NCBI RefSeq assembly: GCF_902833045.1
Contig: NZ_CADFDU010000004.1
Location: 124,001 to 188,000, forward strand
DNA from: Burkholderia sp. BCC0322
Lineage (GTDB): Bacteria > Pseudomonadota > Gammaproteobacteria > Burkholderiales > Burkholderiaceae
Direction: 5' to 3'
Length of the DNA: 64,000 nt
Both the position numbers and the translations under genes were made by a program. The notes beneath the pieces are model-generated. The model did no database searches. It worked only from the letters and a program-made list of their open reading frames with translations, and had not been told where the DNA came from. This document shows, piece after piece, positions 1 through 64,000 of this stretch; position 1 is the first letter of the stretch, and each line of letters opens with the position of its first letter.

Positions 1-86
1 TGGGCATGCGCGGCACCGCTTGCCAGGATGCCGAGCGCGATGCCTGCCGAGGCCAGGTGCCGGCCCGTCGCGCGAATCTGCTTCAT
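1..86 (-). CDS. 5' end of an exported protein (partial)
   Basis: Only the first 28 codons of a leftward gene lie in the window. They encode a classical Sec signal peptide: M-K-Q-I-R start, a hydrophobic Ala/Gly/Leu/Ile core and an A-H-A cleavage site at the very edge. A GAGGAA Shine-Dalgarno sequence sits about 7 bases before the ATG (84-86 on the plus strand). The mature protein is outside the window, so only export to the periplasm or beyond can be inferred. Confidence 0.6.
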   Translation of the reverse strand, partial: MKQIRATGRHLASAGIALGILASGAAHA

Positions 87-505
87 GTGTTTTCCTCGTG
101 CCGGAATGGTTGAGGTCGATATTGTCGAAGCGCGCCGCGCGCCGCCGCAACGACTGAAACACATCGAAACGAAATCACGCCGTGCTACCGCTTGCAATTC
201 CGCGGCCACGGTACGTGCTCATGGGGATTCGTCCGCGTTTGCCGGGCGATTTCCTGGCGTGTGCCGCAATTCGTTCTCGCACCGCATCAATCGATGACGA
301 CGGTTGTCGGCTTTCGCAAGCGATGCCGGAGGTGGCTCGCCAGCCATCCCGCGTGCCGCGCTGCACTTCGAACGCTCCGTCGACCGAACCAGCGGCGACG
401 CGGGACGTGCTGTCGAGCGTCAGTGACATAACGCCATACCGTCGCACAACACGCCCGTGCGCGGCGTGACGCGCGCCTACGAACCACACGGTCGCGCATC
501 AACGC
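87..505. other. Non-coding stretch upstream of the partial gene
   Basis: About 420 bases between the leftward exported-protein gene and the amidase terminator. Open frames on both strands here have Arg/Ala/Ser-rich translations with no domain and no good ribosome binding site. It must hold the promoter of the partial gene, but I see no convincing -35/-10 pair. Confidence 0.4.
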
Positions 506-530
506 AAAACGGGCGGCTTTCCGCCGCCCG
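506..530 (-). terminator. Rho-independent terminator of the amidase gene
   Basis: A perfect 8-bp GC stem (CGGGCGGC/GCCGCCCG) with a 5-nt loop at 510-530 is followed, on the minus strand, by TTTT at 506-509. It lies beyond the tandem repeat array, so the array would be transcribed as part of the amidase 3' untranslated region. Confidence 0.7.
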
Positions 531-561
531 CTTCTCCATCTGCCATGCACGATCCGCAACA

Positions 562-704
562 GGCTTTCGGCTTTCGGCTTTCGGCTTTCGGTTTTCGGCT
601 TTCGGCTTTCGGCTTTCGGCTTTCGGCTTTCGGCTTTCGGCTTTCGGCTTTCGGCTTTCGGCTTTCGGCTTTCGGCTTTCGGCTTCGGCTTCGGCTTCGG
701 CTTC
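562..704. repeat. Tandem array: 17 x 7-bp then 4 x 6-bp units
   Basis: Seventeen direct copies of the heptamer GGCTTTC run in phase from 562 to 680; the fifth (590-596) is the variant GGTTTTC. Four copies of the hexamer GGCTTC follow at 681-704, as if one T had been lost and the shorter unit then amplified. The array is between the amidase stop codon and its terminator. It is a perfect simple-sequence repeat and should vary in length between isolates by slippage. Confidence 0.95.
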
Positions 705-725
705 CGGCTATCGACCCACTCCGCG

Positions 726-2210
726 TTACGCAGCCATCCACGCCGGCAACCGCCCGCCGACCCAGTCAGCCGCCTGCTCGTAGCCGCGCGCGAGCTGCAA
801 CACGGCGAGATCGGCACGCGGACGCCCGATCAGTTGCATCCCCATCGGCAGCCCCGCGTCGTTGAAGCCGACCGGCACGCTGATCACCGGGCAGCCGGCC
901 AGCGTCCACGGCACGACCGTTTCCATCCAGCGGTGGTAGGTATCCATCGGGCGGCCCGCGATCTCCTTCGGCCAGCGCTGCTCGACGTCGAACGGAAACA
1001 CCTGCGCGGTCGGCGCCGCGATGAAGTCGTAACGGTCGAAGAAGCTCAGCACGGCCTGGTGCCACGCGGTGCGCTCGACGCTCGCGTCGAACACGGCCGC
1101 GCCCTGCATCGCGAGCAGCCCTTCGACCTCGTAGATCGCCTCGGGCTTGAGCAGCGCGCGCCGCGCCGGATCGCGATAGTGCGCAAGCAGCCCGCCGCCG
1201 GACAGCAGGTGCCGGTGCGTGAGCCACAGGCGCCAGATCCGGTCGGGCGCGAACGCCGGCAGCGCGGCATCGACGTCGCAGCCGATCTCGCGCAGCGTCG
1301 CCAGCCCTCGCTCGCACAGCGCGAGCACACCGGCCTCGGTCGCGAGATAGCCGCTCCAGTCGCCGACCCACGCGATGCGCTTGCCACGCAGGTCGGCGTC
1401 GAGCGGCTGCGCGAACACGGCCGGATCTTCCGCGAGCGACAGCGGATCGTTGCGGTCGTAGCCGGCCTGGATCGCGAGCAGCTGTGCGACGTCGCCGACC
1501 GTACGGCCCATCGGCCCTTCGATGCCGAGCTGCTGCACGAACACGTCGACGCCCGGCCAGCGCGGCACGCGGCCCTGCGACGGGCGGAAGCCGTAGATGT
1601 TGCAGAACGCGGCCGGATTGCGCAGCGAACCGCCGAAATCGCTGCCGTCCGCCACCGGCAGCATCCGCGACGCAAGCGCCGCCGCCGTGCCGCCGCTGCT
1701 GCCGCCCGCGCTCTTCGTCAGATCGTACGGGTTGCGCGTCGCGCCGTAGACCTCGTTGAACGTGTGCGAGCCGAGCCCGAATTCGGGCGTGTTGGTCTTG
1801 CCGATGAAGATCGCGCCGGCCGCGCGCATCCGTGCGACGCCCACGGAATCGGCCTGCGGCACGTTCTCGCGGAAGATCGGCGAGCCGTAGGTCGTCCGCA
1901 ACCCCTTCGTCATCGCCAGATCCTTCGGCGCCTGCGGCATCCCGTGCATCCAGCCGTGGTACTCGCCGCGCGCCAGCGCGGCATCCTTTTCCTCGGCTTC
2001 GGCAAGCAGCGCGTCGCGATCGCGCAGCGCGACGATCGCGTTGACCGCGCCGTTCACGCGCTCGACGTGATCGAGATACGCGCGCATCGTCTCGACGCAC
2101 GACACGGCCCTGCTGCGGATCGCCGCCGCGAGCTCGCCCGCCGACAGGCTCACGATCGGGTCGACGGGGATGGAAGCGGGAGCAAGAAGCTGCGGGGCGC
2201 CGTACGGCAT
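726..2210 (-). CDS. Amidase (amidase-signature family)
   Basis: A 494-residue cytosolic hydrolase of the amidase-signature family, which splits C-N bonds of carboxylic amides using a Ser-cisSer-Lys triad. Visible motifs are the catalytic Lys in [10 protein letters not shown], the Gly/Ser loop [13 protein letters not shown] and the nucleophile region [13 protein letters not shown]. Length fits the family. The ATG at 2208-2210 is chosen because AGGAG lies 7 bases upstream; the open frame extends 31 more codons but that extension is Arg/Pro-rich and has no start signal. The gene is monocistronic and diverges from the universal stress protein gene. Substrate is unknown; GatA of the tRNA amidotransferase is unlikely because gatB and gatC are absent. 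Confidence 0.9.
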
Positions 2211-2421
2211 GCGGAGTCTCCTGGAATCGGAAGGGAATGGCGGGCCGCATGGCGGCGGTCGCTCCCGAACCGGCCGGGAGCGGCCGCGCCGCGGCCGATG
2301 CACTACTCTACGCGACGCCGGATCGGCGACCTCCGATATTTTCCGCCGCGATTCATTGCGGTTCCGACTGAATCGGGGCGGCGGGCCACGCTTCGCGCGC
2401 GCCGCCCCGGCCGATGAAATC

Positions 2422-2437
2422 GTTTATGCGCATAAAC
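2422..2437. promoter_or_regulatory. Perfect 16-bp palindrome between amidase and usp genes
   Basis: GTTTATGCGCATAAAC is a perfect inverted repeat inside a short AT-rich island (about 2416-2460) in the otherwise GC-rich 368-base divergent intergenic region 2211-2578. Size and symmetry fit a dimeric repressor or activator site that could control either flanking gene. No other feature was seen in this gap. Confidence 0.5.
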
Positions 2438-2578
2438 TTAAATTTCTTATATTTCTATTAGGTGCGGCACGAGACGGCACGCGTTAACGACATTTTTACG
2501 CGGTCACCCGTTCTCTTTAGATCGTTCGGCCCGGCGGCGCGCTACGCTGGAATCATCTCGTTTCCTTGGACAACGTTC

Positions 2579-3013
2579 ATGCTCAAGCTGCTGGTTCCGG
2601 TCGGCCACTCTCCCCGCTCGCTTCAGGCGGTTCGCCATGCGACCTTCCTGTATCGCGAACGGTGCGCATCGGAGATCGTGCTGATCAACGTTCAGGCGCC
2701 GCTCGAATCGACGCGGCTCGAGGCCTACCATCCGCTGTCGCGGCTGCGTTCGATCGAGGAGAAGTTCGCGTCGGACGATCTGGCCATGGCCGAACGGATC
2801 CTGCAGGACGCCGGCGTCAAGTACAGCGTCGTGATGAAGGTGGGCCCGGTGGCCGATACGATCGCGTCCGTCGCGGCAGAAACGGGATGTGACGAGATCG
2901 TGGTCGTCGCACCGAGGCACGATCCGCTGCATGCACTGATGTCGGTGTTCCGCCGCAGCGTGATGAACCGGCTGGTGCGGATTTCGAATGTGCCGGTCAC
3001 GGCCGTGCAATGA
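2579..3013 (+). CDS. Universal stress protein (UspA family)
   Basis: A 144-residue single-domain USP. It begins with the hallmark beta strand M-L-K-L-L-V-P-V followed by SPRSLQAVRHA and ends with the domain's last strands (DEIVVVAPRH and NVPVTAVQ). The canonical ATP-binding G-2x-G-9x-G-S/T pattern is not clear near the C-terminus, so it may be a non-nucleotide-binding USP. The ATG at 2579 is preferred over an upstream frame opening at 2462 because homology begins exactly there, although the ribosome binding site is weak. USP proteins are cytosolic and usually rise under starvation, oxygen limitation or stress. Confidence 0.88.
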   Translation: MLKLLVPVGHSPRSLQAVRHATFLYRERCASEIVLINVQAPLESTRLEAYHPLSRLRSIEEKFASDDLAMAERILQDAGVKYSVVMKVGPVADTIASVAAETGCDEIVVVAPRHDPLHALMSVFRRSVMNRLVRISNVPVTAVQ

Positions 3014-3130
3014 CGGGGATGACGCGCGGCGGCGCGTCGAGGGCGCGTACGCTGACGGACGCCGGGTTTGCAACGAGCGGTGCGCTTGTGCGCGCTGCCG
3101 CTCACACCTGCACCGGCGTTGACCCGGCGC

Positions 3131-3241
3131 TTACTTGATGACCTTGCGCCAGAACACGAAATAGGCGGCTGCCGAAGACGCAACAAGCAGGATGGCCCAC
3201 ATCGGGGCGAGGCTGATCAGGACGGAAGAGACGTTAAGCAT
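3131..3241 (-). CDS. 36-residue single-span membrane protein
   Basis: A small gene with strong translation signals: ATG at 3239-3241, GAGGAA 7 bases upstream, TAA stop. The product has a short polar N-terminus, one hydrophobic segment of about 22 residues (A-P-M-W-A-I-L-L-V through A-Y-F-V-F-W) and a basic tail R-K-V-I-K, predicting an N-out/C-in inner-membrane helix by the positive-inside rule. No family is recognised. It converges with the usp gene and diverges from the exported protein gene at 3635. Confidence 0.6.
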   Translation of the reverse strand: MLNVSSVLISLAPMWAILLVASSAAAYFVFWRKVIK

Positions 3242-3634
3242 TTGGATTCCTCACTAATTCGATAGCGATGTTCAGCACGTGCCTGCTTGCCGGAACCGAT
3301 GCATGCCTCCGCGATCGCGCCCCGTCAAATCATGCGTTCATGCTATCGCCTCGAACGGCTGCGCGACCGCCCCCTCCCGTCCGTACCCTGACATTCGTCA
3401 AACTCCCGTGAATCGCGCGCCTGTCGCGCAGAAAACCGTCGCGCGAATGCGTCGCCGCCCGCCCGGTTTCGTCTGCCAGGCACCCTGAAGCCGCGCCTTC
3501 CTTCGTCCCAAAATCCACGAAAAACGGGACAGGATCACCTGGCGCCCGCGATTTCAGCAGACGTTTACCGGGGGAACCCCCAAGTGCTTCGTCAGACGGG
3601 TCCGCGTTACGCTTGGGCAACGAGGAGACGAACC
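3242..3634. other. Divergent intergenic region, no clear feature
   Basis: About 390 bases between the 36-residue membrane protein gene (leftward) and the small exported protein gene (rightward). It must contain both promoters. Open frames here are short and lack start signals. A short GGGGG-AA-CCCCC hairpin occurs near 3572-3583 in the leader of the rightward gene; its role is unknown. Confidence 0.4.
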
Positions 3635-3883
3635 ATGAGACGAGCCGTACATATCGCTGTTTTCGCACTGCTGGCCTATCTCATTGGCGATCGCGCGATC
3701 CTGCATGCGCAGGGCCGCGACACCAGCCCACTCGCGTGCGAACAGGGCGCCGCGCAAGTGAAGGTCGACGCGCTCGGCCGCGGCTTCGGCGAAGCCGCTG
3801 CCAGCAGCCAGAGCGAGGCCTTCATGTCGGGCTGCCTGGTGACGGGGCGCGGCAACCAGGATGTCGCGCTGGCAAGCCGCTGA
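3635..3883 (+). CDS. Small exported protein of unknown function
   Basis: Eighty-two residues beginning with a basic start (M-R-R-A-V) and a hydrophobic segment ending near H-A-Q, read as a Sec signal peptide or N-terminal anchor. The mature part has two cysteines (in LACEQG and SGCLVTG) that could form a disulfide in the periplasm. GAGGAG 7 bases before the ATG fixes the start. No family is recognised. Confidence 0.6.
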   Translation: MRRAVHIAVFALLAYLIGDRAILHAQGRDTSPLACEQGAAQVKVDALGRGFGEAAASSQSEAFMSGCLVTGRGNQDVALASR

Positions 3884-3929
3884 CGGGTGTCCGTCGACGC
3901 TCCGGTCGCGACCGGGTCACGACGGCCGA

Positions 3930-4330
3930 ACCGGAGCCGCGCACGCCAACATCCATTCCCGCTGCTCACGGTCATTTTCTCGATCGATGTCGCGACGGAT
4001 GTCACGGCCCGGATGCCGTTCACGCTGAACGTCTGCTCGCGGTCCGACTCGTCGCGGGGAAGACGCATCGACAGCTGCGCGACCAGGCCGTCCTTCCGGT
4101 AATCGCCAAACCAGTCGACTAATCGGCCGATGTAGCATCGTGTCGCCGACGATCTCGTATGCGTAGTGGCCGGGCCCGTCACTCGAGTATTCGCTGCGAT
4201 CGTCGCCGTGCACCGACGGCGGAATCGGACACAGCGGCGTGCCGGAGCCCGCAGCGCGCGCGGTGCTGTCGCTCACGTCTTGCAGCGCCTTTTCGAGCGG
4301 CGCATGCAGCCGCCGCGACCGGCGACAGCC
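3930..4330 (-). pseudogene. Frameshifted remnant of a hypothetical gene
   Basis: On the minus strand, two overlapping frames read as one protein-like sequence if joined near 4130-4140. The upstream frame contains PLEKALQDVSDS, SEYSSDGPGHYAYEIVGDTM; the downstream frame continues YIGRLVDWFGDYRKDGLVAQ and SVNGIRAVTSVATSIEKM. Both pieces have balanced composition, unlike the Arg-rich shadow frames around them. One extra base around the ATG-C-TAC junction would explain the break. No start codon with a ribosome binding site is evident and the 3' end is indefinite, so the gene appears dead. Family unknown. Confidence 0.4.
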
Positions 4331-4416
4331 TGTTCGATTTCCGCTACAGTGGCTTGCCCGGCATCCGGCCGACGCACCGAAACCCTGCTTCATCTGCAAC
4401 GACACCCCATCCAGAG

Positions 4417-4890
4417 ATGAGCCATCCGCACACCGAGTTGATCCAGCGCTTCTACACGGCGTTCCAGCAGCGCGACATCGACCGGATGCTCGCCTGCTAT
4501 GCCGATGACGTCGTGTTCTTCGACCCCGCGTTCGGCGAGCTGCGCGGCGACCTCGCACGCGACATGTGGCGCATGCTGGTCGCGCGTGCACAGGACTTTT
4601 CATTGACGTTCGGCGACGTCGACGCGGATCAACAGACCGGGCGCGCCAAGTGGATCGCGCAATACCGGTTCACCGCGACCAACCGCATGGTGGTCAACCG
4701 GATCGATGCGCGGTTCCGGTTTCGCGACGGACTCATCGTCGAACATCGCGACAGCTTCGACCTGTGGCGCTGGTCGCGCCAGGCGCTGGGACTGAAAGGC
4801 GCCCTGCTGGGCTGGACCCCTTTCGTGCAACGGGCAATCCGCGCGCAGGCGCGGAAGAATCTCGACGCGTATCGCGCGAAACGGAAATAG
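4417..4890 (+). CDS. NTF2-like / SnoaL-like family protein
   Basis: A 157-residue protein with the cone-shaped NTF2-like fold: N-terminal helix (LIQRFYTAFQQRDIDRMLAC), the typical YADDVVFFDPAFGELRG segment, then beta strands including AKWIAQYRFTATNRMVVN and the closing FRDGLIVEHRDSFDLWRW. Members of this superfamily are cytosolic enzymes or ligand-binding proteins; residue similarity alone does not give a substrate. A C-terminal basic extension follows the domain. No strong Shine-Dalgarno sequence is seen, but the ATG at 4417 coincides with the start of the domain. Confidence 0.85.
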   Translation: MSHPHTELIQRFYTAFQQRDIDRMLACYADDVVFFDPAFGELRGDLARDMWRMLVARAQDFSLTFGDVDADQQTGRAKWIAQYRFTATNRMVVNRIDARFRFRDGLIVEHRDSFDLWRWSRQALGLKGALLGWTPFVQRAIRAQARKNLDAYRAKRK

Positions 4891-4893
4891 CAC

Positions 4894-5109
4894 TCACCGG
4901 CATGGCTTCATCGTCGCGTCGATCAGGTCGCAAGCCATGTCGGGCAGCACACCGTCCGGATGCTTGAGACCGTACCGGCGATACCCGCTTTCGTCGGCTT
5001 CGGGATGCGGGCCGACGCGCTCCTTGCCCTAGCGATCGGTCGCGGCCGCATGAACCAGCGACGATGCGACGAGCGACAACACCACGAAAATTGATTCCCT
5101 GGAGCACAT
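4894..5109 (-). pseudogene. Small exported-protein gene interrupted by TAG
   Basis: A 71-codon frame on the minus strand reads as a secreted protein: hydrophobic FVVLSLVASSLVHAAATDR signal peptide, then an in-frame amber codon (5029-5031), then GKERVGPHPEADESGYRRYG and a C-terminal part with two cysteines (PDMACDL, MKPCR), ending in TGA. Everything downstream of the TAG stays open and protein-like, so the break is a recent nonsense change (probably from CAG or TGG). The start could be ATG at 5107-5109 or a GTG a few codons later with AGGGA upstream. It converges on the NTF2-like gene, ending 3 bases away. Confidence 0.55.
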
Positions 5110-5581
5110 GTTCTCGATCGACGGGATTTAAGGGCTCGCGGTCGTTCGGGACGGAGCGACCGGTGCGCGCCGGTGCTCACCCCGATTTCTGAAACCTGAT
5201 TGAAATCCGCGTGAAATAGAGCACAGGCGCGCGAAAGCGGCCTGTGCGTAACGTTTCTTGCGTGCTTGCGCAGACGAATGCGCCGCCGGCAACCTGACTC
5301 CCGGCACCTCGTTACCGGCAGCGCACGTCGCCGGTCGCGGCCTCGAACGATACGCGTCAGTTCGCATGACGGCAGTCCAAGCCGACAACGGAGGCGCCTG
5401 ATGCGGACGGACGATCCCGGAGCACATCGGGCCCACCGCCCCGCCGCTCTCCGCACCTTCCGGCGGCAGCCGGGTACCCCGCAACACCTCGCCCGCACGC
5501 ACCCCCACCCGCGCCAGCGCTACACGCCCGAACCGACCGACTCCACCGCACCACCATGCTTTCCCGCGCCCCAACCGCAAC

Positions 5582-5632
5582 TCTTATATAAGACATAAGA
5601 CATTTGACGTTAAAGCGCATTGAGATTAGAAT
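5582..5632 (+). promoter_or_regulatory. acnB promoter with ATAAGAC repeats
   Basis: A near-consensus sigma-70 promoter reads TTGACG (5604-5609), 17-bp spacer, TAGAAT (5627-5632), about 80 bases before acnB. Immediately upstream is a perfect palindrome TCTTATATAAGA (5582-5593) that continues into two tandem ATAAGACAT half-sites abutting the -35 box. This looks like a regulator binding site, possibly of a GntR-type TCA-cycle regulator (inference). The rest of the 600-base gap 5110-5713 shows no gene or other clear signal. Confidence 0.7.
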
Positions 5633-5713
5633 TCCGCTGCAAAGCAGTGTCTGGAACAGCCCCGGAGTGCCGGCAAGGCCTTCCCCTCAAACGCAATATC
5701 AGCAGGTCTCCCC

Positions 5714-8299
5714 ATGCTTGAAAACTTTCGTGCTCACGTGGCCGCCCGCGCCGCGCTCGGTATTCCTCCCCTGCCGCTGACGGCTCAGCAGACCGCCGAA
5801 CTGGTCGAATTGCTGACCAACCCGCCCGCCGGCGAAGAGCAGACGCTGGTCGACCTGATCACCCATCGCGTGCCTGCCGGCGTCGACGAAGCCGCCCGCG
5901 TGAAGGCCGGCTTCCTGGCCGCCGTGGCCAAGGGCGAGACCGCCTGCCCGCTGATCTCGCGCGAACGCGCGACCGAGCTGCTCGGCACGATGCTGGGCGG
6001 CTACAACATCCAGCCGCTGATCGAGCTGCTGTCCGATGAAGCCGTCGCTGCCGTGGCCGCCGACGCACTGAAGAAAACCCTGCTGATGTTCGACCAGTTC
6101 CATGACGTCAAGGAACTCGCCGACCAGGGCAACGTGCACGCGAAGGCCGTGCTGCAAAGCTGGGCCGACGCCGAATGGTTCACGAGCCGTCCGGAAGTGC
6201 CGCAAAGCCTGACCATCACCGTCTTCAAGGTGACGGGCGAAACCAACACCGACGACCTGTCGCCGGCCCCGGACGCGACCACCCGCCCGGACATCCCGAT
6301 GCACGCGCTGGCGATGCTGAAGAACGCGCGCCCGGGCATCACGCCGGAAGAAGACGGCAAGCGCGGCCCGGTCAAGTTCATCGAATCGCTGAAGGAAAAG
6401 GGTCATCTGGTCGCTTACGTGGGCGACGTGGTCGGCACCGGCTCCTCGCGCAAGTCGGCCACCAACTCGGTGCTGTGGTTCACGGGCGAAGACATCCCGT
6501 TCGTCCCGAACAAGCGCTTCGGCGGCGTGTGCCTCGGCGGCAAGATCGCCCCGATCTTCTACAACACGATGGAAGACGCCGGCGCGCTGCCGATCGAGCT
6601 CGACGTGTCGCAGATGGAAATGGGCGACGTGGTCGAACTGCGCCCGTACGAAGGCAAGGCGCTGAAGGACGGCAACGTGATCGCCGAATTCCAGGTCAAG
6701 TCCGACGTGCTGTTCGACGAAGTGCGCGCCGGCGGCCGCATTCCGCTGATCATCGGCCGCGGCCTGACCGCGAAGGCGCGCGAAGCGCTGGGCCTCGCGC
6801 CGTCGACGCTGTTCCGCCTGCCGCACCAGCCGGCCGACAGCGGCAAGGGCTTCTCGCTCGCGCAGAAGATGGTCGGCCGCGCATGCGGTTTGCCGGAAGG
6901 CCAGGGCGTCCGCCCGGGCACGTACTGCGAACCGAAGATGACCTCGGTCGGCTCGCAGGACACCACGGGCCCGATGACCCGCGACGAACTGAAGGATCTC
7001 GCGTGCCTCGGCTTCTCGGCCGACCTCGTGATGCAGTCGTTCTGCCACACCGCCGCGTATCCGAAGCCGGTCGACGTGAAAACGCACCAGACGCTGCCGA
7101 ACTTCATCAGCACGCGTGGCGGCATCGCGCTGCGCCCGGGCGACGGCGTGATCCACTCGTGGCTGAACCGCATGCTGCTGCCCGACACCGTCGGCACCGG
7201 CGGCGATTCGCACACGCGCTTCCCGATCGGCATCAGCTTCCCGGCAGGCTCGGGCCTGGTCGCGTTCGCGGCCGCCACCGGCACGATGCCGCTGGACATG
7301 CCGGAATCGGTGCTGGTCCGCTTCAAGGGCAAGATGCAGCCGGGCGTCACGCTGCGTGACCTCGTCAACGCGATCCCGCTGTACGCGATCAAGCAAGGCA
7401 TGCTGACGGTCGCCAAGCAAGGCAAGAAGAACATCTTCTCGGGCCGCATCCTCGAAATCGAAGGCCTGCCCGACCTGAAGGTCGAGCAAGCGTTCGAGCT
7501 GTCGGATGCGTCGGCCGAGCGTTCGGCCGCCGGTTGCACGGTGCACCTGAACAAGGAACCGATCATCGAATACCTGAACAGCAACGTCACGCTGCTGAAG
7601 TGGATGATCGCGCAGGGCTACCAGGATCCGCGCAGCCTGCAGCGCCGTATCGCGGCGATGGAGCAGTGGCTGGCCGACCCGCAACTGCTGTCGCCGGATG
7701 CCGACGCCGAGTACGCGGCCGTCATCGAGATCGACCTCGCCGACATCCACGAGCCGATCGTCGCCTGCCCGAACGACCCGGACGACGTGAAGACGCTGTC
7801 CGACGTCGCCGGCGCGAAGATCGACGAAGTGTTCATCGGCTCGTGCATGACCAACATCGGTCACTTCCGCGCCGCATCGAAGCTGCTCGAAGGCAAGCGC
7901 GACATCCCGGTCAAGCTGTGGGTCGCGCCGCCGACCAAGATGGACCAGAAGCAGCTGACCGAAGAAGGCCACTACGGCGTGTTCGGCACGGCTGGCGCGC
8001 GCACCGAAATGCCGGGCTGCTCGCTGTGCATGGGTAACCAGGCTCAGGTACGCGAAGGCGCAACGGTCATGTCGACGTCGACCCGTAACTTCCCGAACCG
8101 TCTCGGCAAGAACACGAACGTGTATCTCGGCTCGGCGGAACTGGCGGCGATCTGCTCGCGTCTGGGCAAGATCCCGACCAAGGAAGAGTACATGGCCGAC
8201 ATGGGCGTGCTCAACGCGAACGGCGACAAGATCTACAAGTACATGAACTTCGACCAGATCGAAGACTTCAAGGAAGTGGCCGACACCGTGCAGGTGTAA
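5714..8299 (+). CDS. acnB: Aconitate hydratase B
   Basis: The 861-residue bifunctional aconitase/2-methylisocitrate dehydratase AcnB, interconverting citrate and isocitrate via cis-aconitate in the TCA cycle. It has the AcnB order: N-terminal HEAT-like domain (about 1-160), swivelling domain 4 (about 165-380, with [16 protein letters not shown]), then domains 1-3. The 4Fe-4S cluster ligands are visible as Cys711 (SCMTNIGHF), Cys769 and Cys772 ([10 protein letters not shown]). Full family length. The gene is monocistronic, with its own promoter at 5604-5632 and a strong terminator at 8352-8387. Confidence 0.98.
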
Positions 8300-8351
8300 G
8301 CACGCAGTCGGGCTGCGACGGGTGGTCGACGTCGCAGCGCCACCGCGAAAA

Positions 8352-8387
8352 GGCGCCGCAGGCTGAAAGGCCTGCGGCGCCTTTTTT
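8352..8387 (+). terminator. acnB terminator, probably bidirectional
   Basis: A perfect 12-bp stem GGCGCCGCAGGC/GCCTGCGGCGCC with a 6-nt loop is followed by six T on the plus strand (8382-8387). On the minus strand the same stem is followed by TTTT, so it can also stop the convergent PPC-domain gene, whose TGA codon (8387-8389) touches the T run. Confidence 0.92.
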
Positions 8388-8800
8388 CATGCGGTGTCGG
8401 CGTCCGGCTCGCGCCGGATCACCAGCTCGTTGAAGCCGGTGCCCGCGTCGAGCTCGCGCGAGAAGCGATGCGCGGGCAGCAGCGCGAGCAGGATCTCGGC
8501 CGTCGTGCGCACCACGCAGCCGCTCGCCACATGGCCGCCCGTCACGCGGCCGGCCGCATCCGAGATCGACATGTGCAGGTGCGCGCCGTCCGGCGACACC
8601 GAGCCGGCCAGCGTCAGGATTTCGAGGTCGCCGCGCAGCTCGGTCGGCTGGTCGACGCCGGCGAAGCGCAATTGCGCGACGCTCAGGCTGCCGATGCCCT
8701 GGATCACGAAGGCGGCGTGCGCTTCACGCTGCTGTAGCGCTGCCTCGATGGCGCCGCGCAAATCGTCGCCGGGGGAAAGACGCAGGGGATGGGCTTGCAT
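8387..8800 (-). CDS. PPC (DUF296) domain protein
   Basis: A 137-residue single PPC/DUF296-domain protein. The conserved core is visible: LRLSPGDDLRGAIEAALQ at the start, AAFVIQGIGSLSVAQLRF, then the signature DGAHLHMSISDAAGRVTGGH with its histidines, which in related structures bind a metal ion. Bacterial single-domain members form trimers; the plant relatives are AT-hook DNA-binding proteins, but no DNA-binding segment is present here. Function unknown. Its stop codon overlaps the acnB terminator T run. Confidence 0.88.
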   Translation of the reverse strand: MQAHPLRLSPGDDLRGAIEAALQQREAHAAFVIQGIGSLSVAQLRFAGVDQPTELRGDLEILTLAGSVSPDGAHLHMSISDAAGRVTGGHVASGCVVRTTAEILLALLPAHRFSRELDAGTGFNELVIRREPDADTA

Positions 8801-9117
8801 GGTCGAGAACCTGTGGGTCGATCGTGGTATCGACCAAGCGTACGTTCGCCCGGTGAATCCGGCAAGTCACCCGCCCGCGATGATCCCCGCGCGTCGGTGT
8901 CTTCCCGGCGTCGTTTCAACCGCTACCGTTCGACTCCGGGCCACCTGCGCATACGGGCCCGTGCGACATGGTTTTGCACCGGCCGCAGCGCATCGGCTTT
9001 GTTTTCCGTAGGGAACGCATATGCGTCCGTCTGAAAACCGACCCTGACGTATGCAAGAATCAGTTCCTCGAGGAAACCCCTGCCTTATCGCCCCCTTTTC
9101 ATCGAACGCCCCGACGA
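8801..9117. other. Divergent intergenic region with a 12-bp palindrome
   Basis: About 317 bases between the PPC-domain gene and a rightward membrane-protein gene. ACGCATATGCGT at 9015-9026 is a perfect palindrome roughly 90 bases before the rightward start and may be an operator. No convincing promoter hexamers or gene were found. Confidence 0.35.
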
Positions 9118-10020
9118 ATGCCCAAATGCCAGAATACGTATGAGCGGTTCCACACGCCGAGCGACGAGATTGCCGCGCGGGAAATCGCGGCGATGAGCGA
9201 TGAGGAGCGTGCGCGCGCCAAGTCGGCGGGGAGCGTGCATGTCCGAAACTGGCTCGCCATTCTGGCGTTGCCGGTCGTATTCGGGCCTGTGATCCCGGTG
9301 CTCACGTATTTGCTGGGCATACTTGCATACCGCGGAATGGTCGATCCGGCCTTTGATATGGATCGCGCGGTTGACGGAACAGTCGTCACCCTCATATGGG
9401 TCACGGCGCTCTTCATCGCAGTGTGGATCGGCCTGAACTGGTGCGTCGCGACGTACGGTACCCGACAGCGGTACTGGCGAGAAATGCCGTCCAACGGGCA
9501 TGTCGAACTGGAGCGCCATACGCTATGTTCAGCCATCGTCGTGTGGTCGGACGACTACGATCCGGAGCCCCTCTACGTCGAGGAATGGATCGACGGCAAG
9601 CTCAGATCCAGCAAGGCCCGAGTGAGACAGTGGATCCTGGCCCGAACGTCCGTCGGTCATTGGCTGGTGCTGGCTGATCTGATTGCGGCTGACAATTGGT
9701 ACAGGCCGCCAACGTTCCCCTTGGAGACGAAATGGTTGATCCCGAGGCGAGAATTGGCAATCGCATTTGCGCCGCGCACCCATATCCGCATCGGATTGAG
9801 ATGGAGTGGACCGGCCGCGCCATTGACCGTGACGTCCTGTCTGCTGTCTCACGCCGAATGCGAACGCCTGACTGCGGCGGCTCACCTCTTTGCTTTTTTT
9901 TCGCCGGCCCAATATGGCGTCGTCGATCCCTCCGATGCAGACTGGGTCGGGGAACTCGCCGCCAGGGCCCTGGAGCGTGAAATGCCTGTCGACGTGGTGG
10001 CCGGGCGGGCGTTGACGTAA
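9118..10020 (+). CDS. Two-span membrane protein of unknown function
   Basis: A 300-residue protein with two predicted transmembrane helices near residues 43-68 (NWLAILALPVVFGPVIP region) and 82-108 (VVTLIWVTALFIAVWIG), followed by a soluble region of about 190 residues containing several Trp/Tyr-rich stretches. The ATG at 9118 begins a polar N-terminus (M-P-K-C-Q-N-T-Y); a longer frame from 8968 exists but is basic and lacks a start signal. Base composition is a little lower in GC than neighbours, which may indicate acquisition. No family recognised. Confidence 0.6.
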   Translation: MPKCQNTYERFHTPSDEIAAREIAAMSDEERARAKSAGSVHVRNWLAILALPVVFGPVIPVLTYLLGILAYRGMVDPAFDMDRAVDGTVVTLIWVTALFIAVWIGLNWCVATYGTRQRYWREMPSNGHVELERHTLCSAIVVWSDDYDPEPLYVEEWIDGKLRSSKARVRQWILARTSVGHWLVLADLIAADNWYRPPTFPLETKWLIPRRELAIAFAPRTHIRIGLRWSGPAAPLTVTSCLLSHAECERLTAAAHLFAFFSPAQYGVVDPSDADWVGELAARALEREMPVDVVAGRALT

Positions 10021-10189
10021 TCATCGTGGGTCGTTTCAACAGCGACTGCGGCCGCCACCGCGCGAAGGCGCCCGGCGAACAGCCGGAACAGTACGTCACT
10101 TGGCGGCGACTGCATAATGACGGGGTTCAGCTCGAGATCTTGTGCACTGTCTTCCCCGGCGCAAGCCGCCCCAATCCGAATTCCCTTTG

Positions 10190-11116
10190 ATGACACCGAT
10201 TCCGAACCGACGATCCCGCCTGCGCGGCGGCCTGCTTGGCCTGCTGATCGGCGACGCGCTCGGCGTGCCGTACGAATTCCACGGCGCCGCTTCCATTCCG
10301 CCGCCTGCCGGGATCGACATGATCCCGCCGCCGGGCTTCGCTCGCGCGCACGACGGCGTACCGCCCGGCACCTGGAGCGACGACGGTGCGCAGGCGCTCG
10401 CGCTGCTCGACGCACTGCTGCGCGAGCACGACCTGAATCTCGATACGTTCGCCGGCAACCTGCTGAACTGGTTCAATCGCGGCGCATTCACGCCGGACGG
10501 CCGCGTATTCGACGTCGGCCTGCAGACTCAACGCGCGTTCCATGCGCTGGCGGCCGGCGCCGCGCCCGCAGCGGCCGGCCCCCGCGACGAGCGCGACAAC
10601 GGCAACGGCTCGCTGATGCGCTGCTTCCCCGTCGTGATGGTCGCCGCGTCACGCGACGACGCGATCCGGCTCGCGCACAAGCAGAGCATCGTCACGCATG
10701 GCCACGTGCGTTCGCAGCTTTGCTGCGCGCTCTATTGCCTGACGGCGCTGAGGATCGTCGACGGCCAGCCCGCGCCCGACGCGGTGCGCGCGGCAGAGGA
10801 CGAACTGCTCGCGCACTACGAAGGCACGGCCGACGAAATCGAACTGAAGATCGTGCTCGACGGCCGCTTCGACGCTCCGCAAGGATCGGGTTATGTGGTC
10901 GACAGTTTCTGGTCGGCGATCCATTGCCTTCTGTCGACGGGCAGCTACGAGGACTGCGTGAAGCGCGCGATCGCGCTCGGCAACGACACTGATACGACCG
11001 CGGCCATCGCCGGCGGCCTCGCCGGCGCGCAGTACGGCGAACAGGCGTTGCCCGATCGATGGGTTACAATGTTGCGCGGAAAAGAGATGGTCGAGGGCTG
11101 GCTCGCGAAGTTATGA
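10190..11116 (+). CDS. ADP-ribosylglycohydrolase family protein
   Basis: A 308-residue all-alpha ADP-ribosylglycohydrolase (DraG/ARH-like). Motifs: N-terminal GLLIGDALGVPYEF, the first metal-binding motif TWSDDGAQ (usual form WSDDT) and the second GNDTDTTAAIAGGLAGAQYG, which together hold the two magnesium ions. Such enzymes remove ADP-ribose from proteins, nucleic acids or small molecules. The Thr-to-Gly change in the first motif is worth noting but lies beside the metal-binding Asp pair, which is intact. The ATG at 10190 is the first start before the domain. No ADP-ribosyltransferase gene is adjacent. Confidence 0.92.
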   Translation: MTPIPNRRSRLRGGLLGLLIGDALGVPYEFHGAASIPPPAGIDMIPPPGFARAHDGVPPGTWSDDGAQALALLDALLREHDLNLDTFAGNLLNWFNRGAFTPDGRVFDVGLQTQRAFHALAAGAAPAAAGPRDERDNGNGSLMRCFPVVMVAASRDDAIRLAHKQSIVTHGHVRSQLCCALYCLTALRIVDGQPAPDAVRAAEDELLAHYEGTADEIELKIVLDGRFDAPQGSGYVVDSFWSAIHCLLSTGSYEDCVKRAIALGNDTDTTAAIAGGLAGAQYGEQALPDRWVTMLRGKEMVEGWLAKL

Positions 11117-11241
11117 ATACGACCTCATCGGCCGGCCGCCGAGTCGAACCTGGCGGGCCGAACCCGATTGCCTCGCGTCGTTGCATCAACGCGTACGCGA
11201 TCGTTCCTGCCGCGAAATGATCCGCTGCTGCCGCAGCAGCA

Positions 11242-11790
11242 TCAGCGCCGGTCGCTCGCCAGCAACCCGTACAGCGCGCTGTCCGACACTTCGTCACCGA
11301 CGATCCAGCGTTCGCGCAGCAGCCCTTCCCGCACGAAGCCCAGCCGTTCGAGCAGCCCCGCAGACGCGACGTTGCGCGGATCGAGATCGGCTTCGAGCCG
11401 GTTCAGCCGCAGCGTGCCGAATGCGTGATCGATCATGGCCGATGCCGCCTCGCGCATGTATCCGCCACGCCAGCACTTACGCCGCAGGCTGAAGCCGATC
11501 TCGGCGCGCCGGCATTGCTCGTTCGCATGGAACAGCACGCATTCGCCGAGCGCCTCGCCGGTTTCCCGCGATTCGAGCACGCAGATCAGGTCCTGCCCGC
11601 TCGCGGACGTCTTCACGTTGCGCGCGACGCGCTCGATCGCCTGGTCGATATGCGTCATCGGCGAGAACGAGAAATAGCGCATCGCTTCCGCATCCGACCA
11701 GATCTCGAAGAAGGCACGCGCATCCGCTTCGCGTAGCGGCCGCAGGACGAGGCGGGAAGTATGCAGCGTGACAGGTTCGAACAGGGGCAT
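11242..11790 (-). CDS. GNAT acetyltransferase, RimJ/RimL-like
   Basis: A 182-residue GCN5-related N-acetyltransferase of the RimJ/RimL type, transferring acetyl from acetyl-CoA to an amine, in this subfamily often a protein N-terminus. It shows the opening TSRLVLRPLREADA, the acetyl-CoA loop region FSLRRKCWRGGYMREA (variant of the Q/R-x-x-G-x-G/A motif) and the family's NVASAGLLERLGFVREG near the C-terminus. Substrate cannot be inferred. Convergent with the glycohydrolase gene, about 125 bases apart. Confidence 0.9.
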   Translation of the reverse strand: MPLFEPVTLHTSRLVLRPLREADARAFFEIWSDAEAMRYFSFSPMTHIDQAIERVARNVKTSASGQDLICVLESRETGEALGECVLFHANEQCRRAEIGFSLRRKCWRGGYMREAASAMIDHAFGTLRLNRLEADLDPRNVASAGLLERLGFVREGLLRERWIVGDEVSDSALYGLLASDRR

Positions 11791-11912
11791 GGCGACAGTC
11801 GGTCGAAAAACGGGATCGTGAATTAGAACATGCAGGCCGAAAGTCGGCTATGTCACGCATTCGAACGATCCGTCGCGCCTCTCCGCAACAACCGGATCGC
11901 CGCCAAACAACA

Positions 11913-11935
11913 AGGCCCGGACATCGCCCGGGCCT
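11913..11935 (-). terminator. Terminator at the end of the catabolic operon
   Basis: The stem AGGCCCGG/CCGGGCCT with a 7-nt loop, read on the minus strand, is followed by TTGTTGTTT. It lies 35 bases beyond the MFS gene stop and closes the long leftward operon that begins at the ferredoxin gene. Confidence 0.75.
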
Positions 11936-11969
11936 CTCCACCTCATCCGATACCGCCGGCCGGCCGCGC

Positions 11970-13370
11970 TTACGCTTCGAGCGCTTCGAGCACCTTCCCC
12001 TTCGTCTCGATCCCGACGAAGTGCACGGTCACGGCTGCGATCAGCGGCACGATGCCGATCAGGTAGAACGCCGGCGCGAGGTTGCCGCCGATGATCGCGT
12101 GCGGCACCACCATCGGCGCGACGAACGACGCGATCTTCAGCCATGCGCTGCCGAGCCCGCAGCCCGACGCGCGGATGCTCGTCGGATACTGCTCCGGCGT
12201 ATAGACGTACGCGGTAATGAATCCCGACGCCATCAAGCCGAGCGACAGCGAGCAGAAGATCGACACGACATACACCGACGACGCGTGATAGAAGCCCGCG
12301 AACGCCAGCGACAGTGCGCACAGCACGAACGACCACACGATCACCGGCTTGCGGCCGAGCTTGTCGACCAGCAGCGCCGACGCCAGCGACCCGAGCACGC
12401 CCATCACCGAGCCGATCACCGCGAGGTTCAGCGCGAGCTGCAGCGGTGCGTGATAGAAGTTCTTGTAGATCGTCGGCAGCCATGTCGACAGCCCGTACTG
12501 GATGAACCCGCAGGTCGCCCACAACGTCGCCACCGCGAGCGTGCGCTTGCGATACGCGGCGCTGAACAGGTCGCTCATCTTGCGCTTCGGATGCTGGCGC
12601 ACCATCTCGTCGAACGCGGCCACCTGCGTGACCGGCGGCAGCTCGCCACGCACCGACGCCTCGAACACGCCGACCGCTCGCCCGGCTTCCGGGAGCCGCC
12701 CGCGCGACGCGAGCCAGCGCGGCGATTCCGGCACGAGGCGCGTGAGCACGAGCGACAGGATCAGCGGCAGCCCGCCGACGAAGTACATGATTTCCCAGCC
12801 GAAGCGCGGCACGAGCCACGCACCGAGCGCCATCGACACGAGCAGGCCGATCGGGAACACGATCTCGTACAGCAGCACGAAGCGGCCGCGGCCATGCGCG
12901 CGCGTGATCTCGTTGATGTACGTCGCGGCCACCGGCAGCTCGCCGCCCAGGCCCAGGCCCTGCAAAATCCGCAGCAGCACGAAGATCTCGAACGTCGGCG
13001 CGAAGCCGCACGCGATGCTCGTGATGCCGATCACGGCGGAGCTCCACGCGATCGCCTTCACGCGGCCGTGCTTCTCCGCCAGCGCGGGAAACAGGAAGGC
13101 GCCGATCAGCTGGCCGATCGCGCCGGATGCGATCAGCATGCCGATCTGCGTCGGCGACAGCCCCCATTTGTGAATCAGCAGCGGCAGCGTCGCGGCGATC
13201 GTGATCACGTCGAAGCCGTCGAAGAACGTCGCGGCGCCGATCAGCACGCGCGCGCGGATCTGCATCGCGTTGGCGGGAAGCCGCTCGAGCCGCGCGATGA
13301 TCGCGCCGGGCGTGGAGGCGGCAGCTTCCATCGTGGCGCGACCGGCCACGACGTTGTCGAAAGTGCTCAT
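11970..13370 (-). CDS. MFS transporter, aromatic acid:H+ symporter type
   Basis: A 466-residue inner-membrane transporter of the major facilitator superfamily with 12 predicted spans. Features typical of the aromatic-acid/H+ symporter and sugar-porter branches are present: FFDGFDVITIA in TM1, the loop 2-3 motif FPALAEKHGRVK, GLGLGGELPVAATYINE in TM4, PESPRWLASRGR after TM6 and KLGRKPVIV in loop 8-9. It is the last gene of the aromatic catabolic operon, 30 bases after the reductase, and most likely imports the pathway substrate. Confidence 0.92.
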   Translation of the reverse strand: MSTFDNVVAGRATMEAAASTPGAIIARLERLPANAMQIRARVLIGAATFFDGFDVITIAATLPLLIHKWGLSPTQIGMLIASGAIGQLIGAFLFPALAEKHGRVKAIAWSSAVIGITSIACGFAPTFEIFVLLRILQGLGLGGELPVAATYINEITRAHGRGRFVLLYEIVFPIGLLVSMALGAWLVPRFGWEIMYFVGGLPLILSLVLTRLVPESPRWLASRGRLPEAGRAVGVFEASVRGELPPVTQVAAFDEMVRQHPKRKMSDLFSAAYRKRTLAVATLWATCGFIQYGLSTWLPTIYKNFYHAPLQLALNLAVIGSVMGVLGSLASALLVDKLGRKPVIVWSFVLCALSLAFAGFYHASSVYVVSIFCSLSLGLMASGFITAYVYTPEQYPTSIRASGCGLGSAWLKIASFVAPMVVPHAIIGGNLAPAFYLIGIVPLIAAVTVHFVGIETKGKVLEALEA

Positions 13371-13400
13371 GCGGGGAGTCTCCTGTGTCTCGTCGCCCGG

Positions 13401-14645
13401 TCAGGCCAGAGTCTTGCTCGTGTCTGCCAGCGCTTCCGTATCCACTGCCCGGCCCTGGTTCATCCACTTGCGCGCGAGCTTCAGCTCGCGTGCGTTGTTG
13501 ATGGCGACGACACCTCTCACATGTCCTTCGCCCACGAAAAACAGCGTCGCGCGGCGCGCGGCAAGCTCGCCGCGCACGACGAGCTGCGCATCGGCCGGCA
13601 GATCGCCGAGGATCTGCAGGTTCACGTCGTACTGATCGGACCAGAACCACGGAATCTCCGCGTACGGCGCGCGCACGCCGAGCACGGCCTTCGCGGCCGC
13701 GATCGCCTGGTTCTGCGCGTTGGCCCACGATTCGAGCCGCACGCGCCGCTTCAGCCAGCCGTTGTGATGGTTCGCGACGTCGCCGCACGCGAAGATCGCC
13801 GGGTCGCTCGTCGCGCCGAATTCGTCGACGACGATGCCGTCGTCGACGGCCAGCCCCGCATCGCTCGCGAGCGACGCGTTCAGCGCGAGGCCGATGCCGG
13901 CCACCGCGAAATCGGCGTCGATCGTCGTACCGTCGGCGAGCGTCGCGCGGACCTTCGACGCGTCGCCCGGCTGCGCGTCGAGCGATGCGAGCGCCGCGCC
14001 GAGGCGGACGTCGACGCCGTTCGCGCGATGCAGGTCGAGCAGGAAATCCGACACGATCTGCGGCACTGAACGGCCGCACAGCCGCGGCGCGCCTTCGACC
14101 ACCACCGCTTCGACGCCGAGCTTGCGCGCGGTCGCCGCGACTTCGAGGCCGATCCAGCCGCCGCCGATCACGAGCACACGCCGGCTCGCACGCAGCTTCT
14201 CGCCGAGCGCGGCCGCTTCGTCGAGCGTGCGCAGGTAATGCAGGCCCGGCGTCCTGACGATCGAATCCGGCAGACGGCGTGACGTGCCGCCCGTCGCGAT
14301 CACGAGGCGGTCGTATTCGATCTCGCGCCCGCTTTCGGTCTTCACGACGCGGCACGCACGGTCGATCGATGCCGCGCGTTCCGGCTGCCATGCTTCGACG
14401 TTCAGCGCGTCGAATTCGTCGGGTCGCACGACACGCACGGTTTCGATGTCGGCGTCGCCGGCCAGCACGGCCTTCGACAGCGGCGGACGCTCGTACGGCA
14501 AATGCGGTTCGTCCGCGATCATCACGAGACGGCCGGCAAAGCCTTCCGCGCGCAGCGTCTTCAGCACCCAGCCGGCGGCCTGGCCGCCGCCGATCACGAC
14601 GACCGTGCCGGGCGCGGCCTGCTCCCGCGAGTTCTCGTCGCTCAT
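13401..14645 (-). CDS. Rieske dioxygenase ferredoxin reductase (FAD)
   Basis: A 414-residue FAD-dependent pyridine nucleotide-disulfide oxidoreductase of the BphA4/rubredoxin-reductase type. FAD site: TVVVIGGGQAAGWVLKTL at the N-terminus; NADH site: RVLVIGGGWIGLEVAATA near residue 150; second FAD motif IFACGDVANH near residue 285; reductase C-domain at the end. It should pass electrons from NADH to the Rieske ferredoxin encoded at the other end of the operon. The ATG at 14643-14645 overlaps the TGA of the upstream dioxygenase (ATGA), indicating translational coupling. Confidence 0.95.
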   Translation of the reverse strand: MSDENSREQAAPGTVVVIGGGQAAGWVLKTLRAEGFAGRLVMIADEPHLPYERPPLSKAVLAGDADIETVRVVRPDEFDALNVEAWQPERAASIDRACRVVKTESGREIEYDRLVIATGGTSRRLPDSIVRTPGLHYLRTLDEAAALGEKLRASRRVLVIGGGWIGLEVAATARKLGVEAVVVEGAPRLCGRSVPQIVSDFLLDLHRANGVDVRLGAALASLDAQPGDASKVRATLADGTTIDADFAVAGIGLALNASLASDAGLAVDDGIVVDEFGATSDPAIFACGDVANHHNGWLKRRVRLESWANAQNQAIAAAKAVLGVRAPYAEIPWFWSDQYDVNLQILGDLPADAQLVVRGELAARRATLFFVGEGHVRGVVAINNARELKLARKWMNQGRAVDTEALADTSKTLA

Positions 14646-15604
14646 GATTTGCGCTCCGTCATGAACTTGCCTTCCGGCGCCTTCGCGCTCTTCTGCCGGC
14701 GCGTATGGCCGTCGAGGCCGCCGTCGACGGCCCATTCGGCGAACACGGTCGGGCCCGGCTCGAATTCGCGCGGCTGCCACTCGGGCGTCAGCACGTCTTC
14801 GTCCGCGTAGTACTCGATCAGGCCGCCGGCCGGGTTCTGGAAGTACCAGAAGTACGCGGACGACACCGGGTGACGGCCCGGGCCGAGTTGCGTTTCCCAG
14901 CCGCAGCGGTCGATGTGCAGGCCGCCGCCGAACACTTCGTGGATATCGCGCACGGTGAACGCGACGTGGTTCAGGCCGCGTTTGCCGTTCGGCAGCGCGA
15001 GCAGGAACAGGTCGTGGTGGCCGCCGTGCGGCGCGCAGCGCATGAACGCGCCGCGGCCCGGGTAACGATCCGACGTCTCGAAGCCCAGCAGCTCGTGATA
15101 GAACTTTTCCTGCGCATCGAGGCAGTTCGTGAAGAACACGACATGCCCGACCTCGACCGGCTCCGCGCGCGGGTAGATCGGGCTCGGCTGGTCGACGCGC
15201 AGCGTCCGGCCCCACACGTTCGACGGCGAGCCGGTGATGTCGAGTTCGCGCTTGCGCGTGACTTCGACACGGATCGCCATCCCGTTCGGGTCGATGCAGC
15301 CGATCGCGTCATCCTGCGCGTAATACCCGGGCTGGCCGGCGAGCTTCGTGCGCAGCGCGTCGAGATCCTGCTGCGTCGCGACACCCCACGTGACTTCACG
15401 CAGCGTCGGGCCCGCTTCGAACGCGGGCGGCAGCGCCGGATCGTCGGCCTTCACGGCCAGCACGGTGCAACCGTTCAGCGTCTCGAAGCGCGCGCGCGTG
15501 TCGTCGTGCGCGACTTCCCTCATCCCCCAGTCGGCGAAGAAGCGCCGGCAGGTGGCGAGGTCGTCGACGCCGTACGTGATCTGCTCGATTCCCAAAATGC
15601 TCAT
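14642..15604 (-). CDS. Extradiol ring-cleavage dioxygenase (VOC family)
   Basis: A 320-residue two-module vicinal oxygen chelate protein like catechol 2,3-dioxygenase and 2,3-dihydroxybiphenyl dioxygenase. Each half has the beta-alpha-beta-beta-beta fold (QITYGVDDLATCRRFFADW; VGHVVFFTNCLDAQEKFYHE). Likely Fe(II) ligands are the His in VEVGHVVFF, the His in RGLNHVAFTV and the Glu in GGLIEYYAD. It would cleave the aromatic catechol formed by the Rieske oxygenase and an SDR dehydrogenase. An intact 2-His-1-Glu set suggests activity; substrate is not predictable. Confidence 0.92.
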   Translation of the reverse strand: MSILGIEQITYGVDDLATCRRFFADWGMREVAHDDTRARFETLNGCTVLAVKADDPALPPAFEAGPTLREVTWGVATQQDLDALRTKLAGQPGYYAQDDAIGCIDPNGMAIRVEVTRKRELDITGSPSNVWGRTLRVDQPSPIYPRAEPVEVGHVVFFTNCLDAQEKFYHELLGFETSDRYPGRGAFMRCAPHGGHHDLFLLALPNGKRGLNHVAFTVRDIHEVFGGGLHIDRCGWETQLGPGRHPVSSAYFWYFQNPAGGLIEYYADEDVLTPEWQPREFEPGPTVFAEWAVDGGLDGHTRRQKSAKAPEGKFMTERKS

Positions 15605-15622
15605 TGCGTCATTCCCCTTCGC

Positions 15623-17113
15623 TCAGTTCGCCCACGGCAGCGGCGCGTCGTTCAAGCCCCAGTAGAGGCTCTTCTGCTGCATGTACTCGCGGATGCCGAG
15701 ACGACCCTTCTCGCGCCCCATCCCGCTCTCCTTCCAGCCCGAGAACGGCGTGGAAATCGAAAACAGCTTGTACGTGTTGATCCAGACGGTGCCCGTCTCC
15801 AGCGCACGCGCGATGCGCCACGCGCGCTTGTAGTCGCGCGTCCAGATGCCGGCCGCCAGGCCGAACACGCTGTCGTTCGCCTGCGCGATCAGCGACGCTT
15901 CGTCGTCGAACGGCATCGCGACGAGCACCGGGCCGAAGATTTCCTCCTGACAGATGCGCGCGCTGTTCGGCAGGCCTTCGAGTATCGTCGGCTGATAGAA
16001 GAAGCCGTGCTCGCGCCCGTCGCCCGACGGCCGCTCACCGCCGCACAGCAGGCGGCCGCCTTCCTCGAGACCGAGCGCCACGTAGCGCTCCACCGATTCG
16101 CGATGCTTCGCGGTGATCAGCGGCCCCATCTGCGTGTCGGGGCGCGTCGGGTCGCCCACGCGCAGCTTGCGTGCGCCCGCGACCAGGCGCTGCATGAATG
16201 CGTCATACACCGCGCGCTGCACGAACAGCCGCGAGCCCGCGATGCACGCTTCGCCCGACGAGCTGAAGATCCCGTACAGCACGCCGTTGACCGCGTGATC
16301 GAGATCGGCGTCTTCGCAGACGATCGTCGGCGACTTGCCGCCGAGTTCGAGCGACACCGGCATCAGCTTCTCGGCCGCGATGCGCGCGATGCCGCGGCCC
16401 ACTTCGGTGCCGCCGGTGAACGACACTTTCTTCACCAGCGGATGACGCACCAGCACGTCGCCGATCACCGAGCCCTTGCCCGGCAGCACGCTCAGCACGC
16501 CCTTCGGCACGCCCGCTTCCTCGCAGATGCGAGCCAGCGCTAGCGACACGAGCGGCGTGACTTCGGCCGGCTTGAGCACCACCGCGTTGCCGCCGGCGAG
16601 CGCCGGTGCGAGCTTCTGCGCATCGGATGCGATCGGCGAATTCCACGGCGTGATCGCCGCGATCACGCCGATCGGTTCGTACACGCTCATCGTCAGGTAG
16701 TCGCCGCGCGACGGCGTCAGTTCCTCGTCGAGCGTTTCGAGGCACGCCGCGAAATAGCGAAACGTGTTCGCGGCGCTCGCCACCAGCACGCGCGTCTCGC
16801 CGATCGGCTTGCCGTTGTCGCGACGCTGCAGGTTCGCGAGCGCCTCGTGGCGCTGCATGATCAGATCGGCGATGCGGTACAGCACCTGCGCGCGCAGGTG
16901 CGGCTTCAGCCCGGCCCAGTCGGCGCGGCGCCACGCGGCGTCGGCGGCCTCGACGGCTTCGGCCGCGTCTTGCGCATTCGCGGTCGACACTTCCATGTTC
17001 AGCGACTGGTCGGCCGGATAGATGCTCGCGTAAGGCGCGCCACGGCCGCGCCGCCATTCACCGCCGATCAGGATGTTGCCGTCGGGTACGAGGCTCGTAT
17101 CGAAAGGAGTCAT
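15623..17113 (-). CDS. NAD(P)-dependent aldehyde dehydrogenase
   Basis: A 496-residue aldehyde dehydrogenase. Catalytic Cys290 (SSSGEACIAGSRL) and general base Glu256 (VSLELGGKSP) are present, as are Asn158 (TPWNSP) and the cofactor loop SFTGGTEVGRGI. It oxidises an aldehyde to the acid, in this operon probably the aldehyde released by the TPP-dependent enzyme or a semialdehyde from ring cleavage. The ATG at 17111-17113 (M-T-P-F-D) is used; an in-frame upstream start adds ten residues without a better ribosome binding site. Confidence 0.95.
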   Translation of the reverse strand: MTPFDTSLVPDGNILIGGEWRRGRGAPYASIYPADQSLNMEVSTANAQDAAEAVEAADAAWRRADWAGLKPHLRAQVLYRIADLIMQRHEALANLQRRDNGKPIGETRVLVASAANTFRYFAACLETLDEELTPSRGDYLTMSVYEPIGVIAAITPWNSPIASDAQKLAPALAGGNAVVLKPAEVTPLVSLALARICEEAGVPKGVLSVLPGKGSVIGDVLVRHPLVKKVSFTGGTEVGRGIARIAAEKLMPVSLELGGKSPTIVCEDADLDHAVNGVLYGIFSSSGEACIAGSRLFVQRAVYDAFMQRLVAGARKLRVGDPTRPDTQMGPLITAKHRESVERYVALGLEEGGRLLCGGERPSGDGREHGFFYQPTILEGLPNSARICQEEIFGPVLVAMPFDDEASLIAQANDSVFGLAAGIWTRDYKRAWRIARALETGTVWINTYKLFSISTPFSGWKESGMGREKGRLGIREYMQQKSLYWGLNDAPLPWAN

Positions 17114-17185
17114 GTCACAAGTCCCACAAATCTGTCTCTGCACGTCCGCCTTCGCCGTGGCGCGGGCGGACCTTCAACGGCCCGG

Positions 17186-19668
<2,483 letters not shown>

Positions 19669-19676
<8 letters not shown>

Positions 19677-20466
19677 GGCGTGCAAAGCCTCCAGAAACGT
19701 CGATATGGCTGCCCGTCGTGTACGACGACAGATGCGTTGCGAGATAAAAAAGTGCCCAGGCGGCCTCGTCAGGCTTGCCGAAGCGGTTCAGCGGAATGTT
19801 CTTCGTGCGGGCGATCGCGCCCGTCCAGTCCTCCCAGCTTTCGCCGGACCGCGCCTGCGTTTCGTAACGGCGGCGCCACTGGCCCGACTCGACGATGCCG
19901 ATCAGGATCGAGTTCACGCGAATGCGCTGCGGCGCGAGTTCGGCCGCGAGCGACTTCACGAGGCTCAGCACGCCCGCGCGCGCGGACGACGTCGCGACCA
20001 TGTGCGGCTCCGGCTGCAGCGCGAGCAGCGAGTTCACGCAGGTGATCGTCGGCGCGTGCGCGTCGCGCAGCAGCGGCAGGAACGCGCGCGTCGGGCGGAT
20101 GATGCTGAAATACTTCAGTTCGAGTTCTTCGCGCCACGCGTCGTCGGTCGTGTCGGCGAAGGTCGACACGCGCCCCTGGCCGGCATTGTTGACCAGCATG
20201 TCGGCACGGCCGAAACGCGTCGAAACCGCTTGCGCGAACGCGGCCACATCGGTTTCGTCGAGCACGTTGCAGCGCTCGGCGAGCAGTTGCGCGCCCGGGT
20301 ATTTTTCAGCGAGCATCGCTTCGGCGCGTGCTAGGCGGTCGCTGTCGCGGCCGCAAATCGCGACCGATGCGCCCGCCTGCAGGAACCGTTCGGCCGTCGC
20401 GAGGCCGATGCCGGACGAACCGCCCGTCACCACCGCGACATGCCCGGTCAGATCGATCTCAATCAT
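19669..20466 (-). CDS. SDR-family protein with altered catalytic motif
   Basis: A 265-residue short-chain dehydrogenase/reductase fold: cofactor motif VTGGSSGIG, NNAG motif (LVNNAGQG), and the Ser strand ITCVNSLLALQ. Where classical SDRs have Y-x-x-x-K, this one reads T-S-S-A-R-A-G, so both the catalytic Tyr and Lys appear replaced. A known BKR-like SDR subgroup also departs from the tetrad. It may be a divergent reductase or a non-catalytic partner. It is translationally coupled on both sides (ATGA overlap with the IclR gene, 8-base overlap with the TPP gene). Confidence 0.88.
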
Positions 20467-21320
20467 CGGAGTCCTAATGCCTTCAGAAACGTGTGCTCGT
20501 CATCCGAGCGGTAATTGAGCCGCCGCGACAGTTCCGCCGCCGCGCGCTGCACCTTGTCGATCAGGCCGTCCGCGATCAGCGCCGCGTCGATTTCCGGCCG
20601 CGGCACCGTCACCGTGATGCACGCGACGATCTTCTGCGTCTCGTTGCGCACCGGCGCCGTGACCACCGAGATGCCGCGCTCGAACGACGAATTGCTGACA
20701 CCGTAGCCGCGCAGCGCATCCTCGCGGATCAAGTCGTACAGCGCATCGACCGTCTCGGGTGTCGCGTTCGTCATCCGGTTCAGCGCGCCTTCCGGATACA
20801 GCGCATGCAGCTCCTTCAACGACAGGTCGCCCATCAGTACGTGGCCGTGCGTCGTTGCATGCGCGGGCAGGCGCGTGCCGACGTTCACGCGGATCGAGCT
20901 GAACACCGGCGCCTGGCTCTGCGCCTTCGCGACGAACACCACGTCGCGGCCGTCGCGGATCACGATGTGCGTCGTGAAGCCGGTCGCGTCGCGCAGGCTT
21001 TCGATCACGGGCAGGCCGAGATCGGTCAGCTCCAGCGAGCTCAGGTATTCGAAACCGAGCCGCAGCACGGCGATGCCGAGCTTGTAGTTGCGATCCTTGT
21101 CCGCGCGCTCGAGGAAGCCGAGCGATTCGAGCGTCTGCAGCAAACGGAACACCGTCGTGCGCGGAATGCCGAGCCGCTTCGACAATTCGGGCGCGCCGAG
21201 CACCGGCTCGCGCGGCGAGAATTCTGCGAGGATCCGCAGCCCGCGTTCGAGACCCGGCACCACGTAACTGGCCTCGCCCTTGCCGCTTTCGGCGTCGGCT
21301 CGTTGCAGCGGTTCGTTCAT
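20463..21320 (-). CDS. IclR-family transcriptional regulator (in operon)
   Basis: A 285-residue IclR regulator with an N-terminal winged helix-turn-helix (LGAPELSKRLGIPRTTVFRLLQTLESLGFL) and a C-terminal effector-binding domain (TGFTTHIVIRDGRDVVFVAKA; THGHVLMGDLS; RGYGVSNSSFERGISVVTAPV). It is embedded mid-operon with ATGA overlaps on both sides, so it is made together with the enzymes. It is closely similar along its full length to the IclR protein at 26928-27821. The likely targets are the GTTCC-N6-GGAAC sites at 25349 and 25634. Confidence 0.95.
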   Translation of the reverse strand: MNEPLQRADAESGKGEASYVVPGLERGLRILAEFSPREPVLGAPELSKRLGIPRTTVFRLLQTLESLGFLERADKDRNYKLGIAVLRLGFEYLSSLELTDLGLPVIESLRDATGFTTHIVIRDGRDVVFVAKAQSQAPVFSSIRVNVGTRLPAHATTHGHVLMGDLSLKELHALYPEGALNRMTNATPETVDALYDLIREDALRGYGVSNSSFERGISVVTAPVRNETQKIVACITVTVPRPEIDAALIADGLIDKVQRAAAELSRRLNYRSDDEHTFLKALGLR

Positions 21321-22213
21321 GCGAGCCCCCGCTGTGAGTCGCACTGACGGCAGAACGTGTCGATCAGTGCGGAATAGACGGCCGGTGCTTCCACGTAGCC
21401 CGCGTGGCCTGCTTGCGGAATCACCTGCAGCCCGACGTGTGCGGCCGCGGCGATCCGCTCGCACGCGGCGGGCGGCGTGATCGCGTCGTTCGCGCCGACG
21501 GCCACGGCCGTGCGGCCGCGAAAGCCGGCGAGATCGGTGGCGAGATCGGCGTTCGCGAGCAGATGCGTGGCCTGCGCATAGCCGGCCGGCACGATGCGCG
21601 CCATGTTCCAGCGCACCCACGCACGCGCCTCCTCGCTCGCGAAACCGGACAGCATGTTGCCGCTGCGCTGTTCGGCGAGCCCGGCCGGACCGAGTTCGGC
21701 AAGCATCGCGAGCCGCGCGTCGCGGCGCGATTCGCGCGTTTCAGCCGGGGCGCTGCCGTAGCCGCCCGCGGGCGACACCAGCAGCAGGCCGGCGATCCGC
21801 GCGGGCATCACGCGGGCGAGACCGCCCGCGATGATCGCGCCGAGCGAATGCCCGACCAGCACGCAGCGTTCGATGCGGAGTGCCTCGAGCCACGCGTTGA
21901 GCGATGCCGCGTAATCGGCGGCGGCCGGCGACGCGCCGTGCACCGGCGTCGACGCGCCGTAACCGGGCGCATCCCACGCGAGCACGCGCCGCGATGCGCC
22001 GAGCGTGTCGAGCTGGCGGACCCACGATGCGGCGCCCGAGCCGATCCCGTGCAGCAGCACGACGGGCAGCGCACGGCCTGCATGCTGCGCGCCGGCCTCG
22101 CGGTAGCCGATCGTGCCCGCCGCGCCGGCCGCGCAACGCTGTTCGGGAAACTGCCCGAGCAGCGCGGCGAATGCCGCGGTGCGGTCGCGTTCACGTTTGT
22201 CGATGACACTCAT
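21317..22213 (-). CDS. Alpha/beta hydrolase
   Basis: A 298-residue alpha/beta hydrolase with oxyanion-hole motif VVLLHGIGSG, nucleophile elbow VGHSLGAI (Ser123), an acid in VAVGANDAITPP and the catalytic His in IPQAGHAGYVEAP. In meta-cleavage pathways such enzymes hydrolyse the ring-fission product made by the extradiol dioxygenase, and this is its likely role here. Other possibilities are an enol-lactone or ester hydrolase. Confidence 0.92.
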   Translation of the reverse strand: MSVIDKRERDRTAAFAALLGQFPEQRCAAGAAGTIGYREAGAQHAGRALPVVLLHGIGSGAASWVRQLDTLGASRRVLAWDAPGYGASTPVHGASPAAADYAASLNAWLEALRIERCVLVGHSLGAIIAGGLARVMPARIAGLLLVSPAGGYGSAPAETRESRRDARLAMLAELGPAGLAEQRSGNMLSGFASEEARAWVRWNMARIVPAGYAQATHLLANADLATDLAGFRGRTAVAVGANDAITPPAACERIAAAAHVGLQVIPQAGHAGYVEAPAVYSALIDTFCRQCDSQRGLA

Positions 22214-22231
22214 TGCTTCACCGGCTCCGTC

Positions 22232-22759
22232 TCAGCGCTTGATCTTCGCGAGCGGCGAATCGGGCGGATACGTCGGCGTGATCGGCTTCGGCGAACCGAG
22301 CATCACGCACATCAGCGCGTCTTCCTCGCCGATGTTGATTTCCGTGCGATACACGCCCGGCGGCACCGAGATCAGGTCGCGCTCGCCGAGGATCGCTTCC
22401 CACGTCTCGCCGTCGCGCTCGCAGATCACCTTCATCTTGCCGCGCAGCACGAAGAAGATTTCTTCCACGTCGATATGGATGTGGCTCGGGCCGATGTTGC
22501 CGGCCGGGATGACCATCGTCGAGAACGTGAAGCCGCCGGCCGGCACCGTGTTGACGTCCTTCGCGACGCCCGTGCCGCCCGTGCCGACGTAGCGCATCTG
22601 CGCGCGGCGGTACTTCGGGTCGCAGTCGGCCTGGAACTTCAGTGCGTCCCAGTCGTAGCGCCGCGTCGCGTAGCGCGCCACGCGCCCTTCCATCCAGTCG
22701 TTGAAGCTTGCGCCTTCCGGCTGGTCCCACGACTTGCGTTCGAGATCGGCGTCCGCCAT
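22232..22759 (-). CDS. Cupin-domain protein
   Basis: A 175-residue single-cupin protein. The two cupin motifs are recognisable: PSHIHIDVEEIFFVLRGKMKV (G-x5-H-x-H-x3-4-E-x6-G) and the second block DLISVPPGVYRTEIN, in which the usual His is replaced by Tyr. Cupins of this type are dioxygenases, isomerases or sugar/hydroxy-acid binding proteins. The ATG at 22757-22759 follows an ideal AAGGAG at 7 bases. It lies between the SDR and the hydrolase in the operon, so a step on a pathway intermediate is likely. Confidence 0.88.
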   Translation of the reverse strand: MADADLERKSWDQPEGASFNDWMEGRVARYATRRYDWDALKFQADCDPKYRRAQMRYVGTGGTGVAKDVNTVPAGGFTFSTMVIPAGNIGPSHIHIDVEEIFFVLRGKMKVICERDGETWEAILGERDLISVPPGVYRTEINIGEEDALMCVMLGSPKPITPTYPPDSPLAKIKR

Positions 22760-22788
22760 CGTCAACTCCTTCATCAAGGGTGAAAACA

Positions 22789-23559
22789 TCAATTCATCAC
22801 GAAGCCGCCGTTCACCGGCAGCAGTTGCCCCGTCACGAAGCGCGCGCCGTCCGACAGCAGGAACAGCACCGGGCCCGTCACGTCGTCGGGCACCTGTGCG
22901 CGCGTCAGCGCGCGGCCCTGCATGTAGAACGCGTGGCGCTCGGCCGGCACGTACGCGGTTGCCTCGACTTCGGTGAGCCCCGGCGCGATCGCGTTGACCG
23001 TCACGCCGTGCGCGCCGAACTCGCGCGCCTGCGCATGCGTCATCGCGATCACCGCGCCCTTGCTCGCGACGTACGCGAGCAGCTTCGGTGCGCCCCACAG
23101 CGCGGTGTCCGATGCGAGGTTCACGATCGCGCCGCGACCCGATTGCGCGAGGTACGGCAGCGCCGCATTGCTGACGAGCCACACGCCGCGCACGTTCACG
23201 TTCATCACGGCGTCCCACGTCGGCACGTCGAGCTCGGTCGACAGCTTGCCGCCCGAGTTCGTGATCGCCGCGTTGTTGATCAGCGCGTCGATGCCGCCGA
23301 GCGCCGCCGCGCCCTGCGCGACGAACGCGGTGACGCTCGCCGGATCGGCGAGATCGAGCGCGACGAAATGCGCGACATGGCCGGCTTTGGCGAGTTGCGC
23401 GGCAAGCGCACGGCCTTCGTCGGCCAGCACGTCGCCGAACGCGACCTGCGCGCCCGCTTCGACGAGCGCCGTCACGAACGCCGCGCCGAGCCCGCGCGCG
23501 CCGCCCGTGACGAGCACGCGGCGCCCCGCGAGCGACACGACCGGAGCGCGCTCAGCCAT
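22789..23559 (-). CDS. SDR dehydrogenase, probable cis-diol dehydrogenase
   Basis: A 256-residue classical SDR with an intact tetrad: cofactor motif VTGGARGLGAAF, NNA motif, catalytic Ser (NLASDTALWG) and Y-x3-K (LLAYVASKGAV). It directly follows the Rieske oxygenase with an 8-base overlap, the usual position of the dehydrogenase that rearomatises the cis-dihydrodiol to a catechol. That assignment is by context. The ATG at 23557-23559 (M-A-E-R-A-P) is chosen; the longer open frame is Arg-rich. Confidence 0.92.
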   Translation of the reverse strand: MAERAPVVSLAGRRVLVTGGARGLGAAFVTALVEAGAQVAFGDVLADEGRALAAQLAKAGHVAHFVALDLADPASVTAFVAQGAAALGGIDALINNAAITNSGGKLSTELDVPTWDAVMNVNVRGVWLVSNAALPYLAQSGRGAIVNLASDTALWGAPKLLAYVASKGAVIAMTHAQAREFGAHGVTVNAIAPGLTEVEATAYVPAERHAFYMQGRALTRAQVPDDVTGPVLFLLSDGARFVTGQLLPVNGGFVMN

Positions 23560-24622
23560 TCGAGGACTCCGCCGCGGCCTGCGCCGCGCGATGCGCGTCG
23601 AGCGCGGAGAGATGCTCCTGCGCACGCGTGCGCAGCATCCGGCGCACGCGCGTCATGCCGACGTCGTGCTGGTACAGGTATTCGTGATCGCGCGCATTCG
23701 GCGCGAGGCTTTCGAGGACGTAGCGGTCCTGCTCGAGCACGTCCCAGTGCAGGCCCTCGAGGCGGTTGCGGTACATGAAGCGCCACACGTCGCGCTGCCA
23801 GCCGCTGACCTTGCGCGTGCGCCAGAAGTAGACCTGGCAGTTGTCGCCGTCGACCGGCGTCGCGAAGCCGATGATCCCGAAGTTGCCGCCCGGGCCGAAC
23901 TTCTGCTTGTACGGGATCGCGAGGCGCATCCACAGGCAGCCCGTTTCGCCGAGCTCGACCCAGTCGAAGTTCACGTCGCGCTGGCCGATCTTCTCGAACA
24001 TCAGGCCCGTTTCCGTCTTGCGCACGCGCATCTCGGCCTGTTTGTCGCCTTCGGCCATCGAGTGCGAGGTGGCGTGCAGGTATGCGCCGTGCATCGGGTC
24101 CATCACGTTGTCGATCGCGTACTGGTAATTGCACTTCCAGTTCGACACGCACAAGAAGTGGCCGTACTCGTCCTCGACCAGTTCCTCGGGCAGGTTCAGC
24201 GGCGCAGGCTCGCCGTGCGCTTCGTCGCCGAACCACAGGAAGATCGCCCCGGCCTTCTCCTCGACCGGATACGACTTCACGCACTTCATGCCTTCGAGCG
24301 GACAGTTCGATACGGCCGGCACGCGGTTGACCGTGCCGCCGCCGTCGACTTCGATGCCGTGATACCAGCAGGCAATGTTGCCGCCGAGGTTCCAGCCGAG
24401 CGACAGGCGCGCGCCGCGGTGCGGGCAGCGATCCTCGAGCGCGTGAACCTTGCCGTCGTGATCGCGCCACAGCACGATCTGCTCGGACAGGCGCGTGAGG
24501 CCGACCGGTGCATTCGACACCTGCCAGCTCGGCGCGACGGGATACCAGTAGTTCTTGATGCCGCGGTCGAGGTAGTCACGGACCGGGTCGTGTTGGGCTG
24601 CGTGTTGTACGGGGGACGTCAT
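23552..24622 (-). CDS. Rieske non-heme iron oxygenase, alpha subunit
   Basis: A 356-residue terminal oxygenase. The Rieske 2Fe-2S cluster is held by Cys66-x-His68 (CPHRGA) and Cys85-x2-His88 (CWYHG); the mononuclear iron by the D175-P-M-H178 and H183 pattern (NVMDPMHGAYLH). No beta subunit gene is present, so it is probably an alpha-only trimer of the oxygenase/demethylase class (vanillate, phthalate, carbazole type). Electrons should come from the ferredoxin at 24988 and the reductase at 13401. It hydroxylates or demethylates an unidentified aromatic substrate. Confidence 0.95.
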   Translation of the reverse strand: MTSPVQHAAQHDPVRDYLDRGIKNYWYPVAPSWQVSNAPVGLTRLSEQIVLWRDHDGKVHALEDRCPHRGARLSLGWNLGGNIACWYHGIEVDGGGTVNRVPAVSNCPLEGMKCVKSYPVEEKAGAIFLWFGDEAHGEPAPLNLPEELVEDEYGHFLCVSNWKCNYQYAIDNVMDPMHGAYLHATSHSMAEGDKQAEMRVRKTETGLMFEKIGQRDVNFDWVELGETGCLWMRLAIPYKQKFGPGGNFGIIGFATPVDGDNCQVYFWRTRKVSGWQRDVWRFMYRNRLEGLHWDVLEQDRYVLESLAPNARDHEYLYQHDVGMTRVRRMLRTRAQEHLSALDAHRAAQAAAESSNG

Positions 24623-24674
24623 CAGTGTGCTCCGGATGCGGTTGTCGTCGGGTCGGCTGCCAGCGCTCAAGCGG

Positions 24675-24986
24675 TCATTCCGCGAGCGAGGCCATTTCGG
24701 CGCGGAAGCGCTCGGCGGTCCACACCGTGCCGTCCGGCGCGCGGAAACCGATGCGGTTCAGGCCCGCGACGACATCGTCCAGCTCGATCGCGCCGGCTTC
24801 GAACACGCGCTCGAGCGCATCGCCGAGGTCGTTTTCGTACTGGGTCGGTGCGGCCTTGCGGTTCTGCCAGACCTGGTTCTCGACCTGGCCGGGGATCTCG
24901 ATCTGCCCCTTGCCCGCGACGTTGTTCGGCTGCGGCGCCACCCACGGCTTCAGGAAGGGATTGAAGTTGACGGTCGCTTCTTTCAT
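24675..24986 (-). CDS. Small protein with recombinase-like helix-turn-helix
   Basis: A 103-residue protein between ferredoxin and oxygenase genes. Residues about 75-103 (LNRIGFRAPDGTVWTAERFRAEM) resemble the N-G-x5-G-x-x-W-T motif that ends serine-recombinase domains; the N-terminal part (FNPFLKPWVAPQPNN) is unlike recombinases and no catalytic Ser is present. Position, one base after the ferredoxin stop, suggests an accessory role in the oxygenase system rather than DNA recombination. Confidence 0.75.
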   Translation of the reverse strand: MKEATVNFNPFLKPWVAPQPNNVAGKGQIEIPGQVENQVWQNRKAAPTQYENDLGDALERVFEAGAIELDDVVAGLNRIGFRAPDGTVWTAERFRAEMASLAE

Positions 24987-24987
24987 G

Positions 24988-25305
24988 TCATTCCACCTTG
25001 ATCTGGATTTCCTCGCCGGCGAGACGCACCGCGTACTGCTTCAGTGCGCGTCCGCCCGGCCCCTTCAGGCATTCGCCCGTCTTGATGTCGAACACGGCCT
25101 CGTGCAGCGGGCATTCGACCGTGCCTTCGTCGACGAACCCCTGCGTCAGCAGCGCGTACGCATGCGGGCATACGTTCTCGAGCGCATACACGTCGTCGCC
25201 GACACGGTAGATCCCGATTTCGACACCGTCGGCTCGCTTGAACTCGATCGGCGTGTCTTCCGACAGCGCGCCGGCGTGCCCGGCGCAAACCCATTGTTCA
25301 GACAT
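24988..25305 (-). CDS. Rieske-type ferredoxin
   Basis: A 105-residue 2Fe-2S Rieske ferredoxin of the BphA3/NdoA type, ligands Cys46-x-His48 (VCPHAY) and Cys65-x2-His68 (CPLHEA). It carries electrons from the FAD reductase to the oxygenase alpha subunit. First gene of the leftward operon, with GGAAGGG before the ATG, about 70 bases from the predicted transcription start. Confidence 0.95.
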   Translation of the reverse strand: MSEQWVCAGHAGALSEDTPIEFKRADGVEIGIYRVGDDVYALENVCPHAYALLTQGFVDEGTVECPLHEAVFDIKTGECLKGPGGRALKQYAVRLAGEEIQIKVE

Positions 25306-25348
25306 CTCACACCCTTCCTTCTGATCGACTCTCGGTTTGTTCCGATTT

Positions 25349-25388
25349 GTTCCATATCCGGAACGTCAGTTTATGGATGGTGATTATA
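25349..25388 (-). promoter_or_regulatory. Catabolic operon promoter -10 and IclR-type operator
   Basis: On the minus strand a consensus -10 TATAAT occupies 25383-25388; the -35 is poor. About 12 bases past the expected start lies GTTCC-ATATCC-GGAAC (25349-25364), a 16-bp inverted repeat with an extra direct TTTGTTCC half-site next to it. A matching site sits at the divergent porin promoter. A weak -35 plus an operator in the transcribed leader suggests repression with possible activation from upstream. Confidence 0.65.
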
Positions 25389-25584
25389 GGAGCGAGTTTC
25401 CACGAGTAAAACAAAAAGCTGCACGTCCTAGGGAAAACACCGACCGCTGGATCGACGATCGCTTTCGCCTGCCTTATCGAATGTAATTTTTTGTTGTAAG
25501 ACGGGTATTTACCGGCTTTTTCGGGACATCAGGCGCCGCTGCCGGGCATCGGTCGGCAACCCATCCGTCCCGAAAAAATTATTT

Positions 25585-25649
25585 TTGACTCGGTGCTCGA
25601 CGCCTCTATACTCCATTCCATCAGAGGCACACTGTTCCTTATATGGAAC
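25585..25649 (+). promoter_or_regulatory. Porin promoter and IclR-type operator
   Basis: TTGACT (25585-25590), 16-bp spacer and TATACT (25607-25612) form a good sigma-70 promoter. The operator GTTCC-TTATAT-GGAAC (25634-25649) lies about 22 bases after the -10, the same geometry as at the divergent operon. The pair fits binding by one or both IclR paralogues encoded nearby. The 220 bases between the two promoters hold no gene. Confidence 0.7.
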
Positions 25650-25749
25650 ATACGAATGCCCGCTCGATGGCGAAAACGCGCGACGGCCGGCCGTTCCCGC
25701 GCATGCCGCCACGACACGTTTTCATCAGGTTGGAGATTCAGGAGATCAA

Positions 25750-26829
25750 ATGGTCAAGCATGCGGTAGCAGCAGCAGTGATCGGATTGGGCGCCGCGTCG
25801 GGCGCGTGGGCGCAGAGCAGCGTGACGCTGTACGGCAGCACGGATGCGGGCGTCGCGTACGTGAACAATGTCGGCGGCCATGCGAAATGGGCGATGATCC
25901 AGGGCAACACGCAGCCCGATCGGTGGGGCCTGAAGGGCAAGGAAGACCTCGGCAATGGCCTGTCGGCGATCTTCCAGCTCGAAAACGGCTTCTATACGAA
26001 CAATGGCCAGTTCGCGACCGCGAACACGATCTGGAACCGCGCGGCGTTCGTCGGCCTCGGCTCGGAGCGCTACGGCACGCTGACGCTCGGCCGCCAGACG
26101 CCGCTGTCGTTCGACTATCTCGATCCGCTCAGCACCGCCTACCTCGCGCTGAGCTGGTACGCGTTCCACCCCGGCAACATCGACGGGCTCGCCGCGACCG
26201 GCAACGTGCCGTACAACAACGCGGTCAAGTACCGTTCGCCGACCTTCGCGGGCTTCTCGGCCGCGGCGACGATGGCGCTCGGCAACACGACGAACTTCTC
26301 GACCGGCAAGTCGCTCGGCGTCGCGCTGAACTATGCGAACGGGCCATTCAAGGCGTCGGCCGTGTACTCGAACGAGCACGACCGCTCGATCCTGATCAGC
26401 ACGACCGGCATCACGTCGTTCCAGGGGCAGAACACCGCGAACGGCTACACCGCAAGCAAGGTCGAGAACATTGGCGCGGGCGCGTCCTACCAGTTCGGCG
26501 ACTTCCTCGTGCACGGCCTGTACACGCGCACGAAGATGCAGTCGAACGGCTTCTCGGACACGTTCCAGAGCTACGACGCGGGTGTGAACTACCGCAGCAG
26601 CGCGTTCAACACGATCGCGGGCGGCGCGGCGACCACGACGCTGGCCGGCCGCCGCTGGACGCAGGCCGAGCTCGGCGACATCTATTCGCTGTCGAAGCGC
26701 ACGCAGTTGTATGCAAACGTGCTGTACGAACACGGCTCGGGCGGCGCGAAAGCCGCGTTCTTCACGGCAGGCGTGTCGAGCACCGCGAACCAGGTGATCG
26801 TGCTCACCGGGATCCACCACTCGTTCTGA
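25750..26829 (+). CDS. Outer-membrane porin (OpcP/Gram-negative porin family)
   Basis: A 359-residue trimeric 16-strand porin of the beta-proteobacterial type. Signal peptide M-V-K-H-A-V to G-A-W-A; mature start QSSVTLYGSTDAGVAYV is diagnostic. The constriction-loop precursor region (GRQTPLSFDYLDPLSTAY) and the terminal Phe of IHHSF, needed for outer-membrane assembly, are present. The ATG follows CAGGAG. Divergent from and probably co-regulated with the aromatic operon, so it likely admits the substrate. Confidence 0.95.
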   Translation: MVKHAVAAAVIGLGAASGAWAQSSVTLYGSTDAGVAYVNNVGGHAKWAMIQGNTQPDRWGLKGKEDLGNGLSAIFQLENGFYTNNGQFATANTIWNRAAFVGLGSERYGTLTLGRQTPLSFDYLDPLSTAYLALSWYAFHPGNIDGLAATGNVPYNNAVKYRSPTFAGFSAAATMALGNTTNFSTGKSLGVALNYANGPFKASAVYSNEHDRSILISTTGITSFQGQNTANGYTASKVENIGAGASYQFGDFLVHGLYTRTKMQSNGFSDTFQSYDAGVNYRSSAFNTIAGGAATTTLAGRRWTQAELGDIYSLSKRTQLYANVLYEHGSGGAKAAFFTAGVSSTANQVIVLTGIHHSF

Positions 26830-26861
26830 ACGAAGCCGGGCGTTCGCCGCCTGAAACGACA

Positions 26862-26887
26862 AGAGCGGCCCGCGGGCCGCTCTTTTT
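26862..26887 (+). terminator. Porin terminator
   Basis: Stem AGAGCGGCCC/GGGCCGCTCT with a 2-nt loop followed by TTTT on the plus strand. It sits 33 bases after the porin stop and just before the convergent IclR gene. Confidence 0.88.
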
Positions 26888-26927
26888 CATTTGTGCGCGG
26901 CCTTTGCACGGCCGCGCATCGCAACAC

Positions 26928-27821
26928 TCAGAACATCGCGACCTTGTGGCGCGCGTGCGCGAATGTCGGATCGCTTTCGAGCGGACGATAGTTCAACCGC
27001 TGTGACAGGTCGACCGCCGCGCCGCACACGGCCTCGACGAGCCGTTCCTTCTCGCGGGCCTCGCCGATCTCCGAGCGCGGCACCGTGGCTGTGATCGCCG
27101 CGACGATCGAGCCCGAATGATCGCGTACGGGCGCGGTGACCGCCGAAATGCCGCTCTCGAATGCCGCCTCGCTCACCGCATAGCCGAGCCGCGCATAGTG
27201 GCGCACGCGTTCGTACAGCTCGTCGACGGTGCCCGGCGTGCGCTCGGTGAACTGCTCGAGGCGCTTTTCCGGGTAGAGCTGGCGCAGTGCGTCTCGCGTC
27301 AGGTCGCCCATCAACACGTGGCCGTGCACCGTGGCATGCGCGGGCAGGCGCGTGCCGACGTGCACCTTCACCGAACCGAACATCGACGCGTTGCTCTGCG
27401 CCTTCGCGACGAACACGACGTCGCGCTGGTCGCGGATCAGCAGATGCGTCGACAGGCCGGTCGCATCGCGCAGCCGTTCGAGCACGGGCCCGCCGAGATC
27501 GGTCAGTTCGAGCGAATTCAGGTATTCGAAGCCGAGCCGCAGCACGCCGACACCGAGCCGGAAATAGCGGTCGCCATTCACGCGCTCGAGGAAACCGAGC
27601 GCTTCGAGGGTCTGCAGCAGGCGGAACGTGGTCGTGCGCGGAATGCCGATGCGCTTCGACAGCTCGGGCGCGCCGAGCACCGGCTCGCGCGCGGAGAATT
27701 CGGCGAGGATCCGCAGCCCGCGTTCGAGCCCCGGCACCAGGTAGGACGACGCGCCGCCATGCGATTCGTCGTCGCCGGGCGCCGCGGTTTCAGGTGCGCC
27801 GCTCATCGTTGTCTTGACCAT
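26928..27821 (-). CDS. IclR-family transcriptional regulator
   Basis: A 297-residue IclR protein, winged helix-turn-helix (LSKRIGIPRTTTFRLLQTLEALG) plus effector domain (TVHGHVLMGDLTRDA; LGYAVSEAAFESGISAVTAPV). It is a close paralogue of the in-operon IclR at 20463-21320, with nearly identical DNA-recognition helices, so both probably see the same GTTCC-N6-GGAAC sites. Start is uncertain between two methionines six codons apart; neither has a strong ribosome binding site. Convergent with the porin gene. Confidence 0.93.
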   Translation of the reverse strand: MVKTTMSGAPETAAPGDDESHGGASSYLVPGLERGLRILAEFSAREPVLGAPELSKRIGIPRTTTFRLLQTLEALGFLERVNGDRYFRLGVGVLRLGFEYLNSLELTDLGGPVLERLRDATGLSTHLLIRDQRDVVFVAKAQSNASMFGSVKVHVGTRLPAHATVHGHVLMGDLTRDALRQLYPEKRLEQFTERTPGTVDELYERVRHYARLGYAVSEAAFESGISAVTAPVRDHSGSIVAAITATVPRSEIGEAREKERLVEAVCGAAVDLSQRLNYRPLESDPTFAHARHKVAMF

Positions 27822-28103
27822 GTGGACATGGACGGTAGGAAATCAGTCACGAAACAGGCACGGATCGTCGTGGACGGCCGGTCATGCCGCCCCGGCGCGC
27901 ACGCGGTTGCATCCGCGCGCTTCGCCGCGACGCAGCATGCGCCGCCACGACTCCATGAAGAGTCATTCACGGTCGAGAGGATAGCAGTGATGGACAGCGC
28001 GACGCCATGCGGAAATCGCCGGACGGCCGGTAGCGGCCGCGTGCGCGGCGAGCGGCCCACGGATCGCGGCCGGCGCGGCCTGCTGCGCCGGGAGGCGCGT
28101 GTG

Positions 28104-28583
28104 TTACAGGCGCGACAGATGAACCCGAATGTTCGCGCGGTCGTACGTAAAGCCGCCGGCCGCGGCCGGTTCGAGCACGCGTGCCAGGTCGACCGCATAC
28201 CGCCATCCGCTGCCGAGGAGCCCGCCGTTCACGGCCCGGATCGCGGTGCCGCCGACGGCGATCGCCGCATGAAAGACCGAGCCGCCGCGCGAGAAGCCGA
28301 CCGCGGTCCCGGCCGGAATGTTCGCGCGCCCGTCCCATTCGCTGCCGTTCTCGAAGTTGAACCGCGGCCGCCAGTGCTGACCGATCGTGTCGAGCAGCGT
28401 GTTGGGCGTGATCAGCGCGTCGGCGCGCATCAGATACCGCACATAGGCCGCGGCGTCGTAGCAGACGCCGCCGGAAACATACGTGTTGATGTCGGCCGTG
28501 CCGGCTATCAGCGCCTGCGCGTGTCTCTGCCGCTCGGGGAAACCGAACTGGGCGACCTGCGCGCCCAACGGGGTCAATTGCAT
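28104..28583 (-). CDS. Hypothetical protein with Cys/His hydrolase-like pattern
   Basis: A 159-residue protein without signal peptide. Cys41 opens a helix (GGVCYDAAAYVRYLM) and His105 begins a strand (SVFHAAIAVGGTAIRAVNGG), an arrangement seen in NlpC/P60 and other papain-like Cys-His hydrolases. That resemblance is weak and no third catalytic residue can be assigned with certainty. AGGAG lies 7 bases before the ATG at 28581-28583. Preceding bases 27822-28103 hold no recognisable feature. Not obviously part of the secretion island. Confidence 0.6.
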   Translation of the reverse strand: MQLTPLGAQVAQFGFPERQRHAQALIAGTADINTYVSGGVCYDAAAYVRYLMRADALITPNTLLDTIGQHWRPRFNFENGSEWDGRANIPAGTAVGFSRGGSVFHAAIAVGGTAIRAVNGGLLGSGWRYAVDLARVLEPAAAGGFTYDRANIRVHLSRL

Positions 28584-28686
28584 GGGTGGCTCCTGTGGAA
28601 GCAGCGGGGCGTCGTCGCCCCGCCAACGCAATAACCTCATATCTTATTACGATATCCGGCCTGGTCCGCGCGCACGGCTCCGTACG

Positions 28687-29169
28687 TCACGGCATGCGCG
28701 CCGCCGAGGCCGGCGCGGCGGCGGCCGCATCTGGATTCGGCGCGAGCCGCAGGCGCACGCGCAGCGGCTGCAGCATGTCGGGCGGCGGCGGCTCCGTCAG
28801 CGGGCCGGCGGTGAGCAGTTGCCGCAGCGTCGCGTCCGCGTCGGGATCGCCGAGCGACGCGAACTCGACGCGCGTGACGGCGCCGTTCGTGCCGATCCAC
28901 GCGCGCACGACGATCGCGGGCGGCGGCGCCTCGGCGCTCGCATTCAATACGCGCGCTTCGAGATAGCGGTGCAGACGATCGGCCGCGTCGCCGTCGGCTT
29001 CGAGCCACGTCTGGAACTGCTGCCCGGCGAGCTGTCCGTAGCGGATCCACGTTTGCGGCACGTCGGCCGTCTGTGCGACGGCCATCGACACGCCGCCTGC
29101 GAAAAGCGCCCACGCGACGACGATCGCCCGCCACCCACCGGATACGCCCCACTGCTGCATTCGCTTCAT
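28687..29169 (-). CDS. Exported TonB C-terminal-like protein
   Basis: A 160-residue protein with signal peptide (hydrophobic core to SMAVAQ) and a region IVVRAWIGTNGAVTRVEFASLGDPDADATL that follows the TonB/TolA C-terminal beta-alpha-beta pattern (strand, x-G-x-V, strand, polar turn, D-x2-L helix). It lacks a transmembrane anchor and proline spacer, so it is soluble in the periplasm. Strong GGAGG precedes the ATG. It is the last gene of the leftward block that starts at the TpsB gene. Confidence 0.7.
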   Translation of the reverse strand: MKRMQQWGVSGGWRAIVVAWALFAGGVSMAVAQTADVPQTWIRYGQLAGQQFQTWLEADGDAADRLHRYLEARVLNASAEAPPPAIVVRAWIGTNGAVTRVEFASLGDPDADATLRQLLTAGPLTEPPPPDMLQPLRVRLRLAPNPDAAAAAPASAARMP

Positions 29170-29233
29170 CCCGCCTCCCGTTTCGACGATGCGCCGACGC
29201 GCCGCGTTGCGTCGCCCGCTCGTCCTGCAACCC

Positions 29234-30697
29234 TCAGCCGATCTCGATCGGCACGTACAGGCGCGTGCCGCCGCGCTGGACGAGCAGCGCGACGTTGCCG
29301 TGCGCGGCGTCGATCTCGGTCATCAGCGCGCCGATGTTCGCGACCGGCGTGCCGTTGACCGACAGCACGACATCGCCGGGCTGCAACCCCGCGCGGGCAG
29401 CCTGGCCGCTCGCCTGCTCGACGACGAGCGCCTGGCCGACGCCGAGCCGCTGGCGCTCCTGGTCGGTCGCCGCGCGCAGCGCGAGCCCGAACCGCGCGGG
29501 CCCTTGCTCGCCGCTCGCCGACGCGGTGCCGCTGTCGAATGCGCCCACCGTCGCGCTCATGTGCATCGCCCGGCCCGCGCGCCACACGAGCAGGTCGGTT
29601 TGCCGCCCGGCCCGCATGCCTGCGACCGCGCCGAGCAGGTCCGCCGATTCGGCGACCGGCCTGCCGTCGACCGCGAGTACGACGTCGCCCGGCTGCAGGC
29701 CCGCGTGCGCGGCCGGGCCATCCGGCTCGACCACGGTGATCAGCGCGCCGTCCGGGTTGGCGAGGCCGAACGAACGCGCAAGCGCCTGGCTCACTTCCTG
29801 GACGGCCACGCCGAGCCGGCCGCGCGTGACCTTGCCGGTCCGCAGCAACTGGTCCTTCACGTCGAGCGCGATATCGATCGGAATCGCGAACGCGAGCCCC
29901 TGGTAGCCGCCCGTCTTCGAGAAGATCATCGAGTTGATCGCGATCACGCGGCCGCCGAGGTCGAACAGCGGGCCGCCCGAATTGCCGGGGTTGATCGGCA
30001 CGTCGGTCTGGATGAACGGAATCGCGCGCTCGCCGGGCAACGAGCGCGATTTCGCGCTGACGATGCCCTGCGTGACCGTGTTCGCGAACCCGTACGGCGA
30101 ACCGATCGCCATCACCCAGTCGCCCACTTCGGTGCGCGCCGGGTCGCCGGTCGCGACGACCGGCAGGTTGTGCGCGTCGATGCGGATCACCGCGACGTCG
30201 GAAACGGGATCGCTGCCGATCACACGCCCCTTGAACTGCCGCTTGTCGGTCAGCTTCACGTCGATCGCGACCGCATCGCCGACCACGTGCCGGTTGGTCA
30301 GGATCACGCCGTCCTCGCTGACGATGAAGCCCGAACCGAGGCTCACCTCCTCGCGATTGCCGATCACGCGGCGCGCAAGAAACGGCGCGAGCGGATGATC
30401 GGGCGCGATGCCCGGCGGCAACTGGATGCCCATCTGCGTGACTTCGCGCGTGACGCTGATGTTGACGACGGCCGGCCCGACACGCCGGACCAGCGCGGCA
30501 AAATTCGGCAGCGCGACGGTCGGCGCTGGCGTTGACGTCGACGTTGACGTCGACGTTGACGTCGGTGACGCGGCACCCGACTGCGCGGGCCGCTCGGCAG
30601 CCGTTGCCGTTGCGCAAACGCACGCGCAGGCCAACGCCAGCCCGCCGGCCATCGCTCGCGGCATCGCCGCCCGGTTCGTGTGCCTGCCCGCTTTCAT
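29234..30697 (-). CDS. HtrA/DegQ-type periplasmic serine protease
   Basis: A 487-residue trypsin-like protease with two PDZ domains. Signal peptide, then a Ser/Thr-rich linker (STSTST) encoded by a tandem DNA repeat, then protease domain with His137 (TNRHVV), Asp167 (SDVAVI) and Ser240 (PGNSGGP); PDZ1 about 290-370 and PDZ2 about 400-480. Works in periplasmic protein quality control; inside this cluster it may process or police secreted partners. The ATG at 30695-30697 with GAGGAA upstream is preferred over the longer frame. Confidence 0.93.
   Translation of the reverse strand: MKAGRHTNRAAMPRAMAGGLALACACVCATATAAERPAQSGAASPTSTSTSTSTSTPAPTVALPNFAALVRRVGPAVVNISVTREVTQMGIQLPPGIAPDHPLAPFLARRVIGNREEVSLGSGFIVSEDGVILTNRHVVGDAVAIDVKLTDKRQFKGRVIGSDPVSDVAVIRIDAHNLPVVATGDPARTEVGDWVMAIGSPYGFANTVTQGIVSAKSRSLPGERAIPFIQTDVPINPGNSGGPLFDLGGRVIAINSMIFSKTGGYQGLAFAIPIDIALDVKDQLLRTGKVTRGRLGVAVQEVSQALARSFGLANPDGALITVVEPDGPAAHAGLQPGDVVLAVDGRPVAESADLLGAVAGMRAGRQTDLLVWRAGRAMHMSATVGAFDSGTASASGEQGPARFGLALRAATDQERQRLGVGQALVVEQASGQAARAGLQPGDVVLSVNGTPVANIGALMTEIDAAHGNVALLVQRGGTRLYVPIEIG
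30531..30564. repeat. 12-bp tandem repeat in the protease linker
   Basis: GTTGACGTCGAC is repeated nearly three times (30531-30542, 30543-30554, 30555-30564 partial). On the coding strand it encodes alternating Ser-Thr between the signal peptide and protease domain. The unit is itself close to palindromic (GTCGAC, GACGTC). Copy number is likely to vary without frameshift because the unit is 12 bases. Confidence 0.9.
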
Positions 30698-30773
30698 GTC
30701 GCTGTTCCTCGTCGGTTCGCGCCGGAACGCCGCCGGCTCATCGCGCCCTGCGCCCCACGCTCGGCCGCATGCA

Positions 30774-31157
30774 TTACTTCGGCGGCACCGCGACCGGCGC
30801 ATCGGGCCGCTGCGGCGTCGCCGACCGGCCCCAGTTCGCGCCGAAACGGTTTCGCTCGGTCGACAGGTTGAACGTGCCGAGTCGGTTCGATGGCTGCTTC
30901 GACAGCCGCTCCGAATCCGTTTGCGACGCGCCCGCCTGCGGGTCGGCGTTCGGCTTCAGCTGCTGGCTGAGGCAGTCGTACGACAGCGCACGCTTGCCGT
31001 CGACCTCCGCATCGACGCACACCGGCTTCGTGGCCGAACCCGGACTGGCCGGTGCAGGCGCGGCCGCGCTCGCCGCCGCGCGGCCGACCTGCGCGTGTGC
31101 GCCGGTTGCCAGCAGCAGGCAGACAATCGTCGCGATGCCGCGTCGTCGCATCCTCAT
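30774..31157 (-). CDS. Small periplasmic protein of unknown function
   Basis: A 127-residue protein with an obvious signal peptide (M-R-M-R-R-R then hydrophobic core to GAHAQ) and a Ser/Ala/Pro-rich mature part carrying two cysteines (KPVCVDAEVDG; SYDCLSQQL) that could be disulfide-linked. The ATG at 31155-31157 has an ideal GGAGG 5 bases upstream; an in-frame ATG nine codons earlier is weaker. No family recognised. Same orientation as the secretion-associated genes around it. Confidence 0.6.
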   Translation of the reverse strand: MRMRRRGIATIVCLLLATGAHAQVGRAAASAAAPAPASPGSATKPVCVDAEVDGKRALSYDCLSQQLKPNADPQAGASQTDSERLSKQPSNRLGTFNLSTERNRFGANWGRSATPQRPDAPVAVPPK

Positions 31158-31203
31158 GCGCGCCTCCTTCGGAAATGGCTTCATGGCACTCGCCCTGCCG
31201 CCG

Positions 31204-32034
31204 TCACAGGTTCGTCCCCGGCGCCGACGCGCGCGCCAGGAAACGCGCGAACGCCGCGCGATCGGACGCTTCGACGGCAGGCTCCTGTGCATCGACCTGC
31301 CGCACCCATGCGTCGCGCATGCCGTCGACCGGCTGCCACGCCTGCACCTGTGCGCCCGTCGGATAGGGCGTGACGAGCGGCTCGCGATAGTCGACGCGAA
31401 ACAGCGGCGGCGCGCTGCCGCCCGCCGTCCACAGATCGCCGACGTCGCGCACGCTCGCGTCGAACCAGAACCGCACCCAGCGCACCGCCGGCGCGCGCGT
31501 GTCGTTGCCGGGTGCATCGGCACCGCATGCGTCCGGCACGCGCAGGAAGCCGGCGAGCACGAGCAGCACGGCCGCCAGATCGTCGTCGCGCAACATCCGG
31601 TACGACCAGAGATCCGCCACGTCCACGCACGAGATCACCGCGATGAAGCGCCCGATCGTGAGCGCGGGCCACGCGCGCCGCATCAGCGTGTAATGGCGCG
31701 CCCACTGTGCCACGAAGCGCTCGCGATGCCGGGCGGCGACCTGCACGTCGCGCGAGCCGCGAATCGTCAGTTCCTCCGGCTGATACTGGCGGGTCGTGAG
31801 CACGCACTGCGCGGAGCACCGCGCGCTCCGGTGCCGTGCATAGCCGCCGGCACCGGGCAACGGCTCCAGTGCGCCGAAGCACAGCGGGCAATGCGTGGGC
31901 CACTCGCCGGGCCGGCCCGGCCACGGGTTCGCCTTCGGCATGCGCGGGCGGTCGGCCGCCGCGGCCGGACGGCGTCGCCCCGGCGTGCGCGGGTCGGGGG
32001 CGTCGACGCGCGGCGTCGAACGAACGGTTGCCAT
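31204..32034 (-). CDS. Hypothetical protein with N-terminal zinc-ribbon-like cysteines
   Basis: A 276-residue protein beginning with a disordered Arg/Pro-rich stretch, followed by Cys49-x2-Cys52 (THCPLCFG) and Cys73-x3-Cys77 (ARCSAQC), a likely zinc ribbon. The rest is mixed alpha/beta with Trp-rich segments (WVRFWFDASVRDVGDLW). No signal peptide, so probably cytosolic. It begins 8 bases after the parvulin gene ends. Function unknown; my recollection is that a zinc-ribbon-like hypothetical gene also neighbours the parvulin gene in the Pseudomonas locus. Confidence 0.6.
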   Translation of the reverse strand: MATVRSTPRVDAPDPRTPGRRRPAAAADRPRMPKANPWPGRPGEWPTHCPLCFGALEPLPGAGGYARHRSARCSAQCVLTTRQYQPEELTIRGSRDVQVAARHRERFVAQWARHYTLMRRAWPALTIGRFIAVISCVDVADLWSYRMLRDDDLAAVLLVLAGFLRVPDACGADAPGNDTRAPAVRWVRFWFDASVRDVGDLWTAGGSAPPLFRVDYREPLVTPYPTGAQVQAWQPVDGMRDAWVRQVDAQEPAVEASDRAAFARFLARASAPGTNL

Positions 32035-32042
32035 GCGCGCGC

Positions 32043-32933
32043 CTACCGGGCAGACGCGAGCGCTTTCTTCAGCGCGTCTTCGTTGATCGGTGCGTTCGCG
32101 GCGAGCTTCGCGAGATACGCCTGTGCATTCTGCTGCGTGCGCTGCGCACGCATCATCTCGCGCAGTTGCGCCTTCACGTCGGCCAGCGGACGCGGCGCGG
32201 CCGCGCGGACGTCGATCAGCTTCACGACATGAAAACCGGCCGGCGTCTGGATCGGTGCGGAGACCTGGCCCGGCTTCAGCGCGTCGGCCGCCTGCCGCAC
32301 TGCCGGCACCATCAGTTGATCGGGCACGAAACCGAGATCACCGCCGTTCGCGGCACTGGCCTTGTCCTGCGAGTTCGCCTTCGCGAGCGCGGAAAAATCG
32401 CCGCTGCGCGCGCGGTTCGCAAGATCGGCCGCCTGCTTGCGCGCCTTGTCGAGCGTGGCGGCATCCGCGTTCGGCGGCACCGCGATGTAGATCTGCGCGA
32501 CATGCAGCGCGCGCGGCGCGGTGAACGCGGCGCGGTTCTTGTCATACGCGGACTGCAACTCCGCGTCGGACGGATAGTCGGCCGGCGGCGCATTCACCGA
32601 CGCCAGGTAGCTGCGCACGACGATATCGCGCCGCGCCTGCTCGACGGCCGCCTGCACCTGCGCCTGCTTGTCCCAGCCCTTCGCTTTCGCCTCGGCCAGC
32701 ACGGCCTTCTGCGCGAGCGTCGAACGCACGACCTGGTCGAGCGCCGCGGGATCGGCCGCGAGACGTTCGCGCCCTTCCGGGCTCACCGTCTTCAGCAGGC
32801 CCGCGATGTCGTCCTGCGTGACCGACGCCTGCGCGGCATTCGCGATCACGTCGTCCTGTGCATGCGCGACGAACGGCACGCCCAGCACGAGACTGCCTGC
32901 CACGACCGCCAGCCTCTTCATCTTCGTCATCAT
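32043..32933 (-). CDS. Periplasmic parvulin-type peptidyl-prolyl isomerase
   Basis: A 296-residue PpiC/SurA-like folding catalyst: signal peptide (to VAHAQ), N-terminal helical chaperone part, parvulin domain about residues 150-245 (HVAQIYIAVPP; NGGDLGFVPDQLMVPAV; VSAPIQTPAGFHVVKLID) and a C-terminal helix. It would assist folding or export of outer-membrane or secreted partners in the periplasm. Start at the first of two ATG codons (32931-32933), GAGGG about 11 bases upstream. Confidence 0.9.
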   Translation of the reverse strand: MMTKMKRLAVVAGSLVLGVPFVAHAQDDVIANAAQASVTQDDIAGLLKTVSPEGRERLAADPAALDQVVRSTLAQKAVLAEAKAKGWDKQAQVQAAVEQARRDIVVRSYLASVNAPPADYPSDAELQSAYDKNRAAFTAPRALHVAQIYIAVPPNADAATLDKARKQAADLANRARSGDFSALAKANSQDKASAANGGDLGFVPDQLMVPAVRQAADALKPGQVSAPIQTPAGFHVVKLIDVRAAAPRPLADVKAQLREMMRAQRTQQNAQAYLAKLAANAPINEDALKKALASAR

Positions 32934-32977
32934 CGTTCGACTGCCCTCTCGATTGCTCTTGAAATGCGGACGCCGCA

Positions 32978-33391
32978 TCAGCGCGCGTCCGTCAGCGTCA
33001 TGCGCAGGACCAGCGGCTGCGCCATCCCGCGCGGCGGCGCCGCGCCGACCGCCCGGCCGACGAGTGCCGCATGCAGCGCGGCGTCGAGCGCCGGTGGTCC
33101 GGCCGCACCGCTGTCGACGCGCGTCACGTGCCCGTACCGGTCGAGCCACGCGCGCACCGGCAGCACGGGACCGTCGTCGCCGGCATCGGCCCGCTCGCCG
33201 GCCCAATGCTCGATGCCGGCACGCAGGAGGCACACCGCCGCGTCGTCGCCGTCAAGCGTCTCCTGCAGCCACAGCGCGGTACGCCGGGCATACGCGCCCC
33301 ACGCGGCGGGTGCGTCGCCCGCGGCTATCGCGTCCGCCTCACGCCGTGCACGGCCAGGCAGCAGCGCACGCAGCGCGGCGCCGATCCTCAC
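32978..33391 (-). CDS. Small TonB C-terminal-like protein (GTG start)
   Basis: A 137-residue protein whose second half LPVRAWLDRYGHVTRVDSGAAG..ALDAALHAALVG matches the TonB_C strand-turn-strand-helix pattern and resembles the protein at 28687. It begins with GTG at 33389-33391, overlapping the TGA of the upstream YbjN-like gene (GTGA), a sign of coupled translation. No signal peptide is seen, so it may be cytosolic or rely on a partner. Function unknown. Confidence 0.6.
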   Translation of the reverse strand: MRIGAALRALLPGRARREADAIAAGDAPAAWGAYARRTALWLQETLDGDDAAVCLLRAGIEHWAGERADAGDDGPVLPVRAWLDRYGHVTRVDSGAAGPPALDAALHAALVGRAVGAAPPRGMAQPLVLRMTLTDAR

Positions 33392-33975
33392 TTCGCAGTG
33401 GCCTCGACCGCTGCCGTGGCCGCTTCGACCGGCGATGCGCCTGCCTGACCGCCGGCCGTCGCGCGTGCCGCCGCTTCCTGCTCGGCCATCGCGGGACGGT
33501 TGCGCAGGTGCAGCAGGAATTCCTGGATCAGGCGATCCCATAGCTCGATCGTCGAACGCAGGTAGCGCTCGGACACGCCACCGGCGACGACCACGTCCAT
33601 TTCCAGCGCGAGAAACGGCCCGTGGCTCGCGAGACGCGCAAAGCGCTTGGTCCGGTTCCAGTCCGCGACGAGTTCGGCCGGCAATTCGCCCTGCACCTGC
33701 AGCACGCACGACAGCGTGTAGTCGATGAACAGCAGCGCGGCGGGCGGTGCGTCGGCGCCCTGCGGCGCGAGCGCGGCGGCCGGATTGCCGAAGCGCACCG
33801 CGAAGCCGATGCCCTGGCTTGCGCTCATCAGTTGCACCGCGCCGTTCTGTTCCGCCGCCGTCACGCGGTAGCCCGCGCGGCGCAGCACGTCGGCGAGGTG
33901 GTCGGCGCTGATCGCTTCGATCGGCGCGTCGTGTGCCGTGCGTTCGTCGCCGGCGTTCGGTTGCGTGTCTTGCAT
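33388..33975 (-). CDS. YbjN-like protein
   Basis: A 195-residue protein whose central region (ADVLRRAGYRVTAAEQNGAVQL; FIDYTLSCVLQVQGELPAELVADWNRTKRF; HGPFLALEMDVVVAGGVS) follows the YbjN / type III secretion chaperone-like fold. YbjN proteins are cytosolic modulators or chaperones. The Ala-rich C-terminal tail is probably disordered. ATG at 33973-33975 has GGGGAAG 8 bases upstream. A chaperone role for a secreted partner of the cluster is plausible but unproven. Confidence 0.75.
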   Translation of the reverse strand: MQDTQPNAGDERTAHDAPIEAISADHLADVLRRAGYRVTAAEQNGAVQLMSASQGIGFAVRFGNPAAALAPQGADAPPAALLFIDYTLSCVLQVQGELPAELVADWNRTKRFARLASHGPFLALEMDVVVAGGVSERYLRSTIELWDRLIQEFLLHLRNRPAMAEQEAAARATAGGQAGASPVEAATAAVEATAK

Positions 33976-34034
33976 GTCTGTCTTCCCCGTATTCAACGAA
34001 TCGATCGGTTCCATCCCGGCTGCGGGCCGCGCGC

Positions 34035-34712
34035 TTACTGCGCCTTCGTCGCGGCAGCCGACGCCGGTGTTGCGGCCGCCGGCCGCGCGGCCGGGTCGTA
34101 CTTGCCCGCATACAGCGCATCGCCGTAACGTTGCGCGATGTCGTCGTACTTCACGCGCGCCGACTGCGCGAACGGCTGACGCGACGAGAACAGCGTGCCG
34201 ATCCCGACGTGCTCGTACGCGTCGAGAATCTCGTGCCCCACGCGATACAGCTCGGCATTGTGTGCCTGGCAGGTTTTCAGTTGCGTGTCACGCGCGGCGG
34301 CGTCCTTCTGCAGTTGCGTGTGCTGCGCATCGCGGGCGCGCGACACGGCGAGCAAGTCCTCGTAGGACGACCTGTATTTCGCCAGCGACTTCGCGTCCTG
34401 CTCGCGGCCCGCGCGCTCCTGCGCGAGCGCACGCTTCGCAGCCGCCTCGGCGCCCGAATCGCCGCGCGCGGCCGCCAGTTGCCCCTGCATCGCCTTCAGT
34501 TGCGCGAGCGCGTCGTCGCGCTGCTTCTCGGCCGCCGCCTTGTCGCTCTGCAGCTGCGCCTGGTTGTCCTGCAACTGGCGCAGTTCCTGCACGGTCGAGC
34601 GCAACTGGCTGCGCAGCTTGTCCTCGATGCTCTGCGCGTGCGCGCCGCCGGCCGCGAGCAGCAGCGTGCCGGTCAGGGCGCTCGCGAACATCGTGCGAGT
34701 GATCGTGTTCAT
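34035..34712 (-). CDS. Periplasmic coiled-coil protein
   Basis: A 225-residue exported protein: signal peptide to GGAHAQ, then a long heptad-rich coiled coil (about residues 28-155, LRSTVQELRQLQDNQAQLQ onward, many Gln/Ala/Lys), then a C-terminal segment LYRVGHEILDAYEHVGIGTLF. One Cys (KTCQAHN). It lies directly after the Porin_5-like gene, 12 bases apart. It may span or tether the periplasm; no enzymatic motif. Confidence 0.7.
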   Translation of the reverse strand: MNTITRTMFASALTGTLLLAAGGAHAQSIEDKLRSQLRSTVQELRQLQDNQAQLQSDKAAAEKQRDDALAQLKAMQGQLAAARGDSGAEAAAKRALAQERAGREQDAKSLAKYRSSYEDLLAVSRARDAQHTQLQKDAAARDTQLKTCQAHNAELYRVGHEILDAYEHVGIGTLFSSRQPFAQSARVKYDDIAQRYGDALYAGKYDPAARPAAATPASAAATKAQ

Positions 34713-34724
34713 GCGCGACTCCGG

Positions 34725-36536
34725 TCAGAAGCGAGCATTGAGCTCGATCTGCAGCACGTCGATCGAAACCGGCGGCCCGTACACTTCCTTCGAGCTCAGG
34801 TAACGGGCCGACACCCAGGTATCGCGTGCGACCGCATACGCGGCGCCGAGCACGTAGCCGCGCGCGTTGGTGCCGCCGAGGTGGAAGTCGGGATCGTTGA
34901 ACGCATCGAGCACGGCGTCCGGCTGCAGGTACTTGTATGCGATCGAGAAGTTCCACTGGCCCTTCTCGCGCGGCTCCGGCTCGCCGAACGTCGCCTTCGC
35001 GAGGAAGCCGTTCGGGCCGCTGCGGTAGTCGGCGCGGGTCGCGTTCACCGACGTCGAATCGTAGTTGTTGACCGGCAGCGACGCCGCCGCGAACGCCTTG
35101 TTGTCGTTGTACGCGAGGTTGCGCACGTATTCGCCGTCGAGACGCAGCTTGAAGCGATCGGCCACCACCGTGTCCCACTGCGCCTTCAGGTCGAGCAGCC
35201 GGTAGTTGTAGGCGAGGCCGAACAGCTGCGGCTGCGGCGTCATGCCCGGCGCGAGGTTCGGGTTCTGTACGATGTTGCGCAGCGCGATCAGCGTGTTGCC
35301 GCCCTGCATGAACGCCGGCGCCTCGTTGTCGGTGCTGCAGCTCGTCGCGCCCAGATACAGCGCGCACGGCGACGACAGCGTGCCGCGCATGTTCTGGAAG
35401 TCGTAGTACGCGACCGCGCCGCGCAGCCGGTTCTTCGCATCGATCTTCCAGTCGGCGCCGAATTGCGCGCCGAACATCCACTTCGTGTCGCTGCCGGCCT
35501 TCTCGGTGCTGTTCGACGGGAAGTTCTCGCTCGTGTACTGGATCGGAAACACGCCGAGCGTGCCGAACAGCGTGACGTCCGGATTCCACGGCAGCGCATG
35601 CCGCAGGTTCGCGGCGAGCCCGTCCATCATCAGGTCGTCCGAGAACACCAGGTCCGACTTGAAGAACGGGTTGTCGAAACGGCCGGCCGTCAGGTTCAGC
35701 CACGACGTCGGCTTGTACGCGAAGAACGCCTTGTTCAGCCAGATGTTCTTCTTCGCGAAGCCGCCGCCCGCGGTGGCCGTGGTCGACACGGGCCCGTTGT
35801 CGTTGCCGCTCGCGAGCTGGATGCCGGCGATCATCTCGTCGGACAGCGTCGCCGTCACGCCGAGCCGCGCGCGGTAGCGCAGCAGGTTGTTGCGGTTCTC
35901 GCGCGTGTTCTGCGTGGGGATCTGCGTGTTGTTGGTGTTCGGGTTGACGTCGAATCCGCCGGCCTGGTTGATCGCCGCGAAATTCGTCACGCCGTTCGTG
36001 TTGCCGCCGCCGTAGAAGTGATACTCGTCACGCACGCGCAGGTCGCCGTCGAGCTTGATGCGCGACACCCAGTCGGGGAACGTGTTCGGCTGCGCCCAGT
36101 TCTCGGCCTTCGCCTGCGCGATCACCTCCTGCTTCACCTGGTCGCGGATCTGGTCGCGCACGAGCTGCGGCACGTACGGCACCGCGACATCGCCCGGCTG
36201 CGTCGGCGGGTTGACCACGCCGCCCGCCACGACCGGCGCGCCCGATGCGCGGGCCGATCTCGCCTGCACGGCCTCGGTGCGCGCCTCGCTGATCAGCTCG
36301 TTCGCGTTCTGCTGCGTGAGCACGCCACGCTTCACGAGCAGGTTGATCAGGTTGATCACCACGCTCTCGGTCGGCGCGGCTTTCCCCGACGCGGCCTGCG
36401 CCTCGAGCGATTGCCCGTGCGCGGCGGTCGCGCAGGTCAGCCCGAGCGTCAGCACCGCCGCGCCGACGCGCGACAGACGCGCGGGCAGCGCGCCGTTGCG
36501 GGGCACCCCACCCCGTCCGTTCATCTTCCGAATCAT
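34725..36536 (-). CDS. Putative outer-membrane porin (Porin_5 type)
   Basis: A 603-residue protein with signal peptide (to ATAAHGQ), an N-terminal helical region (VVINLINLLVKRGVLTQQNANELISEARTEA) typical of the putative porin family, a coiled segment, then a beta-barrel from about residue 160 (WVSRIKLDGDLRVRDEYHF) with many Asn/Tyr/Arg strands and a terminal Phe (IELNARF). Outer-membrane location is clear. A Cys pair (SSPCALYLGATSC) sits in one loop. The start ATG at 36534-36536 has GGAG 7 bases upstream. Confidence 0.82.
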   Translation of the reverse strand: MIRKMNGRGGVPRNGALPARLSRVGAAVLTLGLTCATAAHGQSLEAQAASGKAAPTESVVINLINLLVKRGVLTQQNANELISEARTEAVQARSARASGAPVVAGGVVNPPTQPGDVAVPYVPQLVRDQIRDQVKQEVIAQAKAENWAQPNTFPDWVSRIKLDGDLRVRDEYHFYGGGNTNGVTNFAAINQAGGFDVNPNTNNTQIPTQNTRENRNNLLRYRARLGVTATLSDEMIAGIQLASGNDNGPVSTTATAGGGFAKKNIWLNKAFFAYKPTSWLNLTAGRFDNPFFKSDLVFSDDLMMDGLAANLRHALPWNPDVTLFGTLGVFPIQYTSENFPSNSTEKAGSDTKWMFGAQFGADWKIDAKNRLRGAVAYYDFQNMRGTLSSPCALYLGATSCSTDNEAPAFMQGGNTLIALRNIVQNPNLAPGMTPQPQLFGLAYNYRLLDLKAQWDTVVADRFKLRLDGEYVRNLAYNDNKAFAAASLPVNNYDSTSVNATRADYRSGPNGFLAKATFGEPEPREKGQWNFSIAYKYLQPDAVLDAFNDPDFHLGGTNARGYVLGAAYAVARDTWVSARYLSSKEVYGPPVSIDVLQIELNARF

Positions 36537-36628
36537 CGAAGCACTCCGAACAATTTTCGTTTCTTTTCCGGCAGCATCCGCACAACGGCGCCACCCCATG
36601 ATTCTTTCGTCGTATCGCGCACGCATCG

Positions 36629-37333
36629 TCATGCCGGCTTGCGCCCCTGAAGCTTGACGAGCACCGGATACGAGGTCGCCGGCGGCGGCGCCTCGTCGAC
36701 CCGGCCAAGCGCTTCGACCGCCGCGACGACGGCCGCGTCGATCTTCGCGTCGCCGGTGGACTGCGCGACCGTCACCTTCGTGATGCGCCCCGACGTATCC
36801 ATCCACAGGTTCAGGCTGCCCGCGAAACGCGCGCCGCCGGCCTCCTGCACGCCCTTGTCCTGCTCGATCGCACGCTGCAGTACGTACACCATGTACTGCG
36901 CATAGCTCGCGTTGCCGAACTTGCCGCCCCCGCCGCTGCCGACCATCCCCGAGCCGTCGCCCGCGCCGATGCCGAAGTTGTCGGTGCCCGCCTGCGCATC
37001 GGCATTCATCGTCATCTGCTTCGGCTGGTTGTCCGACGGCTTCGGCGCCTCGGACGGCTTCGGCGCGATCGTCGGCCGGTCGACCGGCGTCTTGACCTCT
37101 TCCTTCACCTTCTCGGGCGGCGGCTTCTGTTTCGGTGGCGGCGGGGGCGGGGGCGGCGGCAACGGAATCACCGTCGTCACCTGCGGCGCGCTCACGCGCT
37201 TCACGCCCGCGGTATCGCCCGCGAAATGCCAGATCAGCGCGGCGAGCCCCGCGAGCACCAGCGCGATCGCGACGGGCTTCACGTAGCGGCCGGGGCCCTT
37301 GTCCGGCGGGCCGCCGTTGTAGGTCATTTCCAT
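36629..37333 (-). CDS. tonB: TonB-family energy transducer
   Basis: A 234-residue TonB-like protein: cytoplasmic N-terminus, single membrane anchor about residues 19-40 (VKPVAIALVLAGLAALIW), a polyproline run (about nine Pro at 59-67) with Pro/Lys spacer, a Gly-rich linker (GAGDGSGMVGSGGGG) and a TonB_C domain (GSLNLWMDTSGRITKVTVAQSTGDAKIDAAV). It couples the ExbB/ExbD proton motor to an outer-membrane partner. It follows exbD by 5 bases. No TonB-dependent receptor is in the window, so its partner may be unusual. Confidence 0.9.
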   Translation of the reverse strand: MEMTYNGGPPDKGPGRYVKPVAIALVLAGLAALIWHFAGDTAGVKRVSAPQVTTVIPLPPPPPPPPPKQKPPPEKVKEEVKTPVDRPTIAPKPSEAPKPSDNQPKQMTMNADAQAGTDNFGIGAGDGSGMVGSGGGGKFGNASYAQYMVYVLQRAIEQDKGVQEAGGARFAGSLNLWMDTSGRITKVTVAQSTGDAKIDAAVVAAVEALGRVDEAPPPATSYPVLVKLQGRKPA

Positions 37334-37337
37334 CGCG

Positions 37338-37748
37338 TCAGCCGCCCTGCTTCGCCTTGCCGGTCACGAGACCGACCTGCGACAGATCGAGGCGGCGCAG
37401 CAGGTCGAGCACGTCCATCACCTTCTGGTACTGCACGCCCGCGTCGCCCTTCAGCACGATCGGAAAATCCGGACTGGTCGCCTTCTCGGTGCGCAGCCGG
37501 CTCTCGAGTTCGTCCATCGTCACCGGGTACGCGTCGAGGAACACTTGCCCCGAATCGGCGACCGTGATTGCCTTCGTCTTCGGCTTCGCGAGACTCGCGG
37601 ACGAGCTCGCCTTCGGCAAATCGACCTTGATGCCCTGCACCGACGCGGTCGTCATGATGATGAAGATGATCAGCAGCACGTACGCGAGGTCGAGCATCGG
37701 CGTGATGTTGATGTCGTCGTACGGCTTGTCGTCGTCCTGAACCTGCAT
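37338..37748 (-). CDS. exbD: ExbD/TolR-family biopolymer transport protein
   Basis: A 136-residue ExbD/TolR protein with short cytoplasmic N-terminus, one membrane helix (MLDLAYVLLIIFIIMTTASVQG) containing the conserved Asp of the proton path (ITPMLDLAYVLL) and a periplasmic domain ending VQYQKVMDVLDLLRRLDLSQVGLVT. AGGAG precedes the ATG. It lies between the ExbB fusion and tonB, so the three make one motor. Confidence 0.95.
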   Translation of the reverse strand: MQVQDDDKPYDDINITPMLDLAYVLLIIFIIMTTASVQGIKVDLPKASSSASLAKPKTKAITVADSGQVFLDAYPVTMDELESRLRTEKATSPDFPIVLKGDAGVQYQKVMDVLDLLRRLDLSQVGLVTGKAKQGG

Positions 37749-37766
37749 GGTGGTCTCCTGCGTGCG

Positions 37767-39563
37767 TCAGTCGGCCAGCACCGCGTGATCGGGCGCGCGG
37801 TGCGCTTCGGCGAGGCGCGTGACGAATTCGTCGACGAACACCTGCATGTTCGCGGTCACGTTCTTGTTGCGGATCAGCAGGTAGTTGTAGCCAAACAGCG
37901 CGGGGATCGCGACGAACAGGCCCGTGACGGTGGCGAGCAGCGCGGCCGCGATACCCGGCGCGATCGCGTTCACGTTCACGTCGCCGGCCGCAGCGATCGC
38001 GGCAAACGTGATCATCACGCCCACCACCGTGCCCAGCAGCCCGAGGAACGGGCCGCCCGAGATCGCGATCGTCAGCAGCACCATCGACTTCGACAGCCGC
38101 TGGTTTTCCCGCACGAGCGTCGCGTCCATCGACGCGCGAATCGCCTCGATCGATTCCGACGTGATCACCGTGCGGCCGTTGCTGTCCACGCGGCTGTGGA
38201 TTTCATGCACACCGGCCTTGTACAGCCGGTACAGCGACGACTGATACAGGCGGCGGCCGTCGGCGCTCGCTTCGTCGACATGCGCGAGGCCGACCAGGTG
38301 ACGCCCGGCCACTTCGCGGAAGCGCTGCACGAAATACTGGTTGGCCTTGTCGACGGTGCCGACGTAGCGCGCCTTCGTCCACATCACGATCCACGACACG
38401 AGCGCCATGCCGAGCAGGATCGTGATCACGACCCACGCGTCGACGGTCACCGATTGCACGATCACGCCGAAGTAACCGAAGCCGAAACCCGACTGCTTCT
38501 CGTCGGCGCCGTACGCGACGAGCTTCGATTCCGAGCCCTGCGCGAGCGCGTCGACCGCGATCGCGGCCGGCGAGCGTGCGATCTTCGACAGACGCAGTTC
38601 GTCGAGCGCGCCCGAATACGCGGCGAACCCGGCCGGCGCGCCTGTTGCGTCCGCACCGATCGTCGCCGCGGCGTTCAGCGCGGGCAGCGTCGCCGCGACC
38701 TGTGCGGCCTGCTTGCCGTTCACGTAGACGGTGAGGTTCCTGCCATCCGCCGTGACCGCGAGGAACGTCCACTGGTTCGCGGCGACCGGCGACGCGGCCG
38801 GCGTGCGCACCGGTGCAGCGCCGCCGTCGACTTCCGCGAACGGCACGCCATTGTCGAGTCCGATCAGCAGCGCGTTCGCGCCGTCGCGACGGCTGTACAG
38901 CAGCGTATTCGGCGTGAGCGCCGACGGCTTCACCCATGCGCTGAACGTGAAGCTGCCGCCGGCCGGCACATTCAGCGACGGGCTCGCCGGCAGCGTCAGC
39001 GACCCGTTGCCGTCGAATCGCGCGCCCTTGCCGACGATGCCGTCCTCGACCGTGCGGAACGACGCGTTCTGCGCGTGGTTGCCGTACGCGGTCAGGTCCT
39101 TCGGCGGCGCACCTGCCGCACCGTTGAAGTGGTAGACGAGCGTGTAGTCGGCATCGAACGTCTCGGCCGGCTTGCTGCCGTCCGGCGCCTTCTTGTTGCC
39201 GTAGTACATCCAGATCGACTCCGCGGCGCCCGCCGGCATCTTCGGAACGTCGACCCAGATCAGCGCGACGCCGAGCACCGGATCGTATTGCTCGACGTGG
39301 TAGTTCAGCGGCGTCTTGTCGTCGGCGGCGACGAAACGGATATCCGCGCCGTTGTCGGCCAGCCCGTCGAACTGGAAGTTGCCCGAGTGCAGGCGGATCA
39401 GCAGCGGCACGCGGCCGGCCGATTCCGCGAGGTTCGCGCCTTTCGCGCTCGCGTCGATCGTGATCGACTTCCGGTACGACCAGTCGTTCTGCCACCATGC
39501 GTTCGCGATGCCGGGCAGCACGCCGAGCATCACCGCCAACAGGAAAAACAAGACTCGCTTCAC
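37767..39563 (-). CDS. DUF2341-LamG-ExbB fusion protein
   Basis: A 598-residue protein combining an extracytoplasmic sensor or binder with a proton channel. Order: signal peptide (1-22), DUF2341 domain about 25-140 (WSYRKSITIDASAKG; SIWMYYGNKKAPDGSKP), LamG-like jelly roll about 145-340 (GGSFTFSAWVKPSALTPNTLLYS; NLTVYVNGKQAAQV), first membrane span 374-396, then ExbB/TolQ core with paired spans about 495-560 (GPFLGLLGTVVGVM; GIAAALLATVTGLFVAIPA). GTG start at 39561-39563 with GGGGAG 6 bases before it. It replaces a normal exbB beside exbD and tonB. The LamG part would lie in the periplasm and might bind glycan or a secreted partner. Confidence 0.92.
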   Translation of the reverse strand: MKRVLFFLLAVMLGVLPGIANAWWQNDWSYRKSITIDASAKGANLAESAGRVPLLIRLHSGNFQFDGLADNGADIRFVAADDKTPLNYHVEQYDPVLGVALIWVDVPKMPAGAAESIWMYYGNKKAPDGSKPAETFDADYTLVYHFNGAAGAPPKDLTAYGNHAQNASFRTVEDGIVGKGARFDGNGSLTLPASPSLNVPAGGSFTFSAWVKPSALTPNTLLYSRRDGANALLIGLDNGVPFAEVDGGAAPVRTPAASPVAANQWTFLAVTADGRNLTVYVNGKQAAQVAATLPALNAAATIGADATGAPAGFAAYSGALDELRLSKIARSPAAIAVDALAQGSESKLVAYGADEKQSGFGFGYFGVIVQSVTVDAWVVITILLGMALVSWIVMWTKARYVGTVDKANQYFVQRFREVAGRHLVGLAHVDEASADGRRLYQSSLYRLYKAGVHEIHSRVDSNGRTVITSESIEAIRASMDATLVRENQRLSKSMVLLTIAISGGPFLGLLGTVVGVMITFAAIAAAGDVNVNAIAPGIAAALLATVTGLFVAIPALFGYNYLLIRNKNVTANMQVFVDEFVTRLAEAHRAPDHAVLAD

Positions 39564-39630
39564 GATCCACTCCCCGAATGTGCGGGCGCCGCGCTCGTCG
39601 CATCGCCCCGGCACGATCAAAAAAAATCCG

Positions 39631-41283
39631 TCAGAATCCCAGCCTTACGTAGAAATCGAATCGCGGGCTGTACTGCCGCGTATAGATGCCCGCCTTCAAC
39701 GGCCAGCCGGCTTCGAAATCCGCGCTGGCGTACTTCATGATCTGCACCCGTGTACCGACGCCGACGCTCATCAGGTTGAAGCGCGACGTCTGCTCCGGCA
39801 GCGGGCTCAGCAGCCAGAGGTGCGCCGCGTCGAAGAACGCGTGGAAGCGCCATTCGTTCACGCGGCTGCCGACCGCGCCGCCGAGCCATTTGGCGAGCGA
39901 CGGGCTGCGCAATTCGACCGATGCGATCACGCCGCTGTCGGCCGTGTCCTCGGCCTGCATGTAGCCACGCACGCTGTTCATCCCGCCCGCGGCGAACTGC
40001 TCGCTCGACACGAGCGGCGAGTTCGCGATCTGCGCGTTCACGTGCGCATTGGCCTGCATGTCGTTTGCGAAGCGCTGCGTGTGGTTGACGTCGAACTTGC
40101 CGTACACGAAATCGGGCGTCGCGTTGTAGCGCTTGTTGTCCCATGCGCCCCAGTCGCTGCCGAGGCCGCGGATGTTGGTCGTCACCGACGCGGAGAACGA
40201 CGTCTGCGAATGCTTCAGGCTCAGCTGGCCGTTGTACGACAGCGTCACCGGCACGTATGTGAGCGGCGCGGTCGAGCCCGTCTGGCCCGGTATCGACACG
40301 TTTTCGTCGAAGTGCTTGCGGTCGATCTCGACGCTGACCGAGTGCGCGTAGGTTTCCGATGCCGGCAGCGCATAGATCGCGGTGAAGCCGTACGTGGTGC
40401 CCTTGCCGAGCACATTGGTGTTCGCGACCGATGCGACGTTGCTGTCGGAATGCACGACCGTCGCGAGGAAACTCCAGTGCGAATCCCTGATCGGCGCGAG
40501 ATACGAGAACGCATAGACGCGCGCATCGTTCGGATGCTGCGGCGCAAGCACGTAGGTACCGGAAATCACGTGGCCGAGCTGCCACAGATTCGAGTAGCTG
40601 AGGTTCGCGGTCGTGCGCAGCGACGACGTGCCGGGGCTGTTGTCGTTGTTCAGTTCGAGCGAGCCGTGCAGCGGGCTGTGATCGTCGACCTTCAGGTCGA
40701 CGTCGACCGTCTGCGGCAGCGCGCCCGGCTTGAGGATCGGAATCACCTGCCGGTCCGCCGAGCGGTTCAGGTCGGTGAGCTGCTGCTGGGCCTGGTTGAA
40801 ATCGGGCACCTGGCCCTCGGCCAGCGCGGGCACCGCGTCGCGAATGTTCTGCGGCGAGTTGTACTTCGCGCCGTCGACGCGCAAGCGCCCGACCTTCGCT
40901 TCCGTCACCTGCAGCAGGATCACGCCGTTCTTCACCTGCTGCTGCGGCAGCTCGACGACGACCGACTGGTAGCCGCGATCCTGGTACGCCTTCTGCAACG
41001 CGTCACGCGCCGCGTTCACGTCCGCGAGCGTGCGGCCCGGCCCCTCGAACGGATACACGGCCTTCTCGATCTCGAGCGTCGGCAACGTCGTGTTGCCGCG
41101 CACCACGAAGGCATTCACGTCGAACGACTGCGGTGCAGCCGGCACCGCCTTCGCGGCCGGCGCGGCTTCCTGCGCATGAATCCCCGGCGCGAAGCCCAGC
41201 CCACCGGCCAGCACGACACCTGCCAGGCATCGGCAGTTCAGCCGCCATCGTTCGCGTGACTTGCGGTCTACTCTCGGCGGCAT
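39631..41283 (-). CDS. Two-partner secretion outer-membrane transporter (TpsB, FhaC/ShlB type)
   Basis: A 550-residue Omp85-superfamily TpsB. Signal peptide to GIHAQ; POTRA domains about 55-210 (FDVNAFVVRGNTTLPTLEIEKA; VKVGRL-type strands; DVDLKVDDHSPLHGSLELNND); 16-strand barrel with the conserved loop-6 motif in SSEQFAAGGMNSVRGYMQAE (VRGY) and terminal Phe (FYVRLGF). It should export the giant exoprotein encoded at 55583-64000. The ATG at 41281-41283 has GGGGA 7 bases upstream. First gene of the leftward block. By content it corresponds to PdtB of P. aeruginosa (from memory). Confidence 0.93.
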   Translation of the reverse strand: MPPRVDRKSRERWRLNCRCLAGVVLAGGLGFAPGIHAQEAAPAAKAVPAAPQSFDVNAFVVRGNTTLPTLEIEKAVYPFEGPGRTLADVNAARDALQKAYQDRGYQSVVVELPQQQVKNGVILLQVTEAKVGRLRVDGAKYNSPQNIRDAVPALAEGQVPDFNQAQQQLTDLNRSADRQVIPILKPGALPQTVDVDLKVDDHSPLHGSLELNNDNSPGTSSLRTTANLSYSNLWQLGHVISGTYVLAPQHPNDARVYAFSYLAPIRDSHWSFLATVVHSDSNVASVANTNVLGKGTTYGFTAIYALPASETYAHSVSVEIDRKHFDENVSIPGQTGSTAPLTYVPVTLSYNGQLSLKHSQTSFSASVTTNIRGLGSDWGAWDNKRYNATPDFVYGKFDVNHTQRFANDMQANAHVNAQIANSPLVSSEQFAAGGMNSVRGYMQAEDTADSGVIASVELRSPSLAKWLGGAVGSRVNEWRFHAFFDAAHLWLLSPLPEQTSRFNLMSVGVGTRVQIMKYASADFEAGWPLKAGIYTRQYSPRFDFYVRLGF

Positions 41284-42109
41284 GCGCCATTCCCCTTTGT
41301 TGTTCCGGATCGAAGCGTTGCGCACCGTGCCAGCCGTTCGCCCCGCTATCAAATGCCTGTTTCACTTTGATGACGGTTTATTCGTCATCCTTAGCATGAT
41401 CTGCGCAATGCTTTTCCCGATTTCCTTGCCCGGTGCGCTCAACCGCATCTACCGGAAAGGACGATGCGAATCCGGAAAACCCGCAACTTCCGTCGCGCAT
41501 CGTCGCGATCGACTGCCGGCCGACGCAACGGCGCGGCTGCGTCGATCGGCAACGACGATCGTGTGCGGCGCACGAGTCGCCGCTCTCACCTACCTAGACG
41601 GAACCGGGCGCGCATTGCCGCAAACTTTTTTTCGCGGGCCGTCCGACCGGCCATTCAATCGGCCGTCCGGATCGATGCCGGAAGCAGGACACGGCCGCCA
41701 GCGTGCGGCCTGCAATGCGCGCGCAACGAAGACCGGCGTGAATCGCGCGGCGCGTTGCGCAGGAATGTGCGTGGCCCCCGTTTCGTGTTCGTATCGTCTG
41801 CCGTCGTTGCCAAGGCATCCGGGCATCGCGCGTGCGCGATCGCCGGCAAACGGTTTGCCGCCCCGAAGGCAGTGCGCGAGGCGCGTCACCCTCCCCCTGC
41901 GTGCGGCTCGACAATCCTCAGGTTTCAACCGGGAAGTTTTTGTGACATTCCGCTGAAGATATGCACGAGAGTCGCGCGAGACCGTTTCCGCGCACCGCGC
42001 TCGCGATGCGGCCCCGCGACCAGCGTCCCGGCGACGAGAAATCCTGCGGCTTGCGGCGGTTCGCTTCGTCCTAACTATTGGATAAAAACGTCAACGACCG
42101 GATTCCTCC
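41284..42109. promoter_or_regulatory. 826-base divergent regulatory region with inverted repeat
   Basis: Lies between the leftward TpsB operon and a rightward membrane-protein gene. Inverted repeat GATGACG-N7-CGTCATC occupies 41369-41389. Read toward TpsB, the overlapping sequence CCGTCATCAAAGTGAAAC resembles a degenerate PhoB box (CTGTCAT-N4-CTGTCAC). The remaining 700 bases have open frames on both strands with Arg-rich translations and no start signals, so I see no gene. Confidence 0.4.
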
Positions 42110-42676
42110 ATGTCATTCGCGACGATGTTCGTACGGTGGCTCGCCGAACGCCTGTCCGGCCAAGCCGCGGCCGCGGGCCGGCTGCCGCCCGCCGCCTTTG
42201 CCGCGCCGCGCCGCGCGTTGCGCTGGCGCGCGCCCTGGCTGGTCTGGCACCTGCTGTCGTGGGTCGTGCTCACGTTGCTCGCGCCGCCGATCTGGACGAT
42301 CGGCACGCTGCTGCTGATCGATGCGTCGAGCGACCAGCCGCTGTTCTGGACGCTCGCGATGGCGATCGTGCCGGTCGCGAACGGGGCCGCGATCGTCGCG
42401 GCAAACCAGCGCCATCACCGCGCGCCGTTCACGCGACGCTCGACGGTGGCGCTCTACCTGTTCTTCGTCGCGATGGCCATCGGCTGCGCGCTGTTCGTGC
42501 TGCTGCTGTGGCGCTCGCATGCGATCGCGTCGCTGGTCGGCCCGCTGGCGCTGACGACCGACGGCACGCATCCCGCGACGCTCGCATTCTGGGTGGCCGG
42601 GCTCACCGCGATGTTCGGCGTCACGTCATCTGCGCATGCGAGCATCGCCCATGCGTGGCTGGCGTTCGTGGACTGA
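42110..42676 (+). CDS. Membrane protein of unknown function
   Basis: A 188-residue protein with four predicted transmembrane helices (around WHLLSWVVLTLLAPPIW, FWTLAMAIVPVANGAAIV, VALYLFFVAMAIGCALFVLLL and LAFWVAGLTAMFGVTSS). Basic N-terminus (PRRALRWRAP) suggests N-in. The ATG at 42110 has no strong Shine-Dalgarno sequence. It precedes gspK by 33 bases in the same direction and is likely co-transcribed with it. Confidence 0.6.
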   Translation: MSFATMFVRWLAERLSGQAAAAGRLPPAAFAAPRRALRWRAPWLVWHLLSWVVLTLLAPPIWTIGTLLLIDASSDQPLFWTLAMAIVPVANGAAIVAANQRHHRAPFTRRSTVALYLFFVAMAIGCALFVLLLWRSHAIASLVGPLALTTDGTHPATLAFWVAGLTAMFGVTSSAHASIAHAWLAFVD

Positions 42677-42709
42677 GCGCCGCCGCACCGCCCTGGCAGG
42701 AGCCTGCGA

Positions 42710-43705
42710 ATGCATCGATACGGAAGATCCGGCAGCGTGAGGCCGCAGCGCGAACGCGGCATCGCGATCGTCACGGTGCTGCTCGTCGTCGCACTGGCGG
42801 CGACGCTCGCGGCGAGCGTGCTGTGGCGCCAGCAGGTCGCGACGCGCGACGTGGAGAACCAGCGGCTCGCGACGCAGACGATGTGGGTCGAGCGCGCGGC
42901 GGTCGAGTGGGCGCGTGCGACGCTGCGCGCGCAGAGCGCGACGTCGAACGTCACGTTCGCCGGCCAGCCGTGGTCGTCGCCGGCCGCCGACGTACAGCTT
43001 GCCGACCTGCTGCCGCCCGAGGCCGCGGCGGTCAATTCGGAGCTGTCGCGTGCGTGGATCTCCGGCCATGTCGAGGATGCGCAGGCGCGCTTCAACCTGA
43101 CGAACCTCGTGACGCGCATCGCGCCCGGCAAGCCGTGGCAAGCCAACGGCGAAGGCGTGCTCGCGTACCGGCGGCTGCTGAGCCAGCTGTCGCTCGATCC
43201 CGCGCTCGCGCAACTGACGGCCGACTACATGCTGCGCTCGCTGCGCGACACGAACGGCCCCGACGGCTGGCCGCTGCAGCTCGTGTCCATCGACGATCTC
43301 GCGCGCATTCCCGGCTACGACGCGCATGCGATCGAGACGCTCGCGCCGTTCACGACGATCCTGCCGGACCTGACGACCGTCAATGCCAATACCGCCGCCG
43401 AGCCCGTGCTCGTCGCCGCGATTCCGACGCTGTCGGCCAGCCAGGCCAAGCGGCTCGTCGCCCGGCGCGGCACCGCGTACTTCGTCAGCACCGGCGACAT
43501 CGCCGAGACCCTGCTGCCCGCGCGCGACGGCAATCCGACGCTGCCGGACGGCTCGAGCGTCGGCGTCAACAGTCTCTACTTCATCGTGCATTGCCGCGTG
43601 CATTCGGCGCGCATCAACGCGCGCGTCGACACGCTGATCGCGCGCTACGGCAGCGGCAATTTCACGTGGACGTCGGTGATCTGGGTTCACCGGCTGACGA
43701 GTTGA
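42710..43705 (+). CDS. gspK: Type II secretion minor pseudopilin GspK
   Basis: A 331-residue GspK-type protein. The prepilin leader ends R-E-R-G before IAIVTVLLVVALAATLAASV; as in other GspK proteins, Glu+5 is absent. The large globular domain with LVSIDDLARIPGYD and a helix-hairpin-helix-like TVNANTAAEPVLVAAIPTLSASQAKRLV is typical. GspK caps the pseudopilus tip with GspI and GspJ, which are not seen here. CAGGAG lies 8 bases before the ATG. Confidence 0.93.
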   Translation: MHRYGRSGSVRPQRERGIAIVTVLLVVALAATLAASVLWRQQVATRDVENQRLATQTMWVERAAVEWARATLRAQSATSNVTFAGQPWSSPAADVQLADLLPPEAAAVNSELSRAWISGHVEDAQARFNLTNLVTRIAPGKPWQANGEGVLAYRRLLSQLSLDPALAQLTADYMLRSLRDTNGPDGWPLQLVSIDDLARIPGYDAHAIETLAPFTTILPDLTTVNANTAAEPVLVAAIPTLSASQAKRLVARRGTAYFVSTGDIAETLLPARDGNPTLPDGSSVGVNSLYFIVHCRVHSARINARVDTLIARYGSGNFTWTSVIWVHRLTS

Positions 43706-43739
43706 ACGCGGCGCCTGCGCGCCGCCGGGTGAGCGTCGG

Positions 43740-45407
43740 CTAGTTCAGGGACGATTCGCTCAGCGCGACCGAACGCATGCCCTGCGCCGCCGCGCAGTCG
43801 AACGACAGCCGCGTGAGACTCGTCTCGCGCACTTCGCCGAGCAGCCGGTTCCAGTCGTCGATCGATACGAGCAGCGCGATCGGCCGGTTGTATTTGGTGA
43901 CCATCACGAGCGCCTCGCCGGCATGCCGCAGCGCCTTCGACGGATTGCTGCTGAAGTCGCGCGTCGCCATCGCGATCGTGCGCAGGCTGAACACGTTCGC
44001 GGCCGGATCGCCGCCGTCGTCATGCAGCAGGTGGTCGAGCGTCGCCGCGCGCAGCAGCGCCTGCGACTTCGCGGACAGCCGGTTGTCGCGGCGCCTGCGC
44101 CGCTCGCTGCGCGGATCGACGTGCACGGCGAGCATCCGCACGATCTGGCCGAGCGTCGCCGCGGGCAACTGGTCGTAGCGGCGCCACCAGTCGGGCGGCA
44201 GCGCGATCATCATCCCGGCATAAGTGGCGGTGACGCCGTCGGCGATCTGCGACGGCACGCGTTCCGCGTCGCGTTCGTCCAGGCCGAGCGCGTCACCGAC
44301 GACGCGCGTCATCACGCTGAACGCGTTGTATGCGAGTGCCGCGATGCCGCTCGCGAGCAGCGACGCGCGGGCCGGCACGCTGCCGAACAACGCGCCACCG
44401 AGTACCGAATCGAGCGAAAACGGCAGCGCATCGTGCCAGCGCCGGCGCGCCAGCTGCATCACCTGGCATGCGTCGAACGGCTCGACCGGCAGGTTCGTCA
44501 GCACCGTGACCGTCGCGCCCGGGGCGCCGTCGAGCCCGTGGCCGCGCCATTCGATCCGCCTGAGCGTGCCGGCCGCTTCACCGTCGCCCGCCATGCCGAC
44601 GGCCTGCTCGCGAACGTCACCGCCGTCGAGCCGGCCGGCATCGCGCCAGCCGCCGAGCGGCCGGCACGCGGCCGCGCCGCCGTCGTCGCGCAGCACGAAT
44701 GCGCCGCCGCGGCGCGGCCAGCCCGACACGATCGCGTCGATATCGAAACGGCCGTCGATCATCCACAGCTCGCCGGGCCTGACGGTTTCCAGCAGCGCGC
44801 CGACGAATGCCCGTTCGTGCGAGCGGCCGCGCTCGACCGGCAGCAGATCGACGATCATCGCAAGCTCGGGATCGTAGACCGGCATCACTCGCGCGCTCGT
44901 CAGGCCCGGCGCCGCGTCACGCGCCGGGTCGTCGCAAGCGCGGCCGCAGTCGCAACCGGCCCGGCCAGGCGCACAACCGGCGCCCGCGCCATCCAGCACG
45001 CGCAGCCGCATCCCGCCGAGCGTGCGCCCGCGTTCGTCCGCCCGTGCCGCCGCGACGGGCAACAGCAGATCGACGCTGTCCCTGACGAGCGCACGCCCCC
45101 AGCCGGCCCGCCAGCGGCTCATGCCGTCGTGAAGCGCGGCCACCGCGGCGCCGGACGCGGACGATGCGTGTCCGGGCACCCCATGCGGCATCGGCGATGC
45201 CGGCGTGTGCGCCTGCGCGGCAATCGCCGCGATCGCGTCGACCGCCAGCGCGAACAGCGTCTCGCGGATCGACTCGTCGTCGGGTTCTTCGTCCGCGTCG
45301 ACCACCATGTCGATCCAGTCGTCGTGCAGCGCGCACTGCAGCACGAGCCGCGCCATGATCGTCATCGGGCTCTGTTCGACGAAGCGTTCCACAATCGTGC
45401 GCATCAT
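43740..45407 (-). CDS. IS4-like transposase core fused to Phd/YefM antitoxin domain
   Basis: A 555-residue chimera. Residues about 100-360 follow an IS4-family transposase: first Asp in RLRVLDGAGAG (Asp139), second in WMIDGRFD (Asp218), then TVLTNLP and QLARRRWHDALPF, where the usual catalytic Glu after R-W is missing (Asp/Ala instead), so transposition is doubtful. Residues about 473-525 (IAMATRDFSSNPSKALRHAG; NRPIALLVSIDDWNRLL) match the Phd/YefM antitoxin fold. No inverted repeats or toxin gene flank it. GGAG 7 bases before the first of two ATG codons fixes the start. From memory, P. aeruginosa PhdA (PA0691), beside pdtA/pdtB, is the likely equivalent. Confidence 0.8.
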   Translation of the reverse strand: MMRTIVERFVEQSPMTIMARLVLQCALHDDWIDMVVDADEEPDDESIRETLFALAVDAIAAIAAQAHTPASPMPHGVPGHASSASGAAVAALHDGMSRWRAGWGRALVRDSVDLLLPVAAARADERGRTLGGMRLRVLDGAGAGCAPGRAGCDCGRACDDPARDAAPGLTSARVMPVYDPELAMIVDLLPVERGRSHERAFVGALLETVRPGELWMIDGRFDIDAIVSGWPRRGGAFVLRDDGGAAACRPLGGWRDAGRLDGGDVREQAVGMAGDGEAAGTLRRIEWRGHGLDGAPGATVTVLTNLPVEPFDACQVMQLARRRWHDALPFSLDSVLGGALFGSVPARASLLASGIAALAYNAFSVMTRVVGDALGLDERDAERVPSQIADGVTATYAGMMIALPPDWWRRYDQLPAATLGQIVRMLAVHVDPRSERRRRRDNRLSAKSQALLRAATLDHLLHDDGGDPAANVFSLRTIAMATRDFSSNPSKALRHAGEALVMVTKYNRPIALLVSIDDWNRLLGEVRETSLTRLSFDCAAAQGMRSVALSESSLN

Positions 45408-45547
45408 CCCGTCACTCCACACTGTTCAGCCCGGCACACGCGCACTTGACGGGCCGCCCGCGACGCCGCAGCATCGTGGGCGACCGGACCCGCGCGACGG
45501 CGCGCCGCCGCGGCGGTCCGCCCGCAATCGATGCACGAGGCACCGGC

Positions 45548-46372
45548 ATGTACGTAGATCCCCGCGTGGCCCATGGCCGTGCCCGGTTCGACCTGAGCGG
45601 TTCCCCGCGGCTCGTCGCCGACGAGCGCCGCTGGGAAATCAGCGACGTCGTCACGCGCGGCCTCGACGATTTCACGGGCGTGCGCAACCGCCGCAACCTG
45701 ATGCGGCTGCTCGAACGCCAGATCGCGCCGAAGCTCGCGCGCCTTGGGCTCGAGCCGTACGTCGGCGCGCTCGGTCATGCCGAAGGGTTGTTCGTCAACT
45801 TCTCGACGATGAGCGCCAAGCATGGCCTGCGCGAATTCCAGCTTCAACTGACGGTGCCCGACCTCGTGCTGCGCAGCTTCGCGTCGAACGTGATCCGGCC
45901 GCACGCGGTCGCACGCTGCATGCAGCGCAACGGCGTGATGTCGCTGGCGGAAATCGAACACGAAACGCGCATCGCGTTCGTCGCGGCGCGCGTGATGCGC
46001 TCGCTGGCCCTCGCGGAAGGCTGGCGGCAGATCGGCGTGCCGACACCGCACGGGCTCTTCGTCGGCGCGCTCACCGACGCGCACGACGTCGCGATGAACA
46101 CCTATTTCCGGCCCGGCGACAACGACCGACCGTCGCGCTGGAGCGGCTTCTCGGCCCTCTTCTCGACGATGCCGGACTGGCGGCCGGAACAGGTCCGGCA
46201 CGGCGGCGAGCTGCTGCAATGGATGGTCAACCATATCGTGGCCCTGCAAGAATCCGCACCGTTCGTCGAACGCTTTCCCTTTCTGCGCGAGCCGCTGCGC
46301 GATGCCGGCGATCCGCTCGACGCCGCCTGGAACGGCGCACGCGCCGGCGTGCAGCCAGGGGCGCCGCCCTGA
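45548..46372 (+). CDS. Hypothetical protein, divergent from the Phd-fusion gene
   Basis: A 274-residue soluble protein with no recognised family. Segments include RWEISDVVTRGLDDFTGVRN, GALGHAEGLFVNFSTMS, QLTVPDLVLRSFASNVIR and PTPHGLFVGALTDAHD. Composition is ordinary, with no signal peptide or membrane span. GAGG 7 bases before the ATG at 45548 supports the start over an Arg-rich upstream extension. It shares a 140-base divergent region with the transposase/Phd fusion, so the two may be co-regulated. Confidence 0.65.
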   Translation: MYVDPRVAHGRARFDLSGSPRLVADERRWEISDVVTRGLDDFTGVRNRRNLMRLLERQIAPKLARLGLEPYVGALGHAEGLFVNFSTMSAKHGLREFQLQLTVPDLVLRSFASNVIRPHAVARCMQRNGVMSLAEIEHETRIAFVAARVMRSLALAEGWRQIGVPTPHGLFVGALTDAHDVAMNTYFRPGDNDRPSRWSGFSALFSTMPDWRPEQVRHGGELLQWMVNHIVALQESAPFVERFPFLREPLRDAGDPLDAAWNGARAGVQPGAPP

Positions 46373-46630
46373 ATCCCGAGTCGTGAATCCGGGCTTTCCT
46401 GACGCGGCCGGCGCGGACTCGGCACGCACCCGCCGCCATGCGCGAGCGGTGATCCGGAGGCCCATTCAGGCCCCCGTTCCCCGGTCTCCGCTTGCCAGCC
46501 CCTCCGCACAGCCCCCTCGCTCTCTCATATACAAGGTCGAAGCGAGCCCGCATAACCCGCATACTTTCTTTCAGCGCGAGCGCGTGCGCGATTGCGCACC
46601 GCACCGGTGCGCGCGCGAAACGTCGCCGTA

Positions 46631-46882
46631 TCAATGCGTACGCGTCGACCCGCCCGGCTCCGGGCGGCCGACCGTCTCCAGCACGGCCCACATCCAGATC
46701 AGCTCGCGGACCGTGCGCGCATGCTCGTCGCTCTGCGCGCGCCAGCACGCAAACGCATCCAGTTCCTGTTGCGTCGTGTCGCCGGTGCGCAACCACAGCA
46801 GCCAGCGCACCGCGCCCTCGCGGATCGCATCGGCGCGCGTATTCGCGTCGCCGGGATCCTTGTCCCGTTGCGATTCGTTCAT
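46631..46882 (-). CDS. Orphan DUF4880 (FecR N-terminal) domain protein
   Basis: An 83-residue protein consisting only of the FecR N-terminal cytoplasmic domain: AIREGAVRWLLWLRTGDTTQQ and LDAFACWRAQSDEHARTVRELIWMW align with residues about 20-55 of the neighbouring full FecR (EASAWLLRLRSGDASQAEADAF). This part of FecR binds the ECF sigma factor. The periplasmic half and membrane anchor are missing, and no FecR remnant was found downstream, so it is either a stand-alone sigma modulator or a truncated gene. Start ATG 46880-46882 has only a weak ribosome binding site. Confidence 0.6.
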   Translation of the reverse strand: MNESQRDKDPGDANTRADAIREGAVRWLLWLRTGDTTQQELDAFACWRAQSDEHARTVRELIWMWAVLETVGRPEPGGSTRTH

Positions 46883-47139
46883 GATCACGCCACCGCCCGA
46901 AGCTCCATCGACACACATCCCCCGCACCGCGCATCGCTGCACGGCCGGGGCGCTTGCCACCCACGCCTCGGATCCGACGACGTCACACCGGGCCGCCATG
47001 ACAGACGGCCCGGCGTTTGCCGGCCCTCATTGATCAAGTCGTATCGGACGGCCGTAACCCGCAGTGCGCGGACAGCCGCAAGCGCCGCGAACGCATCGCC
47101 GGCGGGAAGGAGAACGGGAAGTAAAGCGCGGGGAGCCGG

Positions 47140-48135
47140 TCAGCTCAGCAGCACGATGTTGCCCGGCAGGCGCGTGATGTGCGCGCCATACAAGCGGCCG
47201 ACCATGTCGATCACGTCGTCGAGCCGCGTGATCGGGAACTGTGCCTGCATCCGGTTTTCGCCGAGCGACGCGCTGCGCAGGATGACCTTGCCGCGCCGGT
47301 AGCGATTGATCTCGTCGACGACGTCGGATAACGGCACGCCGTTGAACACCAGCATCCCGCGCCGCCATGCGCTGACCGCGCCCGGATCGATCCGCGACAC
47401 GGGCTGCAAGCCGCGATCGTCGTACACGACCTGATCGTCGGCCGTCAGCGTGCGCGCACCGCGCGGATGCTCGAGCGCGACCTTACCGGAGAGGCAGGTC
47501 ACGCAGACCTGCGAGCCGGTGCGCCGCACGTTGAAGCGCGCGACGGTCGCCTGCATGCGGCCGCCGCCCGCCACCACGGTGACGGGCCGGATCGGTGTCG
47601 CGCGGTCGGCCGGCGGCGCGGCCGCGTCGATCTCCGCCTCGCCGGCGACGACTTCGACGCCGTGCGCGGCATCGCTCGCGGCCAGTACGTCGAGGCGCGT
47701 CTGCGTATTCAGCTCCACCGTCACGCGTGACGACAGCGCGACGCTGCGCTGCTCGCCGGTGCCCGTGTGGTAATCGGCCGCGAGATCGCCGAGCGACGGC
47801 CACAACTGCATCGGCGGGCGCAACGCGAGCCACGACGCGCCGGCCGCGACGGCGAAGCCGATGAACGCGCGCCGCCCGGTGCGCATCGTGCGCTCGCGTT
47901 TTGCAACGTTTGCCCAGGCAGCGGCCGCCCGTTCCTCGTGCGCGAGTTCGGTCGCCGCCGTGCGCAGCGAGTTCCAGGTATCGCGCAGCAGATCGGCGGC
48001 TTGCGGACGATCGGCGCACCAGCGCTCGAACGCGTCGGCTTCGGCCTGGCTCGCGTCTCCCGAGCGCAGACGCAGCAGCCACGCACTCGCTTCGTCGAGT
48101 TCGTCGTGGGCAGGTTCGGCCTGGGCTTTCGTCAT
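47140..48135 (-). CDS. FecR-family sigma regulator (VreR-like)
   Basis: A 331-residue membrane anti-sigma/sigma regulator: cytoplasmic DUF4880 (about 10-55), one membrane span (RRAFIGFAVAAGASWLAL), periplasmic FecR domain (ADYHTGTGEQRSVALSSRVTVELNTQTRL; MQATVARFNVRR) and a C-terminal secretin-like DUF4974 part (FNGVPLSDVVDEINRY). It should hold the ECF factor encoded just upstream and receive a signal from the periplasmic STN protein. ATG at 48133-48135, 11 bases after the sigma gene; an upstream TTG overlapping its stop is possible. Confidence 0.9.
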   Translation of the reverse strand: MTKAQAEPAHDELDEASAWLLRLRSGDASQAEADAFERWCADRPQAADLLRDTWNSLRTAATELAHEERAAAAWANVAKRERTMRTGRRAFIGFAVAAGASWLALRPPMQLWPSLGDLAADYHTGTGEQRSVALSSRVTVELNTQTRLDVLAASDAAHGVEVVAGEAEIDAAAPPADRATPIRPVTVVAGGGRMQATVARFNVRRTGSQVCVTCLSGKVALEHPRGARTLTADDQVVYDDRGLQPVSRIDPGAVSAWRRGMLVFNGVPLSDVVDEINRYRRGKVILRSASLGENRMQAQFPITRLDDVIDMVGRLYGAHITRLPGNIVLLS

Positions 48136-48146
48136 CGTCCTGATGC

Positions 48147-48695
48147 TCAAAATTTACGCGGGCCGCCTCGCGTGCCCGGGTACGGATCGCCGTCTTCCTG
48201 CATGCGCTGCAGGCAGTACTTCATTGCCGCACTCAGCTCGCTTTCGACGAGCCGCAGCGAAATGCCGAAATGCTCGGCGATCTCGCGGTTCAGCAGGCCG
48301 TCCACGCGGGCGGCCAGCAGGATCGCGCGGCGCCGCGGCGGCAGGCCGCGCAACACGTCCTTCAGTGTCTCGACCTTGCGGCGCGCCGCGACGATGCGCT
48401 CCGGATCGGCCAGTTCGTCGGGCATCTCGAGCAGCGTCTCGACATCGTCGTCGTGCAGATGCCGGCGCTCGCGGCGATGCTGGTCGATCGCGACATTGTT
48501 CGCCATCCCGAGTATATAGGCGTCCGCGTTCGTCACCTGGGTGGAGACGTTCGCGTTCTCGAGACGCAGCCAGGTTTCGTGCAGCGCGTCGGCGGCGCCG
48601 TCCTTCGACCCGGTCACGCGCTCGAGGCGCCTGACCAGGTACGCATAGCGCGTCGCCAGCAGTTTCCTGAGCCCGGTGCGGTTGCTGTCGGTCAT
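48147..48695 (-). CDS. ECF RNA polymerase sigma factor (FecI/VreI-like)
   Basis: A 182-residue group IV sigma factor. Region 2 (LLATRYAYLVRRLERVTGS; ADAYILGMANNVAIDQHRRERR) binds core polymerase and the -10; region 4 (LKDVLRGLPPRRRAILLAARVDGL; IAEHFGISLRLVESELSAAMKYCL) recognises the -35. It sits between the STN protein and FecR genes, the standard iron-starvation-type/cell-surface signalling arrangement. It probably drives other genes of this island. Spacing to the upstream gene is 6 bases. Confidence 0.94.
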   Translation of the reverse strand: MTDSNRTGLRKLLATRYAYLVRRLERVTGSKDGAADALHETWLRLENANVSTQVTNADAYILGMANNVAIDQHRRERRHLHDDDVETLLEMPDELADPERIVAARRKVETLKDVLRGLPPRRRAILLAARVDGLLNREIAEHFGISLRLVESELSAAMKYCLQRMQEDGDPYPGTRGGPRKF

Positions 48696-48701
48696 CGCGG
48701 C

Positions 48702-49448
48702 CTAGCCCCGGACAGCCGGCTGCGGCGCCGGACAGCGGAAATGCACGCCGTTGCCGGACGGCCGCAGCAGGATCGTGACCGGCTGCGGCAGGTCCGCAGG
48801 CGGCGCGTCGTCCAGCTTCAATGCGCGCAGCGCGCGCATCACCGCCGCGTCGCGGGCGGCCGAACCGCTCGATGCCACCATGTTGACCGCCACCACCGCC
48901 CCCCTGTTGTCGATGCGCACCTGCGCGACGAGTCGATAGCTCCCCGGTACGGCTCCCGGCTGCGCGCAGAGCGCATCGATCAGACGCGCCTGCAGCAGGC
49001 CCGCGAACGCGCGCCGATCGTCGGAATCGCCGATCCCGTCGATCGGCAAGGCCGCATCCGCCGGCGTGTCGGCCGTCGCGGGCGCCTGCTCGGCGGCCGG
49101 CTGTGCGACGATGATCGCTTCGTCCGGGCGCGAGAATTCCGCACGCAACCCCGTTCCGGCCAGCATCCGCTCGAGCGCGTCGCGCGGCGTGAATTCGCCC
49201 TGGACCGGCGCACTCGTGCGCCCGTCGAGCAGCGGCGCCGGCGCCAGCACGATCAGCTCGGTGAGCCGCGCGAAGTCCTGCAAGGTCTTCGCGAGCGGCT
49301 GCGCGGGCAGATCGAAACGCACCACGCTGCCCGGCCGGCGGACGATGGAACCGGTCTCCTGCGCGTGTATGCCGTGCATGCACGGCACGACGAACGCCAG
49401 CCACGCGACGAGCGCCAGGACACCGGTCGGCGCCCGTGAACGAGTCAT
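48702..49448 (-). CDS. Periplasmic STN - TonB_C-like signalling protein (VreA-like)
   Basis: A 248-residue exported protein: signal peptide to GIHAQ, STN (secretin/TonB short N-terminal) domain about 38-115 (VRFDLPAQPLAKTLQDFARLTEL; PVQGEFTPRDALERMLAGTGL), then a TonB_C-like domain about 165-235 (RLVAQVRIDNRGAVVAVNMVASSGSAARDAAVMRAL). It has the signalling plug domain of FecA-type receptors but no outer-membrane barrel. In P. aeruginosa PUMA3, VreA likewise has a signalling domain without a barrel (established for that system). First gene of the STN-sigma-FecR operon. Confidence 0.88.
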   Translation of the reverse strand: MTRSRAPTGVLALVAWLAFVVPCMHGIHAQETGSIVRRPGSVVRFDLPAQPLAKTLQDFARLTELIVLAPAPLLDGRTSAPVQGEFTPRDALERMLAGTGLRAEFSRPDEAIIVAQPAAEQAPATADTPADAALPIDGIGDSDDRRAFAGLLQARLIDALCAQPGAVPGSYRLVAQVRIDNRGAVVAVNMVASSGSAARDAAVMRALRALKLDDAPPADLPQPVTILLRPSGNGVHFRCPAPQPAVRG

Positions 49449-49630
49449 GAATCCCTGGACGGAAGTGGAGTTGCACGTTGCCGGCGAAACGCGCACCCCC
49501 GTGAGCGGTTCCGCAGCAAACGAACGTCAGATTGTGAGCGGGCACTATGACAGTCCGGTGAAGCGTGCAGCGATGCGATTCAATCGCGGCGCGTTCCCAC
49601 ATTGCGGGCATGCCAGGCGCCGAACGTCGC

Positions 49631-50167
49631 TCACGGCCGGCGCACGACGAAGTTGCCGATGCCCGTGCCGACGACGGCCATCCGCACGTCGCCGGACCAC
49701 AGCGTGATCGTCACGGGCACGTCGATGCCTTCACTGCCGAGCAAGACGCGCGACGGCACTTCGCCGCCGCCGGTGTACCGCACCGACACGCCCGTCACTT
49801 CCGCGCCCCAGCGGCGTGCGCGATACATGTCGTCGCTCATCGGTGCCCAGGCGCCGCTTTCGGTGCGCTGCACGAAGCGATAGCCTCCGCCGATCGGCTG
49901 CCATGCGATCGGGATCGACCGCACCTGCGCTTCGTCGCCGGCCGATTCGAGCAGGTTCGCCAGGCGCTGCGCCTCCTCCGCTAGATCGGTGCGGCGATTA
50001 CGCGACGGCGCGAGCGTCACGACCGCGACCAGCAGCCCGACGATCACGAGCACGACCAGCATCTCCAGCAGCGTGAAACCCGTCGACGTACGACGCACGA
50101 CGCGCGAGTGTCGTATGCGGCGCTTCACGACGCGCACGCCGTCACTGCCACGAGCCGATGTCCGCAT
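49631..50167 (-). CDS. gspH: Type II secretion minor pseudopilin GspH
   Basis: A 178-residue GspH-type pseudopilin: basic leader, cleavage after Gly in TSTG, then [22 protein letters not shown] with Glu+5, and a beta-rich C-terminal domain. The chosen ATG (50165-50167) has GAGGGG five bases upstream and overlaps gspG by 26 bases; a GTG at 50133-50135 would give a shorter 20-residue leader. Cleavage would be by a PilD-type prepilin peptidase encoded elsewhere. Confidence 0.88.
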
Positions 50168-50630
50168 CGTTCCCCTCGCCGCCCGGTTTGCCGTCCGCGC
50201 CGTAGCTGAACACGTCGATCGCGCCATGCGCGCCATGCGCGCCATGCGCGCCCGGGTTCAGGTATTGATACGGATTGCCCCACGGATCCTTCGGCAACCG
50301 CTCGAGATAGCCGCCGTCCTTCCAGTTGTTCGGCACCGGATCGGCGGCCGGCTTCTGGACCAGCGCGGTCAGCCCCTGCTCCTGCGACGGATAGCGGCCG
50401 TTGTCCAGGCGATACAGGTTCAACGACTGCATCATCGTGCCGATGTCCTGCTTCGCGGCGATGCGGCGCGCCTCGTCCGGACGGCTCATGATCTTCGGCA
50501 CGATCAGCGCCGCGAGAATCCCGAGGATCGCGACCACCACCATGATCTCGATCAGCGTGAAGCCGCGTTGCGTGTGTCCTCCCGAGTGACCGGCGTATCG
50601 CGTTCGGGTTTCGTTGGGCCCCGTCATCAT
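50142..50630 (-). CDS. gspG: Type II secretion major pseudopilin GspG
   Basis: A 162-residue major pseudopilin: leader ending THTQRG, then [25 protein letters not shown], and the conserved C-terminal part [40 protein letters not shown] and [13 protein letters not shown] with its calcium-binding Asp residues. Unusually, G-A-H tripeptides are repeated between LNPG and IDVFS, encoded by a 9-bp tandem repeat. GAGGG is 7 bases before the first of two ATG codons. Confidence 0.96.
50221..50247. repeat. 9-bp tandem repeat inside gspG
   Basis: GCGCCATGC is repeated three times without interruption (50221-50229, 50230-50238, 50239-50247) and a partial fourth unit follows. It encodes G-A-H repeats in the loop before the calcium site of GspG. 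Expansion or loss of units keeps the reading frame. Confidence 0.92.
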
Positions 50631-50691
50631 GCATTCACCCTCGCAACAAAGAATGGAAAACATCTTCTGTTCATCGCACCGACCTGTCGCC

Positions 50692-51138
50692 ATGAAACCG
50701 TTCGACCTGCTTCGCATCGCGCCTTCGCGCGCCGATCTCGTTCCACTCGTCGCGACGCTCGCTGCCGCGGCCGCACTCGTGACCGTGTCGCTGTGGGCCG
50801 TGCGCGTGCTGAGCGCTGCCGATGCGCCGGTCGCGACGCTTGCAGCGCCGCCCGCGTCGATCGACGTTGCCGCCGGCGCACGGCTGTTCGGTGCGAAACC
50901 CGACGACGGCCGCGATGCCATCCAGCTGCTCGGCGTGCTCGCCTTCGATGCACACCGAGCGGCGGCGATCGTCAGCGTCGGCGGCGATGCCTCGCGCGTC
51001 GTGTCACTCGGCGCGGCGATCGGCGAAGCCGCGAAGCTGGCCGAGATTCGCGCACGCTCGATCGTCGTCGACCGCAACGGGCTGCATCGCGAGATCGCTC
51101 TGCCCGCCGCGGAGAAGGCCAACGCGTACGTGCGCTGA
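50692..51138 (+). CDS. gspC: Type II secretion inner-membrane protein GspC-like (short)
   Basis: A 148-residue GspC-type protein: cytoplasmic start, one membrane helix ([22 protein letters not shown]) and a periplasmic homology region ([50 protein letters not shown]) that in other systems contacts the secretin GspD. It stops after the HR domain and lacks the C-terminal PDZ or coiled-coil part. Divergent from gspG and convergent with gspF. Start is uncertain; the ATG at 50692 has only a weak ribosome binding site and an in-frame ATG occurs at 50653. Confidence 0.82.
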
Positions 51139-51146
51139 GCGGCGCA

Positions 51147-52364
51147 TCACTGCACCATGTTGTTCAGCTCGATGATCGGCATCATCACCGCCAGCACGAT
51201 CACGAGCACCACGCCGCCCATCGCGAGAATCAGCAGCGGTTCGAGCAGGCTCGTCAGAAACATCGTGCGGCGTTCCAGCTCGCGCGATTCGCCTTCGGAC
51301 GCGCGATCGAGCATCGTCGTCACGTCGCCGGTCGCCTCGCCCGAACGGATCAGGTGCACGAGCACCGGGGGGAACGTCTTCGTATGCGCCAGCGCGCGTG
51401 ACAGTGCCGAGCCCTCGCGCACGCGCACGATCGCATCGTCGACGTTCGCGCGCATCGCACGGTTCGACAACGTCTCGCCGGCCGCCTGCAGCGCGCGCAG
51501 GATCGGCACGCCGGCCGCCGTGAGAATGCCGAGCGTGCTGGCGAAGCGCACCGTGTTGTAGCCGCGTACGAGCTTGCCGGCGAGCGGCGCGGTCAGCACC
51601 CACGTGTCGAACCTGAGCCGCGGCGCATCGCGCGACAGCACCTTGCGGATCGCATAGACGAGCGCGGCCGTCCCAGCCAGCGACGCCCACCACCAGTGCC
51701 GCACGAAGTCCGACAGCGCGAGCATCACGACCGTCAGCGTCGGCAGCTGCTGCTTCGTGCTGGTGAACACGTTCGCGACCTGCGGCACGACGTAGCTCAG
51801 CAGGAACGTGACGATGCCGAACGCGATCAGCGTGACGATGCCCGGATACGTGAACGCGAGCAGGATCTTTTGTTTCAGCGCGTTGCTTTGCTCGATGTAG
51901 TCGGCCAGGCGCGACAGCACGATGCCGAGCTTGCCGGTGTGCTCGCCGGCCGCGACGAGCGCGCGATAGATCTCCGGGAAATCGCGCGGACGCTGGCTCA
52001 GCGCGTTCGCGAACGAATGGCCACCGACGACTTCCGCGCGGATCGACGCCATCAGCTCGCGCACGTATTCGCGTTCGGCCTGCTCGCTCAGCACCGACAG
52101 CGCTTCGTCGAGCGGCAGCCCCGCGACCAGCAGGCTCGCGAGCTGGCGCGTGATGATCGCCTGCTCGCGCTGCGACAGCTTGCGGCCGAGCGACAGGCGC
52201 TGATGACGTTCGCCGTGCAGGCGTTGCGCGGCCAGTTCGACGACGAGCGGCGTGAGCCCCTGCGTGCGCAGATGGCTGCGCCCGGCGCGCGCGCTGTCGG
52301 CTTCGAGCACGCCTTTCAGCGTGCGGCCGGTGGGATCGATCGCTTCGTAGCGGAATGCCGACAT
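51147..52364 (-). CDS. gspF: Type II secretion platform protein GspF
   Basis: A 405-residue polytopic inner-membrane platform protein with two GspF domains, each with the family pattern (LVAGLPLDEALSVLSEQ; FPEIYRALVAAGEHTGKLGIVLSRLADYIEQ; second copy with GVPILRALQAAGETLSNRAMR and FPPVLVHLIRSGEATGDVTTMLDRAS) and three membrane helices. It works with the ATPase GspE, which is not in the window. GAGGG precedes the ATG by 8 bases. Confidence 0.96.
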   Translation of the reverse strand: MSAFRYEAIDPTGRTLKGVLEADSARAGRSHLRTQGLTPLVVELAAQRLHGERHQRLSLGRKLSQREQAIITRQLASLLVAGLPLDEALSVLSEQAEREYVRELMASIRAEVVGGHSFANALSQRPRDFPEIYRALVAAGEHTGKLGIVLSRLADYIEQSNALKQKILLAFTYPGIVTLIAFGIVTFLLSYVVPQVANVFTSTKQQLPTLTVVMLALSDFVRHWWWASLAGTAALVYAIRKVLSRDAPRLRFDTWVLTAPLAGKLVRGYNTVRFASTLGILTAAGVPILRALQAAGETLSNRAMRANVDDAIVRVREGSALSRALAHTKTFPPVLVHLIRSGEATGDVTTMLDRASEGESRELERRTMFLTSLLEPLLILAMGGVVLVIVLAVMMPIIELNNMVQ

Positions 52365-53025
52365 GTCAGTGCCCTCTTGTCACGCGTGCGACTTTTTCGG
52401 CGACGGCGCGCAATGTGCCGGACGGAGTCGCCGGGGAAGACTACGGAGCGAACCGGCGCAGATTTGTGACGGATGTTGGGCTACCTTTTTGGGCGGGCTT
52501 TATTACCTGACATCGTTATTCTTATAACGTAAAAACGATTACACCCACACCCAATTAATTAATCGGTCACACATTAAATACACGCGACCCTCGCCAATCC
52601 TGGATTTACAGATTTTCGCGAAAATCCGAAAAATACATTGAAACGGAAGATATTCACCGACGTGCAAAATGTTCCGTAACATCCGCCACACAATCGTCTT
52701 GAAGTTGGGGTAGTCGTGCGCGGGCTCGCATGCAATGTCGATGGCTTCCATCAAGCGCGATACGGGTTCCGGCGTACGACCCGCCGAACGATTCCGGCTA
52801 AATCCCAATATCTGGATGTTCCGACTTGCGCCGAACGACGCTTCCATCCGGGCTTTACCAATCCGAATAACGAGATGATTTGCGCAATAAAAATGTTACG
52901 CACCATTCGTTATGAAAAATTCACACGCGTCATTCGGATTTCCCCCTACATTTACCCGGCGGTCCACAAGCATTCCAACCGCAGTAGCAGGGGTTCCCGT
53001 TTATCTTCGTTCAAGGAAATTTCTC
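52365..53025. promoter_or_regulatory. AT-rich regulatory region upstream of the PstS-like gene
   Basis: About 660 bases, clearly lower in GC than the surroundings (especially 52500-52680). It contains the inverted repeat CGTTAT-TCTT-ATAACG (52514-52529) and the perfect 16-bp palindrome GATTTTCGCGAAAATC (52611-52626). These are likely regulator sites for gspF and/or the PstS-like gene. A leftward frame of 102 codons (52539-52847) has no start signal or family and I do not count it as a gene. Confidence 0.5.
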
Positions 53026-54357
53026 ATGAAATCCAGCAAGCGCAAGATCTGTCAAGTCCTCGCTCTCGTCGTTTCGGGCATGGGCGCATCCCTCGCGATG
53101 GCCGCAGGCCCTGTGATTCAAGGTGGCGGTTCGTCGCTCGTCGCGCCGACGATCGGCTCGGTCAGCAACCCCGCAAGCGAAATCGGCCTGTTCGGCACGT
53201 CCGAAGGCACGTTCACGTACTACTCGGTCGGCTCGGGCGCCGGCCAGAACGCGTTCCTGAACAACCAGCCGACGTACTTCGGCGCGGGTGTCTCGGGCAC
53301 GGTCCACTTCGCCAACAGCGATGCCGCACTGACGACGGCTCAAGTCACGGCGTACAACAACACGGGCCTCGGCACCACCAACGGCCCGCTGATCCAGATC
53401 CCGTACATCGTGACCGCCATCACGGTGCCGGTCGTCAACGCGCCGGCCGTAACGAGCTCGGTCACGCCGCAAACGACGCCGGGTCAGGCGCACAGCATCG
53501 CGCTGAACGACGACGACCTGTGCGGCATCTTCTCCGGCAAGCTGACGAACTGGAACCAGGTCACCAATCCGGAAGGCGGCCTCTACTCGACGAACGCCCC
53601 GATCAAGGTCGTTTATCGCGCAGACGGCAGCGGCACGACCGAACTGCTGACCCGCCACCTGGCCGCAGTCTGCACGACCGGCAACACGGCGTCGGGCGTC
53701 AAGTTCATCGATTCGCTGACGTTCGCGAACACGTCGGCATTCCCGTCCGGCGTGCCGTCGAACTTCATCGCAGCTTCGGGCAGCGGTGGCGTCCGTGGTT
53801 CGCTCGCATCGCTGTCGACGGCCGGCACGGCCGCGGTTGCGTACCTGAGCCCGGACTACACGAACACGTTCCTCGCGTCGCAAAGCTCGGTCGTGACGTC
53901 GTCGGGCGCACTGCAACTGCCGATCGCCAGCCTGTACAACACGACGGCCAAGGCCTACTACGCACCGACGTATGCGAACGCGACGAAGGCGATCGGTACG
54001 ATTACTGCCCCGTCGGGCACCGCTGCCGGCGATCCGACCCAGTGGGTTCCGGTTTCCGGTTCGGCGTATGCCGCCCTGGCCAACCCCGCATCCGGTTATC
54101 CGGTCTCGGGCACGAGCCAGATCATCCTGAGCCAGTGCTACTCGAACGCCGCGGCGGGTACGGCTGTTCATGACTTCCTGAACAACCACTACACGAACGC
54201 CAGCTACGCGTCGGTCGTCCATGGCAACGGCTTCGACACCGTGCCGTCGGGATTCCAGACCGCGATTTCGTCGAACTTCCTGAGCAACTCGAGCGGCAAC
54301 CTCCTCGACATCAACGATTCGAGCGTCTGCGGTGCGGGCGGCTTCGCCGGCCGGTAA
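53026..54357 (+). CDS. Secreted PstS-like (DING/LapA-type) substrate-binding protein
   Basis: A 443-residue exported protein with signal peptide (M-K-S-S-K-R-K to LAMAAGP) and a PstS-like periplasmic-binding fold: phosphate-loop motifs GGGSSLVAPTIG near the start and VYRADGSGTTELLTRHL in the middle, plus FSGKLTNWNQV typical of PstS. It carries two Cys pairs and is not followed by pstCAB, so it is not the usual ABC receptor. In P. aeruginosa PstS-like DING proteins such as LapA are secreted by the Hxc type II system (established); the nearby gsp genes suggest the same here. AAGGAAA precedes the ATG. Confidence 0.85.
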   Translation: MKSSKRKICQVLALVVSGMGASLAMAAGPVIQGGGSSLVAPTIGSVSNPASEIGLFGTSEGTFTYYSVGSGAGQNAFLNNQPTYFGAGVSGTVHFANSDAALTTAQVTAYNNTGLGTTNGPLIQIPYIVTAITVPVVNAPAVTSSVTPQTTPGQAHSIALNDDDLCGIFSGKLTNWNQVTNPEGGLYSTNAPIKVVYRADGSGTTELLTRHLAAVCTTGNTASGVKFIDSLTFANTSAFPSGVPSNFIAASGSGGVRGSLASLSTAGTAAVAYLSPDYTNTFLASQSSVVTSSGALQLPIASLYNTTAKAYYAPTYANATKAIGTITAPSGTAAGDPTQWVPVSGSAYAALANPASGYPVSGTSQIILSQCYSNAAAGTAVHDFLNNHYTNASYASVVHGNGFDTVPSGFQTAISSNFLSNSSGNLLDINDSSVCGAGGFAGR

Positions 54358-54390
54358 GCCGCATCACATCTGAAGCACCGTCCTGATGAA

Positions 54391-54418
54391 CCGCCTCGAG
54401 CAATCGAGGCGGCTTTTT
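54391..54418 (+). terminator. Terminator of the PstS-like gene
   Basis: Perfect 8-bp stem CCGCCTCG/CGAGGCGG with a 6-nt loop followed by CTTTTTG on the plus strand, 33 bases after the stop codon. Confidence 0.92.
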
Positions 54419-54489
54419 GTTTCAACACGCCGACCAGGCATGACCACCTCGTGCGGCAGCTGACGTATGTCATGTCTCAATACATATAG

Positions 54490-55491
54490 CCGGGCCTCGG
54501 CACCACGAACGGCCCGCTGATCCAGATCCCGTACATCGTGACCGCCATCACGGTGCCGGTCGTCAACGCGCCGGCCGTGACGAGCTCGACGACGCCGCAA
54601 ACGACGCCAAGTCAGGCGCACAGCATCGCGCTGAACGACGACGACCTGTGCGGCATCTTCTCCGGCAAGCTGACGAACTGGAACCAGGTCACCAATCCGG
54701 AAGGCAGTCTCTACTCGACGAACGCTCCGATCAAGGTCGTCTACCGTTCGGACGGCATCGGTACGACCGAACTGCTGACCCGCCACCTGACTGCCGTCTG
54801 CACGACCGCCAATACGGCTTGGGGCGTCAAGTTCATCGATTCGCTGACGTTCGCGAACACGTCGGCATTCCCCGCAGGCATGCCACCCAATTTCATTGCA
54901 GCGTCGGGCGATGGTGGTATTCGCGCGTCACTTGCATCACTGTCGTCGATGGGTACGGCGGCCGTCGCCTATTTGAGCCCGGCCTATGCGAACACGTTCC
55001 TTGCTTCGCAAAGCTCGGTCGTGACGTCTTCGGCCGCGCTGCAACTCCCGATCGCCAGCTTGTACAACTCGTCGAACAAAACGTATTACGCGCCAACGTA
55101 TGCGAACGCGACGAAGGCGCTCGGCACATTCTCACCGCCGCAAGGATCCGACGAGGCGTTTCCGACGTTGTGGGCCCCTGTTTCTGGCTCCATTTACAAA
55201 GCCCTTGCCAACCCGTCTTCCGGCTATTCGATATCCGGTACGAGCCAGATCCTCCTGAGCCAGTGCTATACCAGCGCAGCGATAACGACGGCTGTTCACG
55301 ATTTCCTGAACAACCACTACACGAATGCCAGCTACGCGTCGGTCATTCATGGCAACGGCTTCGACACCGTACCATCAACCTTCCGGAGTGCCATCGTTGC
55401 AAGCATCCTGAGCAACGCTACCGGTAACGCCGTGGATATTGGGAACTCAGAGGTCTGTGGTTCGTCCGGGGACCTGTTTCCCGGCCGGTAA
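54490..55491 (+). pseudogene. 5'-truncated second copy of the PstS-like gene
   Basis: From about 54491 the DNA is nearly identical to the upstream gene starting at its codon 115 (GLGTTNG), and the product stays similar to the last residue (FPGR versus FAGR). The signal peptide and first 114 residues, including the GGGSS loop, are missing, and an in-frame TAG (54487-54489) directly precedes the homology. Similarity is very high over the first 220 bases and lower toward the 3' end. A 317-codon frame could start at ATG 54538 but would give a cytosolic fragment. Best read as a duplicated, truncated copy or silent cassette. Confidence 0.8.
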
Positions 55492-55522
55492 AGATAACCG
55501 TCTCTAACCGGACGTTGTCGGA

Positions 55523-55552
55523 TAGACCACCTCAAGCGATCAGGGTGGTCTA
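55523..55552. terminator. Hairpin between convergent genes
   Basis: Inverted repeat TAGACCACC/GGTGGTCTA (9-bp stem, 12-nt loop) between the truncated PstS-like copy and the giant exoprotein gene, which converge here. No clear T run on either side, so termination strength is uncertain. Confidence 0.55.
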
Positions 55553-55582
55553 TCTTCTGCTTGCCTTAAGTACCGCTTAGCC

Positions 55583-58500
55583 TCAGAACCGGTTCAACTT
55601 CCCTAACTCCTCCTTGCTCAGCAACGTTCGCTGCGTCGGCCCCTCTGCCCCAAAACCCAGCAACGAAACCGAATTCGACGAATCGTAGCCAACCTGCTCC
55701 GACCTGCGCCGCTTCGATCCTCCATCCGGACTGTTATCACCAAAGCCCTCGACCTGCACGCTGATCGTCCAGCGACGCGGCGCGACGCCCGATGCGTTGT
55801 TCCTCGCGATGTCCTGCGCGACCTGGCTCGCCGCCGACGCCGCCGAACTCGCTGCCGTCAGCGCACCCGTGTTCACCGCCTGCACGAGCGGAATGCCAGT
55901 CGCCTTGCCCGTCACCTGGATGTTGTCCGCGTTCACCACACGCAAAGCCGCAACGTTCAGGTTGCCCGCGCGAATGCCGGCGTCGCCCGCATCGACGGTA
56001 CCGCGCGGCGCGATCAGGTTGACCGTGCCTTTCGGCGCACCCGGTATGCTCTGCAGCGTCGCAATACCCGCACCCGTCACCTGCCCGCGCGAATCGACCG
56101 TGCAGTAATGGTTCGCATCGCAGACATACTGCGGCGCCGGCGTGTCGGCCGACGTTTTCGCGCCCTTGCCTGCGTTGATGTCCCCGTTCGAACTCCAGAT
56201 TGTCATGTCGCCGCCTTGCTCGGTGAAGATCCGGCTCTGCGCAAGCAGCACGCTTTGATCCGTAAAGATGTCGACGTTCCCCTTCTCGAGCGTCAGGATC
56301 CCCATCGTGCCGGGGCCCGCCACTACCTTCCCGGTGCTGTCGACGATCTGTGGCGGCGCCGTCGTGCTGCCCACGAGCGCCTGCCCGCCGGGACCGAGGA
56401 TCGTCACGTCGCCGCCCTGCTGCGTCTGGATCGTCGTGCTGCGAATGTCGAGATCGCCGGTGGCAACCTGCTTGTTCGAGCCATTCGAGCCACCGCCCAG
56501 ATTGTTTGCGGTATAGCCGAACGAAGCCGGGAACAGCGTGTTGATCGCCTGATAGCCTCGCGCGTACTGGCCGCTGTACGGACTCGACGGATCGTTGAAG
56601 TCCGTGCCGACTTGCGCGAGCACGCCGAACAGCACCTTCTCCGCGAAGAGTTGCTGGACATACGATGGCAGCGTCTGGAATTGCTTCCACGCTTCGTCAC
56701 CCGTCAGCCGGCCGACCGTCGCCAGCGCCGCATCCTTGTCGGCCTGCAGGCCCGTATCGACGCCAAGCCCCGCGTCGTATTGCTCCATGAATGCAATCAG
56801 TGCCGGCGTTACGCTCGGCACGCCGGCAACCGAACTGCCCGGCGCGATATAGGTCGAGACGAACGCCGGCAGATCGACGCCGGGCCCCACCCCGAACAGC
56901 ACGTTGACGTTCGCGCTCTCGTGCGGCAAGTTCGGATTGTTCGCGTTTCCAACTGCATCGATACCCGTGAAAACGTGCGCGATTCCACCCGTGTCGGCAT
57001 TCCGGTTATACAACTCGGCTTGACTCGTCAACGGGCCGACATTGCGTCCCGCCTGAACATCGAACCAGCCCGGTCCGCCGATCTCCAGCACCCGAACAGC
57101 CCCACCGCCGTTGGGAGCAATCGGTGTGTCATAGATGTCACGGCCGGCCACGATACGCGTCACATCCGAGCCACGCAGATTCTGCCCCCAGAACGCGAGA
57201 TTCACGATGTCCTGTCCGGCGTACACGAGCGCCGGTTTGTCCACCGATAGCGTCACGAGATTCCGGTAGAACCCGTCACTGCTGCTGGACGTATCGACCG
57301 TGCCGTTGACGACGCTTCCGTTCAAGCTGTAAATGCGCGCAGGTTGGAAGTCGGCACCATGAAGCGCATTCAACGCATGTGCTGCGAGCGTCGTATCCGT
57401 CAACGCCGGGATATTCGGCTTCAAGCTCGGATTCGTCGGCGAAGGCATCTGCGACGGATCCGCGTCCGACAAACCGAACGTATTCGGCAATGGTGCATCG
57501 GTTCGCGTGGCAGATACGTTGGACAGGTATACCGATTGGCCCGCGATCAAATTCAATTGACCGACCGCCGACGGATAGAGAACGCCTCCGGATTGGACGT
57601 CAATTGCACCGTCGAATGCGGTCATGTTCAGGCTCGCGGGTAACACGCCATTCGCCCCGGTCAACGCCCCCCCGAGCGCGCCGAACCGAACGTCGCCGGT
57701 CGTGGACAGCACATTGACCGCCGAAGTCGGGGAATAGACCTGATTGTCGGGATACTGGCCATAGCCGGAAAGATTGATGACACTGGTCGGCTGTCCACCG
57801 CTCTGTGAAAAGCTGCTTGAAAAAGACGGATTCAGTACTGCGCCGATCCCCACACCCTGACGTGCGGTAACATCGAATATTCCGTCCTGAGTCGCAAGCA
57901 CCGTCGATGCATCGGTCGGACTAGCTCCACTCACTTTCGGGGCGACGGAAATATCGGACCCGATACGCCCGCCAGCCGATATCGTCCCCGTTCCCTTCGC
58001 AACGAAGTAGTCACCACTCAGAATGTCTCCACCGGATCGTACCGTCAGATTTCCTCCCCCGACAGTGACAGGCTTGCCGCTTCCGTCCAGGTACCAGGTG
58101 GTCGGCAGCGACACGGCCAGGTCTGAAATATTGCCGCCGGCGCTGATCGATACATTACCGCCGACACTCATTACGCCTTGGTCGAATGCGCCGAAGTCGA
58201 TCGAGGTTCGGGTCAGCGGCGCGACAACAATTTGACCGTCGGTTGTTTTCCCCGCGGTAATCTGCATCCACTGCCACCAGTACTGGCTGATGCTGTTGCC
58301 GGCATTTCCCGTTACCGCTCCGGTCGTATCGATCACGTTCTGCATGCCGCTGATGTCGCCCTGAGCATGAATCGTGACGTCTCCCGCGGAATCGGGATTC
58401 ACCGCCGGCGTGACCAGAACGTCCTGCGTACCGCTCGCTCCCTGTGCAATCGCGGTCGCGACACCGACCGACGGCGCCCCCGCTGCCGGTGCGCCCGCCG

Positions 58501-61500
58501 TATAGATCGCGCCTGGAATGACCAAAGTGGACGAATCAGCAGTCTTCGTCGTGTCGAACAACGACACGCCGTTCCCCGCGGCGACGTCGATCGAGCCGGT
58601 GCCGGTACGAACCGTCACCGGCTCCACGAGCGTCAAACCGTTACTGTCGACGTATCCGGTATGTCCGCTCAACATCACGTTGCCCGCACCGGGCGACGTT
58701 GCGCCCGAACTCGCGAACATCGAAACGGGCTGCAACGCCAGCGGGTTCGCGCTCGACACATCGGCGCCGGACACGATCCGATACGAAGAGCTTTCACCGC
58801 CGAGCAACGTCGCAAAAGCTATCGGCAACGGGTTGTTCGCGGTCGGCACGTTTGCCGCCGTGTTGCCCGGCAGCGCCCCGATGTTCACGACCCCCGTATC
58901 TGGCACCGACGCTGGCGCATTCGGTGCATAAAACATGTTGTAAGCGCCGCGCGGCGTTCCGAGAATGCTCTTGGTACCACGCACGCGATCGGAGTATTGC
59001 GAATATCCAAGTATGTAGTTTGCGTAGTCGGCCAGATATGCCGCTTGTCCGGAAGGCGACGTGTTTGCGGCCGGCCCCGTCGGCGGAGTAGGCGCGTCAG
59101 GTGTGCCGAAGCGAATGACTGAAACAATCGTGTATCCACCGAGATACGCATCAATAGCCTTGGGACCAGTAAGGTCCGGCCCCCAGTATGCGGTCAGATA
59201 GTCGGTATATGTCGCGAATTGCGCCGGATTCGGCGCCTTCGTAACCGATGCTTTGACCGGAAGGATATGCCCGACGAAATTCCCTGCCGTCGACGATGAA
59301 ATCCACGCCTCGGTAGTCGTCTGCCACGCTCCCGCGTACGACAGATACGCGGAGTAATAACCGGCAGTCTGGGCCATCAACGGCGCGGTAAGCGCAGCAT
59401 TCGGATCAAGCGATACCAGGCCTTCAACGCTTCCATTCGTAAAAGTTACATTCACCTGCGTCGGATCGTCGATCGACACGAGCTGATCGAACTTCTGCTT
59501 CGCGTCCGTGTAGGTCCCCGTCGCCGTGACCGGCCCCGCCCCACCCAGAATCGACGCCACCTGGCTCTGATAGAACCCGTCCGAAATGCTTGCGTACGCA
59601 TCGAAATCGTTCGCCGCGCGGAACGTCAGCGTCGGCGCGATCGTCGACCGATAGCGGAAATCGGGTGTGATGCTGCCGCTGTTGTTCGGCGCGCCCGCGC
59701 CGAGGTTCCAGTTCGACAACACCGAAATGTTGCCGCCGTTGACGGCGTTGCCCGGATTGTCGAGCTCGATGCCCGGCACGACGCTGAAATTCTGCAACGA
59801 CGCACCGGCAAACTGGCCGGCGACACCATCCGGGCCATGCTGAACGAACGCCATCAACGTGCCCGGCGAAGTACCGGAACCGCCGGCGCGATACCCATAG
59901 AACGCGACATGATCGCCGTTCGCGGTCCCCGCGACGAAGTACGCACCTGTCAGGCCGGTAAAGCCGCTGCCGGAAATCCCGTTGCGCAATTGATCCTCGG
60001 TCACCGACGTCGACTCTCCGGTCGCGTTGTTGACGAGCGTTCCGCCGCCTGCGCCGCCAGGCGTATAGCTGTACGTTACCGGCGTGCTGCCCGGCACCGT
60101 GAACGTTCCCGCAAGCAGATGGCCACTGCCGTCGTACCAACCGGCCGGATCGATGAGGCCGTCGAAATGCTGCGAGCCGGTCGTCGCATCCGCTGCGCTC
60201 CATACGGCATATGCCTCGACGGTCGTCTTGCGCGAGCCGCGCACACTGCTTCCATCGAGCGCGACATTGACCGTGCCGTCGCGCAGCAACGGCGCACGGA
60301 AGTTGACCGTGCCGTCGAGCGTGCCCCCCGGCGTACCGCCGGACACGTCGATCGATGCGTTCGAGCCGAGCCGGATCAACCCGGACTGCGCGGCGGATAC
60401 ATTCTCGTAGCCGTAAGTCGCGTTATACGGATCGGCTACGGCCGGATCGAACGTCGCGCTCGTGCCGATCGCGACCTTGCCGCCGCGCTGGCTCGCATCG
60501 GTCGCTTTCGCGAGCAGCGAACCTTCGATATCGACGCCGCTCTTGCCGTACAGGTTGATCTGCCCGCCCGCCTTGCCCGACGCATCGATCGTCCCCAGCA
60601 CGTTCACGTTGCCGTTCGCCATATCCGATGCGTTGCCCGCGCCGCCATCGGCCGTCAGCGACACCGCACGCGCGGTCAGCGCATTGCCGGCCGACAGCGT
60701 CAGGTTGCCCGACCGCGTATGAATGTCGATCGACTGGTTCACGCCGCTCGAGGCGAGCGTCTTCGCGAGCGAATCGAGGTCGGCCGCGCCGCCCGTGTCG
60801 AGCGACAGCGAGCCGCCCGCGTAGCCGTTCGTCGCGCCGCCCTTGATCGTGCCGTTCAGGTTCACGACCTGCTTCGGCGCCGACAGCGTCAGGCTGCCCG
60901 CCGCGCCGCCCCCCTTCGCGCCCGAGAAATCGAGCGTCGCGCCCGGTTGCACGTCGACGGTCCCCGCATCGGCGGTCAGGATGATCGAACCGGCCGGCGC
61001 GTACTGCGTCACGTCGAAGAACTGCTTCGACACACCCGCCGAACTGACCGTCGAACCACCGCCGATCGTCAGGTTGCCGGTCGTCGCCTCGAGGCCGACA
61101 TTGCCGGCCGGTGCGGCGATCGTCGCGCCGTTGTCGGCCAGCGTGCCGCCGATGAACTTCCACGCGCCGCCTACCGGCGTGTTCGACAATGCGGTGCCCG
61201 CCGCGCCGTTCAGCGCCAATGCGCCGGTCGTCTTAACGGTCGACGCGGAACTCGTATCGGCCAGGTACACGGGCGCATTCAGCGTCACCGGCAGCGCACC
61301 GAAATCGAACGTCCCCGTGCCTTGCCCGACGATGCCGCCGGTCGCCGTCAGGTTAGCCGACGAGAATCCGCTCAGCGTCTTCGTGCCGGTGCCGAAGTCG
61401 ATCTCCTTCGCGTTGACCGTCAGCGTACCGCTGCCCGGCGTGACGGCGCCGTTCGCCGCACCCGTCTCGTTCGTGAACGCGATCTGCTGCCCGTTCAGCG

Positions 61501-64000
61501 TCACGTGGCCGCCATCGCTCGTGAACGTGCCCGCGCTCAGGTCGACGCTCTTGCCGAACGTCGCGTTCACGTCGCCGACGAAGCCCATCGCACCGTAGCT
61601 GCGCAGCGACACGAGATCGGCGTTGGCGAGTTGCGCCAGGCCCGCCTGATCAATCACGAAACCCGGCAGCGCCGCCGCGGCCGCGCCGCTTGCATTCGTC
61701 AACGTGATCGCCGAGCCATCGACGGTGATCGCTTTCGCGGACAGCACCGCGCTCGGATCGACCTTCAGGTTGCCCGACGAATCGAGCATCAACGCCTGAC
61801 CGCCCGACAGCGTCGCGCCTGCGCCGACCGTCAGCAGCCCCGTGCCGGTGCCGCCCGTGCGCGTGAGCGGCGCCATCGCGCCGTTCGACACGCGCAGCAG
61901 CGCACCGTCGCCGGCGATCGTGATCGGCTGGTCCTTCGCCGCCGGGTAGTCGCCCGCCGCCGCGATCGACGCGCCCGCGTCCACGCGCAAACCGTTCGCC
62001 GCGCTCGGATCCGTGCCGCTCGCGTCGGTTTTCGTCACGAGCAGGATCTCGGGCCCCTTCAGCGACGAGTTGCCATCGTTCGACACCACGACGCTGTTCG
62101 CGATCGGCGTGATCGTCACGCCCTTGGTCGCCGCCGCACGTGTCCCGCCGATCAGCAGGCTGCCCGCATTCAGCGAATCTAGCGCGTCGCCGCCGATCTG
62201 CAGATAGCCGGGCAACGCCGCGCTGCCGTTGCCGGTGACCTGGATGTCCTGCGACGCGATATCGACCTCCGCCGGCGCGCCGCCCGGGCCGGCCGCCGCG
62301 TTCAGCGTCGCGCCAAGCGCGAGCGCCTTCGTCGCGGCCAGCACGAGCTGGCCGCCATCCACCGGCAGCGGCGGGGTCACGTTGCCCTGCTTCGCGGCCT
62401 GCGCGGTGAAGAAGTCGTTCGCGCCCTTCAGCGTGTACTGCGAGTACTGCTGCCACGTCGCGCCCGACTGCACGTTGAAGAGCGTCGGCGTCGCGCTGCG
62501 GCCGCCCGTCACCGCATCGGCAAAATATCCGGCCGTCATGACGGTGCCGTCCGGCAGCACCTGCGACGCGCCCGGCACGACGTTGCCGGTCGCGGCCGAC
62601 ACGGTCACGCGGTACGCACCCGGCAGCGTCGCGTACTTGCCCGGCAGCAGTGTGTAGTAGCCGGGCGCGAGGCCCGGCACGCCGGAGAGGTACACGGCCT
62701 TGCCGATCCCATCGTTCGACCCGGCCTGGCCGACGCCCAGCGTCACGGTCTTGGTCGTCGGCGTGCCGTTGCTGGCGACATCCGGCTGCACGGTCTGCGC
62801 GAACAGCGGATCGTATGCGGCGACCGGCGATTGCGTGCCCGGCACGATCGCATAGACGTTCCCGCCGCCGGCATTGACCGGCACCGCCGTCGCGCCCTTG
62901 CCGCTCGCATAGCTCACGTTGTATTGCGACAGCACGTCGCGCGTGCCGCCCGTGCCCGGCACCCATTCGGCAGCCTGCAGGTCGCCGCCGCCGGACAGGT
63001 CGATCGTCGCGCCCTTGTTGAGTGCGACGCTGGTGCCGTTGACCCCGATGTACTTCGCTGGCGGCGCATTCAGGTCCGACGCCGTCGTGCCAGCGATTGG
63101 ATTGAATTGCCATTCGACGCCATCGACCGTCGTGCCGTAAGGAATGATCGAACCGCCGTTCGAAACCGACGTCACGCTGCCGTTAGCGAAGGTCACCGAA
63201 TCCGTCGCCACGAGCGGCAGGTTGCCGAACTGCTTCTGCGTCGCACTGTTCGTCGGGTCGCCGACGCCGAACACGAGCGTGCCCGACGGCGCGCGCACGG
63301 TGCCGCCCTGCACGATGTTCGTCGCGTCGACGAGCAGCGTGCCGCCGGCTGACAGCGGCGTGCCGGACAAGCCGGTCGTGCCGAACGTGACGGTGGTCGG
63401 CACGGGTTTGCCGGTGGTCGAATCGACCGGGCCGACCGCGTCGACGATGAACGTGCTACCGGTCGCCGGATACACGTCCGCTGCCTTGAACGTCACGTTG
63501 CCAGGCGTGTACAGCATGCCGGGCGCCAGCCCGACGGGGCCGCTCTGCGCCGCGCTGGTCGAACCGAGTCGGATATCGCCGCTGCTCGTGAAGTTCGCTT
63601 GGCCGAAATTGTTCAGTTGGAACTGATTGCGCAGGTCGAGGAACGATGCGCTCACGTTCAGCGTCGCATCGGAGAGCGTCGCGACTGGCGCGAACGCGGG
63701 TGTCGATGAGGTTGCCGTCGGCCCCGCCAGCGCGACATAAGGTGCGTTGATCGTCACCGTCGTGCCGAGCGGATGTGCCGGCGGCTGCGCGAGCAGGTTC
63801 ACCAGCGCCGAATTGCCGTTCGCCGGGGTAGACAGCAGCGTCGAGAGTTGGTCCGTGCCGATCGCCGCGATGCGTCCGGTGTTCAGCGTCACCGATTCGG
63901 GCAACGTGAGGTTCACGTCGCCGGCAAACACGATCGGCGGCACCGGCGCAAGAATCGGAGACGGCGTGCTGTCACCCAGCACGAGATTCGCGATTCCCGA
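55583..64000 (-). CDS. Giant filamentous haemagglutinin-like exoprotein (TpsA, DUF3739 type), 5' end missing
   Basis: The last 2805 residues of a leftward gene that is still open at the window edge. The sequence is a long run of beta-helix-like repeats rich in Gly, Ala, Ser, Thr, Asn and Val (repeated short patterns such as GGNVSISAGGNI, LTVGAGATLSGG). The C-terminal third (GSITPDFRYRSTIAPTLTFRA; GTISAGGRIGSDI; VLFGVGPGVDLPAFVSTYI) matches the filamentous haemagglutinin family DUF3739 region. The C-terminus has a Cys pair (VCDANHYC) and ends KLNRF. The secretion (TPS) domain must lie beyond 64000. The TpsB at 39631 is the probable transporter. By content it resembles PdtA of P. aeruginosa (from memory). 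The ORF start at 63982 is an internal GTG, not the real start. Confidence 0.9.
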   Translation of the reverse strand, partial: SGIANLVLGDSTPSPILAPVPPIVFAGDVNLTLPESVTLNTGRIAAIGTDQLSTLLSTPANGNSALVNLLAQPPAHPLGTTVTINAPYVALAGPTATSSTPAFAPVATLSDATLNVSASFLDLRNQFQLNNFGQANFTSSGDIRLGSTSAAQSGPVGLAPGMLYTPGNVTFKAADVYPATGSTFIVDAVGPVDSTTGKPVPTTVTFGTTGLSGTPLSAGGTLLVDATNIVQGGTVRAPSGTLVFGVGDPTNSATQKQFGNLPLVATDSVTFANGSVTSVSNGGSIIPYGTTVDGVEWQFNPIAGTTASDLNAPPAKYIGVNGTSVALNKGATIDLSGGGDLQAAEWVPGTGGTRDVLSQYNVSYASGKGATAVPVNAGGGNVYAIVPGTQSPVAAYDPLFAQTVQPDVASNGTPTTKTVTLGVGQAGSNDGIGKAVYLSGVPGLAPGYYTLLPGKYATLPGAYRVTVSAATGNVVPGASQVLPDGTVMTAGYFADAVTGGRSATPTLFNVQSGATWQQYSQYTLKGANDFFTAQAAKQGNVTPPLPVDGGQLVLAATKALALGATLNAAAGPGGAPAEVDIASQDIQVTGNGSAALPGYLQIGGDALDSLNAGSLLIGGTRAAATKGVTITPIANSVVVSNDGNSSLKGPEILLVTKTDASGTDPSAANGLRVDAGASIAAAGDYPAAKDQPITIAGDGALLRVSNGAMAPLTRTGGTGTGLLTVGAGATLSGGQALMLDSSGNLKVDPSAVLSAKAITVDGSAITLTNASGAAAAALPGFVIDQAGLAQLANADLVSLRSYGAMGFVGDVNATFGKSVDLSAGTFTSDGGHVTLNGQQIAFTNETGAANGAVTPGSGTLTVNAKEIDFGTGTKTLSGFSSANLTATGGIVGQGTGTFDFGALPVTLNAPVYLADTSSASTVKTTGALALNGAAGTALSNTPVGGAWKFIGGTLADNGATIAAPAGNVGLEATTGNLTIGGGSTVSSAGVSKQFFDVTQYAPAGSIILTADAGTVDVQPGATLDFSGAKGGGAAGSLTLSAPKQVVNLNGTIKGGATNGYAGGSLSLDTGGAADLDSLAKTLASSGVNQSIDIHTRSGNLTLSAGNALTARAVSLTADGGAGNASDMANGNVNVLGTIDASGKAGGQINLYGKSGVDIEGSLLAKATDASQRGGKVAIGTSATFDPAVADPYNATYGYENVSAAQSGLIRLGSNASIDVSGGTPGGTLDGTVNFRAPLLRDGTVNVALDGSSVRGSRKTTVEAYAVWSAADATTGSQHFDGLIDPAGWYDGSGHLLAGTFTVPGSTPVTYSYTPGGAGGGTLVNNATGESTSVTEDQLRNGISGSGFTGLTGAYFVAGTANGDHVAFYGYRAGGSGTSPGTLMAFVQHGPDGVAGQFAGASLQNFSVVPGIELDNPGNAVNGGNISVLSNWNLGAGAPNNSGSITPDFRYRSTIAPTLTFRAANDFDAYASISDGFYQSQVASILGGAGPVTATGTYTDAKQKFDQLVSIDDPTQVNVTFTNGSVEGLVSLDPNAALTAPLMAQTAGYYSAYLSYAGAWQTTTEAWISSSTAGNFVGHILPVKASVTKAPNPAQFATYTDYLTAYWGPDLTGPKAIDAYLGGYTIVSVIRFGTPDAPTPPTGPAANTSPSGQAAYLADYANYILGYSQYSDRVRGTKSILGTPRGAYNMFYAPNAPASVPDTGVVNIGALPGNTAANVPTANNPLPIAFATLLGGESSSYRIVSGADVSSANPLALQPVSMFASSGATSPGAGNVMLSGHTGYVDSNGLTLVEPVTVRTGTGSIDVAAGNGVSLFDTTKTADSSTLVIPGAIYTAGAPAAGAPSVGVATAIAQGASGTQDVLVTPAVNPDSAGDVTIHAQGDISGMQNVIDTTGAVTGNAGNSISQYWWQWMQITAGKTTDGQIVVAPLTRTSIDFGAFDQGVMSVGGNVSISAGGNISDLAVSLPTTWYLDGSGKPVTVGGGNLTVRSGGDILSGDYFVAKGTGTISAGGRIGSDISVAPKVSGASPTDASTVLATQDGIFDVTARQGVGIGAVLNPSFSSSFSQSGGQPTSVINLSGYGQYPDNQVYSPTSAVNVLSTTGDVRFGALGGALTGANGVLPASLNMTAFDGAIDVQSGGVLYPSAVGQLNLIAGQSVYLSNVSATRTDAPLPNTFGLSDADPSQMPSPTNPSLKPNIPALTDTTLAAHALNALHGADFQPARIYSLNGSVVNGTVDTSSSSDGFYRNLVTLSVDKPALVYAGQDIVNLAFWGQNLRGSDVTRIVAGRDIYDTPIAPNGGGAVRVLEIGGPGWFDVQAGRNVGPLTSQAELYNRNADTGGIAHVFTGIDAVGNANNPNLPHESANVNVLFGVGPGVDLPAFVSTYIAPGSSVAGVPSVTPALIAFMEQYDAGLGVDTGLQADKDAALATVGRLTGDEAWKQFQTLPSYVQQLFAEKVLFGVLAQVGTDFNDPSSPYSGQYARGYQAINTLFPASFGYTANNLGGGSNGSNKQVATGDLDIRSTTIQTQQGGDVTILGPGGQALVGSTTAPPQIVDSTGKVVAGPGTMGILTLEKGNVDIFTDQSVLLAQSRIFTEQGGDMTIWSSNGDINAGKGAKTSADTPAPQYVCDANHYCTVDSRGQVTGAGIATLQSIPGAPKGTVNLIAPRGTVDAGDAGIRAGNLNVAALRVVNADNIQVTGKATGIPLVQAVNTGALTAASSAASAASQVAQDIARNNASGVAPRRWTISVQVEGFGDNSPDGGSKRRRSEQVGYDSSNSVSLLGFGAEGPTQRTLLSKEELGKLNRF

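Follow-up and report, generated by a model that had tools for sequence, protein, structure and literature searches.

An incomplete type II secretion gene set in the Burkholderia counterpart of the PUMA3 island: closest kin and candidate partners

Why does an island that holds a two-partner adhesin and a surface-signalling system also carry parts of a type II secretion system (T2SS)? The question is raised by a stretch of 64,000 nucleotides from Burkholderia sp. BCC0322 (the window). The nearest genome is that of Burkholderia lata R-18110, with 29% of sampled 31-mers in common with the window, which puts this DNA probably near the cepacia complex. An earlier note had described part of this DNA as a rearranged homologue of the vreAIR/PUMA3-hxc-pdt locus of Pseudomonas aeruginosa, and all the gene classes that it named were recovered in their places by gene calls and Pfam. 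Papers are cited below by PMC number.

The island and the Pseudomonas locus

The adhesin, Ton, outer-membrane and signalling genes, with two genes on the opposite strand, are as follows.

28687..29169, minus strand: small secreted TonB-C-terminus-like protein (no Pfam domain)
29234..30802, minus strand: HtrA-type protease with two PDZ domains (Pfam Trypsin_2, 2.1e-32)
30774..31151, minus strand: small secreted protein with counterparts in Dyella and Luteibacter loci (62/78 named loci)
31204..32034, minus strand: unknown protein (no Pfam domain)
32043..32933, minus strand: PpiC-type parvulin (Pfam, 2.9e-23)
32978..33391, minus strand: small protein related to the gene at 28687 (dN/dS 0.635, weakly constrained)
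33388..34014, minus strand: YbjN-like protein (Pfam, 2.8e-8)
34035..34712, minus strand: coiled-coil secreted protein in the position of PA0697 (orthologues in 6/6 Pseudomonas loci)
34725..36536, minus strand: Porin_5 outer-membrane protein in the position of PA0696 (Pfam, 1e-190)
36629..37333, minus strand: TonB-like protein (Pfam TonB_2, 1e-4)
37338..37748, minus strand: ExbD (Pfam, 9.5e-29)
37767..39563, minus strand: ExbB fused to DUF2341 and LamG domains (Pfam; contiguous cluster in 74/78 named loci)
39631..41352, minus strand: TpsB outer-membrane transporter (Pfam ShlB 1.3e-23, POTRA_2 1.9e-17)
42110..42676, plus strand: unknown membrane protein, 188 aa (no Pfam or NCBIfam family; 21 sequences aligned)
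45548..46372, plus strand: conserved protein, 274 aa (no Pfam or NCBIfam family; 23 sequences aligned)
46631..46882, minus strand: free-standing anti-sigma N-tail, DUF4880 only, 83 aa (Pfam DUF4880, 3.8e-9)
47140..48135, minus strand: VreR-like anti-sigma factor, DUF4880 and FecR (Pfam; Pseudomonas VreR match 8e-65)
48147..48695, minus strand: VreI-like ECF sigma factor (Pfam; dN/dS 0.099)
48702..49448, minus strand: VreA-like protein with STN and TonB C-terminal domains and no barrel (Pfam STN 3.5e-10, TonB_2 2.1e-8)
55583..64000, minus strand: TpsA exoprotein of the FHA type, C-terminal 2805 residues (Pfam DUF3739, 1.8e-38)

TpsA is cut by the right edge of the window and its N-terminus lies outside. 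In a relative (G018) the TpsA N-terminus has the FHA/TPS domain TIGR01901 (NCBIfam, 1.7e-16), Pfam gave no domain there, and the region aligns with TpsA of a Pseudomonas locus (G440) at 37% over 398 columns. The pair is a two-partner secretion (TPS) system, with a POTRA-ShlB transporter and an FHA-type exoprotein whose N-terminal TPS domain was checked in that relative. The small protein at 28687..29169 matches Pseudomonas TonB reading frames (best 3.9e-7) and a small reading frame beside PpiC in G440 (5.6e-12), and the 274-aa protein occurs in 28 of the 39 Burkholderiaceae-like loci and in none of the 39 other named loci.

The earlier note had asked for a synteny comparison across Burkholderia, and the row from TpsB through ExbB, ExbD, TonB and Porin_5 to the coiled-coil protein was unbroken in 74 of 78 named loci. 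The full-length ExbB-LamG fusion was matched in 16 of 25 genomes of the same genus, in 16 of 274 genomes across the class (E 1e-60) and in 67 of 398 Pseudomonadaceae genomes (E 1e-50); the ExbB domain alone was matched in all 41 genomes searched. Given the intact row and the frequency of the full-length fusion within the genus, the gene grouping is not due to chance.

From the 67 Pseudomonadaceae genomes with the fusion, stretches of 60 kb were examined around six Pseudomonas loci, all from species other than P. aeruginosa. They contain T2SS genes F, E, D, M, L, K, G, C and H, a DING gene, TpsA and TpsB (TpsA of one locus, L136 in G422, is in two pieces), and the same row of ExbB-ExbD-TonB, Porin_5, coiled-coil protein, YbjN and PpiC as the window. 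The DING gene lies beside GspF in both the Pseudomonas loci and the Burkholderia island. Genes for VreA, VreI and VreR were present in three of the six stretches (G440, G645 and G676), in the same order as in the window, where they form one operon-like row; two other stretches (G436 and G422) stop a short way past the T2SS genes, and vreAIR was not found in the 14 kb beyond these genes in the last one (G582). Judged by gene content and order, the island represents the vreAIR/PUMA3 locus in its Burkholderiaceae form, as the earlier note had proposed. The homology has already been published for B. vietnamiensis by Llamas et al. 2009 (PMC2729926, the source of the PA numbers used here), whose Discussion calls the T2SS genes hxc-like homologues; closeness to gsp, missing parts and GspI-GspJ beyond tpsA are not stated in the available text of that Discussion.

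The island resembles the P. aeruginosa PUMA3 system (PMC2729926, PMC4971064) in its VreA architecture, sigma and anti-sigma factors, TPS pair, ExbB/ExbD/TonB, Porin_5, coiled-coil, YbjN and PpiC proteins, its DING gene and, apparently, a pho-like box at tpsA. Unlike PUMA3, its T2SS genes are incomplete and closest to another system; it has a free anti-sigma tail, another PhdA architecture, TPR glycosyltransferases and HtrA, and its box also stands at GspI-GspJ, a glycosyltransferase, the DING genes and GspF.

VreA of the window has the structure by which VreA-type receptors are defined in PMC2729926, namely an STN domain and a TonB/TolA-like C-terminus without a beta-barrel. All 15 Burkholderia relatives have the free anti-sigma tail, as do 4 of 7 others; in the Pseudomonas loci it matched nothing but VreR itself. 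Its median dN/dS was 0.378 over 16 regions (maximum 1.17) and 0.235 in 10 regions, with an aligned span of 83-92 aa. In P. aeruginosa a laboratory VreR fragment, VreR86, inhibits sigma-VreI without degrading it (PMC4971064). Since this fragment is of about equal extent, the 83-aa product of 46631-46882 is probably a soluble brake on the sigma factor. The free tail is a natural counterpart of the laboratory fragment.

Relatives also show how far the island extends. There it reaches GspI, and the distance from the C-terminal end of tpsA to this gene is about 21 kb; GspI is therefore expected about 13 kb beyond the window edge. Beyond TpsA come two to four TPR proteins, then GspJ and then GspI. 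GspI passed its NCBIfam cut-off; GspJ scored 31.9 against a cut-off of 64.85 bits, yet it is 35% identical to housekeeping GspJ. The two TPR proteins tested (in G018) have a Glyco_transf_9-like end; such genes lie between TpsA and GspJ at L034:1951-6543 and at equivalent places in other relatives. These proteins may glycosylate TpsA. Like HMW1C and HMW2C of TPS adhesins (PMC5422565), their genes stand beside an adhesin gene, but unlike them they are TPR and Glyco_transf_9-like proteins known from the island relatives only. On its other side the island adjoins a Rieske-oxygenase and ThDP-enzyme cluster, recognized by eye at 11242-27806 of the window, which has two similar IclR-type regulators (20463 and 26928).

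The type II genes and their closest kin

Five T2SS components are encoded in the window.

42737..43705, plus strand: GspK minor pseudopilin (Pfam T2SSK, 5.8e-12)
49631..50098, minus strand: GspH minor pseudopilin (Pfam 7.6e-5, N_methyl 3.8e-7)
50142..50630, minus strand: GspG major pseudopilin (Pfam, 8.1e-41)
50692..51138, plus strand: GspC, on the opposite strand as in the housekeeping operon (Pfam T2SSC, 2.2e-7)
51147..52364, minus strand: GspF platform protein, island paralogue (Pfam T2SSF, 2.4e-59)

GspD, GspE, GspL and GspM were not found in the window by phmmer, either with Hxc queries or with housekeeping queries, and so the window has neither a complete Hxc set with secretin HxcQ and ATPase HxcR nor any other self-sufficient T2SS. 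These four genes are also absent from most Burkholderia regions read, where the T2SS genes present cannot make up a machine by themselves.

The island proteins were compared with the housekeeping gsp operons of four Burkholderia genomes and with the T2SS genes of three Pseudomonas loci. GspF was 85% identical to its housekeeping counterpart (the split G009 copy being aligned in pieces) and 52-53% to Hxc; the values were 84% vs 61-66% for GspG, 52-54% vs 32-42% for GspH and 37-38% vs 28-31% for GspK. GspC was 50-54% identical to housekeeping copies over 76-86 residues and 34% to Hxc over 88, in short alignments with one Pseudomonas hit. In relatives, GspI was 51% identical to its housekeeping counterpart. 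The housekeeping gspF of G009 (L208) is in two frames, which could be an assembly error, and its island gspF is intact.

Gene order gives the same picture. The window order F, C (opposite strand), G, H is that of the housekeeping operon, and the island relatives have D-E-F-C-G-H-L-M as that operon does, in contrast to C-G-K-L-M-D-E-F in Pseudomonas. A tree of 30 rows was made for GspF, the one component treed; one Pseudomonas outgroup row has a long branch. Island and housekeeping GspF formed one clade apart from Hxc GspF (98/98), and 12 of 13 island sequences fell in a single clade (99/100). The exception, from P. sediminicola (G718), fell outside the island clade with a placement that lacks resolution, and the island T2SS of this species may thus have had a second origin. 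By identity for all five components, and for GspF by the tree as well, the island genes are not reshuffled hxc genes, as the earlier note had supposed; their closest kin is the Burkholderiaceae housekeeping gsp operon, with which they also share the divergent gspC. Because Hxc is the next branch out, the direction of copying cannot be read from the GspF tree by itself; an origin of the island set as a copy of the housekeeping operon is favoured by the gene order and by the scarcity of T2SS matches outside Burkholderiaceae and Pseudomonas. The housekeeping operon differs from the island in being complete, compact and on another contig (six genomes).

Which parts were kept was counted in 20 fully covered regions, 13 from Burkholderia and 7 from Paraburkholderia and Trinickia. 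The window (cut), one partial region (L116) and two regions ending at contig edges (G008, which has a piece of E at the edge, and G010) were left out. F, H, I, J and K were present in 20/20, C in 16/20, G in 13/20, L and M in 7/20, D in 5/20 and E in 4/20; E and D were anchored by Pfam places, and L and M were named by similarity and position. Housekeeping queries additionally revealed GspM in G001, G013 and G008. A self-sufficient set was present in 4 of the 20 regions. Complete sets together with vreAIR occur in P. podalyriae (G724) and Trinickia fusca (G716), which suggests that a complete set was the ancestral state of the island. In Paraburkholderia acidicola ATCC 31363 (L055/G712), a soil relative, island F, H, I, J and K occur along with vreAIR, the free anti-sigma tail, two DING genes and the promoter box described below.

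Beyond these regions, 15 more genomes that carry the ExbB fusion were examined, and 13 of them have island-type GspJ; neither of two genomes without the fusion has it. B. multivorans WS-FJ9 (G722, the same as G015) has kept island H, J and K, and no second GspF was found there at E 1e-120. Burkholderia sp. WAC0059 has a single GspF, beside GspE and equally close to the island and housekeeping kinds, and a single island-type GspJ, on contig C12, whose number suggests that it is the island contig; this strain may have no T2SS other than that of the island. Pararobbsia (G730, locus L070) has the TPS genes, and its F and J are of the housekeeping type only.

A common promoter box, DING proteins and PhdA

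The remaining features of the island lie before tpsB and between GspF and TpsA.

43740..45407, minus strand: PhdA-like protein, IS4-transposase-derived region and C-terminal Phd domain
52668..52706, plus strand: island promoter box, copy facing the PstS-like gene (1 mismatch in the 11-base core)
52869..52907, minus strand: island promoter box, copy facing GspF (1 mismatch in the 11-base core)
53026..54357, plus strand: DING-family phosphate-binding protein with signal peptide (Pfam PBP_like_2; PDB matches from 7e-50)
54490..55491, plus strand: second DING/PstS-like copy, N-truncated, without signal peptide (Pfam PBP_like_2, 2.4e-15)

The earlier note had linked the island to phosphate limitation. 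The strict pho box CTGTCATN4CTGTCAT was not found in the window with up to 3 mismatches (2.3 expected by chance), nor was YTGTCAYN4YTGTCAY with up to 2. At the latter threshold one YTGTCAYN4YTGTCAY box was found near the 5' end of the Lap/DING gene in all six Pseudomonas loci, and as a positive control the paired box was found upstream of the true pstS in G009, with the same pair in G024, G018 and G017. Loss of the phosphate link, considered from the strict scan, was dropped when a dyad search revealed a degenerate composite box, AATGGTCCGTA followed by a degenerate pho-like repeat.

With up to one mismatch in its 11-base core, the box stands before TpsA, GspI and the second TPR gene (TPR2) in 13/13 Burkholderia regions, before the DING gene in 12/13 and facing GspF in 10/13. 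The exact core has 40 copies in these 13 regions, 2-4 in each; among 500 permuted cores the mean was 0.17 copies and the highest count 13, and none reached 40. The permuted cores are the valid control, since the antisense control of the dyad search mirrors the same sequences and is uninformative. The box was present in 18/18 fully covered regions with vreAIR and in neither of the two without (G718 and G723). The two window copies are at the same places as in relatives and, taken alone, are not significant.

In the Pseudomonas loci, ATGACAAAAGTTCGGT (up to 2 mismatches) stands before PhdA in 6/6 and before TpsA in 5/6 (the exception being G440). PhoB and sigma-VreI elements have been mapped before pdtA and phdA of P. 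aeruginosa (PMC4971064), and we infer that the Pseudomonas motif corresponds to these. Read on the opposite strand, the motif is ACCGAACTTTTGTCAT, which is similar to GGTCCGTAGCTTTTGTCAT, the Burkholderia copy beside TpsA; at most sites other than TpsA the Burkholderia box has the opposite orientation to the Pseudomonas one. The box appears to tie TpsA, GspI-GspJ, a glycosyltransferase, the DING genes and GspF together, and it resembles the Pseudomonas PhoB/sigma-VreI promoter. Phosphate control of the island would have to act through degenerate boxes of this kind. A higher GspF signal has been measured by qPCR in WS-FJ9 at low soluble phosphate in organic-phosphate medium (PMC7275115). It was set aside as island evidence because the printed forward primer matches the housekeeping copy only, and it is therefore silent on the island.

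The protein at 53026..54357 is similar over its whole length to DING structures in the PDB search and matches a Pseudomonas island gene at 3.5e-26; we take it to occupy the place of Pseudomonas lapA/lapB. Homology of the second copy to the first starts inside the 54490..55491 gene, and this copy is a probable remnant. Of the PstS-like secreted proteins in the earlier description, the first has a signal peptide (by eye) and the second is N-truncated. Many relatives have two or more DING matches at the place of the second copy.

The PhdA-like protein shares its Phd domain, but not the rest, with the Pseudomonas protein. The domain is nearly unchanged across the relatives aligned, and at 21.6 bits it lies below the Pfam cut-off of 29.8 for PF02604, so that it does not qualify as Phd/YefM. 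In the IS4 region, the glutamate of the aligned IS copy is unmatched in 5/5 Burkholderia rows and the DDE triad is not intact, and Pseudomonas PhdA has its Phd domain linked to a different transposase domain, DUF772. A Phd domain was located at L138:17840-18448, and a short frame of 108 aa in L116 contains nothing but this domain. In front of tpsB, at one and the same position, Phd is thus found joined to two unrelated transposase-derived regions, or alone.

What the retained type II parts may do

That the island keeps part of a machine closely related to a second one in the same cell suggests that these parts plug into the cell's own machine, and we give this reading a probability of about 0.5. 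The island consists of three modules with a common promoter box: the two-partner adhesin TpsA/TpsB together with outer-membrane helpers and a dedicated Ton motor (ExbB-LamG, ExbD, TonB); surface signalling by VreA-VreI-VreR with the free extra anti-sigma tail; and a cut-down type II system closest to the cell's gsp operon. Sigma-VreI and PhoB would switch the box on, and island H, I, J and K would then form an alternative pseudopilus tip on the island GspF platform, joined by island C and G where these are kept. The ATPase E, the secretin D and L/M would be supplied by the housekeeping gsp system, and the hybrid machine would export proteins left aside by the housekeeping tip, namely the DING proteins and perhaps others. 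The link between tip and DING proteins rests on neighbourhood and the common box. The view in the earlier note that signalling, two secretion routes and PstS-like effectors work as one unit keeps the common box in its favour and loses a self-standing T2SS in the window. Stepwise loss, which also resembles decay, the loss of C and G in some regions, the absence of a second GspF in WS-FJ9, the mostly opposite orientation of the box relative to Pseudomonas and another secretin on the island's contig in 5/6 genomes count against the plug-in reading.

The T2SS genes might instead be a duplicate on its way to being lost, a remnant that secretes nothing or serves as spare parts. The unequal loss across the 20 regions (D and E most, then L and M, then G, then C) fits this, as does WS-FJ9, but the same five genes survive in every fully covered region. 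Selection also speaks against it. Pairwise dN/dS was computed with an own script from pairs with dS 0.05-2; its median over up to 16 regions was 0.11 for GspF, 0.193 for GspH, 0.162 for GspG, 0.225 for GspK and 0.343 for GspC. In ten regions already without D, E, L and M the medians were 0.094 for F, 0.166 for H, 0.196 for K, 0.276 for I and 0.238 for J (I and J in 9 regions), 0.29 for C and 0.11 for G (G in 5/10), and in the same regions VreI had 0.099 and TpsB 0.137. GspF is thus constrained like the sigma factor, and purifying selection at 0.09-0.28 after the loss of D, E, L and M speaks for continued function of the kept genes. We therefore regard decay as unlikely.

The kept pseudopilins and GspF might also work with another engine, such as a type IV pilus or Tad ATPase and another secretin, in adhesion or DNA uptake. 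Six genomes assembled in 3-7 contigs were searched for PF00437 ATPases and PF00263 secretins, and neither was found in 60 kb at the island. Each genome has one strong GspE beside a secretin on another contig, which is the housekeeping system, and several further PF00437 ATPases and secretins that could serve, with weaker ATPase-secretin pairs in G024 and G023. In 5/6 genomes the contig with the island carries another secretin, at a distance of roughly 130-220 kb and with no GspE hit adjoining; these secretins, in frames of about 790-825 aa, are at G018 C2:1823285, G023 C2:564725, G025 C2:785994, G009 C2:1346143 and G024 C2:765359. An island GspF that is 85% identical to housekeeping GspF would be expected to fit GspE best, which makes a different engine improbable.

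It is just as improbable that the tip genes serve the TPS branch, in display, stretching or release of TpsA with the Ton motor and the TPR glycosyltransferases. GspI and GspJ do adjoin these glycosyltransferases and TpsA and share the box of TpsA, but 39 of the 78 loci, which come from Dyella, Luteibacter, Caulobacter and others and lie outside the Burkholderiaceae-like group, have 10-kb flanks in which island F, G, H, K and C are all unmatched, and TpsB is present in 38 and TpsA in 35 of them. Pararobbsia likewise has the TPS genes without island Gsp matches. Six Luteibacter loci match the Hxc secretin query.

Finally, a reordered, self-sufficient hxc system is refuted for the window by the missing D, E, L and M, and its softer form, in which an hxc-like island set is the ancestor of both the island and the housekeeping gsp genes, has the shared neighbourhood, the DING gene beside GspF and the next-branch position of Hxc in its favour but is very improbable given the identities, the order D-E-F-C-G-H-L-M of the compact housekeeping operon, the lack of D, E, L and M in most Burkholderia regions and the scarcity of T2SS matches in loci outside Burkholderiaceae and Pseudomonas.

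The plug-in reading has partial parallels. XphA/XqhA is an orphan GspC-GspD pair of P. aeruginosa that works in a hybrid machine. Both it and the island are orphan T2SS parts; XphA/XqhA swaps the channel and clamp, and the island would swap the tip and platform. The tip complex XcpUVWX, the counterpart of H-I-J-K, has been structurally characterised (PMC6211770). Among the papers listed in searches on hybrid, orphan or incomplete T2SS and on the tip, no title or abstract opening described such a cassette. In a Tn-seq screen of B. vietnamiensis LMG 16232, each housekeeping gsp gene from D to M was hit for loss of lipase secretion, and a gspD on chromosome 3 was hit once (PMC13101487). If the strain carries the island, its island copies are thus no replacement for lipase secretion, a result equally expected if the island genes were silent.

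More broadly, and tentatively, at somewhat less than even odds, the island T2SS may be a swappable tip cassette, pared towards HIJK and F, that re-targets the housekeeping machine, with Hxc in Pseudomonas and a gsp relative in Burkholderiaceae separately recruited to the same TPS/Ton/sigma island beside a DING gene. The setting is one in which HIJK and F, kept by selection, adjoin adhesin and DING genes, and in which the paring differs among lineages. If true, this would explain why a T2SS is present in the island at all, and would suggest that the TPS/Ton/sigma module drew in type II parts more than once. It would also be a natural split of tip and platform from engine and channel, by which substrate choice in type II secretion would become testable through gene removals.
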